DNA of 64,000 nucleotides from Fulvivirga imtechensis AK7. GTDB taxonomy: Bacteria > Bacteroidota > Bacteroidia > Cytophagales > Cyclobacteriaceae. Made by a program: the position numbers and the translations under genes. The notes below the pieces were generated by a model. It was not told the DNA's origin, made no database searches, and was given only the letters and a program-made list of their open reading frames with translations. Shown here piece after piece: positions 1 to 64,000 of this stretch (its first letter is position 1; each line of letters begins with the position of its first letter). The stretch lies in the NCBI RefSeq assembly GCF_000331535.1, contig NZ_AMZN01000081.1:1-64000 (forward strand), written 5' to 3'.

Positions 1-150
1 AATTCCAGGATGACGTGGTGGTTTATGACTTCTGTTCCTCCTCTGCTTCCTCTGTGGTTAATGATGGTATAATGTCATTATCCTCAAAATCAACTGAAGT
101 TGTTGGACGCCTCCCCGAGGCAAGCTCGGGACAGGCAGGATGACGGGGCT
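1..150. repeat. Truncated dispersed intergenic repeat
   Basis: Gene-free DNA at the window edge. Bases 1-65 resemble 21203-21260 (both begin AATTCCAGGATGACGTGGT). The stretch ending CCTCTGTGGTTAATG at 49-63 resembles the right end of the inverted repeat at 26352-26439. Bases 78-110 (GTCATTATCC, then AAATCAACTGAAGTTGTTGG) match 20972-21005 and 37336-37370. This is a mosaic of the dispersed repeats found throughout the window, and no coding potential was seen. Confidence 0.55.
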
Positions 151-201
151 TTTGAGATAGCCACTTTGAATTAATGCCATAAATAATAACGAGTTATGAA
201 A

Positions 202-1356
202 TTAGTTTGCCGGCACAAAATAGGGTCTCATACTCGCTTTCGCATTTCCTCCGGCACCATAGTAGTCTGTATAAGTGCTTGTTTTCTCAATAGTATAATA
301 TGAGTCTACATAATCATCATCATTAGTCCAGAAGCTGTCGGGAAGCGCTTCAACAATGGCGGCTCCGATTTTGCCAAGCGCTGTGATCCAGGGCTTGCCG
401 CTTAAACTTCCCACAAGTGCAGTAACCTCGTTTACCAATGTTGATACCAACTCCTGGTAATTGTGATTACCATCTTTTTCAAACAGTTGGATATTCGCTG
501 CCTGGTAGGCATAATCATCCCAGAATAATAATATCTGGTTTGGATAGTAGGTTTTACCCTCTTTATCAAGGTAGTACATGGGTATCACGGCTATCTCTGC
601 TTCATTATTGTCGTTACGGATACCGGAAGTAATGGCATATATTTCTGCTGATCCTAAAATCCATGGTTCCTGATCGTCATTAAGACGTATCTTGTCAAGT
701 ATAGTGGTTTCCAGTCCTGTACTGGTCATTCTTGCTTCAGCAAGATCCCGGAAACTTTCCTCTTTTTGAAGCCCCGCTTCCTTTAGCATTTTATTCATAT
801 AGATAGCTTCTTGCTTAAATGCCTGAAATCCATACTTTTCGATGACTACTACAGGTACATCTGGTGCTTTCGCTGGATCCAGATATACTACTTTTTTATC
901 CATTGTATAAGCTTTTATATGGTTCCACTCAGTTTCATCCCCGGCAGGCGGATAAGCCACCAACAGATCACTTTTGCTGATAACAGAGAGCCCGTTGGGT
1001 TTGTGAAGCCATAATTCGGGAATTTCTACTTTATCGGGGGCTACCTCAACCTTTAGGTGGTCCTCAGCGGCTTTTGCTGCTGCTTGTAGCCGGGAGATTG
1101 ATCCACTTTTACTATTAATATCAATACTGAACAGGAGGTCAGACAGCGATATGCCGACAGGTTCTTGTTCTAAGGTCGAAATTACCGGATGGTAGGCGTC
1201 ACTTTCGTTCAACAGCTCTACTACGTCAAGAGCCAGAGCATCAAGTGATCCATCTGTTGCCGGGTTTTGTGTGGGGCCTAATTCATTTTCCTGACAACTG
1301 GTGAAGAAGAATAGATAGCAGCCAACAAAGACAGGGAGTAAGGTTTTTTTGATCAT
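202..1356 (-). CDS. Predicted lipoprotein, possibly DUF3103 family
   Basis: A 384-residue protein with a lipoprotein signal: a basic start, a hydrophobic stretch and the lipobox FFTSC with the acceptor Cys at residue 21. It is therefore probably anchored to the outer membrane or exported. The mature part is rich in Asp, Glu and Lys, with a central segment containing VPVVVIEKYG, and it ends in an aromatic, Gly-rich tail. The overall look resembles DUF3103 proteins, but I make this assignment from memory of the family and with limited confidence; no enzymatic motif is visible. It is transcribed away from the lanthipeptide island and separated from the exporter by a repeat, so no functional link is implied. 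The ATG start is supported by the signal peptide. Confidence 0.75.
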   Translation of the reverse strand: MIKKTLLPVFVGCYLFFFTSCQENELGPTQNPATDGSLDALALDVVELLNESDAYHPVISTLEQEPVGISLSDLLFSIDINSKSGSISRLQAAAKAAEDHLKVEVAPDKVEIPELWLHKPNGLSVISKSDLLVAYPPAGDETEWNHIKAYTMDKKVVYLDPAKAPDVPVVVIEKYGFQAFKQEAIYMNKMLKEAGLQKEESFRDLAEARMTSTGLETTILDKIRLNDDQEPWILGSAEIYAITSGIRNDNNEAEIAVIPMYYLDKEGKTYYPNQILLFWDDYAYQAANIQLFEKDGNHNYQELVSTLVNEVTALVGSLSGKPWITALGKIGAAIVEALPDSFWTNDDDYVDSYYTIEKTSTYTDYYGAGGNAKASMRPYFVPAN

Positions 1357-1505
1357 AATGGTTAGGTTTAGATATTGGATTTAATGGTTGAGTCATGAAT
1401 TAAGGATAATTTGTTATGCATTCATAATAAATTAAGGTAAGAACCTTACTTATGAAATATTTCGTTGGGAGTTTTCTCCTTTGGCGCAGATTGATAGGGG
1501 ACAAA

Positions 1506-1634
1506 CACAAAAACTCTAAGTGGCTTTAAGAAAACGTTAAGGTCAAGGCTTGTGAAGTGCCAAAAAGCGGAGCGTACTGAGGTACGTGAGCATTTTTGGG
1601 ACGAGCATAACGCAGACATTGAAGTAGAGACACA
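1506..1634. repeat. MITE-like dispersed repeat, copy A
   Basis: One of four copies of a roughly 130-147 bp intergenic element (others at 8208-8354, 38917-39057 and 53469-53604). Shared landmarks, read on this strand, are AACTCTAAGTGGCTTTAAG near the left end, CCAAAAAGCGG in the centre, GAGCATTTTTGG, GCATAACGCAGACATTG and GTAGAGACAC at the right end. The terminal inverted repeat is poorly preserved in this copy. There is no open reading frame worth calling. Confidence 0.65.
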
Positions 1635-1680
1635 ATTAGAGAATACCTGCATCCATTCATCCAATATTCAGGTGTGGAAG

Positions 1681-1702
1681 TAGCTGTTTTCCGGTATTGT
1701 CC
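1681..1702. promoter_or_regulatory. Candidate operator upstream of the exporter
   Basis: The 13-mer TAGCTGTTTTCCG at 1681-1693 recurs exactly, on the minus strand, at 12456-12444 in the region before the HlyD gene. The overlapping GTTTTCCGGTA (1686-1696) recurs at 12457-12467 on the plus strand. Both sites lie about 70-80 bases before the start codon of an export gene. This suggests a common regulator for the split export system. The binding protein is unknown; the NarL-type regulator encoded at 10751-11407 is an obvious candidate. Confidence 0.4.
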
Positions 1703-1773
1703 TGCTTAACTCCTATAAAATCTTTGTTGGCTTGAATCAATTTAGTAAGTTCACGGCTCGTTTGAGATAGCAT

Positions 1774-3966
1774 ATGTTAAAAAGATTTCCCCATTACCGG
1801 CAACTTGATACAATGGATTGCGGCCCCACGTGCCTGCGGATCATTGCAAAACACTATGGGAAGAGCTATTCGTTACAAACGCTAAGAGACAAAAGTTATA
1901 TCACCCGGGAGGGGGTTTCATTGCTGGGAATAAGTGATGCCGCTGAATCTATAGGTTTTAGGACCCTCGCAGCCAAAATACCATTCGAAAAGTTAAAAGA
2001 AGAGGCCCCCACACCATTTATTGCTCACTGGAGGCAGCAGCATTTCATAGTAGTTTATGATTTTACCAAAAAACATGTGCTGGTTTCCGATCCTGCACAT
2101 GGACTGGTTAAGCTTACAAAGAAGGAGTTTCTGGACGGATGGTTGAGTGACAGGGATAAAGGTGAAGAAATAGGCGTGGTGTTATTGCTGGAGCCTTCTC
2201 CCGATTTTTATAAAACGGAGGATGAGCAGGTGAACAAATCGGGGTTTAAATTCCTGTTTAAGTACCTCAGACCATATAAAAAATTTATTGTTCAGCTCTT
2301 CCTGGGTATGCTGGTGGGCAGTATCCTACAGTTGATATTTCCTTTTTTGACACAATCAATTGTTGATATTGGTATCCAAAATCAGGATCTGAATTTCGTT
2401 ACGCTCATCCTGATCGCCCAACTGATGTTGTTTTTTAGTCGAACGGCAGTTGAATTTATCCGGGGGTGGATCTTGCTGCATCTGGGCACACGGATGAATA
2501 TCTCCATTTTGTCAGACTTTCTGATAAAGCTCATGAAGCTGCCAGTATCGTTTTTTGATACAAAAATGATAGGTGATCTGCTTCAACGGATAGGTGATCA
2601 CAGCCGTATCGAGTCTTTCCTGACATCTTCCACCTTAAACATTCTGTTTTCGTTTATCAACCTGATCATTTTTGGCATTGTACTGGCCATATATGACCTT
2701 CAGATCTTTGCCATCTTCTTTATAGGGAGCGCTTTATATATGGCCTGGATCATGATCTTCATGAAGAAGCGCAGGGACCTGGATTACAAGCGCTTTGATC
2801 AGATGTCCAGCAACCAAAGTAACCTGATCCAGTTGATCACGGGTATGCAGGAGATCAAGTTGCATAACAGTGAGAAACAAAAGCGGTGGGAATGGGAGAG
2901 GATACAGGCCAAGTTATTCAAAGTAAGCATCAGCGGGTTAGCGCTGAATCAATACCAGCAGGCCGGCTCTTCGTTTATCAATGAATTGAAGAACATTGTG
3001 ATCACCTTCCTGGCAGCCAAAGCGGTGATCGATGGTGATATCACACTCGGTATGATGTTGGCCATTCAATATATTATAGGACAGCTAAATGCGCCCATCA
3101 ACCAGTTGGTGACCTTCATTCATACCGCCCAGGATGCAAAAATAAGCCTGGAAAGACTCGGAGAGATACATAATAAAGAAGATGAGGAGGATATCAGAGA
3201 AGACAAGATCACCATCTTCCCGGAAGACATGTCTCTAAGGCTGGAAAATGTCAGCTTCCAGTATGAAGGGCCCCATTCCGAATACGCTCTTAAGAATATT
3301 AATTTGCAGATACCAGAGGGGAAAGTAACGGCCATAGTAGGAGCCAGTGGCAGTGGAAAAACAACGCTTGTCAAGCTGCTATTGAAGTTTTATGAGCCTT
3401 CGGAGGGTGAGATTCGGCTTGGTGATATAAACCTGAATAATTACAGCAACCGCTTGTGGAGGGATAAATGCGGGGCTGTATTACAGGACGGTTTCATCTT
3501 TTCTGATACCATAGCAAAGAACATCTCCGTTAAAGACGAGTATATTGATAAGGAAAAGCTGTTGTATGCTGTAAAAACGGCTAATATTCAGGAATTTATA
3601 GAATCATTACCACTCGGATACAACACTAAGATTGGAAATGATGGCCATGGACTAAGCCAGGGACAGCGACAGCGTATCCTGATCGCGCGTGCCGTTTACA
3701 AAAACCCGCAGTATATCTACTTTGATGAAGCCACCAATGCACTGGACGCCAACAACGAAAAAGTGATCATGGAAAACCTTGACCGGTTTTTCCAGGGCCG
3801 CACCGTTATTGTAGTAGCACACCGGTTGAGTACTGTTAAGAATGCGGATCAGATAATAGTACTCGACAAAGGACACATCACAGAAACAGGTACTCATGCT
3901 GAGCTAACTGCTAAAAGAGGGGATTACTATCGTCTTGTTAAGAATCAGTTGGAGTTGGGGAACTAA
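1774..3966 (+). CDS. Peptidase-containing ABC exporter (C39 family)
   Basis: A 730-residue bacteriocin/lanthipeptide-type exporter that should cut double-Gly leaders and pump the product out. The N-terminal C39 cysteine peptidase shows Gln10, catalytic Cys16 in MDCGPTC, His90 and Asp106. Residues about 165-440 form the six-helix membrane domain. The ATPase has the Walker A GASGSGKT at 523-530, the signature LSQGQRQR at 627-634 and a Walker B ending FDEATNALD. All catalytic residues are present, so the protein looks active. It is the only exporter of this type in the window and is the likely partner of the HlyD adaptor at 12533, more than 8 kb away. The start gives the standard compact C39 N-terminus. 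A short hairpin terminator follows the stop codon. Confidence 0.95.
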   Translation: MLKRFPHYRQLDTMDCGPTCLRIIAKHYGKSYSLQTLRDKSYITREGVSLLGISDAAESIGFRTLAAKIPFEKLKEEAPTPFIAHWRQQHFIVVYDFTKKHVLVSDPAHGLVKLTKKEFLDGWLSDRDKGEEIGVVLLLEPSPDFYKTEDEQVNKSGFKFLFKYLRPYKKFIVQLFLGMLVGSILQLIFPFLTQSIVDIGIQNQDLNFVTLILIAQLMLFFSRTAVEFIRGWILLHLGTRMNISILSDFLIKLMKLPVSFFDTKMIGDLLQRIGDHSRIESFLTSSTLNILFSFINLIIFGIVLAIYDLQIFAIFFIGSALYMAWIMIFMKKRRDLDYKRFDQMSSNQSNLIQLITGMQEIKLHNSEKQKRWEWERIQAKLFKVSISGLALNQYQQAGSSFINELKNIVITFLAAKAVIDGDITLGMMLAIQYIIGQLNAPINQLVTFIHTAQDAKISLERLGEIHNKEDEEDIREDKITIFPEDMSLRLENVSFQYEGPHSEYALKNINLQIPEGKVTAIVGASGSGKTTLVKLLLKFYEPSEGEIRLGDINLNNYSNRLWRDKCGAVLQDGFIFSDTIAKNISVKDEYIDKEKLLYAVKTANIQEFIESLPLGYNTKIGNDGHGLSQGQRQRILIARAVYKNPQYIYFDEATNALDANNEKVIMENLDRFFQGRTVIVVAHRLSTVKNADQIIVLDKGHITETGTHAELTAKRGDYYRLVKNQLELGN

Positions 3967-3991
3967 AAAAGCAGACAAACTGCCTGCTTTT
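3967..3991. terminator. Bidirectional hairpin terminator
   Basis: An 8-bp stem, AAAAGCAG (3967-3974) pairing with CTGCTTTT (3984-3991), with a 9-base loop; A-rich on one side and T-rich on the other. It begins 1 base after the exporter stop codon and also lies just past the stop of the convergent precursor gene at 4023-4166, so it can serve both. Confidence 0.65.
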
Positions 3992-4022
3992 AAGTCTGGA
4001 AGCGGAATCATCTTAGTGCTTC

Positions 4023-4166
4023 TCAGTTTTCTGCGTTCTGAGAATCACTGTCAGAGGAAACTGATGTAGTAACTACATGTGTGCTGAGTCCTCCTTTGAT
4101 GTGTTGCCCATCAATTGAAGTAACAAAACTTTTAATACGTAGTTTTTCAAGTGTTAGCTTTTTCAT
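4023..4166 (-). CDS. Cys-free lanthipeptide-like precursor, 47 residues
   Basis: A short gene found by reading the minus strand between the exporter and the first kinase. Its N-terminus MKKLTLEKLRIKSFVTS matches the leaders of the four larger precursors here: Lys-rich start, Leu at spaced positions, Ser-Phe-Val-Thr. It continues to a double Gly (IKGG) that suits the neighbouring C39 peptidase. The predicted 21-residue core has six Ser and three Thr but no Cys. Such a core could be dehydrated by the LanB pair but could not form its own lanthionine rings. Alternatives are a product carrying only dehydroamino acids, a decayed precursor, or a signal peptide that talks to the kinase next door. It lies 117 bp downstream of the kinase gene and could share its transcript. 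The real end is well defined by TGA at 4023-4025. Confidence 0.75.
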   Translation of the reverse strand: MKKLTLEKLRIKSFVTSIDGQHIKGGLSTHVVTTSVSSDSDSQNAEN

Positions 4167-4283
4167 ATCTATTAGGTTGTAATGGTTAATTAACTTAATT
4201 TCTTATAGAGAATATTTGGAAAAGAAAATGACAATAAAATTATCATATTTCTGGAGTAATTTCATCACCATAATGTAGCATTT

Positions 4284-6302
4284 TTAAATATCACTGTTTT
4301 CGGGGATATGAGCTTGTGGTTGTAGCTGTGACTTATCCTTTTTTAGTAATAAGTCAATTATAACGGTGGTGCCCTTTCCAGGAATAGAATCAATAACAAT
4401 TTGACCACTTAGCGCCAGTACCCTTGACCGGATGTTCTTTAAACCTATACCATCGGCAGGTCGATTGTTTGCGAAACCCGTCCCATTATCTTCAACCATA
4501 AGGTTAATATAATCATCATGTTTAGTGAGGTAAATACTGATCTCTGAAGGATTGCCATGTTTGATAGCATTGGTAACCAATTCTTGTACTATTCTATAAA
4601 TGTCGATTTGAATGTTTTTGTTAATGTTTTCAAGTTGTCTTTTTGGGTAAAATTCGTAAGTCACTGATATTGACCGAGCCTTGATCATTTTATTAACAAA
4701 ATCTTCTATGATGTCGGTCAATGCTGAATTATAAAATACCGGAGGAACCAGGTTGTGAGATATAGTTCTGACTTCTTCGCAAGTATTGTCAATTCTTTTT
4801 ATAATATCTAATATTTGGTCTTTGAAAGGTGTTTCGTTATTGCTTAGTTTAAGCAGGTTCATTTTAATGCTGGCCATTGTTCCACCTATGCCATCGTGCA
4901 GTTCCTGTGCAATTCGTTTTCTCTCATTTTCCTGCCCTTCAAGTTTATTTTTAATTGAACTGAGCTCCTGGTCTTTCAATAGATCTGTAATTTTCTGTCG
5001 GCTGATCTTTTCTTTTTGTCTGTGGATTAGCCTGATGGTTTTTTGTTTATTTTTATAATTAATAAATATTAAAATAAAGGATATAATAAGGAGAGCTGTT
5101 CCTGCAATCAGAGAGTATAGGATAATGTTCTTTTTTTCGGCTTCATGCTGGAGTAGAGCAATTTTTTGTTCACTTTGCTCTGCCTCGAACCGTTGTTCCA
5201 TTAATAAGAGCTCTCTATTTTGCTCGATGGATGATAAGCTATCTTTTAGCAGGGAAAATTTTAAGTAATAATTATAAGCTTTATGGTAGTCGGCTTGTTC
5301 TGCATGGAGGCTGGATAGGTTTTGGTAGTATTCCAGTTCCAGGTCTTTTAATGAATGTGCTGATGCTAATTTCAAACCCTGCTCCAAATACTCATATGCT
5401 TCAGATCTACGAATCTGTTCTTTCCGAAGTATCCCCAGGTAAAGTAATGCAGAAGATAATAGCTTAGGGTGCGAGTTTTTTTCGGCATAGGTCACAACTT
5501 GAGTTAAGTATTTATCGGCCTGTCTGAAGTTTTTGAGTTTCGCATGAGTTTCGCCTATGTTCATTATTCTGATAGGTATTTGCTCTTCAGGACCGTGCAC
5601 TTTTAACATATCAAGAGAGCTCATAAAATAATTTAAGGCCTCCTCGTACTCTTTTCTTTTAAAATAGCAAATGCCTATATTATTTAATGCGACCGTAATT
5701 TGATCAAACCGGTTGACTTTTTCGAATATTTCGAGCGCTTCTCTGTAGTATTTAAGAGCAGTTTCATGCTCTCCCCTTTTTGTGTAAAAAGCACCTATGC
5801 GATTCAAACTGGCACCTATTCCACTAGGGAACGGGACTTCTTTGAATATTTTCAAAGCCTGGGTGTAAGTCTGAAGCGCTAAGCCATAATTACCAAGATC
5901 CAGGTAGATAGAACCTAACAGGTTATAACACTTGCCCAGATCGATTTTCATGTTATTTGCTTTCGCAAACTCTATAGCTATATCACAGTAGTATTTAGAA
6001 GAGTCGAGTTCACTTAATTGATAATGTAATAGTGCTCTTGTTATAGTACTCAACTGCTGGTGAGCTTGGAGATCTGAGATTTTACTTAAGTGTATGGCTC
6101 TGTCACTTAAGTCAATGGCTCTTTCTGTGTCAGAATATACCAGAAGTTGAGACAATGCATTAAGCGCATTTACTTTTATTGAATCATGGGTATCCTGAGC
6201 CAGGATAGCATTTAAACTATCAATGGACCTATTTTGCCCAACTAAAGTACCCACATGCAGCAGTGCGCATACATATAGTGTTATTCTAAAAGGTGTCCAC
6301 AT
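4284..6302 (-). CDS. TPR sensor histidine kinase (HisKA_3, NarL-type partner)
   Basis: A 672-residue membrane sensor. It has an N-terminal signal segment (residues 1-22), an extracytoplasmic region of tetratricopeptide repeats (about 40-350), a coiled segment and a single membrane helix (about 392-415). Behind these lies a HisKA_3 dimerisation/phosphoacceptor domain with His469 in RIAQELHDGIGG, then a HATPase with NAIKHG, DNGTGF and GIGLKNIRSRV. Kinases of this type phosphorylate NarL/LuxR-type regulators. No regulator gene adjoins it. The closest is at 10751-11407, next to a paralogous kinase of almost the same length, so the two may share one regulator. Its position beside precursor and exporter genes suggests control of the lanthipeptide island. 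Confidence 0.92.
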   Translation of the reverse strand: MWTPFRITLYVCALLHVGTLVGQNRSIDSLNAILAQDTHDSIKVNALNALSQLLVYSDTERAIDLSDRAIHLSKISDLQAHQQLSTITRALLHYQLSELDSSKYYCDIAIEFAKANNMKIDLGKCYNLLGSIYLDLGNYGLALQTYTQALKIFKEVPFPSGIGASLNRIGAFYTKRGEHETALKYYREALEIFEKVNRFDQITVALNNIGICYFKRKEYEEALNYFMSSLDMLKVHGPEEQIPIRIMNIGETHAKLKNFRQADKYLTQVVTYAEKNSHPKLLSSALLYLGILRKEQIRRSEAYEYLEQGLKLASAHSLKDLELEYYQNLSSLHAEQADYHKAYNYYLKFSLLKDSLSSIEQNRELLLMEQRFEAEQSEQKIALLQHEAEKKNIILYSLIAGTALLIISFILIFINYKNKQKTIRLIHRQKEKISRQKITDLLKDQELSSIKNKLEGQENERKRIAQELHDGIGGTMASIKMNLLKLSNNETPFKDQILDIIKRIDNTCEEVRTISHNLVPPVFYNSALTDIIEDFVNKMIKARSISVTYEFYPKRQLENINKNIQIDIYRIVQELVTNAIKHGNPSEISIYLTKHDDYINLMVEDNGTGFANNRPADGIGLKNIRSRVLALSGQIVIDSIPGKGTTVIIDLLLKKDKSQLQPQAHIPENSDI

Positions 6303-6740
6303 AATGTGTGTTAATGATCAATTTGATTAAATACTAATTTAAAAGAAAGATTTAATGTTTCTATTTTAGGTATTATAACCCTTGAGGTGTAGTAGATATA
6401 TGTGTGTTTTAATATTATAATTGGGAATGGAGAGAGTGACTCGCTTGCTTCGTTTTTTAGCAGTTTGAACATTGTTTTGAGATATATTAACAAGTAAGGC
6501 TACAAAAACCACGGTACTAAGGGAATTTTCAAAATACCGGAATACCACTACCTGTTGATGTATGGGTGAGTAATATGTTTATATGACGTATATCATCACC
6601 ATGTGTGAGCAATTGTCATTCTGGTTACCCCTCAATCATTATAAATTCATAAAAATTACTTTACACGTGCGTTCGAAGTAAATATTTTCATGACCGAGTA
6701 AAATTTATGAAATGGGCTTAAAGTTGCCCTTGAATTGTTA
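6303..6740. other. Divergent intergenic region
   Basis: About 440 bp between the kinase gene and the nuclease unit, A/T-rich and without a credible gene; two overlapping 60-codon minus-strand frames look accidental. The sequence AATACCGGAA at 6534-6543 is the reverse complement of TTCCGGTATT, the core of the candidate operator at 1686-1700. Promoters for both flanking units must lie here. Confidence 0.4.
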
Positions 6741-6980
6741 ATGCAAACCCAAATAACGATGAAACGCTTGCAAGAATTGATGAAAGAGATCCATGATCTT
6801 ACTTTAAAAATAGAGGAACAATATCCCGAGCTTTATCGACATCTGGACGAAAATCCTGCTACTATTTCCAGGGGCGAGCATTCTCAGATTGACACCAAAA
6901 ACTTTTCTGACTATCTTGAGAGCTTGAAAGCGCTTCTGGCGCATGTTGCTAACCATCAGAGAGAAATAGCTACTGAATGA
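6741..6980 (+). CDS. Conserved small hypothetical protein
   Basis: About 79 residues, mostly helical and charged, with a central YPELYRHLDENP segment and a second helix DYLESLKALLAHV. I recognise the type as small conserved Bacteroidota proteins without known function. It overlaps the following nuclease gene by four bases (ATGA at 6977-6980), so the two are translationally coupled and probably act together. The first ATG is at 6741, with a second candidate at 6759; a TTG at 6735 is also in frame. Function unknown; an accessory or antitoxin-like role for the nuclease is only a guess from the coupling. Confidence 0.7.
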   Translation: MQTQITMKRLQELMKEIHDLTLKIEEQYPELYRHLDENPATISRGEHSQIDTKNFSDYLESLKALLAHVANHQREIATE

Positions 6981-7813
6981 CCGCTGTAACCATAACAAAG
7001 ATGTCCGGAGAGAAGGATGCATTTGATGTATTTAAGCTCAAACATTCTCTTGAAAAATCTGGTGCGGGTGATGAATTAGTGAGAAAGATCATAGAGGAGG
7101 TAAAATCTTCACTTTACGAGGGTATATCAACTAAGAAAATCTATAAACAGGCTTTTAGCCTGCTGCGCAAAAACTCACGGCCTGCGGCTGCACGGTATGC
7201 ACTGAAAAAAGCCATCATGGAACTGGGACCCACGGGATACCCCTTTGAAAATTTCATAGGGGAGATCCTTAAATATCAGGGGTTTCTGGTTAAGGTGGGG
7301 GTAATAGTAAAAGGACACTGTGTCAATCATGAAGTTGATGTAATAGCTGAGAAAGGTACAAAACATTTTATGGTGGAATGTAAATTTCACAGGGATCAGG
7401 GAAGACATTGTGATGTAAAAGTTCCATTATACATTCATTCCCGGTTTAAGGATATCGAAAGGCAGTGGAAAAAGCATCCTGATCATGAATCTAAAATTCA
7501 TCAAGGGTGGATATTTACTAATACGCGTTTTACAAGCGATGCTATTCAGTATAGCAGTTGTATGGGGCTAGCGCTCGTTGGCTGGGATTACCCTAGAAAA
7601 GGGAGCCTTAAAGAGCGAATTGATATTGCAGGGCTGCATCCCGTGACATGCCTGACTACGCTAACGCGACATGAAAAGCAGTTGCTTCTGGAGAAGAATA
7701 TAGTTCTTTGCAGGCAATTGGATAGTCAGTCTCAGCTTTTAAGTGAGATAGGGGTAGTAAAAGCCCGCCACTCTGCCGTAATTAAAGAAGTGGAGGGGCT
7801 TGCTATAGTTTAA
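6977..7813 (+). CDS. ATP-cone domain fused to a PD-(D/E)XK nuclease
   Basis: A 278-residue protein. Residues about 1-90 look like an ATP-cone (nucleotide-sensing) domain, with the typical start TITKMSGEKDAFDVFKLKHS and the later SRPAAARYALKKA. The middle is a restriction-endonuclease-like fold: Asp121 in HEVDVIAEKG and Glu134/Lys136 in VECKFHRDQG fit the PD-(D/E)XK metal site of Mrr/YraN-like enzymes. The C-terminal 70 residues are helical. This suggests a nuclease gated by nucleotide binding, possibly in DNA repair or defence. It is coupled to the small gene before it. It stands on the strand opposite to the flanking kinase and precursor genes, so it is probably a separate unit within the island. 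Confidence 0.82.
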   Translation: MTAVTITKMSGEKDAFDVFKLKHSLEKSGAGDELVRKIIEEVKSSLYEGISTKKIYKQAFSLLRKNSRPAAARYALKKAIMELGPTGYPFENFIGEILKYQGFLVKVGVIVKGHCVNHEVDVIAEKGTKHFMVECKFHRDQGRHCDVKVPLYIHSRFKDIERQWKKHPDHESKIHQGWIFTNTRFTSDAIQYSSCMGLALVGWDYPRKGSLKERIDIAGLHPVTCLTTLTRHEKQLLLEKNIVLCRQLDSQSQLLSEIGVVKARHSAVIKEVEGLAIV

Positions 7814-7936
7814 TAGATGGTCTTAAGTGGATTCAAACCGGGGTAAGCCGGTTAATCCCTTCTTGTACACGCACGACTTGTTGCACGTAAGTTCAAAAAG
7901 ACCCACATCCACGTTTCATTTTAAAATGCAGGATGT

Positions 7937-8167
7937 TTATGGGATCATCCCATCACAAGGTTGAATGGTATAACACAACTGCGGATTATCAGTAAATTGA
8001 CAGCCGTCTGAATAACAGCACCCACTGTAATCTGTCGGCTTGCAGTGACTGTCACTTCGGTTATCACTGATCGAGCCTTTGTCACCACCATTGATGTTTC
8101 TCTGCGATTCTGAAGTAATAAAACTGCTTATTTTTAATTGTTTAAGGGTGAATTTTTTCTTTTTCAT
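7937..8167 (-). CDS. Cys-rich lanthipeptide-like precursor 1
   Basis: A 76-residue precursor. The leader starts MKKKKFTLKQLKISSFITS and ends in INGG; the 48-residue core has six Cys and many Ser/Thr. The leader matches the Bacteroidota class I lanthipeptide leader type (Lys-rich, spaced Leu, Ser-Phe-Ile-Thr). Its C-terminal YTIQPCDG is shared with precursor 2 (YSIQPCDG), while the core middle differs, which indicates duplication followed by divergence. The gene is separated from precursor 2 upstream by a MITE-like repeat. Expected processing is Ser/Thr dehydration by the split LanB, ring closure by the LanC-like enzyme, and leader removal by the C39 exporter. Confidence 0.88.
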   Translation of the reverse strand: MKKKKFTLKQLKISSFITSESQRNINGGDKGSISDNRSDSHCKPTDYSGCCYSDGCQFTDNPQLCYTIQPCDGMIP

Positions 8168-8207
8168 AGCTTTTGATTTTTACCTGAAATAATATCAATT
8201 TTTCATT

Positions 8208-8354
8208 TAGTGTTGTCTGTAAGAAAACTCTGAGGCCTTAATAAAGCATTCCTGCCAAAGAGCGGGATGAAGATCCAAAAGGCGGAGTTCCGTGGGGAAG
8301 GGCATTTTTGTGGCAAGCGTAACGCACAGATATTGGTGTTTTCTTAGGACACTA
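8208..8354. repeat. MITE-like dispersed repeat, copy B
   Basis: About 147 bp between two precursor genes. It starts TAGTGTTGTCTGTAAGAAAA and ends GTTTTCTTAGGACACTA, an imperfect terminal inverted repeat like those of copies C and D. The inner landmarks of the family are present: AAAGGCGGAG, GGCATTTTTG and GCGTAACGCA. Its right end reaches to within two bases of the stop codon of precursor 2 (TAA read from 8358 to 8356). Confidence 0.75.
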
Positions 8355-8355
8355 C

Positions 8356-8610
8356 TTAGTAGGGCTGTCCATCACATGGCTGTATGCTGTAGCAATCACT
8401 GATGTTGTTAGTGCAAATAAACTCTGTGTGGCATGTACAACTTACACAACTATCGCAACTACAGAAGCTTTGGTCAGAATGATTTTTAGGACAGTCGCTA
8501 TCACTTCTTCTATCTGCTATAGAATTTCCTGCGTGTAGCTGACGTAGCACATCCGTTGTAATAAAACTTTCTATCTTAAGTTTATTAAGACTTAATTTTT
8601 TCTTTTTCAT
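8356..8610 (-). CDS. Cys-rich lanthipeptide-like precursor 2 (nine Cys)
   Basis: An 84-residue precursor with leader MKKKKLSLNKLKIESFITT and a predicted cut after LHAG, a Gly-Ala variant of the double-Gly site. The core of about 56 residues contains nine Cys, including the dense run CSCDSCVSCTC, and many Ser/Thr. The end, YSIQPCDGQPY, parallels precursor 1 but the last residues differ. The stop codon lies directly against the MITE-like repeat at 8208-8354, which may explain the changed tail. A palindrome (8665-8686) sits about 55-75 bases upstream and could be its operator. Confidence 0.87.
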   Translation of the reverse strand: MKKKKLSLNKLKIESFITTDVLRQLHAGNSIADRRSDSDCPKNHSDQSFCSCDSCVSCTCHTEFICTNNISDCYSIQPCDGQPY

Positions 8611-8664
8611 GGCTAGGTTAGTGGTTTATGGATATGCAATTTATTAAAAAAGTAGCAGAGTAGG

Positions 8665-8686
8665 ATATCCCGGAATTCAGGGATAT
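8665..8686. promoter_or_regulatory. 22-bp palindrome upstream of precursor 2
   Basis: ATATCCC (8665-8671) and GGGATAT (8680-8686) flank a GAATTC centre; only one base pair of the 22-bp dyad mismatches. It lies between the end of the second kinase gene and the start of precursor 2. Its half ATATCCCTGAA, on the minus strand, also occurs at 14329-14339 before the dehydratase gene. This fits a binding site for a dimeric regulator of the island, but no protein can be assigned. Confidence 0.45.
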
Positions 8687-8712
8687 TTTTAATTGGTGGT
8701 TTACTATGAGTA

Positions 8713-10743
8713 TCAGGCATTTATACCATCTCTCAATTCTACTTGCCGAGTGGAGAAGTTCCAATGTTGATACGGAATATCGATACTTACGGCAGTCCCT
8801 CTACCGGGTTTTGAATCAAAATGAATAATACCATTTAGTGCGTTGACTCTTGAAGAAATATTCTGCAACCCTATTCCTTTTATATTTTGAGAAGGTATGT
8901 ACCCTTTACCATCATCCTCCACAATAAGGTTAATGATGTGATCATGCGCAGTTATTGTTATTTCTACATGAGATGCTTCTGCATGTTTGGTGATATTAGT
9001 GACCAACTCCTGAACGATACGATAAAGATCTACCTGTAGGTCAGTGGAAATATTGTTTAAGGTTTTTTCAGGATAAAACTCAAGGTTTACGTTGATTTTA
9101 TGACGATTTAGACTCTTCTCAACGAAGTCACGGATAATATCTGTCAGGGCCGAGTTAAAAAAAGCAGGTGGGGCTAAATTGTGAGATACAGTCCTCACTT
9201 CCTCACAGGCTTTATCAATGTCGTTTATCAAATCGGTTAATCTTTCGTCTTTGACCTTTTGCAGGTTGAGTTTAATGGACGCCAGGGTGCCACCAATACC
9301 ATCATGTAGTTCCTTGGCAATTCTCTTTCTTTCGTTTTCCTGTCCCTCTAGTTTGCCATGAATGGATTTTAGCTGTTGCTCTTTTAGCAGCTCGGATATA
9401 CGCTGCCTGTTGAGCTCTTCATTTTTTTCATTAATAAGACGAGAAGCTCTGGATCTTCTTTTATAATCATTAACTATCAGAATAATTAAGATGAGGAATA
9501 GTACCAGGCCTGTGATAGAAGAATAAAGGATAATATCCTTTTTTTCACTTTGACTCTTCAATAGAGAAATTTCTTTTTCTTTTTCCGATACTCGATATTT
9601 TGCCTCTATTTCTGCTATATCATGGCTTCTTTCAATATTAAAGAGGCTGTCTTTCAGATGATGATACGCTACATTAGCATCGTAGGCATCTTTAAACCGT
9701 CTTAGACCATAGTATGTATTTGACAGGTTTCTATAAATTTCAGGTGCAACTTCTTTCTCTCCGGTTTCCGCAGCCAACCGCAGTGCTCTTTGTAAATAGG
9801 TAAATGCTGAATCAAATTCACTCTTGCCTATTTTGGTTTCTCCAAGTTGGTTTAGAGTATACAACTGAAGGTTTTTGTTTCCGGATGCTTCACAGGCCTT
9901 TAGGGCACTGGTCAGGTACACTGAAGCGCTATCATAATCTTTCCATTCTTTATGAATTTTTCCTATGTTGATGTCTCTGATAGAAATGTTGATACTATCA
10001 CCGGTTTTAATAAGCAAGGCTTTCGATCTTTGATAATGCTCCAAAGCCTTGTCCAGTTGCTGAGTTTTATGATAAACTACGCCAATATTATTTATTACAA
10101 TAGCTTGTTGGCGAGGTCCGCCAATGCGCTGGTGATAATCCAGGGCCTTTTGATAGTATTTCAGCGCTTTGTCGTACTCCTGTTGTGTTTCATAAAAAAT
10201 TCCAAGTTTGTTACAAACAGCGGCTACTCCTCCTTTGTCATTGTCGTCTTCAAAAATTCTCAATGCACTCAGATAATTTGACAACGCTCTTTTCCTGTTA
10301 CCTAAAGTTTGATATGTAACCCCCAGGCGGTTCATGATTTTAGCTGAAAGTACTTTGTTACCGCTTTCCTGACTAATTATGAGGGCTTGCTCACAATATA
10401 CATATGTGCTATCATAGCTGCCCAGTTGAAAAGCATGAAGTGACATATTGTAAAGTGCCGTGGCTTTTCCGATATCATAGCCGTTTTTCTCACTCAAGGA
10501 TAACGCCTTTTGACTGTATTCTTGCGAAAGGTTGTAATCAATATCAAGAGCAGAGTAACTTAGTTCATTTAAAATGTCAATTTCGGATTCAATATCTTTT
10601 GCGTTCTGCAACTCTTTTTTTAGGCTATCTATTCTTTCTGAATTGGTGCTTTGAGCCTGCAGAGAACCGTTGATCAGAAAAAGCAAAACCGAAACATACC
10701 GGGTTGCCCGAATTAAATACAGGTGTGATTTGTTCATGGCCAT
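8713..10743 (-). CDS. TPR sensor histidine kinase, paralogue of the 4284-6302 kinase
   Basis: A 676-residue sensor with the same build as the kinase at 4284-6302: signal segment ending near SLQAQ (residue 31), TPR repeats (about 60-350), one membrane helix (about 403-424), HisKA_3 with His480 in RIAKELHDGIGG, and a HATPase with NITKHA, DDGKGY and GIGLQNISSRV. It lies 7 bp behind the NarL-type regulator gene, so the two form an operon and a two-component pair. Many kinase-domain blocks are identical between the paralogues, while the TPR sensor parts differ more, as expected if they read different signals. Start is ATG at 10743; a second ATG two codons later is equally possible. Confidence 0.93.
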   Translation of the reverse strand: MAMNKSHLYLIRATRYVSVLLFLINGSLQAQSTNSERIDSLKKELQNAKDIESEIDILNELSYSALDIDYNLSQEYSQKALSLSEKNGYDIGKATALYNMSLHAFQLGSYDSTYVYCEQALIISQESGNKVLSAKIMNRLGVTYQTLGNRKRALSNYLSALRIFEDDNDKGGVAAVCNKLGIFYETQQEYDKALKYYQKALDYHQRIGGPRQQAIVINNIGVVYHKTQQLDKALEHYQRSKALLIKTGDSINISIRDINIGKIHKEWKDYDSASVYLTSALKACEASGNKNLQLYTLNQLGETKIGKSEFDSAFTYLQRALRLAAETGEKEVAPEIYRNLSNTYYGLRRFKDAYDANVAYHHLKDSLFNIERSHDIAEIEAKYRVSEKEKEISLLKSQSEKKDIILYSSITGLVLFLILIILIVNDYKRRSRASRLINEKNEELNRQRISELLKEQQLKSIHGKLEGQENERKRIAKELHDGIGGTLASIKLNLQKVKDERLTDLINDIDKACEEVRTVSHNLAPPAFFNSALTDIIRDFVEKSLNRHKINVNLEFYPEKTLNNISTDLQVDLYRIVQELVTNITKHAEASHVEITITAHDHIINLIVEDDGKGYIPSQNIKGIGLQNISSRVNALNGIIHFDSKPGRGTAVSIDIPYQHWNFSTRQVELRDGINA

Positions 10744-10750
10744 GTTTCGA

Positions 10751-11407
10751 CTACTCCACTATCCCCTCTTTTACCGCATACTTAATAAGGCCTGCCATAT
10801 TTTTGGCCTTAGTTTTTCGCATGATGTTCTTTCTATGACTTTCTACAGTGTGAAGACTGATAAATAATTTATCAGCAATTTGATTGGTAGTATATTCAGA
10901 GGCAATGAGCTTAAGAATTTCAACTTCCCGCTTGGTAAGCCGAATTTTTTGATAGTCATCATCTTCTTCCGTGCCTGTCATCCCAGCCATAATATTGTTT
11001 TTAACCTTTTCGCTGAAATACGTTTGTCCCTGGGCTACTTGCTGAATGGCTTCAATTAATTCCTCCTGACCGGTATTTTTCAATATGTAGCCACTAGCTC
11101 CGTTTCTAAGTACTTTTTTAATGCTTTTGCTGTCGCTATGCATAGAAAGCGCCAGGATATTGATGTCAGGATATTTGCGTTTTACTTCTTTGCATAATGC
11201 TTCTCCATCAAGGTCTGGCATACTGATGTCAGTGATCAGTACATCTATACTGTTATTGACTGTCAGCTTTGTTAACGCTTCATTTCCATCCTTGGCGCTA
11301 GCCACTATGTTAAACCCAGAGTGTTCTTTAAGTAGCGATGTTATACCATCAAGGAACATTTTATGATCATCTACGATCATGATGTTTATTTCTTTTAAAT
11401 CATTCAT
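10751..11407 (-). CDS. NarL/LuxR-type response regulator
   Basis: A 218-residue regulator. The receiver domain (1-125) has acidic Asp13/Asp14, the phosphoacceptor Asp60 in LITDISMPD and a conserved Lys in GYILKNT. The C-terminal LuxR-type helix-turn-helix (about 150-215) has LTKREVEILKLIA and HTVESHRKNIM. It is first in an operon with the TPR kinase at 8713-10743. As the only DNA-binding regulator gene in the island, it is the best candidate to bind the shared motifs near 1686, 8665 and 12450. Only about 50 bp separate its start from the terminator of the upstream precursor operon, so its promoter must be compact or depend on read-through. Confidence 0.94.
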   Translation of the reverse strand: MNDLKEINIMIVDDHKMFLDGITSLLKEHSGFNIVASAKDGNEALTKLTVNNSIDVLITDISMPDLDGEALCKEVKRKYPDINILALSMHSDSKSIKKVLRNGASGYILKNTGQEELIEAIQQVAQGQTYFSEKVKNNIMAGMTGTEEDDDYQKIRLTKREVEILKLIASEYTTNQIADKLFISLHTVESHRKNIMRKTKAKNMAGLIKYAVKEGIVE

Positions 11408-11457
11408 CTTACTTAAGGTTTAGGAAAAGCAATATAAGAACCTTTTGAATGTGGCGG

Positions 11458-11499
11458 AAAAAAAATGAACTCATTCTTACAAGTGAAAGAATGAGTTCA
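11458..11499 (-). terminator. Rho-independent terminator of the precursor operon
   Basis: A perfect 13-bp stem (11466-11478 pairing with 11487-11499) with an 8-base loop. On the minus strand it is followed by a run of eight T (11465-11458). It lies 40 bp past the stop codon of the last precursor gene (11540-11755) and before the regulator gene, isolating the precursor operon from the two-component operon. Confidence 0.9.
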
Positions 11500-11539
11500 G
11501 CATTATCTGCGTTGTCCGCTTATTCATGGGCGAAATCTA

Positions 11540-11755
11540 CTAGTATGTCATGACATCACCATCACAGAGCAATTGACAAGAGTTATGAGATGCGCAAAGA
11601 GGACTGGCAGGAATAGTAGGGAATCCTGTTCCTCCGCATTCAGGTACGCAACTGTCAATAACCCCACCTTTGATAGTTTCCTGATTTACAGCATCAGCAT
11701 CTGTAACAAAGCTGTTTACTCTTAATTCGCTTAGGTTTAGTTTGTTCTTTTTCAT
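11540..11755 (-). CDS. Cys-rich lanthipeptide-like precursor 3
   Basis: A 71-residue precursor with leader MKKNKLNLSELRVNSFVTD ending in IKGG, and a 40-residue core with five Cys. The core is more hydrophobic and Pro-rich (GFPTIPASPLC) than precursors 1 and 2, so it should give a chemically different product. It is the last gene of a three-gene operon (12298 down to 11540), only 3 bp after the stop of the GG-leader peptide gene, and a strong terminator follows. Confidence 0.87.
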   Translation of the reverse strand: MKKNKLNLSELRVNSFVTDADAVNQETIKGGVIDSCVPECGGTGFPTIPASPLCASHNSCQLLCDGDVMTY

Positions 11756-11758
11756 TGT

Positions 11759-12022
11759 TTATTGATTTAAAAGTGTGTCAATAGATTCTATTCCGTCTAA
11801 TATTTGCGTACTATAGCTATCGTAAATGAGAGACCCCGCATAAAACCCCACACCAAAAGCAGCGCCTAAAGCTATCCCCGTACCGAGTATTCTTATGGCT
11901 CCATGATGAGTTATCTCACCTAGTGTGCCAATCCAGGATATAGGATCAGTAGTTCCCCCGGTAAGATCCTTTACCTGCTGAGCCTTTAATTCAAATGATT
12001 TTAAGTTTTCTAAAGTTTTCAT
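11759..12022 (-). CDS. Double-Gly leader peptide with hydrophobic glycine-rich core
   Basis: An 87-residue peptide between two lanthipeptide precursors. Its leader MKTLENLKSFELKAQQVKDL followed by TGG resembles the Bacteroidota GG-type natural-product leader (spaced Leu, FEL, double Gly), not the Ser-Phe-Ile-Thr leader of its neighbours. The core of about 64 residues has no Cys and carries a hydrophobic stretch with repeated small residues (GTGIALGAAFGVGFYAG), like class II two-peptide bacteriocins or a small membrane immunity peptide. The C39 exporter could process it. A bacteriocin, an immunity protein or a helper for export are all possible; sequence alone does not decide. Confidence 0.78.
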   Translation of the reverse strand: MKTLENLKSFELKAQQVKDLTGGTTDPISWIGTLGEITHHGAIRILGTGIALGAAFGVGFYAGSLIYDSYSTQILDGIESIDTLLNQ

Positions 12023-12043
12023 GTTATTTAGGCTTAGTGTTTA

Positions 12044-12298
12044 TTATTTCTGCTGTTGCGTAGTTGTGCCGTCACATATGCCAGAAGCTCCACCTCCGGT
12101 ATCCCCGCATAAGTCGGTCATGCAGGTATTCGAACAAAGACAAGTAACGATGCACAACTCCGAATAGGGTAGTGGCTCGCAATTGCCGTATGCAGAAATA
12201 GGTGCTCCACCTTTTATGGTTTGTGCCTTTAACCTTTCCTCAGTTGTTATAAAGCTTTTAAGCTTCAATGCCTCTAATTTTAATTTTTTCTGCTTCAT
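12044..12298 (-). CDS. Cys-rich lanthipeptide-like precursor 4
   Basis: An 84-residue precursor with leader MKQKKLKLEALKLKSFITT ending in IKGG, and a 53-residue core holding seven Cys (CIVTCLCSNTC in the middle) and a Gly-rich tail. It is the first gene of the operon that continues with the GG-leader peptide (21 bp gap) and precursor 3. Upstream lies the 12437-12471 palindrome, shared with the divergent HlyD gene. Confidence 0.87.
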   Translation of the reverse strand: MKQKKLKLEALKLKSFITTEERLKAQTIKGGAPISAYGNCEPLPYSELCIVTCLCSNTCMTDLCGDTGGGASGICDGTTTQQQK

Positions 12299-12436
12299 TT
12301 AATTTTTAGGTTTAGTGATTTCCAAAATTGGTTGAATAAATCGAGTGTGTAAATCCCTGCTGAAAGCCAAAAAATAAAATAACCGGATACCGTGATGTGT
12401 GGGTGTGCGGAAGGGGTGTTAGTAAAAATGCTGTCC

Positions 12437-12471
12437 ATTATCACGGAAAACAGCTAGTTTTCCGGTAATAT
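12437..12471. promoter_or_regulatory. Candidate operator between precursor operon and HlyD gene
   Basis: Perfect 8-bp arms CGGAAAAC (12444-12451) and GTTTTCCG (12457-12464) around AGCTA, with partly matching outer flanks ATTA and TAAT. The minus-strand half TAGCTGTTTTCCG is identical to 1681-1693 before the exporter gene, and the plus-strand half GTTTTCCGGTA matches 1686-1696. The site is about 70 bp before the HlyD start and 145 bp before the divergent precursor start. There is no following U-run for a terminator in either direction, which favours an operator. Confidence 0.45.
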
Positions 12472-12532
12472 CGTGTAATAGACTTTTACGCTATGATTGC
12501 AATGTGTATTTTGGCACTCCCAAAATTGACCT

Positions 12533-13831
12533 ATGCCTGAACAACAAAATGATATTCAATTAAGGAGCGAGGAAGTACAGGAGATTCTTAGCCATGTACC
12601 ACACTGGCTGATCAGATGGGGGATTACCGTCATACTTATGGTGATCCTGATCTTGATAGCTGCCAGTTGGTTCATTAAGTATCCTGATACTGTGGCCGCT
12701 CGCGTAGTTTTCACTACCGAAGTGCCGCCAGTACATCTGATGGCACGGACTAATGGAAGAATTACGCTGATGGTGAGTGATAAAGAGCAGGTTAACAAAG
12801 ATGATTTGCTGGCAGTAATTGAAAACCCGGCTTCGACCAAAGACATACTTCAACTAAGCCGGTCTCTGGATAGTATACGAAGTATAATTTATAAAAGGCC
12901 TGTTGAATTGGGAAAAATTCAAATGGATAAATCACTCTCCCTGGGGGCACTTCAGAATATATATTTATCCTTCACATCTGTAATTGATGATGCCAAAAGA
13001 TTTTCCTCCATTTCTTTTTATAAAAATCAGCGGGAAGCCCTGGCTAATCGAGTGCAGTATTATGTGGAGCTAAACCGGGGTTTAGAGGATCAGATGGATC
13101 TTCTGGCAGAAGAGATAGAGCTTTCACAAGAGCTTTATGAGGGAGATTCTACCCTATACTCTCAAAGGTCTGGCACCAAACCTGAGATGTATCGGGCAAA
13201 AGCCAATTATTTGCAAAGTAAGCGCAATAAGGAAAGTTTACAGTCATCCATTATTCAAAACAACATTCAGATAGCCCAACTGAAAGCCCAGATCGATGAA
13301 CTTCGGCTGAAAGAAGAGCAGGAAGCTGACCAGTTGCAAGCCGGTATTGTTGCCGCCTATGAAAAGCTGGAAAGTGAATTGATTGGATGGAAGCAAAACT
13401 ATCTGCTGATTAGTCCTATCGATGGTAAGGTGTCATTTTCCAAATTCTGGAGTGATAATCAATTCGCTCAGGCCGGAGAAGAGGTGATGATCGTAGTACC
13501 AAATTCTGAAGACATCATTGGTACGGTAGCTATGCCGGTGCAAGGATCCGGAAAAGTAGAAATAGGGCAAAAAGTGAATATTCAGATTGATAACTATCCT
13601 TCCAATGAATATGGCATGGTGATAGGACAAGTAGAATCTATCTCGCTGGTTCCAAGAGATAACATGTATAGCATTAGAATATCCATGCAAAATGGGTTGG
13701 TGAGTACATACAAAAAAGAGCTGGCATTCAAACAGGAGATGCAGGGTACTGCTGAGATCATTACAGAGGATAAGCGCCTCATTGAAAGAGTATTTAATCA
13801 ACTTCGAAATATCATTGACAGGGTCAACTAG
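12533..13831 (+). CDS. HlyD-family periplasmic adaptor
   Basis: A 432-residue membrane fusion protein. One N-terminal membrane helix (about 27-48) is followed by a lipoyl/barrel half (VHLMARTNGRITLMV), a long coiled coil (about 100-290) and the second barrel half (LISPIDGKVSFSKFW). It should join an inner-membrane exporter to an outer-membrane channel. The C39 exporter at 1774-3966 is the natural partner, and both genes share an upstream 13-mer. Unusually, the two genes are separated by the precursor and kinase genes. No TolC-like gene lies in the window, so a genomic outer-membrane channel must be used. The stop codon overlaps the left end of a palindromic repeat. Confidence 0.92.
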   Translation: MPEQQNDIQLRSEEVQEILSHVPHWLIRWGITVILMVILILIAASWFIKYPDTVAARVVFTTEVPPVHLMARTNGRITLMVSDKEQVNKDDLLAVIENPASTKDILQLSRSLDSIRSIIYKRPVELGKIQMDKSLSLGALQNIYLSFTSVIDDAKRFSSISFYKNQREALANRVQYYVELNRGLEDQMDLLAEEIELSQELYEGDSTLYSQRSGTKPEMYRAKANYLQSKRNKESLQSSIIQNNIQIAQLKAQIDELRLKEEQEADQLQAGIVAAYEKLESELIGWKQNYLLISPIDGKVSFSKFWSDNQFAQAGEEVMIVVPNSEDIIGTVAMPVQGSGKVEIGQKVNIQIDNYPSNEYGMVIGQVESISLVPRDNMYSIRISMQNGLVSTYKKELAFKQEMQGTAEIITEDKRLIERVFNQLRNIIDRVN

Positions 13832-14005
13832 TGTTGAGTTAAGTGTACTGTGCCGTATAAGTTGCAGTTTTTTTTGTTCCAGGCAACGCAAAAAATATGA
13901 GCATCCCGAAAGCTTTAAAGCTTTCGGGACGTAAGTATTTTTTAAGGCAGCATGGAACAAAAATAACAAAGCTTGGTATGGCTTAAGTATGCTTAACTTA
14001 ACACT
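13830..14005. repeat. Palindromic MITE-like element with embedded 26-bp hairpin
   Basis: Terminal inverted repeats AGTGTTGAGTTAAG at the left and CTTAACTTAACACT at the right, with further imperfect pairing inward (GTTCCAGGCA on the left pairs with TGCATGGAAC-like sequence on the right). A perfect 26-bp palindrome sits in the centre at 13904-13929 and belongs to a separate hairpin family also found at 37113-37139. The left end overlaps the stop codon of the HlyD gene. No coding potential was seen. Confidence 0.65.
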
Positions 14006-14147
14006 GGTGTAGGGTAAATTGCAGCTATTTTCTGCCCGCATAAGGCAAAAATATTTGCATAGCAGTAGCTGTTCAAATATTTATTAACGAAGTATGAGCA
14101 GAAAAGAACAAGATTTGATCAGGGCTAAAGCAGCTTAATACAACACT
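14006..14147. repeat. Second, diverged palindromic element in tandem
   Basis: Directly after the first element and resembling it: left part GGTGTAGGGTAAATTGCAGC, the ATTTTCTGCC/GGCAAAAATATT block, and a right part ending TTAATACAACACT. The two halves pair imperfectly with each other. It lacks the central 26-bp hairpin of its neighbour. It adds to the spacer that separates the HlyD gene from the dehydratase operon. Confidence 0.5.
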
Positions 14148-14315
14148 GGATTTGTCCTGGATGCATTGAAGTGAAATACTTCTCCCTGTGTGTCTCTTCA
14201 TATTTCGGGGGAAAAGCCTGTTTTTTCCTACATTATACCTTTGAAGGCTTTAAGTTCAACCTATAATTTTTAATTTTAGAGGTAGAGTCTGCCGGGAAAT
14301 TACCTAAACCATAAG

Positions 14316-14340
14316 TTTCAGGATAGCAATATCCCTGAAA
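14316..14340. promoter_or_regulatory. Imperfect dyad before the dehydratase operon
   Basis: TTTCAGGATA (14316-14325) and TATCCCTGAAA (14330-14340) form an inverted repeat with one extra base. The half ATATCCCTGAA also occurs in the palindrome at 8665-8686, on the other strand. It lies 46 bp before the start of the glutamylating dehydratase gene, so it overlaps or adjoins the expected promoter. Candidate regulator site only. Confidence 0.35.
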
Positions 14341-14385
14341 ACCATTAAAACAATAAAGGAAAAATTTTATTAAAATTGAGCACCC

Positions 14386-17300
14386 ATGGGTAACACATTA
14401 ACAACCTATACCACTAACAGCAAAAAATCTATGGAATTGTTTCCGTATACTCTTATCAGATTAGGAGGAGATACGTATGAACAATGGTCCGCACTCCATT
14501 TCCCGAAGTCCAACTCTATAGTAGAAGAGATATTTGAATTACGATCTGAACAGCAGCAAAAAAAAGAGCTTCTGTGCGATGAATTGTTCAACTTCATTAG
14601 CGGTAGCGATGACCCCAATGTTCAAAACGTAGTTCAAAACCTGCGAAGGGATATATTTAATGAAAGAAAACTCAAAAACAGCAAAGTAGCCAAAACTCTG
14701 GAAGTAGTGCCTGAAAGTCTGAAGGCCTCACTGGAAGAATACCTGAGTTTAGTTAAGAAATTAAAGGAAAAGGAGCAATCAGGTGAAGATCTGTACATTG
14801 CGGAGCTCAACAATGGTCGAATCATTTTGAAAGACATTGTAGATACAGAGCACTTAAAGAAAGGATTGATCCTCTCCAGTCGTACACTGCTTAATAGGCT
14901 CGATTCCTTTAAAGAACGTCCCGTAGACCAATTCAGAAAGAAAGAATACCAGGTGGAGCAGAGTCTGCTACAGTACCTGACCAGGATGTACGCAAAGACT
15001 TCTCCGTTTAGCACATTCACCAATTTGTCGATAGGGAGGATAGAAGAAAATGTTGAAGGAGGTATCCACATCACATCCTTAAACGCCAGGGAGCAGGTAA
15101 AAGGGCATATGCGTCTTAATAACTACTTGTTGAAATACCTGGTAGACCTCCTTAGAAATTATAAGCCTGCCTACATGCTTTTTCCATTGAGGTGTAATCC
15201 TACGCTTCAAAACAGAGGTGATCACTTTTTATACCTGACCAATAACAACAATATTGAATCATTTCAGCGTATTCCCTACAATCCTGTGGTGGAACATATT
15301 GCCGGATTAGTGCAGGAACAGGCTGACGGGATCCGGTTTCAGCAGCTTGTTGAGGCATTGCAAAATGATATTGATGCTTCTGCGGAAGAGCTTGAAAATT
15401 ATGTGCAACAGCTCATTGGCTATGGACTGCTGGAGTACCATCTGGGAGTTTCCGGTGTTGATCCTGATTGGGATATTAGGCTTATCGAAGCACTATCCAC
15501 TTTGGTGGAAAACAATGTAGAACACATTGATGAGCTGATACAAAAGTTAAGGGATATCCGCGAATTAGGCGACAGGTATGCGGGTAGCGCTGTAGAGGAG
15601 AGGAAAACTATTCTTCAGCAGGCATATGATACTTTTCGGGAGATATGCATGAAAATACATGAGGAGGCGGGGCTACCGGCCGATGAAAGAAAAACTGAGC
15701 AGGAACGCCTGGAGGAGTGGAGAGCAAAAAGGGAAGAAGAAAAAAAGAAACAGAAAGAGGAAAATAAAGACGGGGATGAAAAAAAGGAAGAAGAGGCCAA
15801 AGAAGAGGAGAAGGAAGATGAGGAAGTAACCTTTAAACATGAAACATCCACCATGTTTACCTTCAAGCCGGAACAGATGTTCTATGAAGATACAACACGT
15901 GAGGTCAAGGCGAGGCTGGATAAGCAGGAAATGGAACATGTCATAGAAAGTTTGTATGAGCTACTACATGAAATGCGACTTTTCCAGGGAAATCAGGACG
16001 AAAAGGACAAGATGAAGGCCTATTTTCTGAAGAAATATGGAGGCAATGAGGCTATAGATCTGCTTACTTTTTATGAAGATTACTTCAGAGAGTATAAAAA
16101 GCCTGAAAAGGAGCAAGAGGAAAGGAGAAAAAAGCAGGCCAGGGAACAAAGGGAACTGAAGGAAAAGGAAGCCAAAGCTAAAGAAGGTGAAAGTGACAAC
16201 AGTAAAGATAATGCTGAAGCTCAGAAGCAAACGGAGGATGAAATTTCAGTCTTACCTGAGATCAAACAAAGAAATGAGCTGGTAGAAAAGTGGAAAAAGG
16301 CGCTGGTAGATGAACTGAAAACCATCACTGAATGGAATGAAGATGAACTGAAGATTGAACTTGAGCCGGTAAAAAAGGCCAATAGTGAGGTAGGAGTTGG
16401 CAGCGGTGTAGATCACACCAATTCATACGGCTCTTTTCTGCAGTTTTTCCATGAAGAGGGCAAATTGAAAGCCGTAGTGAACAGTACCTTCCCCGGCTAC
16501 GGTAAAATGATCAGCCGTTTTCTACATATTTTTGATAAGGAGGTGACTGAGCAAACCAGGAGCTGGAATATTGAGCAGAGTAATGGTGAAACTATCTTCG
16601 TTGAAGATTGTGACGCCTCCTATTTCAATGCCAACCTGCACCCCACACTCATGCCGTATGAGATATGGATGCCCGGGGGGCATAATTCGTTGCCAGCGGA
16701 TAAACAGATCCCGATCACAGATTTCGAGATCATTTATGATCAGGAAGAAGGAGCGCTTAACCTTCATCAGAAGTCAACCGGTAAAAAGGCCCATGTCTTT
16801 GATCTCGGTTTTCAAGGGCACCAGGGAAGGTCTCAGTTGTTTCAATTGCTGGAAAAATTCACGAAAGCAGAATACCTGTTTACACAACCGTTAACCAACG
16901 CTATCAATCAATTGAATGCCCCGGAGCAGGATGAAAAGAAGAAGGTTAATGATGCTGATAAACAGAAAGAAGCGCAGAATAGCACACCGACTATTAATGT
17001 GCTGCCTAGAATAGTCTATAAAGATCTGCTTGTGCTTCAGAGGAAGTCATGGTTTGTTCCCAAGCCGCTCCTTCCTCAGCGTGACCCCAACGATTCGGAC
17101 TGGCAGTACTTCAAGAAGGTAAATTTATGGAGGAAAGAGAATAAGATGCCTGATGAAGTATTTGTTTTTGTAAATCCCAGCCGCTGGGGCATGGAGAACC
17201 TGGATCAGGAAAAACTAAAAAAACTTACTAGAGACGATTATAAGCCTCAATATATCGATTTTACTAACCCATTGTTGGTTAACCTACTGGAGAAACTAAT

Positions 17301-17427
17301 AGATAGGGTGCCATTGAGTATGAAGGTGGTAGAAATGTTGCCATCATCCAACCAGATGCTTAAGGTGGATGATTCGAGGTATGTTTCTGAGTTTGTAGTT
17401 CAGTGGTATAATAAAAATCAACAGTAA
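14386..17427 (+). CDS. Split lanthipeptide dehydratase, glutamylation subunit (LanB N-terminal)
   Basis: A 1013-residue protein of the lantibiotic dehydratase N-terminal type, which uses glutamyl-tRNA to activate Ser/Thr of the precursor. The family start is visible (FPYTLIRLGGDTYEQW), as is the signature YAKTSPFSTFTNLSIG near residue 203 and DFTNPLLVNLLEKL near the C-terminus. The elimination domain is absent and is encoded by the next gene, as in pinensin-like and thiopeptide systems. Two low-complexity, highly charged Lys/Glu inserts (about residues 445-480 and 570-620) lengthen the protein and look like flexible linkers. It starts the operon LanB N, LanB C, LanC; its stop overlaps the next start by one base (TAATG). 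Confidence 0.92.
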   Translation: MGNTLTTYTTNSKKSMELFPYTLIRLGGDTYEQWSALHFPKSNSIVEEIFELRSEQQQKKELLCDELFNFISGSDDPNVQNVVQNLRRDIFNERKLKNSKVAKTLEVVPESLKASLEEYLSLVKKLKEKEQSGEDLYIAELNNGRIILKDIVDTEHLKKGLILSSRTLLNRLDSFKERPVDQFRKKEYQVEQSLLQYLTRMYAKTSPFSTFTNLSIGRIEENVEGGIHITSLNAREQVKGHMRLNNYLLKYLVDLLRNYKPAYMLFPLRCNPTLQNRGDHFLYLTNNNNIESFQRIPYNPVVEHIAGLVQEQADGIRFQQLVEALQNDIDASAEELENYVQQLIGYGLLEYHLGVSGVDPDWDIRLIEALSTLVENNVEHIDELIQKLRDIRELGDRYAGSAVEERKTILQQAYDTFREICMKIHEEAGLPADERKTEQERLEEWRAKREEEKKKQKEENKDGDEKKEEEAKEEEKEDEEVTFKHETSTMFTFKPEQMFYEDTTREVKARLDKQEMEHVIESLYELLHEMRLFQGNQDEKDKMKAYFLKKYGGNEAIDLLTFYEDYFREYKKPEKEQEERRKKQAREQRELKEKEAKAKEGESDNSKDNAEAQKQTEDEISVLPEIKQRNELVEKWKKALVDELKTITEWNEDELKIELEPVKKANSEVGVGSGVDHTNSYGSFLQFFHEEGKLKAVVNSTFPGYGKMISRFLHIFDKEVTEQTRSWNIEQSNGETIFVEDCDASYFNANLHPTLMPYEIWMPGGHNSLPADKQIPITDFEIIYDQEEGALNLHQKSTGKKAHVFDLGFQGHQGRSQLFQLLEKFTKAEYLFTQPLTNAINQLNAPEQDEKKKVNDADKQKEAQNSTPTINVLPRIVYKDLLVLQRKSWFVPKPLLPQRDPNDSDWQYFKKVNLWRKENKMPDEVFVFVNPSRWGMENLDQEKLKKLTRDDYKPQYIDFTNPLLVNLLEKLIDRVPLSMKVVEMLPSSNQMLKVDDSRYVSEFVVQWYNKNQQ

Positions 17428-18440
17428 TGACTTCAGATCAATCAAAAAAATGGCTGGCTGCTTATTTATATTACGGTGAGCCCTGGGAGGAATTTCTTGT
17501 AAAAGGTGTGCAGCCCATCGTTCGTCAGGTGATGGATGATCAACTCGCAGAGCAATATTTTTTCATCAGGTACTGGGAGAAGGGTCCTCATATCAGGCTC
17601 CGGTTTAAAGGTAAAGCCCATGTGCTGGACGAAAAGGTAAAGCCCATGCTGATAGAACATTTCAATGCATGGTTTGATAAGCATCCTTCTGAAAGAACCG
17701 ATCCCGACTGGCTGAAAGATGCCCCGGAGGAACACCGATGGTTTCCCAATGATTCCATACAATTCATTGAATATGATCCTGAAACCGATCGATATGGCGG
17801 CAAGGAAGCTATACTGGTTGCAGAGCAGCAGTTTCAGGCCTCTGCAAATTCCACTTTTGCCGTTATAGAGGAGAGCCTGGATAGCTGGGACTACAACAGG
17901 GCTCTGGGAGCAGCCATACAATTACACCTCGGTTTTGCCTATGGGATGGGGATGGACCAGGAGGAAGCTACACACTTCTTTTCCAATGTATTTCAGAACT
18001 GGCTACCCCGAGCCTACTACTTTTTTGAGAAGGACGTTTCAAAGGAAGAGATGGAGAAAAGAAGAGCAGAAACATTGCAGGCATTTGAGAGCAATTTTGA
18101 AGCACATAAAGATACCTTGCTTCCCTTTTTTCAGACCGTTTGGGAGGCATTTGAAGAAGAGCAGTCCTTTGACCAGGAATGGCTGAACCAATGGATAGCA
18201 GATATGCGCGAGATCAGGGAACAGCTTGTGAAAATTCAACAAAATGGGCAGTTGGTGATCCCCGAATGGTACCAGGCCAGAGAGTCGGATTCCATTCCTG
18301 AGCAGAAAACAAAACGCTGGGCTATCTATGACAGTTATATCCATATGATCAACAACAGAATGGGTATTATGAACAGAGATGAGGGGTATCTGGCTTATCT
18401 GGTGAGAGAAAGTTTTAAATTATTACCTGAACCTAAGTAA
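17427..18440 (+). CDS. Split lanthipeptide dehydratase, elimination subunit
   Basis: A 337-residue protein of the thiopeptide-type bacteriocin biosynthesis / Lant_dehydr_C family. It is expected to remove glutamate from the activated Ser/Thr, leaving dehydroalanine or dehydrobutyrine. The N-terminal family pattern is clear: WLAAYLYYGEPWEEFL, then FFIRYWEKGPHIRLRF (about residues 46-61), with Arg and His residues typical of this domain. The length matches stand-alone members. The gene overlaps the preceding dehydratase gene by one base and is followed after one base by the cyclase gene, so the three products are likely made in a fixed ratio and may form a complex. Confidence 0.93.
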   Translation: MTSDQSKKWLAAYLYYGEPWEEFLVKGVQPIVRQVMDDQLAEQYFFIRYWEKGPHIRLRFKGKAHVLDEKVKPMLIEHFNAWFDKHPSERTDPDWLKDAPEEHRWFPNDSIQFIEYDPETDRYGGKEAILVAEQQFQASANSTFAVIEESLDSWDYNRALGAAIQLHLGFAYGMGMDQEEATHFFSNVFQNWLPRAYYFFEKDVSKEEMEKRRAETLQAFESNFEAHKDTLLPFFQTVWEAFEEEQSFDQEWLNQWIADMREIREQLVKIQQNGQLVIPEWYQARESDSIPEQKTKRWAIYDSYIHMINNRMGIMNRDEGYLAYLVRESFKLLPEPK

Positions 18441-18441
18441 A

Positions 18442-20397
18442 ATGAACCAAAAATATTTACAAGGCGCTATTGCCATTGGCGATTCCCTGCTTGCGAAAGC
18501 ACACAAAAATGAAGACGGATATTGGTGGGAGACGATGTCGTTAGGCGCTGACAGCCAGGCTGAATGGCATATTTCCGAAAGCCTTTATTCCGGGGTGGCC
18601 GGAATAGTCTACTTTTTTATGGAATTGCACAAAAGGACCAACGATCCGAAATACCGGGAAGCGATGGTGGAGGGAGCACGATGGCTTGATAAATATTGTA
18701 CGGATAACAAAACTTCCTATTATGCTTTTTATACGGGTCGTATGGGAGTGGCATATCTGATGCTACAACTTGCTGAGTATTTTAAAGATGATACCTATAA
18801 AGAAAAAGCACTTCAGATAGTAGAAAATTGCGAATCGTTTCTAGAAGGCGACCGGTTAATTGATGATCTGATCAACGGAAGTTCAGGGGCTATATTGGGG
18901 CTCTTGCACTTGCATGCCGCAACAGGCAGTGAGAAGATCCTTAAAAAGATAGAGCATTTTACCGAACACCTCCTAAGCAGGGCGCATTTCGGGAAGCAGG
19001 GTCTGTACTGGGACCGTTCGTCTAATAACATCACCGGCCTGTGTGGTTTTTCCCATGGCGCAAGTGGCATTGGTTATGTATTTCTGGAATTAGGCCATTA
19101 TTTCGGAAACCAGACCTTCTATTGGATTGCAGAACAGGCATTTGCTTATGAAAACCACGTTTATAATGCTGAATATGAAAATTGGCCGGACTTTAGAAAG
19201 GGAATCTATGATGAGAAATCTTTTAAAGAGCATCGGGAGCAGTATGTGAATGGCAATAAAGGATTTTTCTTTGCAGCAGGAGATATGTCGGCCTGGTGTC
19301 ACGGAGCGCCTGGTATCGGTCTGTCAAGGGTGCGAGCATATGAATTGCTGAAAAAGGATCAATATCTTCAGGATTTGTATAAAGCACTAAGTAAAACTAC
19401 CAAAGTAAGTGTAGACCTGGAAGAGCTAAATGTCCCGTATGTTCTATGTCACGGGGGAGGAGGGAATGCCATCCTGTTTCTTGAGGCAGCCAGAGTTTTA
19501 GGCAAACCTGATTATTATCAGTCTGCAATAAAAGTAGCTGACCATGCATTGAGGTATAAAGAGCAAAATAATATTTATATCTCAGGTTATTCCGGTCTTC
19601 GTGGTGATGTCAGCTTGTTTATGGGAGATGCAGGGATAGGATATTTTTATCTTTTATTGGCTGATGAAGCTCTTTCCGGCCCTTCGATTTTGAAACCAGA
19701 CATTGCTGCTGTTTACCAGGGCCCAAAGGAGGGACTGTTGGATATGAATGACAGTAAACTGTATCAGATCTTTGCAGAAAAGTTATATCCAAAAACCTGT
19801 GAGTATTTGAGAAGTCACGAGCTTATGGAAGCTGATATGATTTTAAGCGATAATATTGTTGCTACGATCAAAGCCGATCTGAACAAGGCCGTGGAAACGG
19901 CTAACAACCCTCAGTTGACTCACATCTGGAGGTATGAAAACATGAAAATCGATATAGATAATGCCGTAGCAAGCCATTCATACAATCATATAAAGAGAGT
20001 GGTGGAGGTAGAAAGGAATAGAGCGCTTTTAGATGACGGGCAATCATTCTTAGGGGCCACGGTCATGCTGCCTGAAGGATGTGTTTTGACGGTGGCTCCT
20101 TTACAGGCTAAACAGGAAGAGGAGGATGAGGAAGAAAACTATACGATCTTACTGCCTGCATCAGAAGGACTGCTGGAGTTTCCATTGAATTATTTTTCGT
20201 ATGCTGTAATACAAAAATTTGAGCAACCCAAACGAGTCGAAGAAGGTATGAATGAAATGATTGAAGAGTTTGAAGTAAGCAATGAAAGTGAAATACAGCA
20301 GGTGAAAATGGCTACGCTAAACCAAATTAAGGAGGCCATGAAGCAGGGGATACTTCAGTTGGACCACTCTGCGGTAGCTAATGTGGACATAAAGTAG
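18442..20397 (+). CDS. LanC-like lanthionine cyclase with C-terminal extension
   Basis: A 651-residue protein. Residues 1 to about 420 are a LanC-type alpha/alpha barrel with the expected zinc ligands: Cys286 in AWCHGAPGIG, and Cys336 and His337 in VLCHGGGGN. His205 in GFSHGASGIG takes the place of the catalytic His of NisC. It should close thioether rings between Cys and dehydrated Ser/Thr. Typical LanC proteins have about 400-450 residues, so some 220 residues at the C-terminus are extra. This part has an acidic spacer (KQEEEDEEEN near 555), beta-like stretches (TVMLPEGCVLTVAP) and a helical end, and I do not recognise it. It could bind the leader or the dehydratase. Last gene of the biosynthetic operon. 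Confidence 0.92.
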   Translation: MNQKYLQGAIAIGDSLLAKAHKNEDGYWWETMSLGADSQAEWHISESLYSGVAGIVYFFMELHKRTNDPKYREAMVEGARWLDKYCTDNKTSYYAFYTGRMGVAYLMLQLAEYFKDDTYKEKALQIVENCESFLEGDRLIDDLINGSSGAILGLLHLHAATGSEKILKKIEHFTEHLLSRAHFGKQGLYWDRSSNNITGLCGFSHGASGIGYVFLELGHYFGNQTFYWIAEQAFAYENHVYNAEYENWPDFRKGIYDEKSFKEHREQYVNGNKGFFFAAGDMSAWCHGAPGIGLSRVRAYELLKKDQYLQDLYKALSKTTKVSVDLEELNVPYVLCHGGGGNAILFLEAARVLGKPDYYQSAIKVADHALRYKEQNNIYISGYSGLRGDVSLFMGDAGIGYFYLLLADEALSGPSILKPDIAAVYQGPKEGLLDMNDSKLYQIFAEKLYPKTCEYLRSHELMEADMILSDNIVATIKADLNKAVETANNPQLTHIWRYENMKIDIDNAVASHSYNHIKRVVEVERNRALLDDGQSFLGATVMLPEGCVLTVAPLQAKQEEEDEEENYTILLPASEGLLEFPLNYFSYAVIQKFEQPKRVEEGMNEMIEEFEVSNESEIQQVKMATLNQIKEAMKQGILQLDHSAVANVDIK

Positions 20398-20461
20398 CCA
20401 GTAAGATGAGGCTGTATCAAAGTCAACTCGCCCGATTACCATATTACCATCGGTCTCAAAG

Positions 20462-20529
20462 AGTGTGATTTATAAAGTGTGCGTGTGGCATTGAAATTCT
20501 TAACGCCATTTTCTCAAGGCCGTTCAGGT
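20462..20529. repeat. Dispersed repeat E, copy 1
   Basis: Nearly identical to 37235-37335 (AGTGTGATTTATAAAGTGT, then TGGCATTGAAATTCTTA, then ACGCCATTTTCTCAAGGCC). Copy 2 carries 33 extra bases (37276-37308) that form a small hairpin, so one copy gained or the other lost a mini-insert at this exact site. Confidence 0.7.
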
Positions 20530-20592
20530 AACTCCTTTATTGCGTGTTATCCCGAAAGCTTTGGCTCTCTCGGGAACGAGGACCTTAAACAG

Positions 20593-21000
20593 AGAGTTTT
20601 GAGTTGATTTTCCTGATATGCAGCCACTGGTGCGGCAGTTACTTCCGTGACATAGCCACGCAGCAAGTCAGCAGGTATAGATAGATGTATCGAGAACAAA
20701 ATTAAACCCGAGTTATGCAATAGACTTCGTGATGAGCGACAAAAGTGGCTGTGAGATAAGTGCTCACGCAGAATTTTGCAACGGAGGCATAGCACCGCTA
20801 TGGTGAGTAGCAAAATTTGAGTAATGCCTGTCCCGGCGAATGACGGGATGCTTAGATTACTGTCAGTTTTGACGCGGAATAGATTTCTATTGCATAACTC
20901 GGGTTAAAGTAAGCCTGAGAATGGAAAGTGGCTGAAGCACGGAAGTAACTTCCGCGCTAGTTGGGTATCTGTCATTATCCACAAAATCAACTCAAAGTTG
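20593..21000. repeat. Large imperfect inverted repeat hosting another element
   Basis: The left arm (about 20593-20658, TTTTGAGTTGATTTTCC to TCCGTGACATAGCCAC) and the right arm (about 20928-21000, GTGGCTGAAGCACGGAAGTA to AAATCAACTCAAAGTTG) are related inverted sequences. Between them lies the 20705-20905 element. Compared with the 37.3-kb locus, where repeat E runs straight into GTCATTATCC, roughly 440 bp are inserted here. Confidence 0.55.
20705..20905. mobile_element. 201-bp MITE-like element with perfect 20-bp inverted ends
   Basis: The ends AACCCGAGTTATGCAATAGA (20705-20724) and its exact reverse complement (20886-20905) bound an interior without a usable reading frame. This is the structure of a miniature inverted-repeat transposable element or a deleted insertion sequence. 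No transposase is encoded in the window. Clear target duplication is not visible (flanks ATTA and AAAG). Confidence 0.75.
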
Positions 21001-21438
21001 TTGGTTGCCTACCAATGACAAGTTTTTACTAGATTCTGATAATCAATGAATTATTAAATACCCCACTATCGTCATCCCGGACATACAGCAATGGCCCACT
21101 GGGAGGCAGATCCGGGATCTCCCAGCTCGCGGCAGTACCCGGGCTTCAGAATCTACCTCTGATCAAGGGGATCCTGAATATTTTCTTCGCTGTGCTGCGA
21201 AAATTCCAGGATGACGTGGTAGTTTGTGATCTCTGTTTCCTCAGTTTCTTCCGTAATGTCATTATCCACAAAAATTTTAATTGTAACATAATTTATCTTG
21301 AATACGTATTATGCAATACAAAGTACCCGGTCAAAAATTATAGTAGTGAAAAGCAACCTTTCACTCTACTTTGTAGTCTTTTGCAAATAAGGTCAAACTG
21401 CCTGATTATCAGGCAGACTCAAAATAAATGATACAACT

Positions 21439-23814
21439 ATGCTTAAAAACTACTTCAAAATCACACTCAGAAGCCTCTGGAAGAGTAAAATCTTCGTGTT
21501 TATCAATGTTTTCGGAATGGGTATTGCCATGGCCTGCTGCATTGTGGCTTATCTCAATTATGATTACAATGCTAGTTATGATGAGCAGCACCTGAATGCG
21601 GAAGACATTTACAGGGTGAATTTCATTCGTGATTTTCAAGGACAAAAAATGAAAAATGGTATATCACCCATGCCAGTAGGCAACCTGATCAGGGATAATA
21701 TTTCAGGAGTAGGCGCAGTGGTTCGATATATTCCTGATGGTGGGAATGTTCGCATAAAAGATGATCTTTTCAGGACGAGGATTAGCTATGCTGATGAGAA
21801 ATTTCTGGATCTTTTCACCTTTCCCTTGAAACAGGGTGTGAAGGCGGATTTTGCCGACAAATCAAAAATATTCATCAGTAGTGAGCTGGCTACAAAATAT
21901 TTTGGCGAAGAGGAAGCACTAGGGAAACAGATCACACATGTACTTGATAGTGGCACCCGTGAATATATTGTGGGGGGTGTATTTGAGAAGATAGCTCCTA
22001 ATTCCAGTTTTGTATTTGATGCTGTTACTCATTTTGATAACTACTTTGAGGTCTATAATAAAATCAAAGAAGATAGCTGGGACAGGTGGAATACGCTTTT
22101 GATCGAGGTGACTGATAAATCTAAAATATCTTTTATCGAAAAGGAGTTGCAGAAATATGTACCCCATCAGAATCAGGCCCGGCAGGATTTTCAGGTTTCA
22201 CAGTTCTACCTCGACCCCTTCAAAGGGTTGGCGATCAGGTCTGAAAGAGAGGACGTCAGAAATCACTGGTTGCGGAGCAGCCTTCCGACTGCTGCGGTGG
22301 TAGCTCCCGCTGTTATGGCTTTTCTTGTGCTGCTATTAGCCATTTTTAATTTCACCAACACCGCTATAGCCATGTCGAGCCGCAGGCTTAAGGAAATTGG
22401 TATTCGCAAAGTAATGGGCAGCAGAAGAAAGCAGTTGATCATACAATTTTTGACGGAAAACCTGACACTTTGCCTGCTGGCGGGGATAGTTGCCATAATC
22501 CTGGCTGAAATATTGGTTCCTGCATACAATCAGATGTGGGAATTTCTTGAATTGGATATGAACTACCTGAGCAATGCCGGCTTCTTTCTATTTATGTTCG
22601 GCTTGCTCATGTTTACTGGTCTTTTGGCCGGCAGCTACCCTGCATTCTATATCAGCAAGTTCGAGCCGACGAGTATCCTTAAAGGTACTTTTAAGTTTGG
22701 AGGCACTAACTTCTTTACCAGGGCGCTGCTTACACTACAGTACAGTATTTCATTGATAGCGCTGATCTCAGCAGTGGCTTTTATTCAAAATGCTAAATAT
22801 CAGCAGGAGCTTGACTACGGTTTTAAAAAGGAAGGTATTGTTTATACCTATATCAATGGTGAAAATGAGTTTGAGGTGTACAAAAATGCTCTCATAGAAA
22901 GTAGCGACATTGAGAATATTGTAGGCACCAAACATCACATTATGTCCAGCTACTACAATGATCCTGTAAAGCATGAGGATATTGAAAGGGAGGTAGATAT
23001 TATGGAGGTAAGTGAAGGCTACATGGATATTATGGGAATGACCCTGCTGGAAGGACGCAATTTCAAGAAAGATTCGGAGACAGACCGAAAGGAATCTGTG
23101 ATCGTAAGCGAATCAGTACTTTCGGCTTTTGGCTGGGATGATGCCATAGGAAAGAAAATCGTTTGGAGAGATACTATCCAGCTCTATGTTGTGGGGGTAT
23201 TCAAAGATTATTATGGCAGGGGTTTATGGCAACCCGTGGAGCCTACTATGCTGAAATTGAATAAGCCGGAAGAGTATAGCCGTATACTTGTAAAGACAGA
23301 TGCAAAAAAGCTGATCGCTGTTAACGAGTTCATGGAAGAAAAGTGGCGAGAAGTATTTCCAAACCGACTTTACAACGGGCGTCTTATTGACCAGGAGTTT
23401 CAGGAGGCAGCTACGGTGAATAACAATATTTTAAAGCTATTTATTTTCCTTGGTATTATAGCTACACTACTATCAGCTTCGGGGCTGTACAGTATGGTGT
23501 CTCTGAATATTATTAAAAGGATGAAGGAAATAGGGGTGAGGAAAGTGCTTGGTGCTTCCATAGGAAATATTGCCCGTCATCTGAACAAACAGTTTGTCAT
23601 CATCCTGATCCTGGCGGCAATTTTAGGGTCTGCGGCCGGTTATTATATGGTTGATTCTTTGATGGCAAGTATATGGACTTACTACACAGGAGCCAATATT
23701 TTAACCTTCTTTGCAGGTGTAATCCTCATTACAGTGGTTTCATCTATTACAGTTGGTTTCAAAATTTATAATGCTGCTTCCATGAGCCCGGTCAATACAC
23801 TCCGGGATGAATAA
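21439..23814 (+). CDS. FtsX/MacB-type ABC transporter permease
   Basis: A 791-residue membrane protein of the large FtsX-like permease family common in Cytophagales. It has one N-terminal membrane helix (about 18-40) and a MacB-type periplasmic domain. Three helices around 285-430 include the conserved RRLKEIGIRKVMGS loop. A second periplasmic part is followed by a final three-helix FtsX module with RMKEIGVRKVLGAS. Such permeases need a separate ATPase, which is not encoded nearby. It follows the lanthipeptide island but is separated from it by 1 kb of repeats, so a role in immunity is possible but not shown. A paralogue follows after 87 bp. Confidence 0.9.
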   Translation: MLKNYFKITLRSLWKSKIFVFINVFGMGIAMACCIVAYLNYDYNASYDEQHLNAEDIYRVNFIRDFQGQKMKNGISPMPVGNLIRDNISGVGAVVRYIPDGGNVRIKDDLFRTRISYADEKFLDLFTFPLKQGVKADFADKSKIFISSELATKYFGEEEALGKQITHVLDSGTREYIVGGVFEKIAPNSSFVFDAVTHFDNYFEVYNKIKEDSWDRWNTLLIEVTDKSKISFIEKELQKYVPHQNQARQDFQVSQFYLDPFKGLAIRSEREDVRNHWLRSSLPTAAVVAPAVMAFLVLLLAIFNFTNTAIAMSSRRLKEIGIRKVMGSRRKQLIIQFLTENLTLCLLAGIVAIILAEILVPAYNQMWEFLELDMNYLSNAGFFLFMFGLLMFTGLLAGSYPAFYISKFEPTSILKGTFKFGGTNFFTRALLTLQYSISLIALISAVAFIQNAKYQQELDYGFKKEGIVYTYINGENEFEVYKNALIESSDIENIVGTKHHIMSSYYNDPVKHEDIEREVDIMEVSEGYMDIMGMTLLEGRNFKKDSETDRKESVIVSESVLSAFGWDDAIGKKIVWRDTIQLYVVGVFKDYYGRGLWQPVEPTMLKLNKPEEYSRILVKTDAKKLIAVNEFMEEKWREVFPNRLYNGRLIDQEFQEAATVNNNILKLFIFLGIIATLLSASGLYSMVSLNIIKRMKEIGVRKVLGASIGNIARHLNKQFVIILILAAILGSAAGYYMVDSLMASIWTYYTGANILTFFAGVILITVVSSITVGFKIYNAASMSPVNTLRDE

Positions 23815-23901
23815 ATATTTTTTACTCGGCTGTAACTTCACATGATGCAGCCGCGTCTTAACTTAAAGCCACTACTTAGAACAGTATCAACTTTTATTTT
23901 T

Positions 23902-26307
23902 ATGGTCAAAAACTATTTGAAAGTTGCCATGCGCAACATCACAAAACACAAGTTCTTCTCGATCATTAATATACTCGGCCTTACTATTGGTATTGCGGGA
24001 TGCTTGTTTATTGCTATGTATATTTATGATGAACTGAATTACGATCACTTCCATGCTAAAGGTGAGCGTATTTACAGGATAAATCTGCATGGGAAGCTTG
24101 GGGGGCAGGAGATATACACCACCAACACCAGCTTCCCTATGTCAAAAGCGCTGGTTGCAGAAATTCCGGAAGTGGAGGAATCAACTCGGGTAAATAATAT
24201 GGGTGAGTGGATATTCAGAAATGGAGACCTGGCATTTAATGAAGAAGGAATAATGGCAGCAGATTCCAATTTCTTTAGTGTATTCAGTTTTCAATTGCTT
24301 GCGGGTAATCCTGCCACCGTGTTGAAGGATCCAAACAGTATTGTTCTAAGTGAAGATCTGGCCAGAAAGTACTTTGGGGAGGAGACGGCCCTGGATAAGA
24401 CGCTGTCCATTGGAAATGATAAATCAGAATATAAAGTCACCGGTATCATGGAGAATTCCAGGGGGGATTCTCACCTGAAGTTTAATGCCCTGTTATCCTC
24501 CAGTACATTTCCGTGGATGAACCAGACCAACTGGCTGAGCAACAGCCTGTGGACCTACTATGTACTTAATGAGCAAGGCACTGCCAAAAGTGTAGATGCT
24601 AAGCTGGAGCCTATTATGGAGCGTAATGTTACCCCCGTATTACAGGAGTTCATGGGTAAATCGCTGGAGCAATTCAGAGCCGAGGGGGGTATTTATGAAT
24701 ATTACAGCATGCCCATGTATGATATCCACTTACATTCAGAATTACAGGACGAACCGGAGCCTGCCGGCAACATGTCCTATGTGTTTATTTTGGGTGGTAT
24801 TGGTTTGTTTATTGTAGTGCTCGCTTGTATCAACTTTATGAATCTGACCACAGCCAAGTCGGCAGGAAGAGCAAAAGAAGTTGGTTTAAGGAAAACCCTG
24901 GGATCGTTTAGAAGTACACTGATCGCTCAGTTCCTGACAGAGTCTATGGTGTATGCTGTGTCAGCCGCGGTGATGGCATTAATTGTAGTTTATACGTTAC
25001 TTCCTTATTTTAACCTGCTATCGGGCAAAACTTTGACAATTGATATTCTTGGTGAACCAATGATCGTGATTACCCTGGTGTCTCTTGTATTATTTGTGGG
25101 TATTTTGGCCGGCAGCTACCCTGCTTTCTATTTAACCAGTTTCAAGATCACGGAGGTGCTGAAAGGGAAATTAAGAGCGGGAATGAAGAGTGGAGGTATC
25201 CGTAGTTTTTTGGTTACTTTCCAGTTCTGGATATCGATCGTACTCATTATTTGTACTGCTATTGTTTACCAGCAGTTGCAGTATGTCCAGAATAAGAACC
25301 TGGGCATCGACAAGGAACACATCCTGATCATTGAAGACACAGATAGACTGGAGAAGAACAAGATGGCCTTTAAAAACAATCTTGATGCCAGTACAGCAGT
25401 TTTGGGTACCAGTTTTTCAAATAATATGGTGCCAGGAGTGAACAATACTACCATCTTCAGGGCGGTTGGCGATGAGCACGATCACATTATGGCTACCTAC
25501 TTTGGTGACTATGATCATATGAAGACATTAGGTTTTGAATTGGTAGAGGGCAGGTTCTTTTCCAGGGATTTCCCCTCGGATTCTATGGCTGTTGTGCTTA
25601 ATGAGGCTGCCGTGAAAGAGCTGGGCTGGGATAATCCGCTGGAAGAAAAGATCATCAACTTTAATGGTGATGAACCAAAGCGGATGAATGTAATCGGGGT
25701 GGTGAAAAACTTTAATTTTGAAAGCCTGAAGTTGAATGTAAGGCCTTTGGTATTGCAACTGACCAAAGAGGGTAATATTCTTTACACCCGCTTCTCGGGA
25801 GAGAGACCTGAGCAGGTTATAAAAACTATAGCTGCCAGTTGGGAGGCCTATGCTCCCGGTGAACCACTACAGTATTCATTTTTAGATGAAGACTACGATG
25901 CTCTTTTTAGGGCAGAGCAACGACTGGGCAAGGTATTTACTGTATTCACTGTGATTGCCATATTTATTGCCTGTCTTGGCTTATTTGGTCTTGCTGCTTT
26001 TATGGCTGAGCAACGAACCAAGGAAATAGGCATCAGAAAGGTAATGGGCGCAAGTGTATGGAGCGTGACTTCCCTGATGTCGAAAGAGTTTGCCAAGCTG
26101 GTGGTAATAGCATTTATTTTGTCTATTTATCCTGCTTATTATGCAATGGATCAATGGCTGAACGGGTTTGCTAACAGGGTAGATATTAGCATCTGGATCT
26201 TTGCATTGAGTGGAATTGTAGCATTCGTTATTGCCTGGCTTACGGTGAGCTACCAGTCACTAAAGGCTGCGAAGGTCAATCCTGTGAGGTCTCTGAGGTA
26301 TGAATAA
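23902..26307 (+). CDS. FtsX/MacB-type ABC transporter permease, second copy
   Basis: About 801 residues from the ATG at 23902; this start makes the N-terminus (MVKNYLKVAMRNITKHK) align with the preceding paralogue (MLKNYFKITLRSLWKSK). The frame is open back to 23842 but those 20 residues do not fit the family. The domain order is the same: N-terminal helix, periplasmic domain, helices with GRAKEVGLRKTLGS, second periplasmic domain, and the last FtsX module with RTKEIGIRKVMGAS. Probably in one transcript with the gene before it, perhaps forming a heterodimeric permease that uses an ATPase encoded elsewhere. Substrate unknown. Confidence 0.9.
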   Translation: MVKNYLKVAMRNITKHKFFSIINILGLTIGIAGCLFIAMYIYDELNYDHFHAKGERIYRINLHGKLGGQEIYTTNTSFPMSKALVAEIPEVEESTRVNNMGEWIFRNGDLAFNEEGIMAADSNFFSVFSFQLLAGNPATVLKDPNSIVLSEDLARKYFGEETALDKTLSIGNDKSEYKVTGIMENSRGDSHLKFNALLSSSTFPWMNQTNWLSNSLWTYYVLNEQGTAKSVDAKLEPIMERNVTPVLQEFMGKSLEQFRAEGGIYEYYSMPMYDIHLHSELQDEPEPAGNMSYVFILGGIGLFIVVLACINFMNLTTAKSAGRAKEVGLRKTLGSFRSTLIAQFLTESMVYAVSAAVMALIVVYTLLPYFNLLSGKTLTIDILGEPMIVITLVSLVLFVGILAGSYPAFYLTSFKITEVLKGKLRAGMKSGGIRSFLVTFQFWISIVLIICTAIVYQQLQYVQNKNLGIDKEHILIIEDTDRLEKNKMAFKNNLDASTAVLGTSFSNNMVPGVNNTTIFRAVGDEHDHIMATYFGDYDHMKTLGFELVEGRFFSRDFPSDSMAVVLNEAAVKELGWDNPLEEKIINFNGDEPKRMNVIGVVKNFNFESLKLNVRPLVLQLTKEGNILYTRFSGERPEQVIKTIAASWEAYAPGEPLQYSFLDEDYDALFRAEQRLGKVFTVFTVIAIFIACLGLFGLAAFMAEQRTKEIGIRKVMGASVWSVTSLMSKEFAKLVVIAFILSIYPAYYAMDQWLNGFANRVDISIWIFALSGIVAFVIAWLTVSYQSLKAAKVNPVRSLRYE

Positions 26308-27099
26308 AATGACAGAAGGCCGGACATTTTATGACAGCTAACGGGTAGTTCTAACCGCAGAGATTCGTAGAGAAAACGCTGAGGCAACTGAGAATTTCCT
26401 CCTGGTTCCTCTGTTCCTCTCTGCTTACCTCTGCGGTTAAGTATATTGGCCATGTTATCGGTGGATAGTCTTTAGTTTAAGGTCTGACTCCAATAAAAAA
26501 GTTGTCATGCCGACTTTGGAGGCATCTTACTAAGTCGTTTGATCTATGCTTCTTAGCAAGTTCCCTCGTTCCTACCGATGACGTATTATTCAGCATGATG
26601 ATCTTAGCCGTCATTGCGACCTGCCCCGAGCTTTATGTTGGGAGGAGATGTCATCTGACAAAAGGAAGATGACATTGACGTGGCAATGCCCCAATCGACA
26701 ACGCGAACTATACTACTTCACGACTTTAACCGTTCTTTCAATTTAGGGGACTGCCGCGCTCCCTTTCAGTCGCTCGCAGAGACGTTTGCTTCGCTCCATT
26801 TTTAAAGCCGTCATCGGTAACGAAGCCCCTCTCCTTTAGCGTGCATTAAAAGGGGATCGTTTCGATTCCTACCGATGGCGACAATAGTTTTCTAACAGAT
26901 CTAAATAATGATGATCTGCTAGTGGTCATCTTCACTAAAGTCATCCTCCATTACTACTCTTTCCAAAGCTGGTGGCTCTTCTATCCTGAACATTACTGGA
27001 AGTACCACCCATTGTGATACGGCCACATCACCTATTCTACACGCTCTTGGCGATGTTATGTAACTTTTATCTTATTTTTACCGCCTGAAACACCTTCAG
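26308..27099. other. Repeat-rich intergenic region
   Basis: About 790 bp without a convincing gene. It holds an inverted repeat at 26352-26439, a degenerate block (26505-26590, with CCTACCGATGACG) related to 38546-38632, and a hairpin-forming block near 26809-26881 related to 47023-47103. On the minus strand a frame of roughly 50 codons ends at 26919 (TAG read from 26921 to 26919), with an acidic tail EDDFSEDDH. It may be a gene remnant but lacks a good start. Confidence 0.5.
26352..26439. repeat. 88-bp inverted-repeat element
   Basis: Perfect 11-bp ends TAACCGCAGAG (26352-26362) and CTCTGCGGTTA (26429-26439). The right half resembles bases 25-63 of the window, which suggests a dispersed family with one truncated copy at the window edge. 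No coding potential. Confidence 0.6.
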
Positions 27100-28050
27100 A
27101 TGAAATCACCCAAAATTCAGGTTATAGCAGTTACACTGGCGCTAATGGGGATCATATTTTTTTCCGCCAAGGCAGTGATCGTCAAGTTGGCTTATCAGTA
27201 TGAAATTTCTGCGGTACCGTTGCTGTTACTGCGCATGGCCTTTTCCCTTCCTGTGTATCTCATTATAGCGCTAATCAAGCGTCCGTTCAAACCGGAAGAG
27301 ATAACAAAAAAGGATTATTTGTGGCTGTTGACCTTTGGCTTTATAGGGTATTACCTGGCAAGCCTGTTTGATTTTATGGGTTTGCAGTATATTAAGGCTA
27401 GTCTTGAGAGGATTATTCTTTTTATTTATCCCACGCTGGTGCTTTTTATTACCTGGATATTCTTTAAAAAGATACCCACCAGAGTGCAGGTGTTGGCAAT
27501 AATTGTGACCTACATAGGTATTTTTATTACTTTTGGAGAAGAATTAGGTGTGGAAAACAGTGGAGAAGTCTTATTGGGAGGCTTTTTGGTGTTTTTAAGT
27601 GCACTTACCTACGCGTTTTACCTGGTAGGCAGCGGTTATCTCATCCCCAAATTCGGTGCCGTTACTTTTACCTCATATGCTATGATCGTTTCTTGTGTTT
27701 GTGTGGTACTACACTATAGCTTTACAAGCACTGACGATATACTCGCATATCCTAAAGAGGTGTATGCACTTGGTTTTTTAATGGCGATGATATCGACTGT
27801 TATACCATCATACCTTATATCCTTTGCCATCAAACATATGGGAGCTTCTAATTTCTCAATCCTGGGTAGTATGGGACCAATATCAACAATAATATTAGCT
27901 AACATTTTTCTGGATGAACGCCTGACCTACATGCAAATACTCGGTGCGGTGGTGGTAATAGGTGGTATACTATTGGTGACCACAGCTACTGGTGGAAAAA
28001 AAGCCCAAGCAGCCATGCCCGGAAAAACAGAAAAATCAGCTACAACCTAA
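27100..28050 (+). CDS. EamA/DMT-family transporter
   Basis: A 316-residue integral membrane protein with about ten hydrophobic helices arranged as two EamA repeats (about 8-145 and 160-295), typical of drug/metabolite transporters. It begins with the family pattern of a first helix followed by LLLLRMAFSLPVYL. The C-terminal 20 residues are short, charged and cytoplasmic. The substrate cannot be deduced; family members export amino acids, nucleosides or drugs, or import metabolites. Its end overlaps the convergent beta-barrel gene by 11 bp. Promoter in the repeat-rich region upstream. Confidence 0.9.
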   Translation: MKSPKIQVIAVTLALMGIIFFSAKAVIVKLAYQYEISAVPLLLLRMAFSLPVYLIIALIKRPFKPEEITKKDYLWLLTFGFIGYYLASLFDFMGLQYIKASLERIILFIYPTLVLFITWIFFKKIPTRVQVLAIIVTYIGIFITFGEELGVENSGEVLLGGFLVFLSALTYAFYLVGSGYLIPKFGAVTFTSYAMIVSCVCVVLHYSFTSTDDILAYPKEVYALGFLMAMISTVIPSYLISFAIKHMGASNFSILGSMGPISTIILANIFLDERLTYMQILGAVVVIGGILLVTTATGGKKAQAAMPGKTEKSATT

Positions 28051-28759
28051 ATAAGAAACGAGCACCTGCATTGAGGGAACTGAAATCAATCGTCATGGAC
28101 TGACTCAGTTTCTCGGCAGAAGCTTCCGCAACATCCAATTGCAGGAATGCCTCCATTTTGAACCGTTCACCGAAATTAAATGCCACCCCTGGCTCAGCTC
28201 TTGGCCCTACAGTAGTCCCCTTATACCCTTCAAAGCTCAGTGCATGAAAGAAAATGGCCCCTCCTATGTACGGGTTGATACGCTTTGCCCCGAAGTAGTA
28301 GTTAGCGCCCACTCCGGCCGATATTCTGGTGGCCGTATAGGTGACAAAGTCACTTTGGTTAATTAGTTCGGTGGAACTGATGCCAATAGCAAAATCAAAA
28401 ATACCCTTTACCTGTAGTTTAGGCGTTACCACATAGTATAACTGGATTCCTGCCATCAGGGCGGAAGTCATATCAGAGCTACCACTGATAATTGATATCC
28501 CTCTGGAGCTGAGATCATTTCTGATGTAGTTATTTACATCATCGGGGCTGATGATCCCTAGTCCGACACTGATGGATCCTTTCAGGTCCCCGGGTTCATC
28601 ATACTTCCGAATTTTGGTGCGTTGCTCTATAACCGGTACCTCTTGTTTCGGAATGGTGTCCTGCCAGTCCTTTTTGTAATACGGGTAATCTTCTTCCTGC
28701 CCGAAAGCAGTGACGCACGACAAAGCCAATAGAAGAAAGGCGAAGTAACTTTTTTTCAT
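28040..28759 (-). CDS. Predicted outer-membrane beta-barrel protein
   Basis: A 239-residue protein with a signal peptide ([20 protein letters not shown]) and alternating hydrophobic strands, for example GVGANYYFGAKRINPYIGGA and GVAFNFGERFKMEAFLQLDV. It ends in an amphipathic strand with a terminal Leu, as in small outer-membrane beta-barrels of the OmpA-like or porin type. Function unknown. The ATG overlaps the stop of leuS by one base, so it is translated with leuS, although no functional link is evident. Confidence 0.78.
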   Translation of the reverse strand: MKKSYFAFLLLALSCVTAFGQEEDYPYYKKDWQDTIPKQEVPVIEQRTKIRKYDEPGDLKGSISVGLGIISPDDVNNYIRNDLSSRGISIISGSSDMTSALMAGIQLYYVVTPKLQVKGIFDFAIGISSTELINQSDFVTYTATRISAGVGANYYFGAKRINPYIGGAIFFHALSFEGYKGTTVGPRAEPGVAFNFGERFKMEAFLQLDVAEASAEKLSQSMTIDFSSLNAGARFLFRL

Positions 28760-31689
28760 TATACAACTACATTCACGATCTTTTTGGGCACAACGATCAC
28801 CTTTTTAGGCGACTTGCCTTCTAGCCATTTTTGTATGGCGTCCGAAGCCAATACCTGCTTTTCGATATCTTCTCTTGGCATATCGGTCGGGAAGCTCATT
28901 TTTGCCCTCATTTTACCGTTAACGGAAATCGGATATTCATGTTGGTTTTCTGTCAGATAAGTTTCATCAAAAAGCGGATAGGCAGCCTGTGTGATGGTGG
29001 TGTCATACCCGAGTTTATGCCATAGTTCTTCAGCTATGTGGGGTGCGTAGGGTGAAACGACTACAACGAGTTGTTCAAGTATACTACGTTTGTTGCATTT
29101 CAATGCTGAAAGCTCATTAACACAGATCATAAACTCACTCACCGAGGTGTTAAACGAATAGCGCTCAATATCCTCCTGTGCTTTTTTGATGGTTCTGTGA
29201 AGTACTTTTAATTCCTCCTGGGTCGGCTCCCCGTCAGAAACCGTAAAGTTGTCGTCACTATCATGGAAGAGGTTCCAGAATTTTCTCAAAAATTTAAAAA
29301 CACCATCTATGCCATTGGTATTCCATGGTTTAAACTGCTCTAGTGGTCCGAGGAACATTTCGTAGAGCCTTAACGTGTCAGCGCCATAACGTTCAATGAT
29401 ATCGTCAGGGTTGACAACATTATATTTTGATTTGGACATTTTCTCTACTTCAGTGCCACAGATATACTGACGATCAGGCTCTGTGATAATTATTGCGTCC
29501 TCATAAGAAGCCCTCCAATTCCTGAACTGCTCTACATTCAATATGTCATTATCAACAATATTGACATCTACATGAATAGGGGAGATGCTATTGAAGTTGA
29601 TCTCTTGCGGGACAAAATCAGTATTATGCTTCTTGTTGAAGCTATCCAGCCCTTCTGAGATCAGGCGATGAATTATATCAGTTTCAGCCTTGGTAATAAT
29701 CGATTTTTTGATCCGGTCAACCACGCCTTTGGATAGAAATATCTCAGGATTATCAATTCCTTCCGATTTAGCAGGCATAGAATAAGTCAAGGTCAACCTA
29801 TACACAAAATTTGAGCGTCCCTGGATCATACCCTGGTTGATCAGCTTTTTGAACGGCTCATCTACCGTGACATATCCCATATCATAAAGGAATTTGGTCC
29901 AGAAACGGGAATATAACAGGTGGCCTGTTGCGTGTTCGGAACCACCAATGTACAGGTCTACACTTTCCCAATACTGCTGTGCTTCTTGGCTCACAAATTC
30001 CTTGTCGTTATGAGCATCCATATATCGGAAGAAATACCAGCTTGAGCCTGCCCAGCCGGGCATTGTACTCAATTCGATGGGATAACCCTCCTTAGTTTGC
30101 CAGTTTTCGGCTCTCCCCAATGGAGGCGCACCATCTTCGGTAGGCAGGTATTTGTCGATTTCAGGTAATACTACCGGCAGTTCAGATTCATCCATCAGAT
30201 AGGGCATACCTTCTCTGAAGTATACGGGCAATGGCTCACCCCAGTACCTTTGCCGGGTAAAAATGGCATCGCGCATGCGGTAATTTACCTTTCCTTTGCC
30301 AATACCTCTTTTTTCCAACTCTTCAACACCTCTTTTCATTGCCTCCAAAGGGCTAAGACCGTTCAAAAAGTCAGAATTAATGATCTTTCCTTCCTTAGTA
30401 GGGTCGGCCGATTTCTCGATATTGGCAGAGTCGTTGATGTTAACAATGGGCAATCCAAAATGCTTTGCAAAATCATAATCCCGCTGATCACCCGAAGGTA
30501 CAGCCATAACGGCACCGGTACCATATCCCGCCAGTACATAATCTGCCACCCAAACGGGTATTTTTTCTCCACTGAAAGGATGCGTGGCATAAGAGCCTGT
30601 GAAAGCTCCAGTAACATGCTTGACGTCAGTCATCCTTTCACGCTCAGAACGGTTTTTAGCTACGTCTACATATTCTTCAACCTCTTTTCGCTGATCTTCG
30701 GTCACCAATTGTTGTACCAGGTCGCTTTCAGGAGCCAGGGCCAGGTAAGTAACGCCAAATACAGTGTCAATACGTGTGGTGAACACAGTAATGTCTACAC
30801 CTCTGTCAACTACCTTGAAATCCAGTTCTGCGCCAATGGACTTACCGATCCAGTTCCGCTGCATTTCTTTTAGTGGCTCTGGCCAGTCTATGATCTCCAA
30901 ACCCTGAAGCAAGCGTTCGGCATAGGCAGTGATGCGCATCATCCACTGCATCATTTTCTTTTTTACCACAGGATGTCCACCACGCTCCGAAAAACCATCT
31001 TTTACCTCGTCATTGGAAAGCACAGTGCCTAATGCGGGGCACCAGTTTACAGTGGTATCCGCCAGGTACGACAGGCGATACTTTAATAATATTTGCTGTT
31101 GTTCTTTTTCAGAATATCCTTTCCATTCGCCAGCGCTGAACAGAGGTGTATTTTCATCGCAAACAGCATGCACATGAGTATTACCCTCTTTTTCAAAGAT
31201 GGCAATCAGTTTGTTTACAGGCTCGGCTTTATCCGATGCTTTATTATACCAGCTATCGAACAACTGCATGAAGATCCACTGCGTCCATTTATAAAATTTA
31301 GGATCGGAAGTTTGCACTTCTTTGTCCCAGTCAAAGCTAAAGCCTATGTTTTTAAGCTGCTCTTTATATCTTTTTATATTTTCTTCAGTGGTGATGGCAG
31401 GGTGCTGGCCTGTCTGAATAGCATACTGCTCAGCAGGCAGTCCGAAGGCATCAAACCCCATCGGGTGAAGTACGTTGTACCCCTTGAGTTTTTTAAATCG
31501 CGATACAATATCAGAAGCAATGTACCCCAGTGGGTGCCCTACATGCAAGCCTGCACCGGATGGGTAGGGAAACATATCCAGGGTGTAGAATTTTGGTTTG
31601 GAAGGATCTACCGCGGCTTTATAGATCTTATTGTCAGCCCAGTATTTTTGCCACTTTTTTTCAATCTCGTTGAAGGGGTATTCTGCCAT
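28759..31689 (-). CDS. leuS: Leucine--tRNA ligase
   Basis: A 976-residue cytoplasmic class I aminoacyl-tRNA synthetase that charges tRNA-Leu. The HIGH-type motif is HVGH at 49-52 within [16 protein letters not shown], the KMSKS motif is at 750-754, the editing domain includes [18 protein letters not shown], and an anticodon-binding domain plus a C-terminal VNGKMRAK segment follow. It is longer than the roughly 860 residues of the E. coli enzyme. One reason is an insert of about 110 residues between [12 protein letters not shown] and the KMSKS loop, a region where Bacteroidota enzymes carry extra sequence. The start at [17 protein letters not shown] is standard for the family. Confidence 0.98.
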
Positions 31690-31790
31690 CGTTCTGTTTC
31701 TTTTAGAAGCCGCAAAATTAAGAAATTTCTTGGCAATTCAGGGATGGGGTGAGTAAAAAGTTGAGGAGTTGGATGGCTGAGATTTAATCA

Positions 31791-32213
31791 TTAGGATTGC
31801 CGCTCTTCCTGAAAAGGATATTCGCCATCATATGGATTGTCACAGATCACACCATAGCCATCAAAGGCAGCATCATGCAAATAGCTGATTTCACACATTT
31901 TTTCTACCCATTGATCAAAGGCCTCGGAATTTATATCCATTTCGGGGGTATATCCTGTGATTAGCCATTGATTGTGCGAGGGGTGTACCTCTGCAAAATA
32001 ATGTAGCTTAACCAAACTTTCCTTTAATGACTGCGCACGTTCTTCGCACTCACTATAAAAGAAAAACTCTACTTCCTTGCAGGCATTATCTAAAAACTTG
32101 AAGCGCTTCATAACTGACAGAAAATGCTCTTTTGCTTCAGATTTCTGTCTTTTGTAGTCTAGAAACTGTTTAAATTTCTTTTGCAGGTGATCGATAAGGT
32201 CAGGCATTAACAT
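31791..32213 (-). CDS. Hypothetical helical protein
   Basis: A 140-residue, charged, mostly helical protein without signal peptide or membrane segment. It begins DLIDHLQKKFKQFLDYKRQKSEAKEHF and has several aromatic and acidic clusters later. I do not recognise the family. Its start overlaps the stop of the alpha/beta hydrolase gene by one base (read TGATG on the minus strand), so it is coupled to the hydrolase and may work with it. ATG codons at 32213 and 32207 are both possible starts. Confidence 0.65.
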   Translation of the reverse strand: MLMPDLIDHLQKKFKQFLDYKRQKSEAKEHFLSVMKRFKFLDNACKEVEFFFYSECEERAQSLKESLVKLHYFAEVHPSHNQWLITGYTPEMDINSEAFDQWVEKMCEISYLHDAAFDGYGVICDNPYDGEYPFQEERQS

Positions 32214-32908
32214 CAGCTAACAAACTGCTTGATCTCCTCTGCCAAAATTTTCACATCCACCTGCTCCAACGGATGTTTAAAACCCTTGAAAACCCTGAGT
32301 TCACCACCGGGAAGTAGGTTGGCAACAGTTTCTGACTCTTCCATGGTCACCATATTGTCTTCATCGCCTATACCGATCACTACCGGCTGCCGGATGTCTT
32401 TAAACCGGTCGAAGGACAAAGCGGCTCCGTTTCCAAGGTTAATCATCATGGAGGTCGTTTTTTGTAGTACCTCTTTCCAACCGACAGGAGCATGACGTTG
32501 TTCGAGCATTTTCGCAAAAGCAGGCACTTTTTCTTCAATTTTTTCTGCATTCAGCATCTTCACCTCTTTTTGCGCGATCTCAGCAGACCACTCCAGCTTA
32601 GTTCCTAATGTAAAGATACGGCCAACCATAGTAGGGTGAAGCAATGCCAGGTTCAGTGCTACGTATCCGCCCATACTATAACCAAAGATATCCGTTTGGT
32701 CTATACCACGCTCATCAAGGAAGGCGATCACATCTTTGGTGAATGTGTCAATACTAAAGTCAATACTATTTAGCGATTGTCCGCCATGACCGGAAAAGGT
32801 TAGGCTTTGTATATTGTCAAAATGAGAGGAAAGCTCCTCTTTAAGCGGGGCCAGTTGTGCTGCGCTACCCAGCGCACCATGCAGTAAAAGCAGGTTTTTC
32901 TTAGACAT
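32213..32908 (-). CDS. Alpha/beta hydrolase
   Basis: A 231-residue cytoplasmic enzyme of the alpha/beta hydrolase fold. It has the oxyanion-hole region LLLHGALGSAAQL, the nucleophile Ser78 in GYSMGGYVA, a likely acid in GIGDEDNMV and the catalytic His in FKGFKHPLEQ. Esterase, lipase or MenH-like activity is possible, and the substrate is not evident. It is the middle of a minus-strand unit: a periplasmic protein gene lies 6 bp upstream and the small helical protein gene overlaps its end. Confidence 0.9.
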   Translation of the reverse strand: MSKKNLLLLHGALGSAAQLAPLKEELSSHFDNIQSLTFSGHGGQSLNSIDFSIDTFTKDVIAFLDERGIDQTDIFGYSMGGYVALNLALLHPTMVGRIFTLGTKLEWSAEIAQKEVKMLNAEKIEEKVPAFAKMLEQRHAPVGWKEVLQKTTSMMINLGNGAALSFDRFKDIRQPVVIGIGDEDNMVTMEESETVANLLPGGELRVFKGFKHPLEQVDVKILAEEIKQFVS

Positions 32909-32914
32909 AAAGTA

Positions 32915-33700
32915 TTATTTTATGAGCTCGATCAGCTTGTTTACATCGTCAATAATAAAATCAAACTCCGCAGCCTGATCTTTCAGTGCTGAGATCATGT
33001 AGGAAGGCACTTTATCACCTTTTGAAAGTTTCTGCTCCACATCATTTAACAATGTCACGATGTCGCTGGCCTCTACACGGGCCTGTTTGATCTCTTCTTT
33101 AATACTTCGGATACTTCCTATAGCCGGATTATCCGAGGAAATTTTAGTGGCCGGCTCCGTGCTTTCAGGTGCAGACGAGTTAAAAGCTGCTTTAGTTTGA
33201 CTGGTGATACACTGATTGTATTCGGATATTATTTGACTAAGATCCCCCTTTTTATAAGTTTTATCCTCAATTTTTCCCGCCACTTCAGGACAGTCGCTCA
33301 AAAAACCAGTCATCATTTTCTTAAACATCAAGGTAGATATTTCAATACCTTCACCTGTTTTTTTGAGCAGGTAGGGAGAGCCAAAGGAGTATTGGTTTTC
33401 CGACCTGAAATAAAAAAGGCTGAGATATCCGCTAGTCCTCACTTCCATAATCTTATAAATCTTCCCAAATTTGACAGACCGGTATTGTACCCCGTCTTTA
33501 TTCAGCTCAAGGAGTTGGAAGGCTTTCAATTTTTCATTCTTCTCTCCTGTGTCTATTGCTATTTCTTCGTGTGTTTCTGTGGGTAATAGTATGTGTATTG
33601 TGCCTCTTAGGGTATCGCCTTGTACAGTAACTACATAGTCCTGACCAAAAGTAAGTGATGCGTAAATCAGAAAAAGCAGGATGATCGACAAACATTTCAT
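32915..33700 (-). CDS. Hypothetical exported protein
   Basis: A 261-residue protein with a clear signal peptide (MKCLSIILLFLIYASLTFG). The N-terminal part (residues 20-125) is beta-rich, starting DYVVTVQGDTLRGTI, a pattern seen in many Bacteroidota exported proteins of unknown role. The rest is helical and charged, with a coiled-coil-like end (about 195-255). It lies 6 bp upstream of the hydrolase gene in the same direction. No enzymatic motif was found. Confidence 0.75.
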   Translation of the reverse strand: MKCLSIILLFLIYASLTFGQDYVVTVQGDTLRGTIHILLPTETHEEIAIDTGEKNEKLKAFQLLELNKDGVQYRSVKFGKIYKIMEVRTSGYLSLFYFRSENQYSFGSPYLLKKTGEGIEISTLMFKKMMTGFLSDCPEVAGKIEDKTYKKGDLSQIISEYNQCITSQTKAAFNSSAPESTEPATKISSDNPAIGSIRSIKEEIKQARVEASDIVTLLNDVEQKLSKGDKVPSYMISALKDQAAEFDFIIDDVNKLIELIK

Positions 33701-33730
33701 AACTTTTCTCGTTTAGCTACAAAAATATAA

Positions 33731-33901
33731 TTAATTGTCGCTTTTGCTATTTTTCTTTAATCTTCCCGCATCTTTCAGTGCCTGATGAATGATCCATTCC
33801 AGTTGACCATTGGTACTGCGGAATTCATCAGCAGCCCACTTTTCAACCTTTTGAAGTAGCTCAGGGTCTAATCGTAGTACAAAAGGCTTTTTCTTAGCCA
33901 T
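33731..33901 (-). CDS. Small ribbon-helix-helix (Arc-like) protein
   Basis: A 56-residue protein (start MAKKKPFVLRLDPELLQKVE). The segment PFVLRLDPELLQKVEKWA followed by STNGQLEWIIHQAL is the pattern of an Arc/MetJ-type ribbon-helix-helix DNA-binding domain. The gene overlaps the end of the preceding membrane-protein gene (stop at 33894-33896, this start at 33901) and so is the third cistron of an operon with an SPFH protein. I recall the same trio in other Bacteroidota. It may repress its own operon; that is inference. Confidence 0.85.
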   Translation of the reverse strand: MAKKKPFVLRLDPELLQKVEKWAADEFRSTNGQLEWIIHQALKDAGRLKKNSKSDN

Positions 33902-34424
33902 AGTGAGGTTGCTTTACTAATCTGTCCATTGCTTGTTTGATCTCTCGTGGCTTTTGAGTTCCCAAAAGTAATATTTTTCCATTTTTTAAGGTCAGTTGCA
34001 AGCCTTTGTTTCCCTTTACACTAATTGCTTTACCACTTCCGGGTTTGCTCTTGTAGCCACGGCCTCCGAAATCCTTTAGTAAATTGAACTTACGTACTTC
34101 ATAATTGGCAATATCCTTTCTTTTCAATATTTTCCAACCAGGTATGAATGGAAAGAACCTGTACCTAACGGCCGTGCTTGTTACTTCTACTTCTAATTTA
34201 CCTGACAGGATAGTCCAATCAATAATAGTCATGATCACTAACACTGTTGTGCATAACAAGATCAACTGATTATCGGATAGCGACCTTCTTCCAATAGGCT
34301 CATCCTGGTATAGCTGCATATAGAGAAGATAGCTTAATAATGATACAACAGCCGTTGTAACGGCCATTAGAAGTACCCATAGCCATACCTGGTTGAGTTT
34401 TTGGGTTTCTTTAAAATAGGCCAT
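33894..34424 (-). CDS. Hypothetical membrane protein with PH-like domain
   Basis: A 176-residue protein with two N-terminal membrane helices (about 12-35 and 50-72). A cytoplasmic beta-rich domain follows (VEVTSTAVRYRFFPFIPGWKILKRKDIANYEV), which resembles bacterial PH-like domains. It sits between an SPFH gene (4 bp upstream) and the Arc-like gene, which overlaps its end. A role in a membrane microdomain together with the SPFH protein is plausible from context only. Confidence 0.75.
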   Translation of the reverse strand: MAYFKETQKLNQVWLWVLLMAVTTAVVSLLSYLLYMQLYQDEPIGRRSLSDNQLILLCTTVLVIMTIIDWTILSGKLEVEVTSTAVRYRFFPFIPGWKILKRKDIANYEVRKFNLLKDFGGRGYKSKPGSGKAISVKGNKGLQLTLKNGKILLLGTQKPREIKQAMDRLVKQPHYG

Positions 34425-34428
34425 AAAG

Positions 34429-35283
34429 TTAATGGTTTAAGGTGCCGGAGTTAACCACAGGCGTCACATCCTTATCTGCGCACAGTACCACCATCAGGTT
34501 GCTCACCATAGCTGCTTTTCGCTCTTCATCCAGGTCGATCACCTGTCTTTTCGAAAGATCGTCAATGGCCATTTCCACCATACTTACGGCTCCCTCTACA
34601 ATCTTATGACGAGCTGCCACTATAGCCGTTGCCTGTTGCCTTCTAAGCATGGCGCCTGCTATTTCGGAAGCATAGGCCAGGTAGCCGATCCGTGCCTCTA
34701 TTACCTTGATGCCGGCTATTTTCAGGCGATTGCTGAGGTTTTCCTCCAGTGCGTTATTCACTTCATCCAAACCAGAGCGTAGAGTGATCTCTGCTTCGTT
34801 ATCTTCAAAATTATCGTAGGGATACATGCCGGCAAGTTTCCTGACGGCAGCATCGCTTTGTATCCTTACAAATTCCTCGTAGTTATCTACCTCAAAAGCA
34901 GCCTTGAAAGTATCGCGTACCTGCCATACCAGAATGACACCTATCAGTATCGGGTTTCCGACCTTGTCATTCACCTTTACACGTTCGCTGTCAAAGTTCC
35001 TCGCCCGGAGGGAAATGCTGTCTTTAATATAAAATGGATTTACCCAAAAGAAACCGTTCTTTTTTACAGTGCCCTTATAAGCACCAAATAAAACCAATAC
35101 ACGGGAGCTGTTGGGGTTTACAAAGAAGAATCCCGGGCACAGCACAAGACTGATAACTATACCGATGCCAAATAAAGGCTGCTTTGAGGCTATAAGCAAT
35201 AAGAGGCTGATAATAAACAGCAGGGCCACTATTACCAACATAATGTAGCCTGAAATGGGGTTGTTTTCTTTTTCCTGATTCAT
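34429..35283 (-). CDS. SPFH-domain membrane protein
   Basis: A 284-residue protein with two hydrophobic segments near the N-terminus (about 10-60), an SPFH/band 7 domain (NSSRVLVLFGAYKGTVKKNG through LKIAGIKVIEARIGYLAYA, about 65-210) and a helical C-terminus (AMLRRQQATAIVAARHKIVEGAVSMV). Such proteins oligomerise at membranes and often protect or organise other membrane proteins. First gene of an operon with the PH-like and Arc-like genes. It is distinct from the FloA-like protein at 39091-39984. Confidence 0.88.
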   Translation of the reverse strand: MNQEKENNPISGYIMLVIVALLFIISLLLLIASKQPLFGIGIVISLVLCPGFFFVNPNSSRVLVLFGAYKGTVKKNGFFWVNPFYIKDSISLRARNFDSERVKVNDKVGNPILIGVILVWQVRDTFKAAFEVDNYEEFVRIQSDAAVRKLAGMYPYDNFEDNEAEITLRSGLDEVNNALEENLSNRLKIAGIKVIEARIGYLAYASEIAGAMLRRQQATAIVAARHKIVEGAVSMVEMAIDDLSKRQVIDLDEERKAAMVSNLMVVLCADKDVTPVVNSGTLNH

Positions 35284-35418
35284 AAGAGTGATATTAAATT
35301 GATATCATATTAATGTTATTATGAATAATATACGCATTTTATTTGCAAAAGGTTGTAAAGGGCTTTTGGAATTTCTTAAAACTCCGGTTAATTTGCTGCC
35401 CCTTACTTATATGATGAC

Positions 35419-36291
35419 ATGGTAAAATATAACCCTAAGACTTGGTTTGCATTAATATTTCATTCCTATAGTCGGCAAATACTGAAGCTGTTATTACCAG
35501 CACTCCTATTTATGGCGGTGTACACCACTCTAATTTCTTATCTCCTGCTGGATTATTTTAAGCTGCAGTTATATAGCACAACAGTGGTACATTCGTTATT
35601 GGGTATTGTATTGGGTCTTTTCTTGGTTTTTAGAGTAAACTCTGCTTATGACCGTTGGTGGGAGGGGCGTAAGTTATGGGGGCTACTGGTTAATAATACC
35701 CGCAACCTGTCATTTAAGATCGCTTCTTTCTTGCCCGAAAAAGATGAGGAGACAAGAAACTATTTCGCTCAGATGATCCCTAATTTTGTTAGTGCAATGA
35801 AGGAGCACTTAAGAAAAGGGGTCAACCTGGAGGAGCTGGATATTGTCGGAGATCGATTTTTACAGCGTTTAAAAGGTAAGGAACATATCCCTAATGCTAT
35901 TTCTTTGATGCTCTATGAAAAGCTGACTGCCATGTATCGGAATAAAGTGATTACAGGAGAGCAACTTTTTCTGGTGGACAAGGAGATGAAGCAGTTTTCT
36001 GACATTTTAGGTGGATGTGAAAGGATCAGGAATACACCTATTCCATATTCCTATAGCATGTATATTAAGAAGTTTATCTTCACCTATACCACAACGCTTC
36101 CGCTGGCATTTATTGCAGAATTTGGCTACTGGACTATTCCCATCGTGATGTTGGTGTTTTTTATACTGGTAAGCGTTGAATTGATAGCTGAAGAGATCGA
36201 GGATCCTTTTGGTAATGATACCAATGACCTGCCCACGGATGAGCTTTCTGATAAGATCAAGAAGAATGTAAGAGAAATATTGTTGGCGTAG
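35419..36291 (+). CDS. Bestrophin-family channel protein
   Basis: A 290-residue membrane protein of the bacterial bestrophin (UPF0187) family, which forms pentameric ion channels. Family landmarks are the N-terminal LIFHSYSRQILKLLLPALL, the RVNSAYDRWWEGRKLWG segment (about 73-89), the RIRNTPIPYSYSMYIKKF region and the C-terminal acidic EEIEDPFGNDTNDLP, which corresponds to the family gating/calcium-clasp region. The length is typical. It is transcribed divergently from the SPFH operon. The ion selectivity of this protein is not known. Confidence 0.93.
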   Translation: MVKYNPKTWFALIFHSYSRQILKLLLPALLFMAVYTTLISYLLLDYFKLQLYSTTVVHSLLGIVLGLFLVFRVNSAYDRWWEGRKLWGLLVNNTRNLSFKIASFLPEKDEETRNYFAQMIPNFVSAMKEHLRKGVNLEELDIVGDRFLQRLKGKEHIPNAISLMLYEKLTAMYRNKVITGEQLFLVDKEMKQFSDILGGCERIRNTPIPYSYSMYIKKFIFTYTTTLPLAFIAEFGYWTIPIVMLVFFILVSVELIAEEIEDPFGNDTNDLPTDELSDKIKKNVREILLA

Positions 36292-36345
36292 CGCGTAGAG
36301 CGGAGCGCAGAAAGTCACGCTCAGCGCTCTGCGCTTAGCGCCCCG

Positions 36346-36831
36346 CTATTCCCCGTCTTCTGCTTCTACCTCGGCCAACGGCTTTAAGTTAGCGGGAATT
36401 TCATCTTTGATGTATGGATATACTTCAATAAAATTGGTGAGGGTGATGGAAGGTATATCATATGGTACCAACATGCCTTCAAAATGCTTCTCTATTCTCT
36501 CGAATGCCTGTTTTACATGTAAGGCGCACACGAGGATGTAAGTATTGATCTTCATCTCTTTTTCACTATCACCATCTACGGTAGAATAAGTAACCTTGCA
36601 TTTAAACCAGGTTTCCTCATCTTCATAATTGATCACCTCGGCAATATTGGTTTTGGTAATGTTCGTCACAGCAAACTCTCCGGATATGTCGCGAGCTGCA
36701 ATTTCATTTATCCGGGTTTCGGCATCGGTGTAGGATACTGCGTCTACTAAAAATGCCTCTGTTACCTGCTTTAATAATCCATCTTCTCCTTCTTTATTGT
36801 GCTTGATTTTACACGAGTACCAGGTATTCAT
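36346..36831 (-). CDS. DUF4494 domain protein
   Basis: About 161 residues from the ATG at 36831, which gives the usual family start MNTWYSCKIKHNKEGEDG; the frame is open 16 codons further upstream but that part does not fit. The sequence follows the DUF4494 pattern (EAFLVDAVSYTDAETRI, DEETWFKCKVTY). Cytoplasmic; function unknown. The gene stands alone, convergent with the bestrophin gene. Confidence 0.88.
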   Translation of the reverse strand: MNTWYSCKIKHNKEGEDGLLKQVTEAFLVDAVSYTDAETRINEIAARDISGEFAVTNITKTNIAEVINYEDEETWFKCKVTYSTVDGDSEKEMKINTYILVCALHVKQAFERIEKHFEGMLVPYDIPSITLTNFIEVYPYIKDEIPANLKPLAEVEAEDGE

Positions 36832-37431
36832 TCTTTGCTTTTGATTTTTTGTTAAAAGATACTTTTTCGAGGGATGCAAATATATGATCCTTACCCAACC
36901 GGTCCAGTATATTCGTAATTTTTATTTGTTGGCCCGCGTGCTATTTACTAGCCCTAAATAGTGTCTATAAGAAAAACTTATGGAGATCCTTCCTTACGTA
37001 CCAATGACAAGTTTTCATTACATGCTGATAGTCAGATGACAGCGTCTTATTGCTCAGTTTGTAACTTTTGTGTCTATTGTGACTTTTCATAGCATATGTC
37101 TTACGTTTTTGTTCCCGTAAAGCTTTAAAGCTTTCGGGATAACAAAAAAAGTCAAGGCTGTGAGTAAATGGCTAAATTTCAATGCCTGCGATGACAAATC
37201 ACAAACTCACCCCGTGAAAAAACGGGGCTCAAACAGTGTGATTTATAAAGTGTACGTGTGGCATTGAAATTCTTACGACCTCCGCTAAAGGCTTTGGCCG
37301 TCAGCGGAACGCCATTTTCTCAAGGCCGTTCAGGTTGTCATTATCCACAAAATCAATAGAAAGTTGTTGGAGGCCTCAGGATGACTACCCTTTTTTAAGG
37401 ATTTTATATCGAACTCACGTTAAAATATTAT
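36832..37431. other. Repeat-filled intergenic region
   Basis: No gene seen. It contains a terminal fragment of the MITE-like family (36959-36980, TAGTGTCTATAAGAAAAAC), a 27-bp hairpin repeat (37113-37139), repeat E copy 2 (37235-37335) with its 33-bp insert, and directly after it the block 37336-37383 that also occurs at 78-120 and 20972-21010. Confidence 0.6.
37235..37335. repeat. Dispersed repeat E, copy 2, with 33-bp hairpin insert
   Basis: Matches 20462-20529 except for 33 added bases (37276-37308) whose ends TCCGCT and AGCGGA pair. The insert interrupts the repeat between ATTCTTA and ACGCC. This looks like one small palindromic element inside another. Confidence 0.7.
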
Positions 37432-38184
37432 TCAATTGTCTCGAAAATCAAGATTATAGGTGAGGCCCAGTTGAAAAGTATGGTTTCTTTCCATTCTCTC
37501 TCCGTCCGGTTTGATGGCAAAATGATTAAGATAGCCGGTTTGCACATTGAAATTTTTGTCGAAGCGCCAGCCTAAACCAGCATAAAGTCTATTTTGGTCA
37601 AGAATATTTTTCCCAATGCCCTTTCCAAAGCCCAGGAATACTTCATCATATAGGGCCAGAAACAGTGTATTGTCAGTTAGCTCCTTATTTGTCAGAGGGA
37701 CTGATACAAGCAGCCGGTATCTTGCCCGGTTGCGGAAGTTAAACCCGGCATTTTCATAGCCATCATCCTGGCCAGGCACCTTTTTTCTCATCCATCTTTG
37801 CTCGAGCCGGTAACGATGATTAAAGTATAACTTTCCAAAGGTTTGATTCGTGATCAGTTGCTGCCATATCCGGTGCTCAGGGAAAGTATAGGCTATCGGC
37901 TGAGCTCCATAGGGATAAGACACGATCCATCCATACCCTGCAGAGATTTGAAGACTGTTTTTAGTGTAATAATCCACTCCCAGCCTAAGCAAAGATTGCT
38001 GAGCATCGTCTACTAACCCATGTCTGCGCCATTGGTACTCGGTGTGTATGCCCCAATGATCAGACAAACGGTGATTTCCAAAGTACATATACCAGGCATT
38101 AAACTGGCTATCAATTTCCTTTTGAGCGAGGACATGGCTTGTGGCTAGTATGATAAGAAGTAGGGTTAGATATGTTTTAGTCAT
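37432..38184 (-). CDS. DUF2490 outer-membrane protein
   Basis: About 250 residues from the ATG at 38184, chosen because it gives a proper signal peptide (MTKTYLTLLLIILATSHVLA); the frame is open 13 codons further upstream. The mature part follows the DUF2490 pattern (FNAWYMYFGNHRLSDHWGIHTEYQWRR, then FNHRYRLEQRW) with repeated amphipathic strands, so it is a predicted outer-membrane beta-barrel. It ends in a strand LGLTYNLDF plus a few residues. Function unknown; single gene. Confidence 0.88.
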   Translation of the reverse strand: MTKTYLTLLLIILATSHVLAQKEIDSQFNAWYMYFGNHRLSDHWGIHTEYQWRRHGLVDDAQQSLLRLGVDYYTKNSLQISAGYGWIVSYPYGAQPIAYTFPEHRIWQQLITNQTFGKLYFNHRYRLEQRWMRKKVPGQDDGYENAGFNFRNRARYRLLVSVPLTNKELTDNTLFLALYDEVFLGFGKGIGKNILDQNRLYAGLGWRFDKNFNVQTGYLNHFAIKPDGERMERNHTFQLGLTYNLDFRDN

Positions 38185-38916
38185 GTTCTGCGATTTCCTT
38201 TTATAACGATGAAATATATGCACCTGTTTAACAAAGCGTGCTGCAAAATTAAAGGCTATGACTTTTTTAGTCTTACCGTTCAGACGAATATATAACAGCT
38301 AATAAATTTTAATGAGATTACAACTTCAGCGGATAGCTTCGATTCCTCCTCGTGGCAAGCCCCATATCCGTTAACTTAAGCACTCCGCTAGGAATTCAAT
38401 GCCTGTAGACCTCGTAAAATGATGGAAAAACTCTAAATCCAATCAATTTCTTCCTCACATTGAGTTATCACCTCACCCTGGAACAGGCTGAATATAAGCA
38501 CAGAAGAACCGGAAGGTGTCTCAAAAGTCAAAAATTTAATTTAACAGTCATTCTGACGAAGGAAGAACCTTCCTAAGATTGTGAATTCTGCCTTTGAAAC
38601 TGAGTAAGGTCCCTCGTTGCCTACCGATGACGCATATCTCGGGCTTTAATTTCGTCATCCCATTTTGTGCATTTTGTTAAAAATGTTAAGTCTCAGGATG
38701 ACTTTGACTTTTGAGACACCTTCATGTACAGACTGCAGTAAAAGCACAGGTTTTTGATGGGTGAGGTGTGAAACATGTATTTTCTAAAAGTCATAGTTTC
38801 TTTAAGTTGCCGCGTATGTCCTCTGGGACGATATTTATTGTTAAGTTAACAGCTATGGTGGCAAGCCCGGGACGGCGCAATGACGATAAATTGTGAGTTT
38901 TCTTAGAAACACTAAG
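38185..38916. other. Gene-free region with degenerate repeats
   Basis: About 730 bp. The only recognisable content is a block at 38539-38640 (AGTCATTCTGACGAAGGAAG to TACCGATGACGC) related to 26505-26590 and 46845-46915, and a MITE-end-like piece at 38893-38916 (GAGTTTTCTTAGAAACACTA) abutting copy C. No open frame with protein-like sequence. Confidence 0.5.
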
Positions 38917-39057
38917 TAGTGTCTCTGAAGCAAGCACCAATGTCTGCGCTATGCTTGCCCCATAAATGCTCATCCCCAGGAGACTCCGCTTTTCGGTACT
39001 TTACGAGCCTTGAACTTGACCGTTTCTTAAAGCCACTTGGAGTTCTAGCAAGCACTA
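38917..39057. repeat. MITE-like dispersed repeat, copy C
   Basis: About 141 bp in the orientation opposite to copy A. It begins TAGTGTCTCTGAAGCAAGC and ends GTTCTAGCAAGCACTA. The interior carries CAATGTCTGCGCTATGC, AAATGCTCAT, CCGCTTTTCGG and TTTCTTAAAGCCACTTGGAG, the reverse complements of the landmarks of copies A and B. Another element end abuts it on the left, as if two elements lie head to head. Confidence 0.75.
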
Positions 39058-39090
39058 AATAGCATTGAATTCGGATGAAGGCTGTGGTTA

Positions 39091-39984
39091 TCAACCTCTA
39101 AACAGTCTCCCTTTTCTTACAGCATCAGATAAGGCTACAGGTATTTCTGCTTCAGCTTGTATCACCTTTGCATGGGCTTCCTGTACGCGGGCTAACATTT
39201 CCTGTTCAAGAGCCACAGCCATGGCGCGCCTCTTTTCGGCCTTTGCATTTGCAATATCGAGGTCTGCCCGCGCCTGATCTATTTGAAGCATAGCGCCAAT
39301 ATTTTGCCCGATGTTAATATCAGCGATATCAATAGACAGTATTTCAAATGCCGTGCCGGCATCCAGGCCATTCGCCAATACGGTTTTAGAGATTTCCTCC
39401 GGCTTTTCAAGTACATCAATATAGCTTTTTGCTGTTCCAATTTTGGAAATGATCCCCTGACCCACACGGGCCTGGATAGTTTCTTCACCTGCTCCGCCTA
39501 CCAACCGCTGGATATTGGTACGCACTGTTACCCGTGCTTCTGCAATAAGCTGAATGCCATCTATCGAAACGGCCGTAATAGCCGGAACGACTATGATGTA
39601 AGGAGTTACGGAAACCTGAACGGCACGAAGCACATCTCTACCGGCCAGATCAATAGCTGTTGCCTGTTTGAAACTCAGCCCCAGGTTAGCCTTATCCGCT
39701 ACGATCAGTGCTTTAATGACATTTACAAGGTTTCCGTGTGCCAGGTAGTGGGTTTCAAGGTGTTGAGTGGTTACATTTTGTATGCCTGCTTTTGTGGCAA
39801 GGATCAATGACCTGACGATAAGTCCGGGAGGTACCTTTCTAAATCTCATGAACACAAGATCAAAAAGATTGACGCTCACACCTGAAAATATGGCGGTAAT
39901 CCATAGATTAATAGGAAAGATAAAGAAAAACAACCATAGTGCTACCAAAATGGCACCAATCAAAACAAATGAAGATATTGGCAT
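39091..39984 (-). CDS. floA: Flotillin-like protein FloA
   Basis: A 297-residue membrane-microdomain protein of the FloA/YqfA (UPF0365) family. An N-terminal hydrophobic hairpin (about 5-40) is followed by the SPFH-like core ([41 protein letters not shown]) and a helical C-terminal region rich in Ala/Glu ([20 protein letters not shown]). Length and sequence agree with the family. A 40-residue membrane protein and a kinase gene lie upstream on the same strand, 140 bp away, but co-transcription is uncertain. Confidence 0.95.
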
Positions 39985-40125
39985 GGGAATAATGTAAGTT
40001 GAATAATACGAATTTAGGTTTAGTTTTCGTATCTTTTATGTTTATGACGGATTATATTATTCGAGCCATCCTGATCGAAGTGCTACTCCCTGGAGGTAGG
40101 AAGTAATGATGCCGTTTTAAATTCA

Positions 40126-40248
40126 TCATGCCGTAATCATCTCATAAACGAAATAAGCGATGATCATCAGGATCATTACGCCATACATGAGCAGGTCGAC
40201 ACGGACATAATCTTTATATTTCTTATACAGCGCTACCAACTTTCTCAT
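40126..40248 (-). CDS. Small single-helix membrane protein (40 residues)
   Basis: A short gene read on the minus strand directly after the histidine kinase: the kinase TAA (40251-40249) is followed at once by this ATG (40248-40246), giving TAAATG with no gap. The product starts MRKLVALYKKYKDYVRVDLL and continues into one hydrophobic helix (about 20-37). The basic amphipathic start before a membrane helix and the strict coupling argue that it is expressed. It could tether the soluble kinase to the membrane or modulate it. I do not recognise the family. Confidence 0.65.
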   Translation of the reverse strand: MRKLVALYKKYKDYVRVDLLMYGVMILMIIAYFVYEMITA

Positions 40249-41544
40249 TTACATTGCCAGATCAAATTCTACAAAAAAGGTAGCCCCTTCACCTTCAATA
40301 CTTTTACACCATATTTTGCCAGACATAGCTTCTACATATTTCTTGACAATTGACAGCCCCAGGCCAGTGGAACTTTCATTGCCGGTTGGGCGGGCGCTCA
40401 GCTTCTGGAATTTACCAAATAGCTTTTTCATATCTTCTTCGCTAATACCGGGGCCCTGGTCTGTTATCTCGAACAAAGCTTTGTCGTCAACTACCTTCTG
40501 TCTTATAATGATCTTTTTATCACATGGAGAGAATTTCACGGCATTTGATATCAGATTTTCATAAACCTGGTAGGTGTAGTCACAATCAAGATAAGCGGTG
40601 ATATTATCGTCAATATCTGTGGTTAATTTGATGTTCTTTTCCCTGGCCACTACCTCAAACCTTTCTGCTGTATCTCTGGCAATGGCTGACAGATCAATAT
40701 TTTCCAACCTGAGGTTAAGCTGTTGAGATTCTATTGCTTCTATATCCAGGATCTTTCCGATCATCTCATTGAGTCTGTTCGCACTACCCTCTATGGTGTC
40801 CAGGTACTTCATCATTTCATCATTACCTTCGGTGGTTGTCAGTTTGATAATGCTGATCATGCCTTTGATCTGATTTAGAGGGCTTTTAAGGTCATGGGCA
40901 ACAATTTCTATCAGGGTATTTTTCTCATTATTCAGATTGATCAGCTCCTCATTCTTTTTCAGGATCTCATCTTTCTGTTTTTGCACTTCGGCATGCATTT
41001 TTGAAATAGTCTCATTCGCCTCATGCAGGTAATCCGTCTGATCCAGCATAGCTTCCTTCTGTTGCTCCAGCTCCTCATTCTTTTTCAGGATCTCCTGGTG
41101 GGCAGCGCTTAATTTTTCAGCCTGTTCACTGATTTGCTTCTTTTGCTCACGCAGCTCCTCATTTTTCTGGTATATCTCCTCATAGGCATCTTCGAGGTTA
41201 TCAGCCAGCAGCATCAGGTCTTTTTTCTTATATTCTAACAGGTAGTTGTCCGAGATCACCGTTTCATTGGTCTTCTTCAGGTGCTCAATTTCCCGGCGAA
41301 GGTTAAGCGTTTCCTGCTCAACAGCGCGACCAAATTGTGAATCGAGTAGTTCTGATTCTTTCTCCAGCCTCTCAATGTCTATGCTCAGCTTTTTTCTATA
41401 ATGCTGAAGTATGGAGGCAATAGTTTCGGGATCATGGTTGTCAAATGTAGCTTCCAGCTCCTCAACGAGTTCCAAAATATGCCTTTTGGTACCTTTTATG
41501 CATTTTTGAATGCCACGGAACTTGGTCATAACTGAATTCATCAT
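40249..41544 (-). CDS. Soluble coiled-coil sensor histidine kinase
   Basis: A 431-residue kinase without membrane segments. Residues about 50-210 are a long coiled coil with near-repeats of the type ILKKNEEL and LREQKKQ. Then come HisKA with His217 in VAHDLKSPLN and a HATPase with NAVKFSPCDKK, DQGPGI and GLGLSIVKKYVEAMSGKIW. With no sensor domain other than the coiled coil, it probably senses through partners. No response regulator gene adjoins it. A 40-residue membrane protein is encoded directly downstream with zero spacing. Confidence 0.93.
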   Translation of the reverse strand: MMNSVMTKFRGIQKCIKGTKRHILELVEELEATFDNHDPETIASILQHYRKKLSIDIERLEKESELLDSQFGRAVEQETLNLRREIEHLKKTNETVISDNYLLEYKKKDLMLLADNLEDAYEEIYQKNEELREQKKQISEQAEKLSAAHQEILKKNEELEQQKEAMLDQTDYLHEANETISKMHAEVQKQKDEILKKNEELINLNNEKNTLIEIVAHDLKSPLNQIKGMISIIKLTTTEGNDEMMKYLDTIEGSANRLNEMIGKILDIEAIESQQLNLRLENIDLSAIARDTAERFEVVAREKNIKLTTDIDDNITAYLDCDYTYQVYENLISNAVKFSPCDKKIIIRQKVVDDKALFEITDQGPGISEEDMKKLFGKFQKLSARPTGNESSTGLGLSIVKKYVEAMSGKIWCKSIEGEGATFFVEFDLAM

Positions 41545-41623
41545 TTCCAGGCTTGGTTCTTGGTTGAATAAGATTGCCAGGAGTATATACTACTAAATGT
41601 AAAAATGTAAATCGGAGATACTA

Positions 41624-42358
41624 TTATTTTATTCGCTTTTTTAGTTTTACCGGTTCCCGGCTCTTTCTCATCCTGATATTTATGAACTCTACTATCAGTG
41701 AAAAGAATACAGCAAAATAAATATACCCCTTAGGCACATGATAGTGGACAGCTTCAATGCCCAGCATAAAACCAATCAGTATCAGGAATGATAACGCCAG
41801 GATCTCCAGTGTAGGGTGCTGACCGATAAAATCCGCAATTTTCTTTGAAAAAATCATCATAACCAATATGGAAACCACAACGGCAATCACCATAAGAATA
41901 ACGTGATCGGTGAGTCCTATGGCTGTTAATATAGAATCGAAAGAAAAAATAAGATCAAGTAGTATGATCTGTGTGATCACTGAAAATAAGGTGCCCCCTT
42001 TTTTTGCGGTTTCTTCAGCTTCGGCACCTTCCATTTTGTGGTGTATCTCCATAGTACTTTTGAAGATCAGGAAAATACCACCTACCAAAAGGATAATATC
42101 TCTACCGCTAAAATCTATTCCAAACAGGGTGAACAGGGGTTGAGTAAAAGTGATCACCCAGGTGATACCCAAAAGGAGACCTATACGGAAAACAAGCGCC
42201 AGTGTAAGGCCTATGAGCCTGGCTCTACCTTGCTGATGATGAGGGAGTTTGTTCGAAACAATAGAAATAAATATGATATTGTCTATCCCCAGTACAATCT
42301 CCAGGAACGTAAGAGTAAGCAAAGCAACCCAGGTTTCAGGTAGTAGAAATATTTCCAT
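41624..42358 (-). CDS. TerC-family integral membrane protein
   Basis: A 244-residue protein with about seven membrane helices and the TerC hallmarks EIVLGIDNIIFISI (about 20-33) and LDLIFSFDSILTAIG (about 135-149), whose acidic residues in the membrane are typical of this metal-ion (manganese/tellurite-associated) exporter family. It ends in a basic tail. Single gene; likely role in metal homeostasis, by family. Confidence 0.94.
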   Translation of the reverse strand: MEIFLLPETWVALLTLTFLEIVLGIDNIIFISIVSNKLPHHQQGRARLIGLTLALVFRIGLLLGITWVITFTQPLFTLFGIDFSGRDIILLVGGIFLIFKSTMEIHHKMEGAEAEETAKKGGTLFSVITQIILLDLIFSFDSILTAIGLTDHVILMVIAVVVSILVMMIFSKKIADFIGQHPTLEILALSFLILIGFMLGIEAVHYHVPKGYIYFAVFFSLIVEFINIRMRKSREPVKLKKRIK

Positions 42359-42391
42359 CCCGTAAATATATAAGAAAATATTTTTCCGAAG

Positions 42392-43156
42392 TTAGTGAAC
42401 CTTCCCAAGTGTTAAAAAGATGGGAAATGTAACCGTCTTTTTGCCTGGCCACATGTCGGCCAATTTACTGACTAAAACCGGTAAGGGGCTCTCATTGTTT
42501 AGCTTGATATATTTTTGAACGGCAGACCAAGAGTTAAGGTAACCCTCCATCTCAGATAGTGTCCATTCAATTTTATAGTAAAACCGGGCTGCCTTTTTAT
42601 CGACCAACGGGAAGTTTATCCTGTTGTACCCCTCCAGCAATATTTTTCTTTCATCATCCCAATACTCACCAAGCACAACATCATGGAAATTCCTGACACA
42701 TAAGTCGATTTGTGTATTGATGGTTAATAATTGGTAGCCCCAATAGGCCAAAATACCTTTGGAATGAATGACGCGTTGTACTTCCCGGTAGAATTTCCCG
42801 GGATCAAACCAGTGCAGCGCCTGTGCAACTGTTATAAGGTCTGCTGAACCTGCTGATAGCTGCGTCTTTTCAGATGGAGCCATAAAGTAGTGTATATTAT
42901 TTCTTTTGGGTGCCTTTTCTAATTGTTGCTGGCTAATATCCGAAGCATGGACCAACTTAAAGCGATTGGCCAGTTCAACAGCCACCTGACCATTACCCGT
43001 GGCACAATCCCATGCTGTGTTAAAACTGCTAACCTGGCTGTACAAGAATTCATATAGCTCCTGTGGATAGTGCGGGCGGTACCTGGCATAATAGTCTGCT
43101 TGTGACGAAAAATTATCCTTTACTGTCATTGCAAATGGGTTTCTGAATTGCCTCAA
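42392..43156 (-). CDS. Class I SAM-dependent methyltransferase
   Basis: A 254-residue cytoplasmic protein with a Rossmann-type SAM-binding domain: motif I AWDCATGNGQVAVELA, an acidic VHASDIS, and ADLITVAQALHWFDPGKFYREV. This is the pattern of the UbiE/COQ5-like and fungal TMT-like methyltransferases (Methyltransf_11). The C-terminal part is helical. Substrate unknown. The start may lie some codons inside the frame (MTVKDNFSSQADYYARYRPHYP gives the common family beginning). Confidence 0.88.
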   Translation of the reverse strand: MRQFRNPFAMTVKDNFSSQADYYARYRPHYPQELYEFLYSQVSSFNTAWDCATGNGQVAVELANRFKLVHASDISQQQLEKAPKRNNIHYFMAPSEKTQLSAGSADLITVAQALHWFDPGKFYREVQRVIHSKGILAYWGYQLLTINTQIDLCVRNFHDVVLGEYWDDERKILLEGYNRINFPLVDKKAARFYYKIEWTLSEMEGYLNSWSAVQKYIKLNNESPLPVLVSKLADMWPGKKTVTFPIFLTLGKVH

Positions 43157-43275
43157 TCCGGCTCTTCACTTAAAAATATCAACTCTTCCGGCTAATTCTA
43201 CGGTTTGGTAACTCTTTTTTCGCTTCGGGTATTTCCTATATGATCTTTGAAGAAGATTTAAACGGAGCAAACTTC

Positions 43276-45438
43276 ATGAATAGATATTTTACCATTATTG
43301 CTTTTTGCTTATCATTTTCTGCCATTAATGCTCAGTCTTTGATTTCCGGTGTGGTTACTGACCAGAAGGGTGGAGCGATCATAGGCGCCAATGTTTTTAT
43401 TGCAGAAACCTATGATGGAGCATCAACTGATACCAATGGCAGATTTCGCTTTACCACTACTGAAACGGGCTCCCACCAGCTAAAAGTTACTGTTATAGGT
43501 TATGCGAACTACGAAGAGAAGTTGGTACTACCGATCGAGAAACTGGAAGTAAGTATAAAAATGGTTGAAAGTATCAACCAGCTTGAGGCAGTGGTTATCA
43601 CTGCGGGCTCTTTTACGGCCGGGGAAGAAAAAAGCCGGGAAGTGCTAAAGCCCTTGGATATAGTGACAACAGCCGGGGCTACAGCGGATATTCCCGGTGC
43701 ACTAAATACCCTTCCTGGCACTCAAAAGGTTGGTGAAACAGGAAGACTGTTTGTCAGAGGAGGAGAGGGATATGAAACAAAAACTTTTATAGACGGGCTT
43801 GAGGTAATGGGCGCCTACTCACCTTCTGCCCCGAATACACCAAGCCGAAGTCGGTTCTCTCCATTTATGTTCAGTGGTACCAGCTTTAGTACCGGTGGGT
43901 ATTCGGCCGAATACGGACAAGCGCTTTCATCGGCTTTAATCCTGAAAAGCAAAGATGTGCCGGAGGAAACCCGCACAGATATCTCGCTTATGTCTGTGGG
44001 AGCAGATGTTTCACATAGTCATGCCCTAAGTAAGGGTGCCGTGGCCGGAAAACTTCAATATACCAATCTCACCCCATATTTTGAGGCCGTCAGTCAGAAG
44101 ATGAAGTGGGATGAAGCCCCTCGGTCTGCAGACGGTAATGTTATGTTCAGGAAGGAATTAAAAAAGGGTGATATGCTGAAGCTGTACACAAACTTCAGTT
44201 GGTCAGACTTCACCGTTTACCAGTCCGGGATCTTACCTCAGGATATTGATGACAGGGTGGCGTTAACAAATTTTTATAACTACTTCAATACCAGTTACAG
44301 GAGTATTCTGAATGACCGCTGGACAATGCAATCGGGAGTTTCATATACCCGTAGCGAAGAGCAAACAAAGGTAAACCAGGACAATTATAAAGAAGCAGTG
44401 CAAGGACTTCATTTTAAATCGGTCTTTACTCATGATGCATCGGAAAAAGTGGCGCTCACTTTTGGTGCGGAGCATTTTACAGAGGACTATAATTTCGGAT
44501 ATCCGGGAGAGGCAGGCCTGGAACAAGATCTGAGCTTCGACAAAAACACCACAGCCGCATTTGGTGAAGCTGAGGTATATACTTCTAACAGATTTGTAGC
44601 AAGAGTTGGCATTAGGGGAGAGTACAACTCACTGCAGGAAGCAGGTTACTTTGCTCCGCGCACCTCGATGGCATTTAAAACCGGGGAGCATAGTCAACTA
44701 TCCGTTGCATATGGGGTGTTTAACCAGACAGGCACCAATGAGCTGATCAGAATCAGATCAGATCTGGAAGATGAAAGAGCGCAGCACTATATCATCAATT
44801 ATCAGCATGAGATCAAGGGGCGAACATTTCGGGTAGAAGGCTATTATAAAGATTATGACAACCTTATTAAGTTTGGTGACAACAATTTTGATCCTTCAGG
44901 TTATACTAATGATGGCAGTGGCTATGCCCGGGGACTTGACGTTTTCTGGAGGGATAATATAACTTTTAAAGGAGTGGATTACTGGCTCTCTTATTCTTTC
45001 CTGGATACTGAAAGAGACTATCGCAATTTTCCCTATCGGGTGAGGCCTCGCTTTGCATCAAAACACAATTTTTCGGCTGTTTTTAAATACTTTATCCGCT
45101 CGTTGAAAACTCAGGTCGGGGGCACTTACAGCTATACAAGTGGCCGGCCTTATCACAACCCAAACCTGGCAGGATTCAACACTGAGGAAACACCGGCTTA
45201 CCATGACCTGAGTATGAACTTCAGCTATTTGATGAAGACGAATGTCATTATCCACGCATCAGTGACTAACGTGCTTGGTATTGACAATGTGTTTGGGTAT
45301 GAAAGCAGCGCCCAGCGAGATGAAAACGGACAGTACGTGTTGCGTGCTATCAAGCAACCTGCACCCCGGTTTATATTCCTTGGTATATTTATCACCCTGT
45401 CAAAAAATAAATCTGTGAATCAATTGCCAGTGTTATAG
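43276..45438 (+). CDS. TonB-dependent outer-membrane receptor
   Basis: About 720 residues from the ATG at 43276, which gives a signal peptide (MNRYFTIIAFCLSFSAINAQ); the frame is open 12 codons earlier. A carboxypeptidase-regulatory-like domain (SGVVTDQKGGAIIGANVFIA, about 22-105) precedes the plug (VRGGEGYETKTFIDGLEV) and the beta-barrel, which ends in a C-terminal strand PRFIFLGIFITLS. It takes up an unknown substrate with TonB energy. The TPR and DUF2141 genes that follow form a set I recall from other Bacteroidota; a LytS/LytTR-like pair lies downstream. Confidence 0.94.
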   Translation: MNRYFTIIAFCLSFSAINAQSLISGVVTDQKGGAIIGANVFIAETYDGASTDTNGRFRFTTTETGSHQLKVTVIGYANYEEKLVLPIEKLEVSIKMVESINQLEAVVITAGSFTAGEEKSREVLKPLDIVTTAGATADIPGALNTLPGTQKVGETGRLFVRGGEGYETKTFIDGLEVMGAYSPSAPNTPSRSRFSPFMFSGTSFSTGGYSAEYGQALSSALILKSKDVPEETRTDISLMSVGADVSHSHALSKGAVAGKLQYTNLTPYFEAVSQKMKWDEAPRSADGNVMFRKELKKGDMLKLYTNFSWSDFTVYQSGILPQDIDDRVALTNFYNYFNTSYRSILNDRWTMQSGVSYTRSEEQTKVNQDNYKEAVQGLHFKSVFTHDASEKVALTFGAEHFTEDYNFGYPGEAGLEQDLSFDKNTTAAFGEAEVYTSNRFVARVGIRGEYNSLQEAGYFAPRTSMAFKTGEHSQLSVAYGVFNQTGTNELIRIRSDLEDERAQHYIINYQHEIKGRTFRVEGYYKDYDNLIKFGDNNFDPSGYTNDGSGYARGLDVFWRDNITFKGVDYWLSYSFLDTERDYRNFPYRVRPRFASKHNFSAVFKYFIRSLKTQVGGTYSYTSGRPYHNPNLAGFNTEETPAYHDLSMNFSYLMKTNVIIHASVTNVLGIDNVFGYESSAQRDENGQYVLRAIKQPAPRFIFLGIFITLSKNKSVNQLPVL

Positions 45439-45560
45439 GAAGTCTGAAACCGTAGCGCAGCGGAGGTTCACGAGGGAATGTGGGCATGGTTGCGTGTATG
45501 AGTAAATCTGAAATAGGAAATAGTAAATAGGAAAACCAGAAACAAGCAACCAGAAAAATT

Positions 45561-46196
45561 ATGAAAACTGCACTATTATCATTGATGATGCTGCTGTGGA
45601 TACAGCTAGCTCAGGCCAACAAATACGAAAAGGTCATGTTGGAGGCCATTGAATCACTCTACCAGGCAGACAGCATAAGCCAATACCAGGAAGTGATCAA
45701 CAAATTTGACAGAATTGCTGCCAGAGAAGCGGATAAGTGGGAACCGCTTTACTATGCAGGCTTTGGGTATGTAATGATGGCGAATAAAAGTCAGCAGGCC
45801 TCTATTAAAGACCAATATTTGGATTTGGCCATGAGGAAGGTGAACAAAGCACTTGATTTGGCCCCCGGGGAGTCAGAGCTAATGGCTTTGGAAGGATTCA
45901 TTCATATGATCCGTGTTACTGTTGATCCGGCAGTACGAGGACAGCAGTATGCACCACTAAGCATGCAGGCATTTGGAAAAGCCATAGCGCATAACCCTGA
46001 CAACCCAAGGGCGCTATACCTGATGGGCCAAATGGAGTATGGCACGGCACAGTTTTTTGGGGCGGATACCAGTGAAGCCTGTGGTAAGCTGAAGTCCGCA
46101 GTTGAAAAATTTAGCACCTATATATCAGACAATCCACTCGCGCCCACCTGGGGGAAGAAAGGGGCAGAGTCATCGGCAGAAAGATGCGGAAAGTGA
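45561..46196 (+). CDS. Exported TPR-like protein
   Basis: A 211-residue protein with a signal peptide (MKTALLSLMMLLWIQLAQA) and helical pairs reminiscent of tetratricopeptide repeats, for example YLDLAMRKVNKALDLAPGESELMALEGFI and AFGKAIAHNPDNPRALYLMGQM. Probably periplasmic and a partner of the TonB receptor gene 120 bp upstream. Its stop codon lies within the first unit of a heptamer array that fills the whole spacer to the next gene. Confidence 0.85.
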   Translation: MKTALLSLMMLLWIQLAQANKYEKVMLEAIESLYQADSISQYQEVINKFDRIAAREADKWEPLYYAGFGYVMMANKSQQASIKDQYLDLAMRKVNKALDLAPGESELMALEGFIHMIRVTVDPAVRGQQYAPLSMQAFGKAIAHNPDNPRALYLMGQMEYGTAQFFGADTSEACGKLKSAVEKFSTYISDNPLAPTWGKKGAESSAERCGK

Positions 46197-46350
46197 TTAG
46201 TGATTAGTGATTTACGATTTACGAAGTACGAAGTACGAATTAACCATTAACCATTAACCATTAACCATTAACCATTAACCAATAACCAATAACCATTAAC
46301 CATTAACCATTAACCAATAACCAATAACCATTAACCATTAACCATTAACA
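46193..46350. repeat. Phased heptamer array filling an intergenic spacer
   Basis: About 22 units of 7 bp run without a phase break from the stop codon region of the TPR gene to two bases before the ATG of the DUF2141 gene. In order the unit types are GTGATTA (twice), GTGATTT, ACGATTT, ACGAAGT (twice), ACGAATT, then AACCATT with blocks of AACCAAT. Each type differs from the next by only a few bases, so the array looks like a record of slippage and drift. There are no spacers, so it is not a CRISPR array. Confidence 0.9.
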
Positions 46351-46352
46351 CA

Positions 46353-46781
46353 ATGAAAACACTATTATTTATTGCAGTGTTCTTAGCTGCCGGGGTGCTG
46401 AATGCACAGAGTAACGATACCCAAAGGCTAGTTAAGCTGACGGTAGAAGTAGAGGGTGAATTACCTTCCAGGGGAAAGCTATTATTAACGCTTTTTGATT
46501 CGGAAGCCGCGTGGCTTAAGAAAGAGGTGAAGGCCATGTCAATTGACGTGACATCAACAAAAGATTATGTATTCGAAATTGAAGGTTTGCCGGTCGGGAC
46601 ATATGCTGTTTCCATTATTCATGATGAAAATAATAATGGAAAGCTGGATATGGGTGTGATGGGGCCTGAGGAGGGGTATGGCTTCTCAAACAATGCCAGG
46701 AGTATGTTCGGACCTGCGCCTTTTCACAAAGCAGCTATGGAAGTGCCCGAAGACACCAAAACAACAATTCAAATTAAATAA
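46353..46781 (+). CDS. DUF2141 exported protein
   Basis: A 142-residue protein with a signal peptide (MKTLLFIAVFLAAGVLNAQ) and the DUF2141 pattern, including VGTYAVSIIHDENNNGKLD and EGYGFSNNARSMFGPAPF. A small beta-sandwich in the periplasm or outer membrane is expected; function unknown. It follows the TonB receptor and TPR genes. Its start lies two bases after the heptamer array, so its ribosome-loading region is made of repeat units. Confidence 0.92.
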   Translation: MKTLLFIAVFLAAGVLNAQSNDTQRLVKLTVEVEGELPSRGKLLLTLFDSEAAWLKKEVKAMSIDVTSTKDYVFEIEGLPVGTYAVSIIHDENNNGKLDMGVMGPEEGYGFSNNARSMFGPAPFHKAAMEVPEDTKTTIQIK

Positions 46782-47327
46782 TGTGAAATGCTTGAAAAAG
46801 GCAGTAATCCGATCCCGAAAAAAGCCTTAAAAAAGCTTTCGGGAGAAGGATCTTCCTAAGTTGTTGGTAGTATCCTTGAACTTAGTAAGGTTCTTCGTGC
46901 CTTCCGAGGCAAGTTCGGGGATCTTAAAAACAGGTTTTTAGGTTATTTTTGAATACGAATACAATTTAATCGGTTCTACTATATCGAACTCACATTAAAT
47001 AAATAACGAATCGAAGAATTAGCGTCATCGGTAACGAAGTACGGCAATCACCTCTTAAGTACGTTAAAGAAGAGGGGATTGCCGCACTTCGTTCGCAATG
47101 ACGATGAGTCGTGAGTTTTCTTACAAACATTAGTTAAGTCTGACTTCAATAAGAGGGATTGTCAACATGGAGGCATCTTTCAAAGACATTTTATCTTTGA
47201 TTCTTAGTGAGGCCCCTCTTTTTAGAGGTACTAAATACGGGTGCATATAATTTTTGTGCCCGGCAGGGTGGAGGGATGTCTTTGTTTTATAGTATATTGG
47301 ATTTTTTGACAATAATTTAAGTCTTTA
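46782..47327. other. Repeat-containing intergenic region
   Basis: No gene seen. It holds a small hairpin repeat (46813-46844, TCCCGAAAAAAG pairing with CTTTCGGGA), a degenerate block at 46845-46915 related to 38546-38632, the hairpin element at 47023-47103 and a fragment of the MITE-like family near 47111-47131. The promoter of the kinase gene at 47328 should be in the last 100 bp. Confidence 0.5.
47023..47103. repeat. 81-bp imperfect palindromic element
   Basis: CGTCATCGGTAACGAAGTAC with GGCAATC and CCTCTT on the left pairs with AAGAGG, GATTGCC and ACTTCGTTCGCAATGACG on the right. A related but shorter hairpin occurs at 26809-26881. It would fold into a long stem in RNA from either strand. 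Confidence 0.6.
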
Positions 47328-48350
47328 ATGATCACTTTTCCAAAAGAAAAAGCGTTTTGGGTCCGGCAGGGTAAGGATCTGTTGGTTATTTTTTTTCTAA
47401 GTCTTCCATTCGCCTACATAGTATGTCAAAGCTGCATACACGACACCGATAGGTTTTTGAAGCTGATTGTCATTAACTTTTGTGTTTGGGCAATTTTGTG
47501 GAAAGGGAATGAAGCTACAAACAACTTAGTGGATAAGTATTATAGTTGGTTGCAGCACCCGGGAAAAAGGCTGATAGCAGGTGTCCTTGCGCATGCTGTT
47601 TTTACTGCAATAGCAATTACAGGTATTTTCTACTTTTTTAAGTTCGTTTGGGATATCCATTTAGGATCTTTTCAATGGACACTCCTAATTTCCATAATAG
47701 TTACAATGGCCATATCCCTGGTGCTTCACAGCATATCTTTTCTGAAATCGTGGCGAACACTGGCGGTGGAAAGTGAGCGAATGAAAAAGGAAGTGATCAG
47801 CTCAAAGTACGAGTCGCTGAAAAACCAGGTGAACCCACATTTTCTATTCAACAGCCTCAATGCCCTGAGCAACCTGGTATATGAAGATCAGGACCAGGCT
47901 GTGAAATTTATTAAAAAACTGTCTGATGTCTACAGGTATGTGCTGGAATCGCGCGATAAAGACCTGGTGGAGTTAAGTACAGAACTGAAATTCGCGGAGT
48001 CTTACCTTTTTCTGCAAAAGATCAGGTATGGAGAAAGTCTCATTACGTCTATTGATGTGCGAAATACGGATCATTATAACATTCCGCCACTTGCGCTTCA
48101 GATGTTGTTGGAAAACGCCATTAAACATAATGTGATATCAGCAGACGAACCACTACATATGAGCCTATACCTGGAAGATGGATATTTAATGGTGGTAAAT
48201 AACCTCCAAAAAAAGAATATTATCAAAGGAGAGTCATCAGAAATAGGTTTGTCAAATATTAAGGAGCGGTATTCATTTTTGACTGACCGGCCGGTGACAA
48301 TAAGCAATAAAAACCAGAACTTTGCTGTCGGACTACCCTTGCTAAAGTAG
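47328..48350 (+). CDS. LytS/YehU-type sensor histidine kinase
   Basis: A 340-residue membrane kinase of the His_kinase (PF06580) type. Four hydrophobic segments (about 15-140) precede the phosphoacceptor His171 in NQVNPHFLFNSLNALSNL, and a short HATPase follows with LLENAIKHN and GLSNIKERY. It lies 6 bp before a LytTR-type regulator gene and forms a two-component system with it. Its place behind the TonB receptor/DUF2141 set suggests, by context only, a role in controlling that transport locus. Confidence 0.94.
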   Translation: MITFPKEKAFWVRQGKDLLVIFFLSLPFAYIVCQSCIHDTDRFLKLIVINFCVWAILWKGNEATNNLVDKYYSWLQHPGKRLIAGVLAHAVFTAIAITGIFYFFKFVWDIHLGSFQWTLLISIIVTMAISLVLHSISFLKSWRTLAVESERMKKEVISSKYESLKNQVNPHFLFNSLNALSNLVYEDQDQAVKFIKKLSDVYRYVLESRDKDLVELSTELKFAESYLFLQKIRYGESLITSIDVRNTDHYNIPPLALQMLLENAIKHNVISADEPLHMSLYLEDGYLMVVNNLQKKNIIKGESSEIGLSNIKERYSFLTDRPVTISNKNQNFAVGLPLLK

Positions 48351-48356
48351 ATAGAT

Positions 48357-49121
48357 ATGGATGTATTGATCATTGAAGATGAACGGCCGGCAGCTACAAG
48401 ATTAGAGAGGTTGCTTAAAAACCATAACAATCAAATCAACATCCTCAATAAAATTGACTCGGTCAAAAAAGCTGTACAATGGTTGCGATTACCTGGAAAT
48501 CAACCACAACTGATCTTTATGGATATCCAGTTGGCGGATGGTCTAAGCTTTGAAATTTTCGAGCATGTAGATATTGAAGCACCTGTGATATTTACCACTG
48601 CCTTTGATGAATATGCCCTAAAAGCGTTCAAGGTAAACAGCATTGATTACCTGTTAAAACCTGTCGATGAGGAAGAACTGGCCGGAGCTTTTGAAAAGCT
48701 GGAGCGGCTTGCTCTAAACCACCACCCAAGAATAAACGTGATGGAGCAAATTAACGAAGCCATGGCTATGCTCACTAATAAATACAAAAGCAGGTTTGTT
48801 ATAAAAGTAGGGGAGCACATCAAGTCTATCGCGGTGGATGATATCCAATACTTCTTTAGTCGTGATAAGGCGTCCTTTTGCTGTACGTTCGATGCAAAAA
48901 ATCATTTATTGGACTATTCGTTGGAGCAAATAGAGGCAATGGTAGACCCCGGTAGGTTTTTTAGGATCAACAGGCAATATCTTATTTCATTAAATGCTAT
49001 TAATGACATCATTAGCTACTCCAACAGCAGGCTCAAAATAATATTAAACCATTGCTCTGATCAGGGTGTGATCGTAAGCCGCGACAGGGTAAATGATTTT
49101 AAGAACTGGCTGGACAGGTAA
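48357..49121 (+). CDS. LytTR-family response regulator
   Basis: A 254-residue regulator. The receiver domain (1-120) has IIEDE, the phosphoacceptor Asp56 in IFMDIQLADG and a conserved Lys in DYLLKPV. The C-terminal LytTR DNA-binding domain (about 148-250) has FVIKVGEHIKSIAVDDIQYF and FRINRQYLISLNAI. Partner of the kinase encoded 6 bp upstream. Confidence 0.95.
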   Translation: MDVLIIEDERPAATRLERLLKNHNNQINILNKIDSVKKAVQWLRLPGNQPQLIFMDIQLADGLSFEIFEHVDIEAPVIFTTAFDEYALKAFKVNSIDYLLKPVDEEELAGAFEKLERLALNHHPRINVMEQINEAMAMLTNKYKSRFVIKVGEHIKSIAVDDIQYFFSRDKASFCCTFDAKNHLLDYSLEQIEAMVDPGRFFRINRQYLISLNAINDIISYSNSRLKIILNHCSDQGVIVSRDRVNDFKNWLDR

Positions 49122-49215
49122 GTGAACCGGATTGTCTTTCAAAATTTTTTTTGTGGTTTTGTGCCAATAGAATGTTCAGAATATTAAATTGTCCTGATTT
49201 TATCTTTCAAGAGGT

Positions 49216-50007
49216 ATGGTGAAAATTAGCGAAGTAACCTGCGTCAATTGCGGTATGCAGTCAGGCAGCAACTTTTGTGGTAATTGTGGTCAAAAAACGG
49301 CCGTTAAGCAATTGAAATGGGGGACACTGTTTGGTGAGCTCAATCAGCGCGTGCTGGGGATGGATAATAAGTTTGTAAAGACCATAAGAGACCTGACCAT
49401 TAGGCCGGAGCAGGTAATTTCATCTTTTATAGGCGGAAACAGAGTAAAATATATTGGTCCTATTGGGTATTATTTCATTCTGATTACTGTCTACGTTCTC
49501 ATCGTGTCGATATTTAAAATCGACATGATCAGGTTCACTCAAGGAACAAAAGAGTTAATGACACCTCTTGGAGCTGATATGGAAGAGGGTGTAGGTTTGC
49601 AAAGATTTATAATGGGGCATATGAAGGTTCTATCATTTATGATTATGCCATTTTTTGTTGCAGCCAATTACCTTCTTTTCCTAAAAAAAGGATATAATAT
49701 AATTGAAACAGCCGTAGTGGCATTTTATGTACATGCCCACTCGCTTAATTATACCATTCTTGCTGTCTTATTTTTTCAACTCACCGACATTAATACCAAC
49801 TATTCCATGTTGGTGGTTACACTACTATATATGGGATTTGCCTATTCCAGATTTTATACGGGCAACAGATTATGGTCTTTTGTAAAGGGTATTCTAACTT
49901 ATTTTATTGGACTTCTACTTGTAATGATACTGGTCATGATTATCACAGTTATTGTGGCTTTTATAAATCCCGAATTAGTAAAAAGCATTATACAGCTTAA
50001 GGATTAG
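49216..50007 (+). CDS. DUF3667 membrane protein with zinc-ribbon N-terminus
   Basis: A 263-residue protein. The N-terminus has a four-Cys ribbon (CVNCGMQSGSNFCGNCGQK, about 9-27). The DUF3667 segment follows (LGMDNKFVKTIRDLTIRPEQV, then YIGPIGYYFI), and after it about five membrane helices. Function unknown; a common Bacteroidota family. It is convergent with the sigma-factor operon and overlaps its end by 11 bp. Confidence 0.93.
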   Translation: MVKISEVTCVNCGMQSGSNFCGNCGQKTAVKQLKWGTLFGELNQRVLGMDNKFVKTIRDLTIRPEQVISSFIGGNRVKYIGPIGYYFILITVYVLIVSIFKIDMIRFTQGTKELMTPLGADMEEGVGLQRFIMGHMKVLSFMIMPFFVAANYLLFLKKGYNIIETAVVAFYVHAHSLNYTILAVLFFQLTDINTNYSMLVVTLLYMGFAYSRFYTGNRLWSFVKGILTYFIGLLLVMILVMIITVIVAFINPELVKSIIQLKD

Positions 50008-50596
50008 TATCAAATTCATTGGATAGCTCCTGTAGCTTTTTCAATTCTTGGCCATACATAATTTGCGTGACTTTCCAGGCTACCAGGTAGCACGTAATTG
50101 TGATCAGTAGCACAGGTGCGATGGAGGATGTGCCCAACTCACTTAAAGAATAGCTGCCATATTCATAATAATAAGCATTTGAGCAATATAAAAGGTACAA
50201 GACAGCCGATAACGCCGGGATCAGAATTTTGTAAAGAATAATATAACCTTTAAGCCTTTTTATTACTTTCCGTATGGCTACCCCTATACCGCTGTCTTCA
50301 AAATCAAACTTATTGATTGTCAGATATTTAATCCGGTAGTGGATACCCAGTATGGTTGCAATTAAAATAAGCTCTCCGCTGATCATGAACCGGCTTTTTA
50401 ACCCCAGAGCAAAAGTAATAACAATAAAACCTGCTGTGGCTATGAGCATTAGTATTGCATCCCAAAGCATGTTTCTGTTGATCTTACCCACTGCACGCTT
50501 AGTTCTGATCTCAAATATGTCATTAAGGGTCGTTTTTGTATATTCTATTTTCGGGCTTTTAGTATTCCATGCCCTTTTAAGTTCGTCAAGTTCCAT
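49997..50596 (-). CDS. Membrane protein coupled to the sigma factor (possible anti-sigma)
   Basis: A 199-residue protein with a charged cytoplasmic start (MELDELKRAWNTKSPKIEY) and four membrane helices (about 45-65, 70-88, 117-135, 155-178). Its ATG overlaps the stop of the ECF sigma gene by one base. The coupling and the cytoplasmic N-terminus plus membrane anchor suggest it holds or modulates the sigma factor, although no classical zinc anti-sigma motif is present. Conserved Bacteroidota proteins with this build often sit behind sigma genes. Confidence 0.8.
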   Translation of the reverse strand: MELDELKRAWNTKSPKIEYTKTTLNDIFEIRTKRAVGKINRNMLWDAILMLIATAGFIVITFALGLKSRFMISGELILIATILGIHYRIKYLTINKFDFEDSGIGVAIRKVIKRLKGYIILYKILIPALSAVLYLLYCSNAYYYEYGSYSLSELGTSSIAPVLLITITCYLVAWKVTQIMYGQELKKLQELSNEFDTNP

Positions 50597-51075
50597 TATT
50601 GCGCAATTAGTATTTCTTTCAATTTCTTTTTGATCCTATTGAGTTTTACGCCAACATTACTTTCTGTCATTCCCATGATGTCGGCTGTCTCTTTATAAGA
50701 TTTCTCTTCCAGGTAGAGCATTACCAGGGCTTTATCTGTTTCCGATAAGGTATCGATGGCTGCTCTAAGGTTTTCAAATTCATAAGGATCAGTTTTCTCT
50801 ATCTGCTCTTGCTCTTGTATGTAAATGGCCTCTTCCTTTCTTTTATGCTTCTTTTTTATAGAAGAAATGGCAGTATATAAACTCACACGATACATCCAGG
50901 TAGTAACCTTGGCGTCACCCTTAAACCTTGGGTACCCCTGCCACAATTGAAGCAGAATTTCCTGAAAAAGGTCTTCATGATCATCTTGATTATCCGTATA
51001 TAAATGACATACCTTATGGATAATTTTCTGATGTTTTGCTATCAGGTCCAGAAATTCTTTTTCTTTTGATTTCAC
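50596..51075 (-). CDS. ECF sigma-70 factor
   Basis: A 159-residue sigma factor with region 2 (HEDLFQEILLQLWQGYPRFKG, VTTWMYRVSLYTAI) and region 4 (LSETDKALVMLYLEEKSYKE, IMGMTESNVGVKLNRIKKKL). It recruits RNA polymerase to a specific set of promoters, unknown here. First gene of an operon with the membrane protein that overlaps it. Confidence 0.95.
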   Translation of the reverse strand: MKSKEKEFLDLIAKHQKIIHKVCHLYTDNQDDHEDLFQEILLQLWQGYPRFKGDAKVTTWMYRVSLYTAISSIKKKHKRKEEAIYIQEQEQIEKTDPYEFENLRAAIDTLSETDKALVMLYLEEKSYKETADIMGMTESNVGVKLNRIKKKLKEILIAQ

Positions 51076-51223
51076 CTATTGTATGGATCTCCCGCGTAGA
51101 TCACTTGTGTAGATTGTGGTTAATTTCTTACAAAATTTATGAAAAAAATAAATTGCACTGTTTTGATACTGTTGGTATGGTTTTGGTTTTTACTGGATTT
51201 TATACGTAATTTAGCAAGTCAAT

Positions 51224-51697
51224 ATGCCAGTAACTGCCAAATTTAAACTTTTACTCCTTTTCTTGGTGGTTGTAATGGGCTTTTCCGTTACCCATGATGC
51301 TTACGCCCAATTTGAAGAGGAGGAAGCTAAAAATAGTCTTTTTTACTACAGTGGGTATGCCGGGGATGAAAAAATTGAGCTAAACCTTCAGATGGAAGAC
51401 AAACTTGTTTTTGGTTCCTACATCATGGAGCGTACCGGAGACCTCTTTATATTCAAGGGTACCCTTTCTACTGATCGCACTACTTTGGAGGTTCTGATTT
51501 TTGATGATCAGGACAAGTATGTAGCTTCCTTACAGGCAGATCTGATCTCTGAAGAGAATAGCTTTGCAAAGGAAATCAAGGGGCGGCTAATTCCCGTTAA
51601 TAAAGCAAAGCCTGTTGCGGTCAATCTCACAAAAATGGCGGAGCTGGCTAATGCCGCTTATCCGTTTGATACGCAAAGCTCCTATCTTGGAGAGTAA
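51224..51697 (+). CDS. Hypothetical exported protein
   Basis: A 157-residue protein with a signal peptide (residues 1-28, hydrophobic LLLLFLVVVMGFSV, cleavage near AYAQ). The mature part is beta-rich and acidic (GDEKIELNLQMEDKLVFGSY, DLFIFKGTLS). I do not recognise the family. Divergent from the sigma-factor operon, so it might be a target of that sigma factor, but there is no direct evidence. Confidence 0.75.
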   Translation: MPVTAKFKLLLLFLVVVMGFSVTHDAYAQFEEEEAKNSLFYYSGYAGDEKIELNLQMEDKLVFGSYIMERTGDLFIFKGTLSTDRTTLEVLIFDDQDKYVASLQADLISEENSFAKEIKGRLIPVNKAKPVAVNLTKMAELANAAYPFDTQSSYLGE

Positions 51698-51832
51698 GCT
51701 ACCCGTGCGAGTAAAGTTTCATGCGATTGTTGCTAATAAAATTTAATGGTTAATTTTTTTGTTAAAAAATATTGATATCCGTGTAACAAAATACTGACAT
51801 AACCAGTCTAAGTTATAAACAACCAAACCTTC

Positions 51833-52081
51833 ATGTTTAGTATAAAACATTTCAACCTGGAAAAAACATTGCTCCTGTCCCTGAGCTTTTCCATTCTTAT
51901 GGTTTCTTGTGTTTGCTGGGGCAGGATTATTTCTGAGCATTTTTCTGCCCGGGAGACACTTGTGGAAAGGCCATTAGCGCCTCAGGTAGAAGCCGCCAGG
52001 CAAGTAAAGGATCATGCTGTACTATTTTCAGGGGTGATGATCGTTATTTTGAGACACCTGCCTCTGGGGAGCGATGATTAA
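51833..52081 (+). CDS. Possible small membrane/lipoprotein
   Basis: An 82-codon frame with a hydrophobic, Cys-containing N-terminal stretch (LLLSLSFSILMVSCV) that could be a lipoprotein signal, then a charged middle and a second hydrophobic segment (VLFSGVMIVIL). No family was recognised. It fills the gap between two genes and ends 11 bp before the convergent MFS gene. It may be real or accidental. Confidence 0.4.
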   Translation: MFSIKHFNLEKTLLLSLSFSILMVSCVCWGRIISEHFSARETLVERPLAPQVEAARQVKDHAVLFSGVMIVILRHLPLGSDD

Positions 52082-52092
52082 AAGAGGCTTTC

Positions 52093-53301
52093 TTATGCGC
52101 CCTGCTCAACCTTCAGTTGCCTTGCAATAATTATTGCTACAATACTGAACATAATAGCGATGTATCCAACATATTCGTAGTGCAATAAGGCCTTAGCGTC
52201 TTCTGTTACGGTAGAAGGTGTTTCGGAGATGACCATACCAGCTACCAGCGCAGCTAATCCGGAGGACATCTGTTGAACAGACGACCTGATACTCATAAAA
52301 CTTCCACGGTTTTCCGGCTTGATTACCGATGTCACCATAGTAGTTGATGGCACCATCCGTCCATTGGCCATGATAAAAAATATACCTGTAACAATCAGCG
52401 CGGTCCAAAGCGGGATAGGAGGTAAGTTGGTGATAATCAGTATAGGCAACATTACTAAAACACCAAAAATAGTGAATATCTTTAGCCTTCCGTACTTATC
52501 AGCAAAGCGTCCTACCATTGGGGAAGAAAATATAGTAAGCCCTCCTCCGACAAGGTAAATATAAGTGAGCTCCTGTTCCGTAAAGCCGACATTTCCTACC
52601 ATATATGGAGCGATAAAAGGTATGATAGTAAAATGCCCGAACATAAGCATAGAGGTAAAGAGCAGTCCCATAAGAGGATTTCTGCGGGTGAATATGGCTT
52701 TCAACATTTTCAAAGGGGCCTGGCTCTTTGCCTCGGTGAGATGGCCTTTGATGGATGGTACGTATGCTATTATGAGAGCGTTAATAACCACCCCAAGACC
52801 TCCTAAAAACAAAAATGGCGCATGCCAACTGAATAACGTTGCAAGGTATAACCCAAAGGGTACTCCAAATACCGATGCAGCAGAAAAGGACGCCATTACA
52901 AAGCCAATACCAGCCGCTCTTCTTTCAAGGGGTATAGCATCACTTACTATGGATAAGATCAACGCTCCTAACACCCCACCGAAGGCGCCTGCCATAGAGC
53001 GGGTGATCAGGAGAATTTCATAGGTGGGAGCAAAAGCACAAGCCAGTGTACCTATTGTAAAGCCTATATAAACAAAGGTAAGGCTGGCTTTGCGATCAAA
53101 CTTGTCTATGAAAAAGGCGGCCAGAAAGCCGGAACCACCTGCTGTAAAAGTATATGATGATACCAAAAGACTGAACTGTTGAGGGGTTATGTCAAATAAC
53201 CGCATTAACTGTGGCCCTAACGGCATAATGATCATGAAATCCATGATGTGGGTAAACAAAGCCGCGGCAAGGATCAAAAGGAGTAGTCGTTCTTTCGTCA
53301 T
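52093..53301 (-). CDS. MFS transporter
   Basis: A 402-residue protein with 12 predicted membrane helices and major-facilitator motifs: FFIDKFDRKASL between helices 2 and 3, RSMAGAFGGVLGALILSI in the fourth helix region, and RFADKYGRLKIF in the second half. It resembles the AraJ/drug-efflux branch of the superfamily. Substrate unknown. Single gene. Confidence 0.93.
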   Translation of the reverse strand: MTKERLLLLILAAALFTHIMDFMIIMPLGPQLMRLFDITPQQFSLLVSSYTFTAGGSGFLAAFFIDKFDRKASLTFVYIGFTIGTLACAFAPTYEILLITRSMAGAFGGVLGALILSIVSDAIPLERRAAGIGFVMASFSAASVFGVPFGLYLATLFSWHAPFLFLGGLGVVINALIIAYVPSIKGHLTEAKSQAPLKMLKAIFTRRNPLMGLLFTSMLMFGHFTIIPFIAPYMVGNVGFTEQELTYIYLVGGGLTIFSSPMVGRFADKYGRLKIFTIFGVLVMLPILIITNLPPIPLWTALIVTGIFFIMANGRMVPSTTMVTSVIKPENRGSFMSIRSSVQQMSSGLAALVAGMVISETPSTVTEDAKALLHYEYVGYIAIMFSIVAIIIARQLKVEQGA

Positions 53302-53617
53302 GGATCGGGCGAAGATACAGAATAATGTTTAAACATAGAGAAGTATTGTTGTTATCAGGTAAGTGTCGAGCCTCTTTTGTTACGGAAAAGTATCTGTGTC
53401 AAATAAAAGTGATTAAGTAGGTTACCCGGGTATGAGTGGCGGTATACAATGTAGAGATGAAATTTATTTAGTGTCTCTAAGAAAACGCTAATAGCCGCGT
53501 TACGCTCGTTCCAAAAAAAATGTTCTTCCCGACAACTGTACGGGATTACCGCTTTTTGGAACTTCGTTTCTTAAAGCCACTAAGAGTTTTTCTTACAAAT
53601 ACTAGGCAATAATTTTT
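53302..53617. other. Intergenic region with repeat copy D
   Basis: No gene seen. Repeat copy D occupies 53469-53604 and ends 13 bp before the start of the response-regulator gene, so it must form part of that gene's 5' untranslated region or promoter. Confidence 0.55.
53469..53604. repeat. MITE-like dispersed repeat, copy D (best preserved ends)
   Basis: A 136-bp element. Its ends TAGTGTCTCTAAGAAAAC (left) and GTTTTTCTTACAAATACTA (right) are imperfect inverted repeats of about 20 bp. The interior contains CCGCGTTACGCTCGTTCC, ACCGCTTTTTGGAAC and TTTCTTAAAGCCACTAAGAG, matching the reverse complements of copies A and B. Orientation as copy C. Confidence 0.8.
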
Positions 53618-54007
53618 ATGAAGGATACTCCTTTGATTTTACTGGTAGAAGATGACGACATAGATGCTTTCATTGTTCATACTATGCTATTAAAGTTCTG
53701 TGGGAACTGTAATATCATCCGTTTGAAAAATGGAGCGGAAGCCACCGACTATTTTAAGAATAATACCAATCAGCGACCTTCTATCGTTCTGCTTGATCTG
53801 ATCATGCCTCGCATGGATGGTAAAGAATTTCTTTCTGAGATGCAAAAGGATGGAGAGTTGAGCAAGTTGCCAATAGTTATACTTAGTTCATCAAGCAGCT
53901 TCTGCGATATGCAGGAATGTGAAGATAAGGGTGTACTAAAATATTTCGTTAAACCATTGACGCCAGATATCTCGAAAGAGATTATTCATCTTGCCTCGGT
54001 GGCATAA
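53618..54007 (+). CDS. Single-domain response regulator
   Basis: A 129-residue receiver domain with Asp residues in LLVEDDDIDAF, the phosphoacceptor Asp60 in IVLLDLIMPRMDG, a Ser-rich switch segment (VILSSSSS) and a Lys in KYFVKPL. No output domain. This is the CheY/Rcp1-like type that often accepts phosphate from soluble hybrid or phytochrome-like kinases; a partner is not encoded nearby. Its 5' region is occupied by repeat copy D. Confidence 0.94.
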   Translation: MKDTPLILLVEDDDIDAFIVHTMLLKFCGNCNIIRLKNGAEATDYFKNNTNQRPSIVLLDLIMPRMDGKEFLSEMQKDGELSKLPIVILSSSSSFCDMQECEDKGVLKYFVKPLTPDISKEIIHLASVA

Positions 54008-54199
54008 CCAGCTTCTTAATAAGCGGTACTGTTATCTTAACCGTCCGGCTTCTTGTTGACGTGTAGAATTTATTTCACAACAAGAGCGGTCAACAGTTAT
54101 AATATTCCTCACAAAGAGCCATTTCTGATAGAATTCCGGTTCTTATTCCTCTTGGTGCGATTTTTTCATTGGCATAGCTGAAAATAATTTTTATAAGCT

Positions 54200-55060
54200 A
54201 TGAAAAGAATCCTTGTACCTTCTGACCTGTCGGATATTTCAGAAAATGCATTGCGTGTGGCAGTTGATATTGCTGACAGAGCTGATGCGGAAATATATCT
54301 CATTAATTTCACGGAGCATCCCGTGGAAACTTTTACAGCCACAGGAGAAATCGATAAGAAATATGCTGATGAGGAAAATATATATACTGTGCAACTAGTG
54401 CAGAAGTATCAGCAGCAGCTAAGTGCACTTTCAACTAAATATGGTGCAGGTGGACGGACAATTCACTTCCAGGTATATGATGACGAGCTAAAGGGAGGTA
54501 TTGTCGATTTTATTAAAGACTATAATATTGACCTGGTAGTGATGGGCACAAGTGGAGAAGAGTCTGCAGATGAGTTTTTCTCAGGTAACCATACCGAACA
54601 GGTAATAGAAGTGGCTACATGCCCGGTATTGTCGGTGAAGAAGCACTACGTTAAGTCTGACTACAATACTATCATATTAGGCCTGGATACTGAGAGAGAC
54701 AGCAAAGATAATTTTTCACAGGCAGCAGCTTATTTAAATGATCTGGCAGATAGTCTTGGCGCGCGGATTGACATAGTGAACATTGTAAAACCCGGCACAA
54801 ATGATAAGGTCAAAATCGAGAGAAAATTAATCGACTTTGCTGCGCGGTATGGAATTAAAGATCATTCGGTGACTATTGTAGAGAGTGATGATAAAGAGAA
54901 AGGCCTGATCAACTTTGCGCGAACTCATTCTGCGGGTTTACTGGCAGTGTTCTCTCACGCTGAAGATGGTTTCTTCAGAATATTCAGAGATAATTTATCT
55001 GAAGAGTTGACCATGAGCTCCGATGTACCTGTGCTTACCATTAACCTTCACAATGTATAA
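54200..55060 (+). CDS. Tandem universal stress protein
   Basis: A 286-residue cytoplasmic protein with two Usp domains: residues about 1-150 (ILVPSDLSDISENALRVAVDIA, then VVMGTSGEESADEFFSGNHTEQVI) and about 155-286, which is more diverged (FARTHSAGLLAVFSHAEDGFF). Usp proteins respond to stress and bind nucleotides in many cases. The next gene starts 9 bp later. Confidence 0.93.
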   Translation: MKRILVPSDLSDISENALRVAVDIADRADAEIYLINFTEHPVETFTATGEIDKKYADEENIYTVQLVQKYQQQLSALSTKYGAGGRTIHFQVYDDELKGGIVDFIKDYNIDLVVMGTSGEESADEFFSGNHTEQVIEVATCPVLSVKKHYVKSDYNTIILGLDTERDSKDNFSQAAAYLNDLADSLGARIDIVNIVKPGTNDKVKIERKLIDFAARYGIKDHSVTIVESDDKEKGLINFARTHSAGLLAVFSHAEDGFFRIFRDNLSEELTMSSDVPVLTINLHNV

Positions 55061-55069
55061 TAGCCTATA

Positions 55070-55414
55070 GTGAATGATATGACGGGTGAAGGGATGAGTT
55101 TTTCCATAAGGCAACTTTTCTATGCCTTAGCTTCCTTTTTTGTCATAATTTTTCTGCTTTATTTAGGAAGGCCAGTGGTTGTACCACTGGCTTTTGCTTT
55201 TCTTATTTTCCTTATTTTATGCCCTGTCTCCAGGTTTTTTGAGAAAGCTGCATTCCTGGCTATTGTGCCCTATGTAGGTGCTGCATTGTTAGGGGACGTT
55301 CCTGCACTTTATGCTTTCATGAACTGGTATCCGGAGGTTATACTCATGCTTTGGTTTATACGGATCATGGAAGATGAAATACCTGTAGAGAAGAAAGTAA
55401 AAATGAATATTTAA
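55070..55414 (+). pseudogene. Internally deleted AI-2E/PerM-family protein
   Basis: A 114-codon frame. Residues about 10-60 match the N-terminus of AI-2E-family membrane proteins (LLYLGRPVVVPLAFAFLIFL followed by CPVSRFFEK). Residues about 60-100 (LAIVPYVGAALLGDVPALYAF, then an EDEIPVEKK stretch) match the later IPYVG region. Full members have about 350 residues, so some 200 central residues are missing while the reading frame is kept. Either a decayed gene or a shortened functional membrane protein. The start is GTG at 55070 or ATG at 55079. It is tightly packed between the Usp and BrkB genes. Confidence 0.6.
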
Positions 55415-55417
55415 GAA

Positions 55418-56347
55418 ATGAAGATAAAAATGCGCTTGTCAAAAGGATGGTTCATATTGAAGCGTACGGCAATTGAATTTTTCGAGGATGATCCTATGAG
55501 CTATTGTGCGTCTATAGCATTTTATACCATATTTTCATTGCCCGCCATATTGCTTATTACAGTTACAGTGGCAGGTTCTGCCTACGAACAGCAGGTGGTG
55601 CAGGGCGGATTGATGGAACAGATAGAGACCTTGATCGGTTCCGAGAGTGCCAGAGAGGTGCAAAGGATACTGCAAAACGCCAATGAAACATCATCATCCG
55701 TATTAGCCAGAATTATTGGAATCGCAACATTATTATTCAGCGCTACCACAGTGTTTGTTTCGTTGCAAAATGCTTTAAATAAGATATGGGGAATAAGACC
55801 AAAACCCGAAAGAGAGATATTAAAGTTTATAATGAACAGATTACTATCACTGGCTATGGTCATTAGTATTGGTTTTTTACTGTTGGTGTCTTTAGTGGTG
55901 GATACTTTGATAGTTGTGTTCAGGAACTTCCTTTCGGAGTACTTGTCGGGGATTACCTACGAGTTGGTAGCCGTTGTCAATATTGCCTTCTCATTAATAG
56001 TAATTAGCCTCATTTTTGCAATGATCTTTAAAATACTTCCTGATGCCCGAATAATGTGGCGTAGCGTCTGGGTGGGGGCTTTTGTAACTACATTGTTGTT
56101 TGCATTGGGAAAATACCTGATAGGTTTCTACCTGGGTACCAGCTCAATAGGAAGCGCGTATGGCGCGGCAGGCTCTCTGGTACTGCTGCTTATTTGGGTC
56201 TACTATTCATCGCTGATCGTATTGTTCGGTGCCGAATTTACCTATGTATATTCCCGTGAAATGGGGCATCATATACGCCCGGATAAGAATGCGGTGATCG
56301 TGAAAGTGAAGGAGGTGGAACAGGAGGATGGCGTTGTAAACACCTGA
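55418..56347 (+). CDS. YihY/BrkB-family membrane protein
   Basis: A 309-residue integral membrane protein with six hydrophobic segments and family landmarks: FFEDDPMSYCASIAFYTIFS at the start, NALNKIWGIRPKPER in the middle, and GSAYGAAGSLVLLLIWVYYSSLIVLFGAEF near the end. The family is of unknown function (once thought to be RNase BN). It begins four bases after the truncated AI-2E-like gene, so it is probably in one operon with the Usp gene. An in-frame ATG four codons downstream is an alternative start. Confidence 0.93.
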   Translation: MKIKMRLSKGWFILKRTAIEFFEDDPMSYCASIAFYTIFSLPAILLITVTVAGSAYEQQVVQGGLMEQIETLIGSESAREVQRILQNANETSSSVLARIIGIATLLFSATTVFVSLQNALNKIWGIRPKPEREILKFIMNRLLSLAMVISIGFLLLVSLVVDTLIVVFRNFLSEYLSGITYELVAVVNIAFSLIVISLIFAMIFKILPDARIMWRSVWVGAFVTTLLFALGKYLIGFYLGTSSIGSAYGAAGSLVLLLIWVYYSSLIVLFGAEFTYVYSREMGHHIRPDKNAVIVKVKEVEQEDGVVNT

Positions 56348-56591
56348 TTAGGAAGCATAAACTTTAACTATCCTGGACAGGCCAGAGAGATGGACTCGGC
56401 AGTTGGAAAATGAAGCCTCAGGCTTGGGAAAATGATTCTCTTGTCTTAATACTCAATAATAATAATATCTCAATACAAAATAAATACACATGAAATGAGC
56501 ATAAATTTTAGGCTTCCAAAATTATACCAACCGAGGATGAATAAAGTTTGTAGCGAATTCCATGTGGCCATTGAAAAATAATTATATTCAG

Positions 56592-57677
56592 ATGAAACGA
56601 AGTGTCAAAAGAAGTGTCAAAATATTACTCATAGTTGTCGTTATTTTAGTGGCTATACGGATCTATTTGCCTTTTTGGGTAACTGATTATGTCAATAAGG
56701 TGTTGGATGGCGTGCCTGGATATAGCGGCTCCATTGAGGATGTTGATCTGCACCTGTACAGAGGTGCTTACAGGATCCATAAGCTGAAAATGGTGAAAAC
56801 AGGTGAGGGACTGCCTGAGCCATTTCTTGATATTGATGTAATAGACCTTTCAGTGCAGTGGGATGCGCTATTTGACGGAAGGTTGGTAGGAGAGGTAAGC
56901 CTGGTGGACGCTAAAGCAAATTTCATAACCAGTGTGTCCAACGAAAGTGAGGCCGAGCAGACGGGAGGTGAAGCAGATTGGACGGAGCCGATAAAGGAAT
57001 TAATGCCTCTGGAAATCAACCGCTTTAGTGTACACAATGGTAAGATCGCATTTAAGGATTATACTGCCGAGCCAAAGGTAGATATATCCTTAGACAGCCT
57101 GACGCTCAATGCCACCAATCTGAGTAATGTTGAGAACAAGGAGGTGGAGCTACCCTCGGATGTCCGGGCAACTGCCACTTCCATAGGGGGAGGAAGGCTT
57201 GATATGATGGGAAAAGCCAACTTGCTGAAAAAAATACCTGACCTGGATTTGGAGGTGCAATTTGAAGGGGTTTCACTTCCAGCGCTCAATGACTTTACAC
57301 AGGCATATGCGAAGCTGGACTTCGAAAAGGGCGTTTTTAATTTATACAGCGAATTGGCTGTTTCAGATGGAATACTCACAGGATATGTAAAGCCTGTTTT
57401 AACGGATATTAAGCTGATAGACTTCTCCGAGGATAAAAAGAAGCCACTTGAGATGGCTTGGGAAGCAGTCTCTGGCCTTATCCTGGAATTATTTGAAAAT
57501 CAGCCGAAAGATCAGTTTGCCACTAAAATACCTATGCAAGGCGACCTGAATAATGTCAAAAGTGCGGTATGGCCGACTATCGGCAATATTTTTAAAAATG
57601 CCTTCATTCAGGCTTTCAAAAAGAAAACTGATGACTCTGTCTCGTTTGATGATTTAAAGAAGTCACAAGACGATTAA
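56592..57677 (+). CDS. AsmA/DUF748-like protein
   Basis: About 361 residues from the ATG at 56592 (MKRSVKRSVKILLIVVVILV); the frame is open ten codons upstream. One N-terminal membrane anchor is followed by a periplasmic beta-rich region with DUF748-like features (DVIDLSVQWDALFDGRLVGE, LEINRFSVHNGKIAFKDYTA). It ends in a helical tail. Such proteins are thought to act in the envelope, perhaps in lipid transport between membranes. A second, unrelated-in-length member is encoded at 61790-63409. Confidence 0.87.
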   Translation: MKRSVKRSVKILLIVVVILVAIRIYLPFWVTDYVNKVLDGVPGYSGSIEDVDLHLYRGAYRIHKLKMVKTGEGLPEPFLDIDVIDLSVQWDALFDGRLVGEVSLVDAKANFITSVSNESEAEQTGGEADWTEPIKELMPLEINRFSVHNGKIAFKDYTAEPKVDISLDSLTLNATNLSNVENKEVELPSDVRATATSIGGGRLDMMGKANLLKKIPDLDLEVQFEGVSLPALNDFTQAYAKLDFEKGVFNLYSELAVSDGILTGYVKPVLTDIKLIDFSEDKKKPLEMAWEAVSGLILELFENQPKDQFATKIPMQGDLNNVKSAVWPTIGNIFKNAFIQAFKKKTDDSVSFDDLKKSQDD

Positions 57678-58052
57678 AGTAAAAAATTCAATAGCTGTGA
57701 TGGCTTCAAGCCATAAGTTACATGCATTCAAAATCCATTTAACCATTAACCATTAACCATTAACCATTTAACCATTAACCATTTAACCATTAACCATTAA
57801 CCATTAACCATTAACCATTAACCATTAACCATTAACCATTAACGATTAACGAATTATACAGCCAACTCATCAACAGTTGAGGAATAACTTCCCCATTATG
57901 TCAACATTGATCTTGTGGTTGATTATCAGCATTCAAAAAAATATCAATGCTTTTCTTCTGCTAAGCTCGAATATTGTTTGGCTGGTTCACAGATGAGATT
58001 TTCTTTCATGGAATTTGCAATTGGCAGCAAGAGCTAAATCTTTAGGAATCAT
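57678..58052. other. Intergenic region with heptamer array
   Basis: No gene. Bases 57736-57850 are a heptamer array (listed separately); the remaining 200 bp before the next gene are A/T-rich and should include its promoter. Confidence 0.5.
57736..57850. repeat. Second heptamer array (ATTAACC type)
   Basis: About 16 units. Most are ATTAACC; several near the left are 8-mers (ATTTAACC) that shift the phase by one base, and the last two are ATTAACG. The unit is the same as in the 46193-46350 array in another register. There are no spacers between repeats. Confidence 0.9.
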
Positions 58053-61000
58053 ATGTTTTTCAGAGGATCGAGAGTCAGTACTATTACCATTCTTTTTTCT
58101 TTTCTAATCGTTAATGCCTGCAATACTATTAAGCCTTACATCGCCAAAGAACATCTCAATTGGAGGGAAGCTGCCAAGCCAGAGGCAGAAGTTATCCACA
58201 CGGTCTATTTGGTCGGTGATGGTGGAGCAGTAACCGATAACAAGGCTGAGGTTATGGCATTGCTTAAGAATAAGCTGTCTGAGGAGTCTGATTCTTCTGA
58301 GACTACAGTCGTTTTTTTGGGAGATAACATTTATCAGAGAGGGCTACCTCCTGAGTCTGATGATGATCGCGAGGAAAAGGAGGAAATACTCCTAAAGCAG
58401 TTGGAAGCTGCCAAGCATAGTAGTAGAGTAATATTTATTCCTGGTAATCACGATTGGGATTACAGCGGACCCGATGGGTTAGCCCAGTTGAAAAGGCAGG
58501 AGGAATTTGTAGAAGATTTTTTCAATGGTAGCAATGCTTTTGTGCCGAGTAATGGCTGCCCCGGGCCTGTAGAGGTACGGGTAAATGATGCGCTGACAAT
58601 CATCGTTGTAGATACTGAGTGGTGGCTTCGAAAGCTTGACAAACCCTATGCTCCGGAAAATGGCTGTACCGTGGAAGATGAGCTCGATTTTGTGATCCAA
58701 CTGGAAGATATGATCCGAAGAAATGATGGAAGACATGTGCTATTGGCTGCTCATCACCCTATATTCAGTAATGGAAACCATGGCGGCCATTATAACCTTC
58801 TCGATAATATCTTTCCTCTCCGGTTAGTCAGAGACAAGCTGTATATTCCGTTACCCGTTATAGGATCGTTATATCCCATCCTAAGAAAAGCAGGAGCTTC
58901 GCCACAGGATATACCCAATGCCGATTTTCAACAGTATAAAAGAGCAATATTATCAATAATTGAGCAGCGTGGCAACGTAATATATGCCGCAGGACATGAC
59001 CATAATTTACAGCTCAGGAAATATGGACTTATGCATCATATTGTGAGTGGTTCAGCCTCAAAGTTAAATTTTGCAGCCAGAGGTTTCAGCGCTACTTATG
59101 TGCATCAAAAGAAAGGCTTTTGCAAACTGATATATTATAAGAACGGAGAAGTGTGGGCCGAATATTACATTGTACAAAATGAAGACCCTGAAGGAGAACT
59201 GTCGTTTAGAATTGCATTATATGGGTTGAATCCAGAGGAAGCTGAGGTGGCAGATCGTGAGGAGGTACCGGATTATCGCGACAGCGTGAAAACAATAGCC
59301 GCAAATGAAAATTATGAGATCAGCAAAGTTGGCTCACTTTTTTTGGGCAGCCACTACAGGAAAGAATGGACCACCCCTGTAACTGTGCCTTACATCGACC
59401 TTAAAACATATAGAGGAGGGTTAAAGCCGGTTAATAAAGGAGGCGGTAAACAAACCATAACAATACGGTTTATTAATGATGATAGTGTGCAATTCAATCT
59501 GCGCTCAGTGGATAAATTCCCGGCCAGCGCTATACCCGATATTTTTAGAGGTAGCTGGATACACGATTTTGTGAAAGATCAGACTTCCACAGCCCACCCC
59601 TACGGAGCACTTACCATACCAAAGATGTCTAAGGTTTTGGAACTCTATTACACCGATCCTGAGCTATATTATACGCCATTTACCTCCTACCTGGGGCCAT
59701 ATATTACTGATTTTGGAGGTAAGCTGGGCTTTATAGAGATCCGGCCGGATGAAGATCTGAGTGGCTATGAGCGGTTCGGGCATTCTGAAAATATAGTGAG
59801 CACATCGACTTTATTTGATCACTTACATGACGATAATGAAAATGAAGTGGATTCAAAGATGTATCTGAAATCGCGACTTTTTGATATGCTGATAGGTGAT
59901 TGGGACCGGCATGATAATCAATGGAGATGGGCCGAGTATAAAAAAAGCAACGGAGGGGCAGTTTTTCGTCCGGTGGCCAGAGACAGAGACCAGGTTTTTT
60001 CTTTATACGATGGTATTATTCCCTGGCTTCTGAGCAGGAAGTGGACATTCAGAAACTTTAGTCATTTTGATTATGAAATTAGAGATTTAAAAGGACTCAA
60101 TTATTCTGCCCGCAACCTGGACAGACGACTTCTAAACGGTCTTTCTCAGGAAGAATGGCTAAGTGCAGCCAAAGAGATTCAACAGCAATTGACAGACAAG
60201 GTAATTGACGAAGCGATGAAGCAACTTCCAGGTGAGGTCTATTCTTTTTCGGCTCCTGAGATCGCAGCAAAAATTAAAGCACGAAGAAATAATCTGATCA
60301 CATATACAAGAGAATATTATAAATTCCTTGCTGAGGAGGTGGAAATAGTAGGTAGTGAAGAGCATGAGTTTTTTGATGTCCACAGGATAAATGATGAAGA
60401 AACCCGCGTGGAAGTGTATAGAAGGAAAAAGGACGGTACCGTAGAAGAGAAGATATATGATCGCGTGTTCTTTCGTGATGAAACTGATGAGATCAGGCTG
60501 TTTGGAAGGGATGGACATGATAAATTCGTCATCCACGGCAGGGTGGATCGCGGCATAAAAGTGAGGGTGATTGGCGGGGCGGAGAAAGAAGATATTCTTA
60601 TCGACAGCTCGTATGTGGGCAAGGGAGGTAAAAAAACTATTTTTTATGATACTAAAACCAATGAGCCCAACCTGCATCCGGGTAAAGAGACACTGGTTGT
60701 CACTTCTGATCAGGCATGGGTCAATGAATATCACCGCAACTCTTTTGAATATGACTACTTTGGCCCCAGGCTTTCATTGGAATACAATATAGATGATGGA
60801 TTTTACTTTGGCGGAGGCATCAAAATAGAACAACAGGGTTTTAGGCGTGAACCGTTGGAAATTAGCCACCTGCTACAGGCCAACTATGCCTTACGGACTG
60901 ATGCGGTGGATGTGTTGTACGAAGGTCGTTTCTACTCTGTTTTTGGTCCGCTTTGGGACATCTACATCGATGTGGGGTCCAAAGGGCCTAATTATGTTTT

Positions 61001-61787
61001 TAACTACTTTGGTCAGGGTAATAATTCAGAGAATAAGCGGGATATAAACTTTTACAGGGTTGGTATGGAGAGATTTGCTGCCAGTCCGGTCTTGGTAAGG
61101 CGCTTGTCACAAGCTATGCAAGTAGGATTGGGACCTAGCTATGAGTCGGTAAATATCGACAAGGACGAAGATAATATTCTGACAGCATCATTTGTAGACC
61201 AGGGGATGGTAAAAAGCCATGCCCGCTTTATGGGCTTTAGGTTCCATACCAGACTTTCTATTCTGGATTATGAGGTTAACCCAGAAAGAGGGTTTTCATG
61301 GCTTAATGAGATCAATTTTCTAAAAGAACTGAATACCGGTGATGCCAGGTTTACCAATTACAGGACCGACCTCGAAGTATATCTCACACCTAACCTGCCA
61401 GTGAAAGTGACCTTCGCTTCCCGGCTTGGCGCAGCTACCAATACCGGAGACTTTTATTTCTATCATTCCAACTTCCTCGGGAATGAAAGTGGGTTAAGAG
61501 GGTTCAGGAGAAACAGATTTGCGGGCAAGACAAGCTTTTACAATAATAATGAAGTGAGATTTAAGGTATTTAACATTCGCAATAGCCTTATTAAGGGCGA
61601 TTTCGGGGTGGTGGGATTTTTTGATCATGGCCGTGTATGGGCAAAAAACGGTGGAGCTGGTGGTATGCACCGGTCGTACGGACCTGGACTATACCTGCAT
61701 TTCTTTGATGCCTTTCTCATTTCTGCCTGGTATGGGATCTCTGATGAGGATAAACTGTTTACCTTTAATGCCGGGTTTTTATTCTGA
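58053..61787 (+). CDS. Metallophosphoesterase fused to an outer-membrane beta-barrel
   Basis: A 1244-residue lipoprotein-like protein (lipobox LIVNAC, Cys23). Residues about 45-350 are a calcineurin-like metallophosphoesterase with VGDGG, GDN (90-92), GNHD (131-134), AAHHPIFSNGNHGGH and GHDH (314-317). A middle region of unknown type follows (about 400-800, with DMLIGDWDRHDNQWRW). The C-terminal 300 residues look like an Omp85/BamA-type barrel, including GLRGFRRNRFAG and the terminal aromatic FLF. A surface- or periplasm-facing phosphatase attached to its own barrel is suggested. The first metal motif reads D-x-G rather than D-x-H, as in purple-acid-like members. Confidence 0.9.
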   Translation: MFFRGSRVSTITILFSFLIVNACNTIKPYIAKEHLNWREAAKPEAEVIHTVYLVGDGGAVTDNKAEVMALLKNKLSEESDSSETTVVFLGDNIYQRGLPPESDDDREEKEEILLKQLEAAKHSSRVIFIPGNHDWDYSGPDGLAQLKRQEEFVEDFFNGSNAFVPSNGCPGPVEVRVNDALTIIVVDTEWWLRKLDKPYAPENGCTVEDELDFVIQLEDMIRRNDGRHVLLAAHHPIFSNGNHGGHYNLLDNIFPLRLVRDKLYIPLPVIGSLYPILRKAGASPQDIPNADFQQYKRAILSIIEQRGNVIYAAGHDHNLQLRKYGLMHHIVSGSASKLNFAARGFSATYVHQKKGFCKLIYYKNGEVWAEYYIVQNEDPEGELSFRIALYGLNPEEAEVADREEVPDYRDSVKTIAANENYEISKVGSLFLGSHYRKEWTTPVTVPYIDLKTYRGGLKPVNKGGGKQTITIRFINDDSVQFNLRSVDKFPASAIPDIFRGSWIHDFVKDQTSTAHPYGALTIPKMSKVLELYYTDPELYYTPFTSYLGPYITDFGGKLGFIEIRPDEDLSGYERFGHSENIVSTSTLFDHLHDDNENEVDSKMYLKSRLFDMLIGDWDRHDNQWRWAEYKKSNGGAVFRPVARDRDQVFSLYDGIIPWLLSRKWTFRNFSHFDYEIRDLKGLNYSARNLDRRLLNGLSQEEWLSAAKEIQQQLTDKVIDEAMKQLPGEVYSFSAPEIAAKIKARRNNLITYTREYYKFLAEEVEIVGSEEHEFFDVHRINDEETRVEVYRRKKDGTVEEKIYDRVFFRDETDEIRLFGRDGHDKFVIHGRVDRGIKVRVIGGAEKEDILIDSSYVGKGGKKTIFYDTKTNEPNLHPGKETLVVTSDQAWVNEYHRNSFEYDYFGPRLSLEYNIDDGFYFGGGIKIEQQGFRREPLEISHLLQANYALRTDAVDVLYEGRFYSVFGPLWDIYIDVGSKGPNYVFNYFGQGNNSENKRDINFYRVGMERFAASPVLVRRLSQAMQVGLGPSYESVNIDKDEDNILTASFVDQGMVKSHARFMGFRFHTRLSILDYEVNPERGFSWLNEINFLKELNTGDARFTNYRTDLEVYLTPNLPVKVTFASRLGAATNTGDFYFYHSNFLGNESGLRGFRRNRFAGKTSFYNNNEVRFKVFNIRNSLIKGDFGVVGFFDHGRVWAKNGGAGGMHRSYGPGLYLHFFDAFLISAWYGISDEDKLFTFNAGFLF

Positions 61788-61789
61788 TC

Positions 61790-63409
61790 TTAGTCTTCTT
61801 CATCTGTCTGTTTCGGAGCGGATAGTCCTGTGCTGGAGCGAAAACCGGTCAGCAAAGACTTCCACCAGTAGTTAAAGATGGACTTCTTTTTATGGCGGGC
61901 GAAGTCTATATCGCCAACCCGGAAATCATCTTTATCTTTAAGGTTATTTTTTTTCAATATCAGCAAATTAGCAATGAAAGATTTTATATCCTGGCCTGCA
62001 CCTTTGCTGCTATTAGTTGCTTTACTTATTGTATTTATCTTCAGGTCTTCATAAGAGAAATTCATTTTACCATTTGCCTGCTCAGTATTGTAATGAAAGT
62101 CAAAATCGAGGTCAACCAGCCGGCCTTTTTCAATGCTGGTGAATGCCACCCGTTCAAGCATCGGGTTGAAGGCTGTCAGGTCCATTTCCTGTAAGCTTCC
62201 CGAAACAGTATATGGCTGTTCAGAGGCAATAAGCGGGAAAGAAAAGGAGGCTTTTAACAGACTGTTTCCCATTATATTACACTGCGCGTCCATGTGAGCG
62301 GTGTATTTCACGCTCTTTGCTATGGAGTCTACATTGGTGAAGTTATAAAAAGTAGCGTACAGGTTATTGAAAGTAACATTGCCCGGCTCCCCGCCCTCCG
62401 CCACGTGTTCCTGGTATTCGACATTAGCCTTTTTTAATTCTATGGTATTTATGCTGATCGGTGAAGGTATATCGGCCAGCGCCTGGTGAAGCAGTTTTGT
62501 ATCAGGTTTATCCGGGAACGGAAGCCTTTTGTCTCTGAACAACACTGCATCAAATCCTTCGATGGTGATATTATCAATATCATAAAAACCACCAGCAATT
62601 GATGCCAGCCTCATGCCTGTTACCGTCACTGCAGGATTGTAGATATCCATCCAGTCCAGTTCATGGCCTGCCACACGAGCCAGTTCGTATTTTTTATACA
62701 ACGATCGGATGTGTAAGGAGTCCACCCTTATGGCCTCTTCGTTGAGGTTATAGGAGATGGATTTGATGTGCATGTTATGAAGGCTGTCGGCCATCACATA
62801 ATTGACATCGCTGGCCTGAATATTTAATGATTGCAGATCAAAATACTTGTAGTTGCGGGTGGCGGTGGAATCGGTCGCAAGATCACCGGCCGTTACCTTA
62901 AACTTCCCTTCAGCTACTATGGCGCTTACGCTGTCTTTTACCTCCACGATGCTAAAGACGCCATCTTTCAACTGTATCAATTCGATCATTATCTTGGGCA
63001 ACTGTACCCCGGAATGGCTATTGGCAACAGAGTCAGCCCGGGTGGCCAGAGTATAACGGATGTTGGGGGAGTCTATTTCCAGACGATCCAATACAATTTT
63101 ATTACTGAATACGTAAGAGATGATATCAAAGCCGGAAACATTCACCTTTTCGACAGTGATCCGGAAGTTACTTTGACCATCGGTATGTTGTTCTACCGAG
63201 CCATCTTTAAGGATCATACTTCCCGATAAAAGATCTATATCCAGGTCTTTATATGTTATGGTCAATGAATCCTTCTCCAGGCTCCTGAGCCGATCTTTGA
63301 TTTGGCTTTCTATCCAGGGATCTACAAATACTAAAATAGCCACCACGGCAGCCACTATCATCGCTGCAAAAACAGATGCGGTAGTAATTACAAATTTTTT
63401 ACTGATCAA
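61790..63409 (-). CDS. AsmA-like/DUF748 envelope protein
   Basis: A 539-residue protein with one N-terminal membrane helix (about 8-30) and a long periplasmic part of repeated beta-strand units (ITYKDLDIDLLSGSMILKDG, SINTIELKKANVEYQEHVAE). This is the pattern of AsmA/DUF748-type proteins, which may bridge the periplasm. The C-terminal 60 residues are charged and contain a Lys-rich, probably helical, segment. Convergent with the phosphoesterase-barrel gene, with only 2 bp between the stops. Confidence 0.85.
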   Translation of the reverse strand: MISKKFVITTASVFAAMIVAAVVAILVFVDPWIESQIKDRLRSLEKDSLTITYKDLDIDLLSGSMILKDGSVEQHTDGQSNFRITVEKVNVSGFDIISYVFSNKIVLDRLEIDSPNIRYTLATRADSVANSHSGVQLPKIMIELIQLKDGVFSIVEVKDSVSAIVAEGKFKVTAGDLATDSTATRNYKYFDLQSLNIQASDVNYVMADSLHNMHIKSISYNLNEEAIRVDSLHIRSLYKKYELARVAGHELDWMDIYNPAVTVTGMRLASIAGGFYDIDNITIEGFDAVLFRDKRLPFPDKPDTKLLHQALADIPSPISINTIELKKANVEYQEHVAEGGEPGNVTFNNLYATFYNFTNVDSIAKSVKYTAHMDAQCNIMGNSLLKASFSFPLIASEQPYTVSGSLQEMDLTAFNPMLERVAFTSIEKGRLVDLDFDFHYNTEQANGKMNFSYEDLKINTISKATNSSKGAGQDIKSFIANLLILKKNNLKDKDDFRVGDIDFARHKKKSIFNYWWKSLLTGFRSSTGLSAPKQTDEED

Positions 63410-63535
63410 ATCTTAACGTTTTTGGCTTACTACTGTTAAAAATCTATGCCACCCTTATAAGTTGCTGAAAAAGAGTATAAAAAGGGTTTGGATATGGTAA
63501 TTGTAGAAATTAAAACACGGTAAAAATTGCCCATT

Positions 63536-64000
63536 GTGGAATCATTTTTTCTAACAACTGCTGCCATTTCAGTGGTGGCATCTGTTATCAAACTTATTAA
63601 AAAGGACTCCTGGTGGATCCGCTTCTTCGACTTCCCCCAATGGCAGGTGGTAATCATTGGATACCTGGCATTGGGTGGACTTTTGCTGACCTGGGACTTC
63701 AGCATCACCTGGCACATTATTGCCATCAGTGTACTACTTGTTGTTTTGATCTACGAAACAACTATCGTTTATCCCTATACCTATTTTGCCCCTCATGAAT
63801 CTAAAAAAGCGCACAATACCCGGGAAGAAAATGAGGTGAGCCTGATGATCTCGAATGTCTATATGTATAACAATTGCTATGACCGGTGCCTGGATCTCAT
63901 CGAAAGAAAGGATGCCGATATTGTAATACTGGTGGAGACTAATTTGAAGTGGGAGGAAAAGATGAGGCGGCTGGAGCACAGATATGAATTCCGCATCAAA
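63536..64000 (+). CDS. Endonuclease/exonuclease/phosphatase-family membrane protein (partial)
   Basis: The gene runs off the window; 155 codons are visible. The start is probably GTG at 63536 (an in-frame stop lies at 63521-63523; TTG at 63527 is an alternative). Three membrane helices (about 1-20, 38-55, 60-80) precede the beginning of an EEP domain: VSLMISNVYMYNNCYDRCLD, then DADIVILVETNLKWEEKM. The ISNV Asn and the later Glu correspond to metal-binding positions of the DNase I-like fold. Membrane-anchored EEP proteins of this type are common in Bacteroidota; the substrate is unknown. Confidence 0.82.
   Translation, partial: MESFFLTTAAISVVASVIKLIKKDSWWIRFFDFPQWQVVIIGYLALGGLLLTWDFSITWHIIAISVLLVVLIYETTIVYPYTYFAPHESKKAHNTREENEVSLMISNVYMYNNCYDRCLDLIERKDADIVILVETNLKWEEKMRRLEHRYEFRIK

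Follow-up and report, generated by a model that had tools for sequence, protein, structure and literature searches.

Lanthipeptide precursors encoded far from their enzymes are best known from the cyanobacterial prochlorosins. In the accessible part of PMC10783134, prochlorosins and synechococsins are described as the products of one synthetase (ProcM, SyncM) with up to 79 precursors, possibly scattered over the genome. Their leaders are conserved and the cyclases of the ProcM group have CCC zinc sites, according to the available text of PMC11251773. An excerpt of PMC7268733, in which over 100,000 genomes were surveyed, states that prochlorosins are undercounted by cluster-based mining, because it counts only the precursors close to the enzymes. 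The pinensins of Chitinophaga pinensis (family I 17 in the same excerpt of PMC7268733) share with the locus described here the leader family, a split LanB, a LanM-related LanC and a GG site together with a C39 protease, a likeness of leader and enzymes. For F. kasyanovii 48LL, the part of PMC12565237 available credits two RiPP clusters.

Here, we analyzed a window of 64,000 nucleotides from Fulvivirga imtechensis AK7 together with the rest of its genome. We suggest, with a probability of about three in four, that the island at 1774-20397 supplies the tailoring enzymes and the export for a pinensin-family class I lanthipeptide system, acting as a hub for many substrates in trans. Locally, it is a new member of the known pinensin family, and the larger result is the leaders outside the island. 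We found no published description of this precursor set in those portions of the lanthipeptide literature that our search covered.

Gene content and layout of the island

The genes named in the preliminary description were all recovered as open frames carrying the expected domains: split LanB, LanC, C39 exporter, HlyD adaptor, two kinases, a regulator and five precursors (Table 1). It had missed the GG peptide between precursors 5 and 4, the ATP-cone/Mrr protein, the C-terminal extension of LanC and the 26 precursors elsewhere in the genome. The GG peptide gave no Pfam or NCBIfam match, and the PADLOC match of the ATP-cone/Mrr protein was weak.

Table 1. Features of the island, in positions of the window
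Feature	Position	Strand	Basis
C39-peptidase ABC exporter, LanT-like	1774..3966	+	PF03412, PF00664, PF00005
Precursor 1, Cys-free core with 9 Ser/Thr	4023..4166	-	NF038180 37.4 bits
TPR sensor histidine kinase HK1	4284..6302	-	TPR, HisKA_3, HATPase_c
ATP-cone/Mrr protein	6977..7813	+	
Precursor 2, core with 6 Cys	7937..8167	-	NF038180 28.6 bits
Precursor 3, core with 9 Cys	8356..8610	-	NF038180 24.3 bits, borderline
TPR sensor histidine kinase HK2, on the strand of precursors 2 and 3	8713..10743	-	
LuxR-type response regulator	10751..11407	-	Response_reg, GerE
Precursor 4, core with 5 Cys	11540..11755	-	NF038180 43.1 bits
Class II bacteriocin-like GG peptide without Cys, tight between precursors 5 and 4	11759..12022	-	Sequence reading
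Precursor 5, core with 7 Cys	12044..12298	-	NF038180 33.6 bits
HlyD-like periplasmic adaptor	12533..13831	+	PF16576, weak (E 2.9e-4)
LanB-N, glutamylation half of split dehydratase	14386..17427	+	PF04738, E 8e-37
LanB-C, elimination half of split dehydratase	17427..18440	+	PF14028
LanC cyclase, related to LanM-type cyclase domains	18442..20397	+	PF05147; WCHG and LCHG kept
RRE-like (PqqD-fold) domain, C-terminal in LanC	20029..20370	+	Structure model, PDB fold matches

The one leader type previously attributed to the five precursors held for all of them: each exceeds the cut-off (24 bits) of the NCBIfam model NF038180 (leader_pinensin), with 24.3-43.1 bits. The common leader reads roughly L..L+V.SFVT...TIKGG. 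Thus, the island is a pinensin-family class I lanthipeptide locus, which is a known kind. Precursor 3 aligns to model positions 1-16 only, and its leader ends in AG, not GG. None of the 14 control genomes had a match above the cut-off and at least four of the 395 phylum genomes matched, our own included, so the pinensin leaders are present here beyond chance.

The split dehydratase was confirmed as well, with PF04738 and PF14028 on two separate ORFs, as in the relatives where both halves were recovered. At E 2e-20, the closest solved structure to LanB-N is 6ec7 (Lantibiotic dehydratase domain protein), which is TbtB. Residues were compared one by one in LanB-C and LanC. In LanB-C, R57, R59, E119, R122, and H306 are invariant among 14 aligned sequences and align with NisB R784, R786, E823, R826, and H961, the catalytic elimination residues. 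In LanC, the WCHG and LCHG motifs align with the zinc-ligand motifs of LicM2 (Cys and Cys-His). The CCH ligands are present in 10 of 13 aligned LanCs, including that of the window; all three are lost in G065, G067, and G069, genomes with one leader each. The loss of active-site residues, which the preliminary description had set against its own reading, is not what the alignments of the window's LanB-C and LanC gave: the residues are kept. The top NCBIfam model for LanC is TIGR03897 (LanM), below its cut-off.

LanC may end in a leader-binding RRE domain, as suggested by the structure model of its C-terminal domain (pLDDT 84.8). PqqD, four chains of TbiB1, and MibB make up the top six PDB fold matches of the model, at E 0.018-0.17, with no match reaching E 0.001. 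All six LanCs scanned stayed below the PqqD Pfam cut-off of 23.4 bits, four of them with no PqqD match at all; the F. kasyanovii homologue scored 19.7 bits (E 0.0011) and the window's LanC 12.9 bits (E 0.14). Profile comparison of the LanC extension with LanB-N gave no match. In the literature on these domains, the word LanC is absent from the main text of RRE-Finder and appears once in PMC12710340, as a label for PF14028.

The distance of over 8 kb between exporter and adaptor was confirmed (8.6 kb), but it is not a peculiarity of this system, as had been proposed. C39-ABC and HlyD are adjacent or one precursor apart in all eight relatives where both were recovered (G013, G035, G036, G048, G065, G066, G067, and G069), whereas kinase, regulator, and precursor genes sit between them in our genome and in G072. 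We therefore ruled out a special design and read the gap as the result of genes inserted into the compact arrangement that the relatives have. The exporter is 80-93% identical to the split-LanB-associated C39-ABC of G072, G036, G013, G048, G035, and G066 and 52-73% identical to that of G067, G065, and G069. HlyD shares 41-70% identity with its counterparts near LanB-N in most relatives, and 23-35% with those of G065 and G069. Within the insertion, HK1 is 51-52% identical to the equivalently placed kinase of G072 and F. marina, and the regulator 75% identical to its counterpart in the same two. Kinases and a LuxR-type regulator among precursors on one strand resemble autoinduced lantibiotic loci, and by this analogy the island may be autoinduced.

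Precursors outside the island

The genome encodes 31 pinensin leaders above the cut-off, 26 of them outside the window (hereafter, orphans) on 18 other contigs, and a single split LanB and a single LanC of pinensin type; LanC was counted genome-wide in this genome only. The preliminary description had one such enzyme set acting on at least four Cys-rich cores and one Cys-free core. The enzyme set and the distinct cores stood, but five substrates understate the scale.

Other genomes present the same picture. In G013, 87 leader matches (81 above the cut-off) accompany one LanB-C; 86 of them lie on the main contig in 55 groups more than 10 kb apart, with a spread compatible with uniform (KS p 0.71), and one of these 86 is less than 20 kb from LanB-C. 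The single contig of G072 carries 19 leader matches in 13 groups. Overall, leader matches range from 1 to 87 per genome and the stand-alone LanB-C is constant at one. Among 73 distinct genomes, PF14028 was found in 14 of 15 with leaders vs. 5 of 58 without (Fisher p 4e-10, kinship ignored), one of these five being below the cut-off. Stand-alone PF14028 frames without leaders occur in G010 and G042. PF14028 was not found in G037 (about 1,300 contigs, three leaders), and in G022 (seven leaders) a 17.5-kb stretch held LanB-C but no LanB-N, LanC, HlyD, or exporter.

The cores of the 31 precursors contain 12.4% Cys vs. 0.7% in the background, and orphan cores are rich in Cys and Ser/Thr as those of the island are. 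Precursor 1 is the sole Cys-free one, with Cys in the other 30; in G013, 28 of the 30 cores read contain Cys.

Two-component genes near the orphans were kept as a hint. Histidine kinases were present at 8 of 22 orphan loci (spanning all 26 orphans) vs. 2 of 20 control stretches hand-picked from orphan-bearing contigs (p 0.07), and response regulators at 8 of 22 vs. 1 of 20 (p 0.02). However, the G072 loci had them in just 2 of 12 and 1 of 12, respectively.

The Rfam RNA DUF805b lies directly upstream of many such peptide genes. We rejected an upstream motif common to all precursors, since all that turned up was A-rich DNA ahead of the start codon, plus DUF805b in 5 of 32. A restriction of DUF805b to RiPPs was also rejected, because copies precede other frames in several genomes. 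Of the five copies read in G047, three stand ahead of small secreted-looking ORFs, and the remaining two lack a nearby ORF; one copy in G010 is ahead of a 223-aa frame, and two in G072 are ahead of secreted-looking frames of 163 and 288 aa. G000, G072, G036, and G065 have one copy each ahead of a large frame, which is a subtilase in G000, the other three being alike at the start by eye. The alignment (A3) comprised 42 DUF805b copies minus L173, L175, and L185.

Alternative explanations

The locus could be an ordinary multi-precursor pinensin-like cluster with the five local precursors as its substrates, the dispersed peptides being unmodified GG-leader bacteriocins or served by unrelated enzymes and exporters. 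We consider this unlikely. One orphan, on contig C47, does have another C39 exporter nearby, together with a GG peptide belonging to that exporter, and leader scores differ: orphans reach up to 53 bits on NF038180 vs. about 24-44 for the island precursors. Because the orphans fit the model better, a preference of the hub for them is our assumption. However, the whole-genome search found no LanB or LanC near any orphan, and both the co-occurrence of leaders with PF14028 and the island-like composition of the orphan cores argue against an ordinary cluster. It is very improbable that the dispersed precursors are modified by the LanB/LanC pair on contig C9, the only other one in the genome and of fused type. 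That contig provides a class I set within the same genome, but its LanB is split over two frames in the assembly (851 and 217 aa), and its precursor fits the L1a/L1b leaders, though under their cut-offs, better than the pinensin leader. Moreover, PF14028 occurs at just one place, as the stand-alone frame, in each of the leader-rich genomes G013, G048, and G072.

Scattered precursors could also be functionless relics of duplication or transposition, as their many copies and lineage-specific numbers (0 to 31 inside one genus) might suggest; we give this the lowest probability. Paralogous cores differ widely by eye, but the 11 precursor pairs compared between our genome and G072 are conserved, with pN of 0.166 in cores and 0.167 in leaders and synonymous sites saturated (pS near 0.8). 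Purifying selection on the cores is shown for these 11 pairs, which contradicts the relic explanation for them, and flanking genes agree between both genomes at five G072 loci.

The proposed shared hub and known systems

With the island as a hub, the leader would dock the precursor, probably via the RRE-like domain of LanC and/or LanB-N. The split LanB would dehydrate core Ser/Thr (LanB-N glutamylating, LanB-C eliminating), LanC would use core Cys to form thioether rings, and the C39 exporter, working with HlyD, would cleave after GG and secrete the product. We infer that the distant precursors are modified and exported in this way, the 26 encoded at other sites sharing the same hub.

More tentatively, and at somewhat less than even odds, the system may be a class I counterpart of the prochlorosins, in which a split dehydratase dependent on glutamyl-tRNA, together with an RRE-tethered LanC, serves dispersed, conserved lanthipeptides, 31 of them here and over 80 in G013. 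Some would be under the pseudoknot RNA DUF805b, marking exported-peptide genes of several RiPP classes, and the products together would be a secreted peptide language, not one antibiotic. Should the hub work in trans, the genome would yield about six times as many lanthipeptides as the cluster suggests, and G013 far more. The question of why an enzyme retains dozens of substrates would then have a second, independently built case, with cores comparable across species, and engineering would have at hand a class I enzyme set that tolerates many substrates by nature; DUF805b would gain a testable role.

Compared to pinensins, whose products bear lanthionine and are antifungal, there are 31 leaders here, most of them distant from the enzymes, and an insertion of kinases and regulator. 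Thiopeptides also use split dehydratases, and the nearest structure to LanB-N belongs to them, but here the split LanB is partnered with LanC. The C-terminal domain of LanC appears to have the fold of RRE/PqqD domains (PqqD, lasso TbiB1, MibB), here joined to a cyclase. As in prochlorosins, one enzyme set is accompanied by many dispersed precursors with a common leader, a likeness of genomic layout alone. Prochlorosins are Nif11-family peptides made by a class II LanM with a CCC zinc site, whereas this system combines a class I split LanB, a separate LanC with a CCH site, and a pinensin leader, and its 11 compared core pairs are conserved between species.

The island and its gene order

The preliminary description of this island, with five precursors, a split dehydratase, a LanC, an exporter and adaptor, two kinases and a regulator, was confirmed. 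By ORF reading and domain profiles in the window, its genes form open frames and carry the domains expected of them. Between exporter and adaptor, the minus strand carries two TPR histidine kinases (HK1 and HK2), a LuxR-type regulator, five precursors with the pinensin leader (model NF038180, cut-off 24 bits) and one class II-like GG peptide, and the plus strand carries an ATP-cone/Mrr protein. The regulator and HK2 are followed by precursors 2 and 3, and HK1 by precursor 1; the class II-like peptide sits tightly between two precursors, 21 bases from precursor 5 and 3 bases from precursor 4.

Island genes and associated features (window positions unless a locus, L, is named)
Feature	Position	Strand	Remark
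C39-ABC exporter	1774-3966	+	domain match
Precursor 1	4023-4166	-	
HK1	4284-6302	-	
81-aa ORF overlapping ATP-cone plus Mrr-nuclease protein	6735-7813	+	within island
Precursor 2	7937-8167	-	
Precursor 3	8356-8610	-	
HK2	8713-10743	-	
Regulator	10751-11407	-	
Precursor 4	11540-11755	-	
Class II bacteriocin-like GG peptide	11759-12022	-	
Precursor 5	12044-12298	-	
HlyD	12533-13831	+	8.6 kb beyond exporter
LanB-N	14386-17427	+	domain match
LanB-C	17427-18440	+	domain match
LanC	18442-20397	+	domain match
Two MacB/FtsX-type permease genes	21439-26307	+	downstream of LanC
Second class I lanthipeptide set	L044 4930-9657 (G000 C9)		DUF805b, L1-like precursor, short LanC
LanCs of relatives lacking zinc ligands	L136 7995-9851; L137 1568-3553; L139 2409-4301		C-terminal extension retained
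DUF805b, own genome	L095-L106, ~1501-1545 in each		Rfam match
DUF805b, relatives	L160-L189		Rfam match

The distance between exporter and adaptor had been taken as a peculiarity of the system. Among related genomes, C39-ABC, HlyD, LanB-N, LanB-C and LanC follow one another uninterrupted in G035, G048, G065 (HlyD split over two frames) and G069, and three others add one precursor to that order: G013 before LanC, G036 and G066 after the exporter. In G067, LanC is located on the opposite side. In G019, LanB-C and LanC are 6 kb apart with two precursors between them, and the exporter is absent from the 17-kb contig; in the 17.5 kb examined of G022, LanB-C alone was found. The exporter-adaptor gap is filled by precursor, kinase and regulator genes in our genome and in G072. 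Since the relatives are compact and these two are interrupted by insertion, the separation is a local feature.

The class II-like peptide has a G-rich hydrophobic core without Cys, and a search for a family match found none. The ATP-cone/Mrr protein had a weak PADLOC match. A putative immunity role is possible for the MacB/FtsX-type permeases. Precursor 1, which is Cys-free, lies near the position of precursors of G072 and F. marina (L127 5772-6396, L015 91-249) that contain one or more Cys each and share a SEVE/SEVD run, and it may be a divergent descendant.

Modification enzymes and the LanC extension

The island enzymes look active, as predicted from the residues that LanB-C and LanC keep. 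LanB-C (PF14028, elimination half) aligns with NisB R784, R786, E823, R826 and H961, which we take to be the catalytic residues, and the matching positions are invariant in 14 aligned sequences. For LanB-N (PF04738, glutamylation half), the nearest structure by sequence is 6ec7, a lantibiotic dehydratase domain protein, presumably TbtB. LanC (PF05147) keeps the WCHG and LCHG motifs, i.e., the Cys-Cys-His site, as do 10 of the 13 aligned LanCs with the window LanC counted. In that alignment, none of the three zinc ligands is left in the LanCs of G065, G067 and G069, and each of these genomes has a single pinensin leader; perhaps these LanCs are leader-binding helpers without cyclase activity. 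The best NCBIfam model for the window LanC is LanM, under its cut-off, and a passage of PMC7268733 describes pinensin-type LanCs as LanM-related.

LanC extends about 240 residues past the Pfam domain, and a comparable extension was present in 13/13 aligned LanCs. The model of its last part, which is of fair confidence (pLDDT 84.8), shows strands and then three helices, and the best matches of this fold in the PDB were PqqD, TbiB1 with leader peptide, and the dehydratase MibB (E 0.018-0.17). In a PDB profile search, a lasso PqqD protein came out on top (E 0.045). At the sequence level, PqqD matched the window LanC at E 0.14 and the homologue from F. kasyanovii at E 0.0011, both under cut-off, and the profile had no match in four other LanC homologues scanned. 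We read the C-terminal part as a putative RRE (leader-binding PqqD-fold domain) fused to LanC. By word search, 'LanC' is absent from the main text of the RRE-Finder paper; in PMC12710340 it appears once, labelling PF14028.

Precursors scattered over the genome and DUF805b RNA

The preliminary interpretation, one enzyme set for several precursors, named the correct type of system but underestimated its extent: 26 of the 31 leaders over the NF038180 cut-off are outside the window, on 18 other contigs, and five are in it. PF04738, PF14028 and PF05147 were each found in the window and on contig C9 only. The C9 set is of the fused type, its LanB being spread over two frames as assembled here. Its precursor is nearer to the L1a/L1b leaders than to the pinensin leader, although it stays below the cut-off of each of these three models.

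Leaders and LanB-C occur together. Leader matches were found in eight of 60 genomes of the family sample (31, 86, 40, 19, 7, 6, 3 and 1), in nine of 15 of the genus sample (31, 22, 19, 14 and five with 1), and in at least 4 of 395 of the phylum sample, our genome counted. PF14028 was present in 7/8 and 9/9 of the leader-bearing genomes (family and genus), and in 5/52 (one below cut-off) and 0/6 of those without leaders. Pooling distinct genomes, this gives 14/15 vs. 5/58 (Fisher p 4e-10, kinship ignored); the sole leader-bearing genome without a match, G037, has a fragmented assembly. Scattering was also observed in relatives. G013 searched alone gave 87 matches at E <= 0.001 (81 over the cut-off); its main contig holds 86 in 55 evenly spread groups more than 10 kb apart, one match being less than 20 kb from LanB-C. 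The single contig of G072 has 19 matches in 13 groups, three within 20 kb of LanB-C.

Cys makes up 12.4% of the residues in the 31 cores, compared with 0.7% in long ORFs from these loci; for Ser/Thr the figures are 18.3% and 11.9%. The leaders of these precursors contain one Cys in total, and only precursor 1 has a Cys-free core (1/31). Eleven pairs with G072, involving ten G072 genes and one own member under the leader cut-off, presented a pN of 0.167 for leaders and 0.166 for cores, with synonymous sites near saturation. Flanking genes also match at five G072 loci, and the core run LGTRGGCTxWEN was found again in G072 and G013.

DUF805b RNA (RF02914) has 12 copies at >=34 bits in our genome, the next best scoring 17 bits, and no copy over the gathering score in the window. 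A small peptide gene starts about 20-30 bases after 11/12 copies: five pinensin-leader precursors from outside the window, the C9 precursor, and five peptides that contain GG or Cys. DUF805b precedes peptide genes of several RiPP/bacteriocin types, such as a Cys-rich GG peptide followed by a larger frame, C39-like by eye (L097, C50:35878), a GG peptide without NCBIfam match followed by an ATP-grasp-like ORF, grasp-with-spasm by eye (L096, C9:55297), and a GG bacteriocin accompanied by a separate C39 exporter (L102, C47:59146). The twelfth copy is upstream of a subtilase of 999 aa that carries a secretion-sorting tail, adjoining a pinensin-leader precursor (L103, G000 C2:85850); large frames with a similar start lie behind DUF805b in four genus genomes (L103, L172, L167, L165). 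A putative role of this subtilase in maturation is possible because lantibiotic leader proteases are subtilases.

Five related leader-bearing genomes hold 29 further copies at E <= 1e-5, 15 of them directly before an NF038180 match by coordinates and two more by eye; with our genome, 20/41 copies directly precede a match by model. The leaderless G010, G047 and G012 hold 13 copies; of the 11 read, eight are followed by a small ORF and one by a 223-aa frame, and the remaining two have no ORF. In an alignment of 39 of 42 copies, a second helix, absent from the Rfam model, covaries (37 both-sides-changed cells vs. 10.6 in shuffles; lower values in slid controls), which suggests an H-type pseudoknot.

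Proposed route and known systems

By family, the island is a pinensin-type class I system. The common leader would recruit each precursor, including the scattered ones, to the island enzymes and exporter, and the enzymes are predicted to modify scattered precursors in trans. Judging from the protein families, dehydration would be followed by ring closure, export would proceed via C39-HlyD, and the TPR kinases could mediate autoinduction.

Among the open-access papers covered by title, abstract opening or passage, no report of scattered pinensin precursors was found. Passages of PMC10783134 describe prochlorosin precursors that can be scattered, up to 79 per strain. The genome layout here is alike, with one enzyme set and many scattered precursors. 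However, the island system is not a prochlorosin system, because it has class I enzymes, a Cys-Cys-His site, another leader and conserved core pairs.
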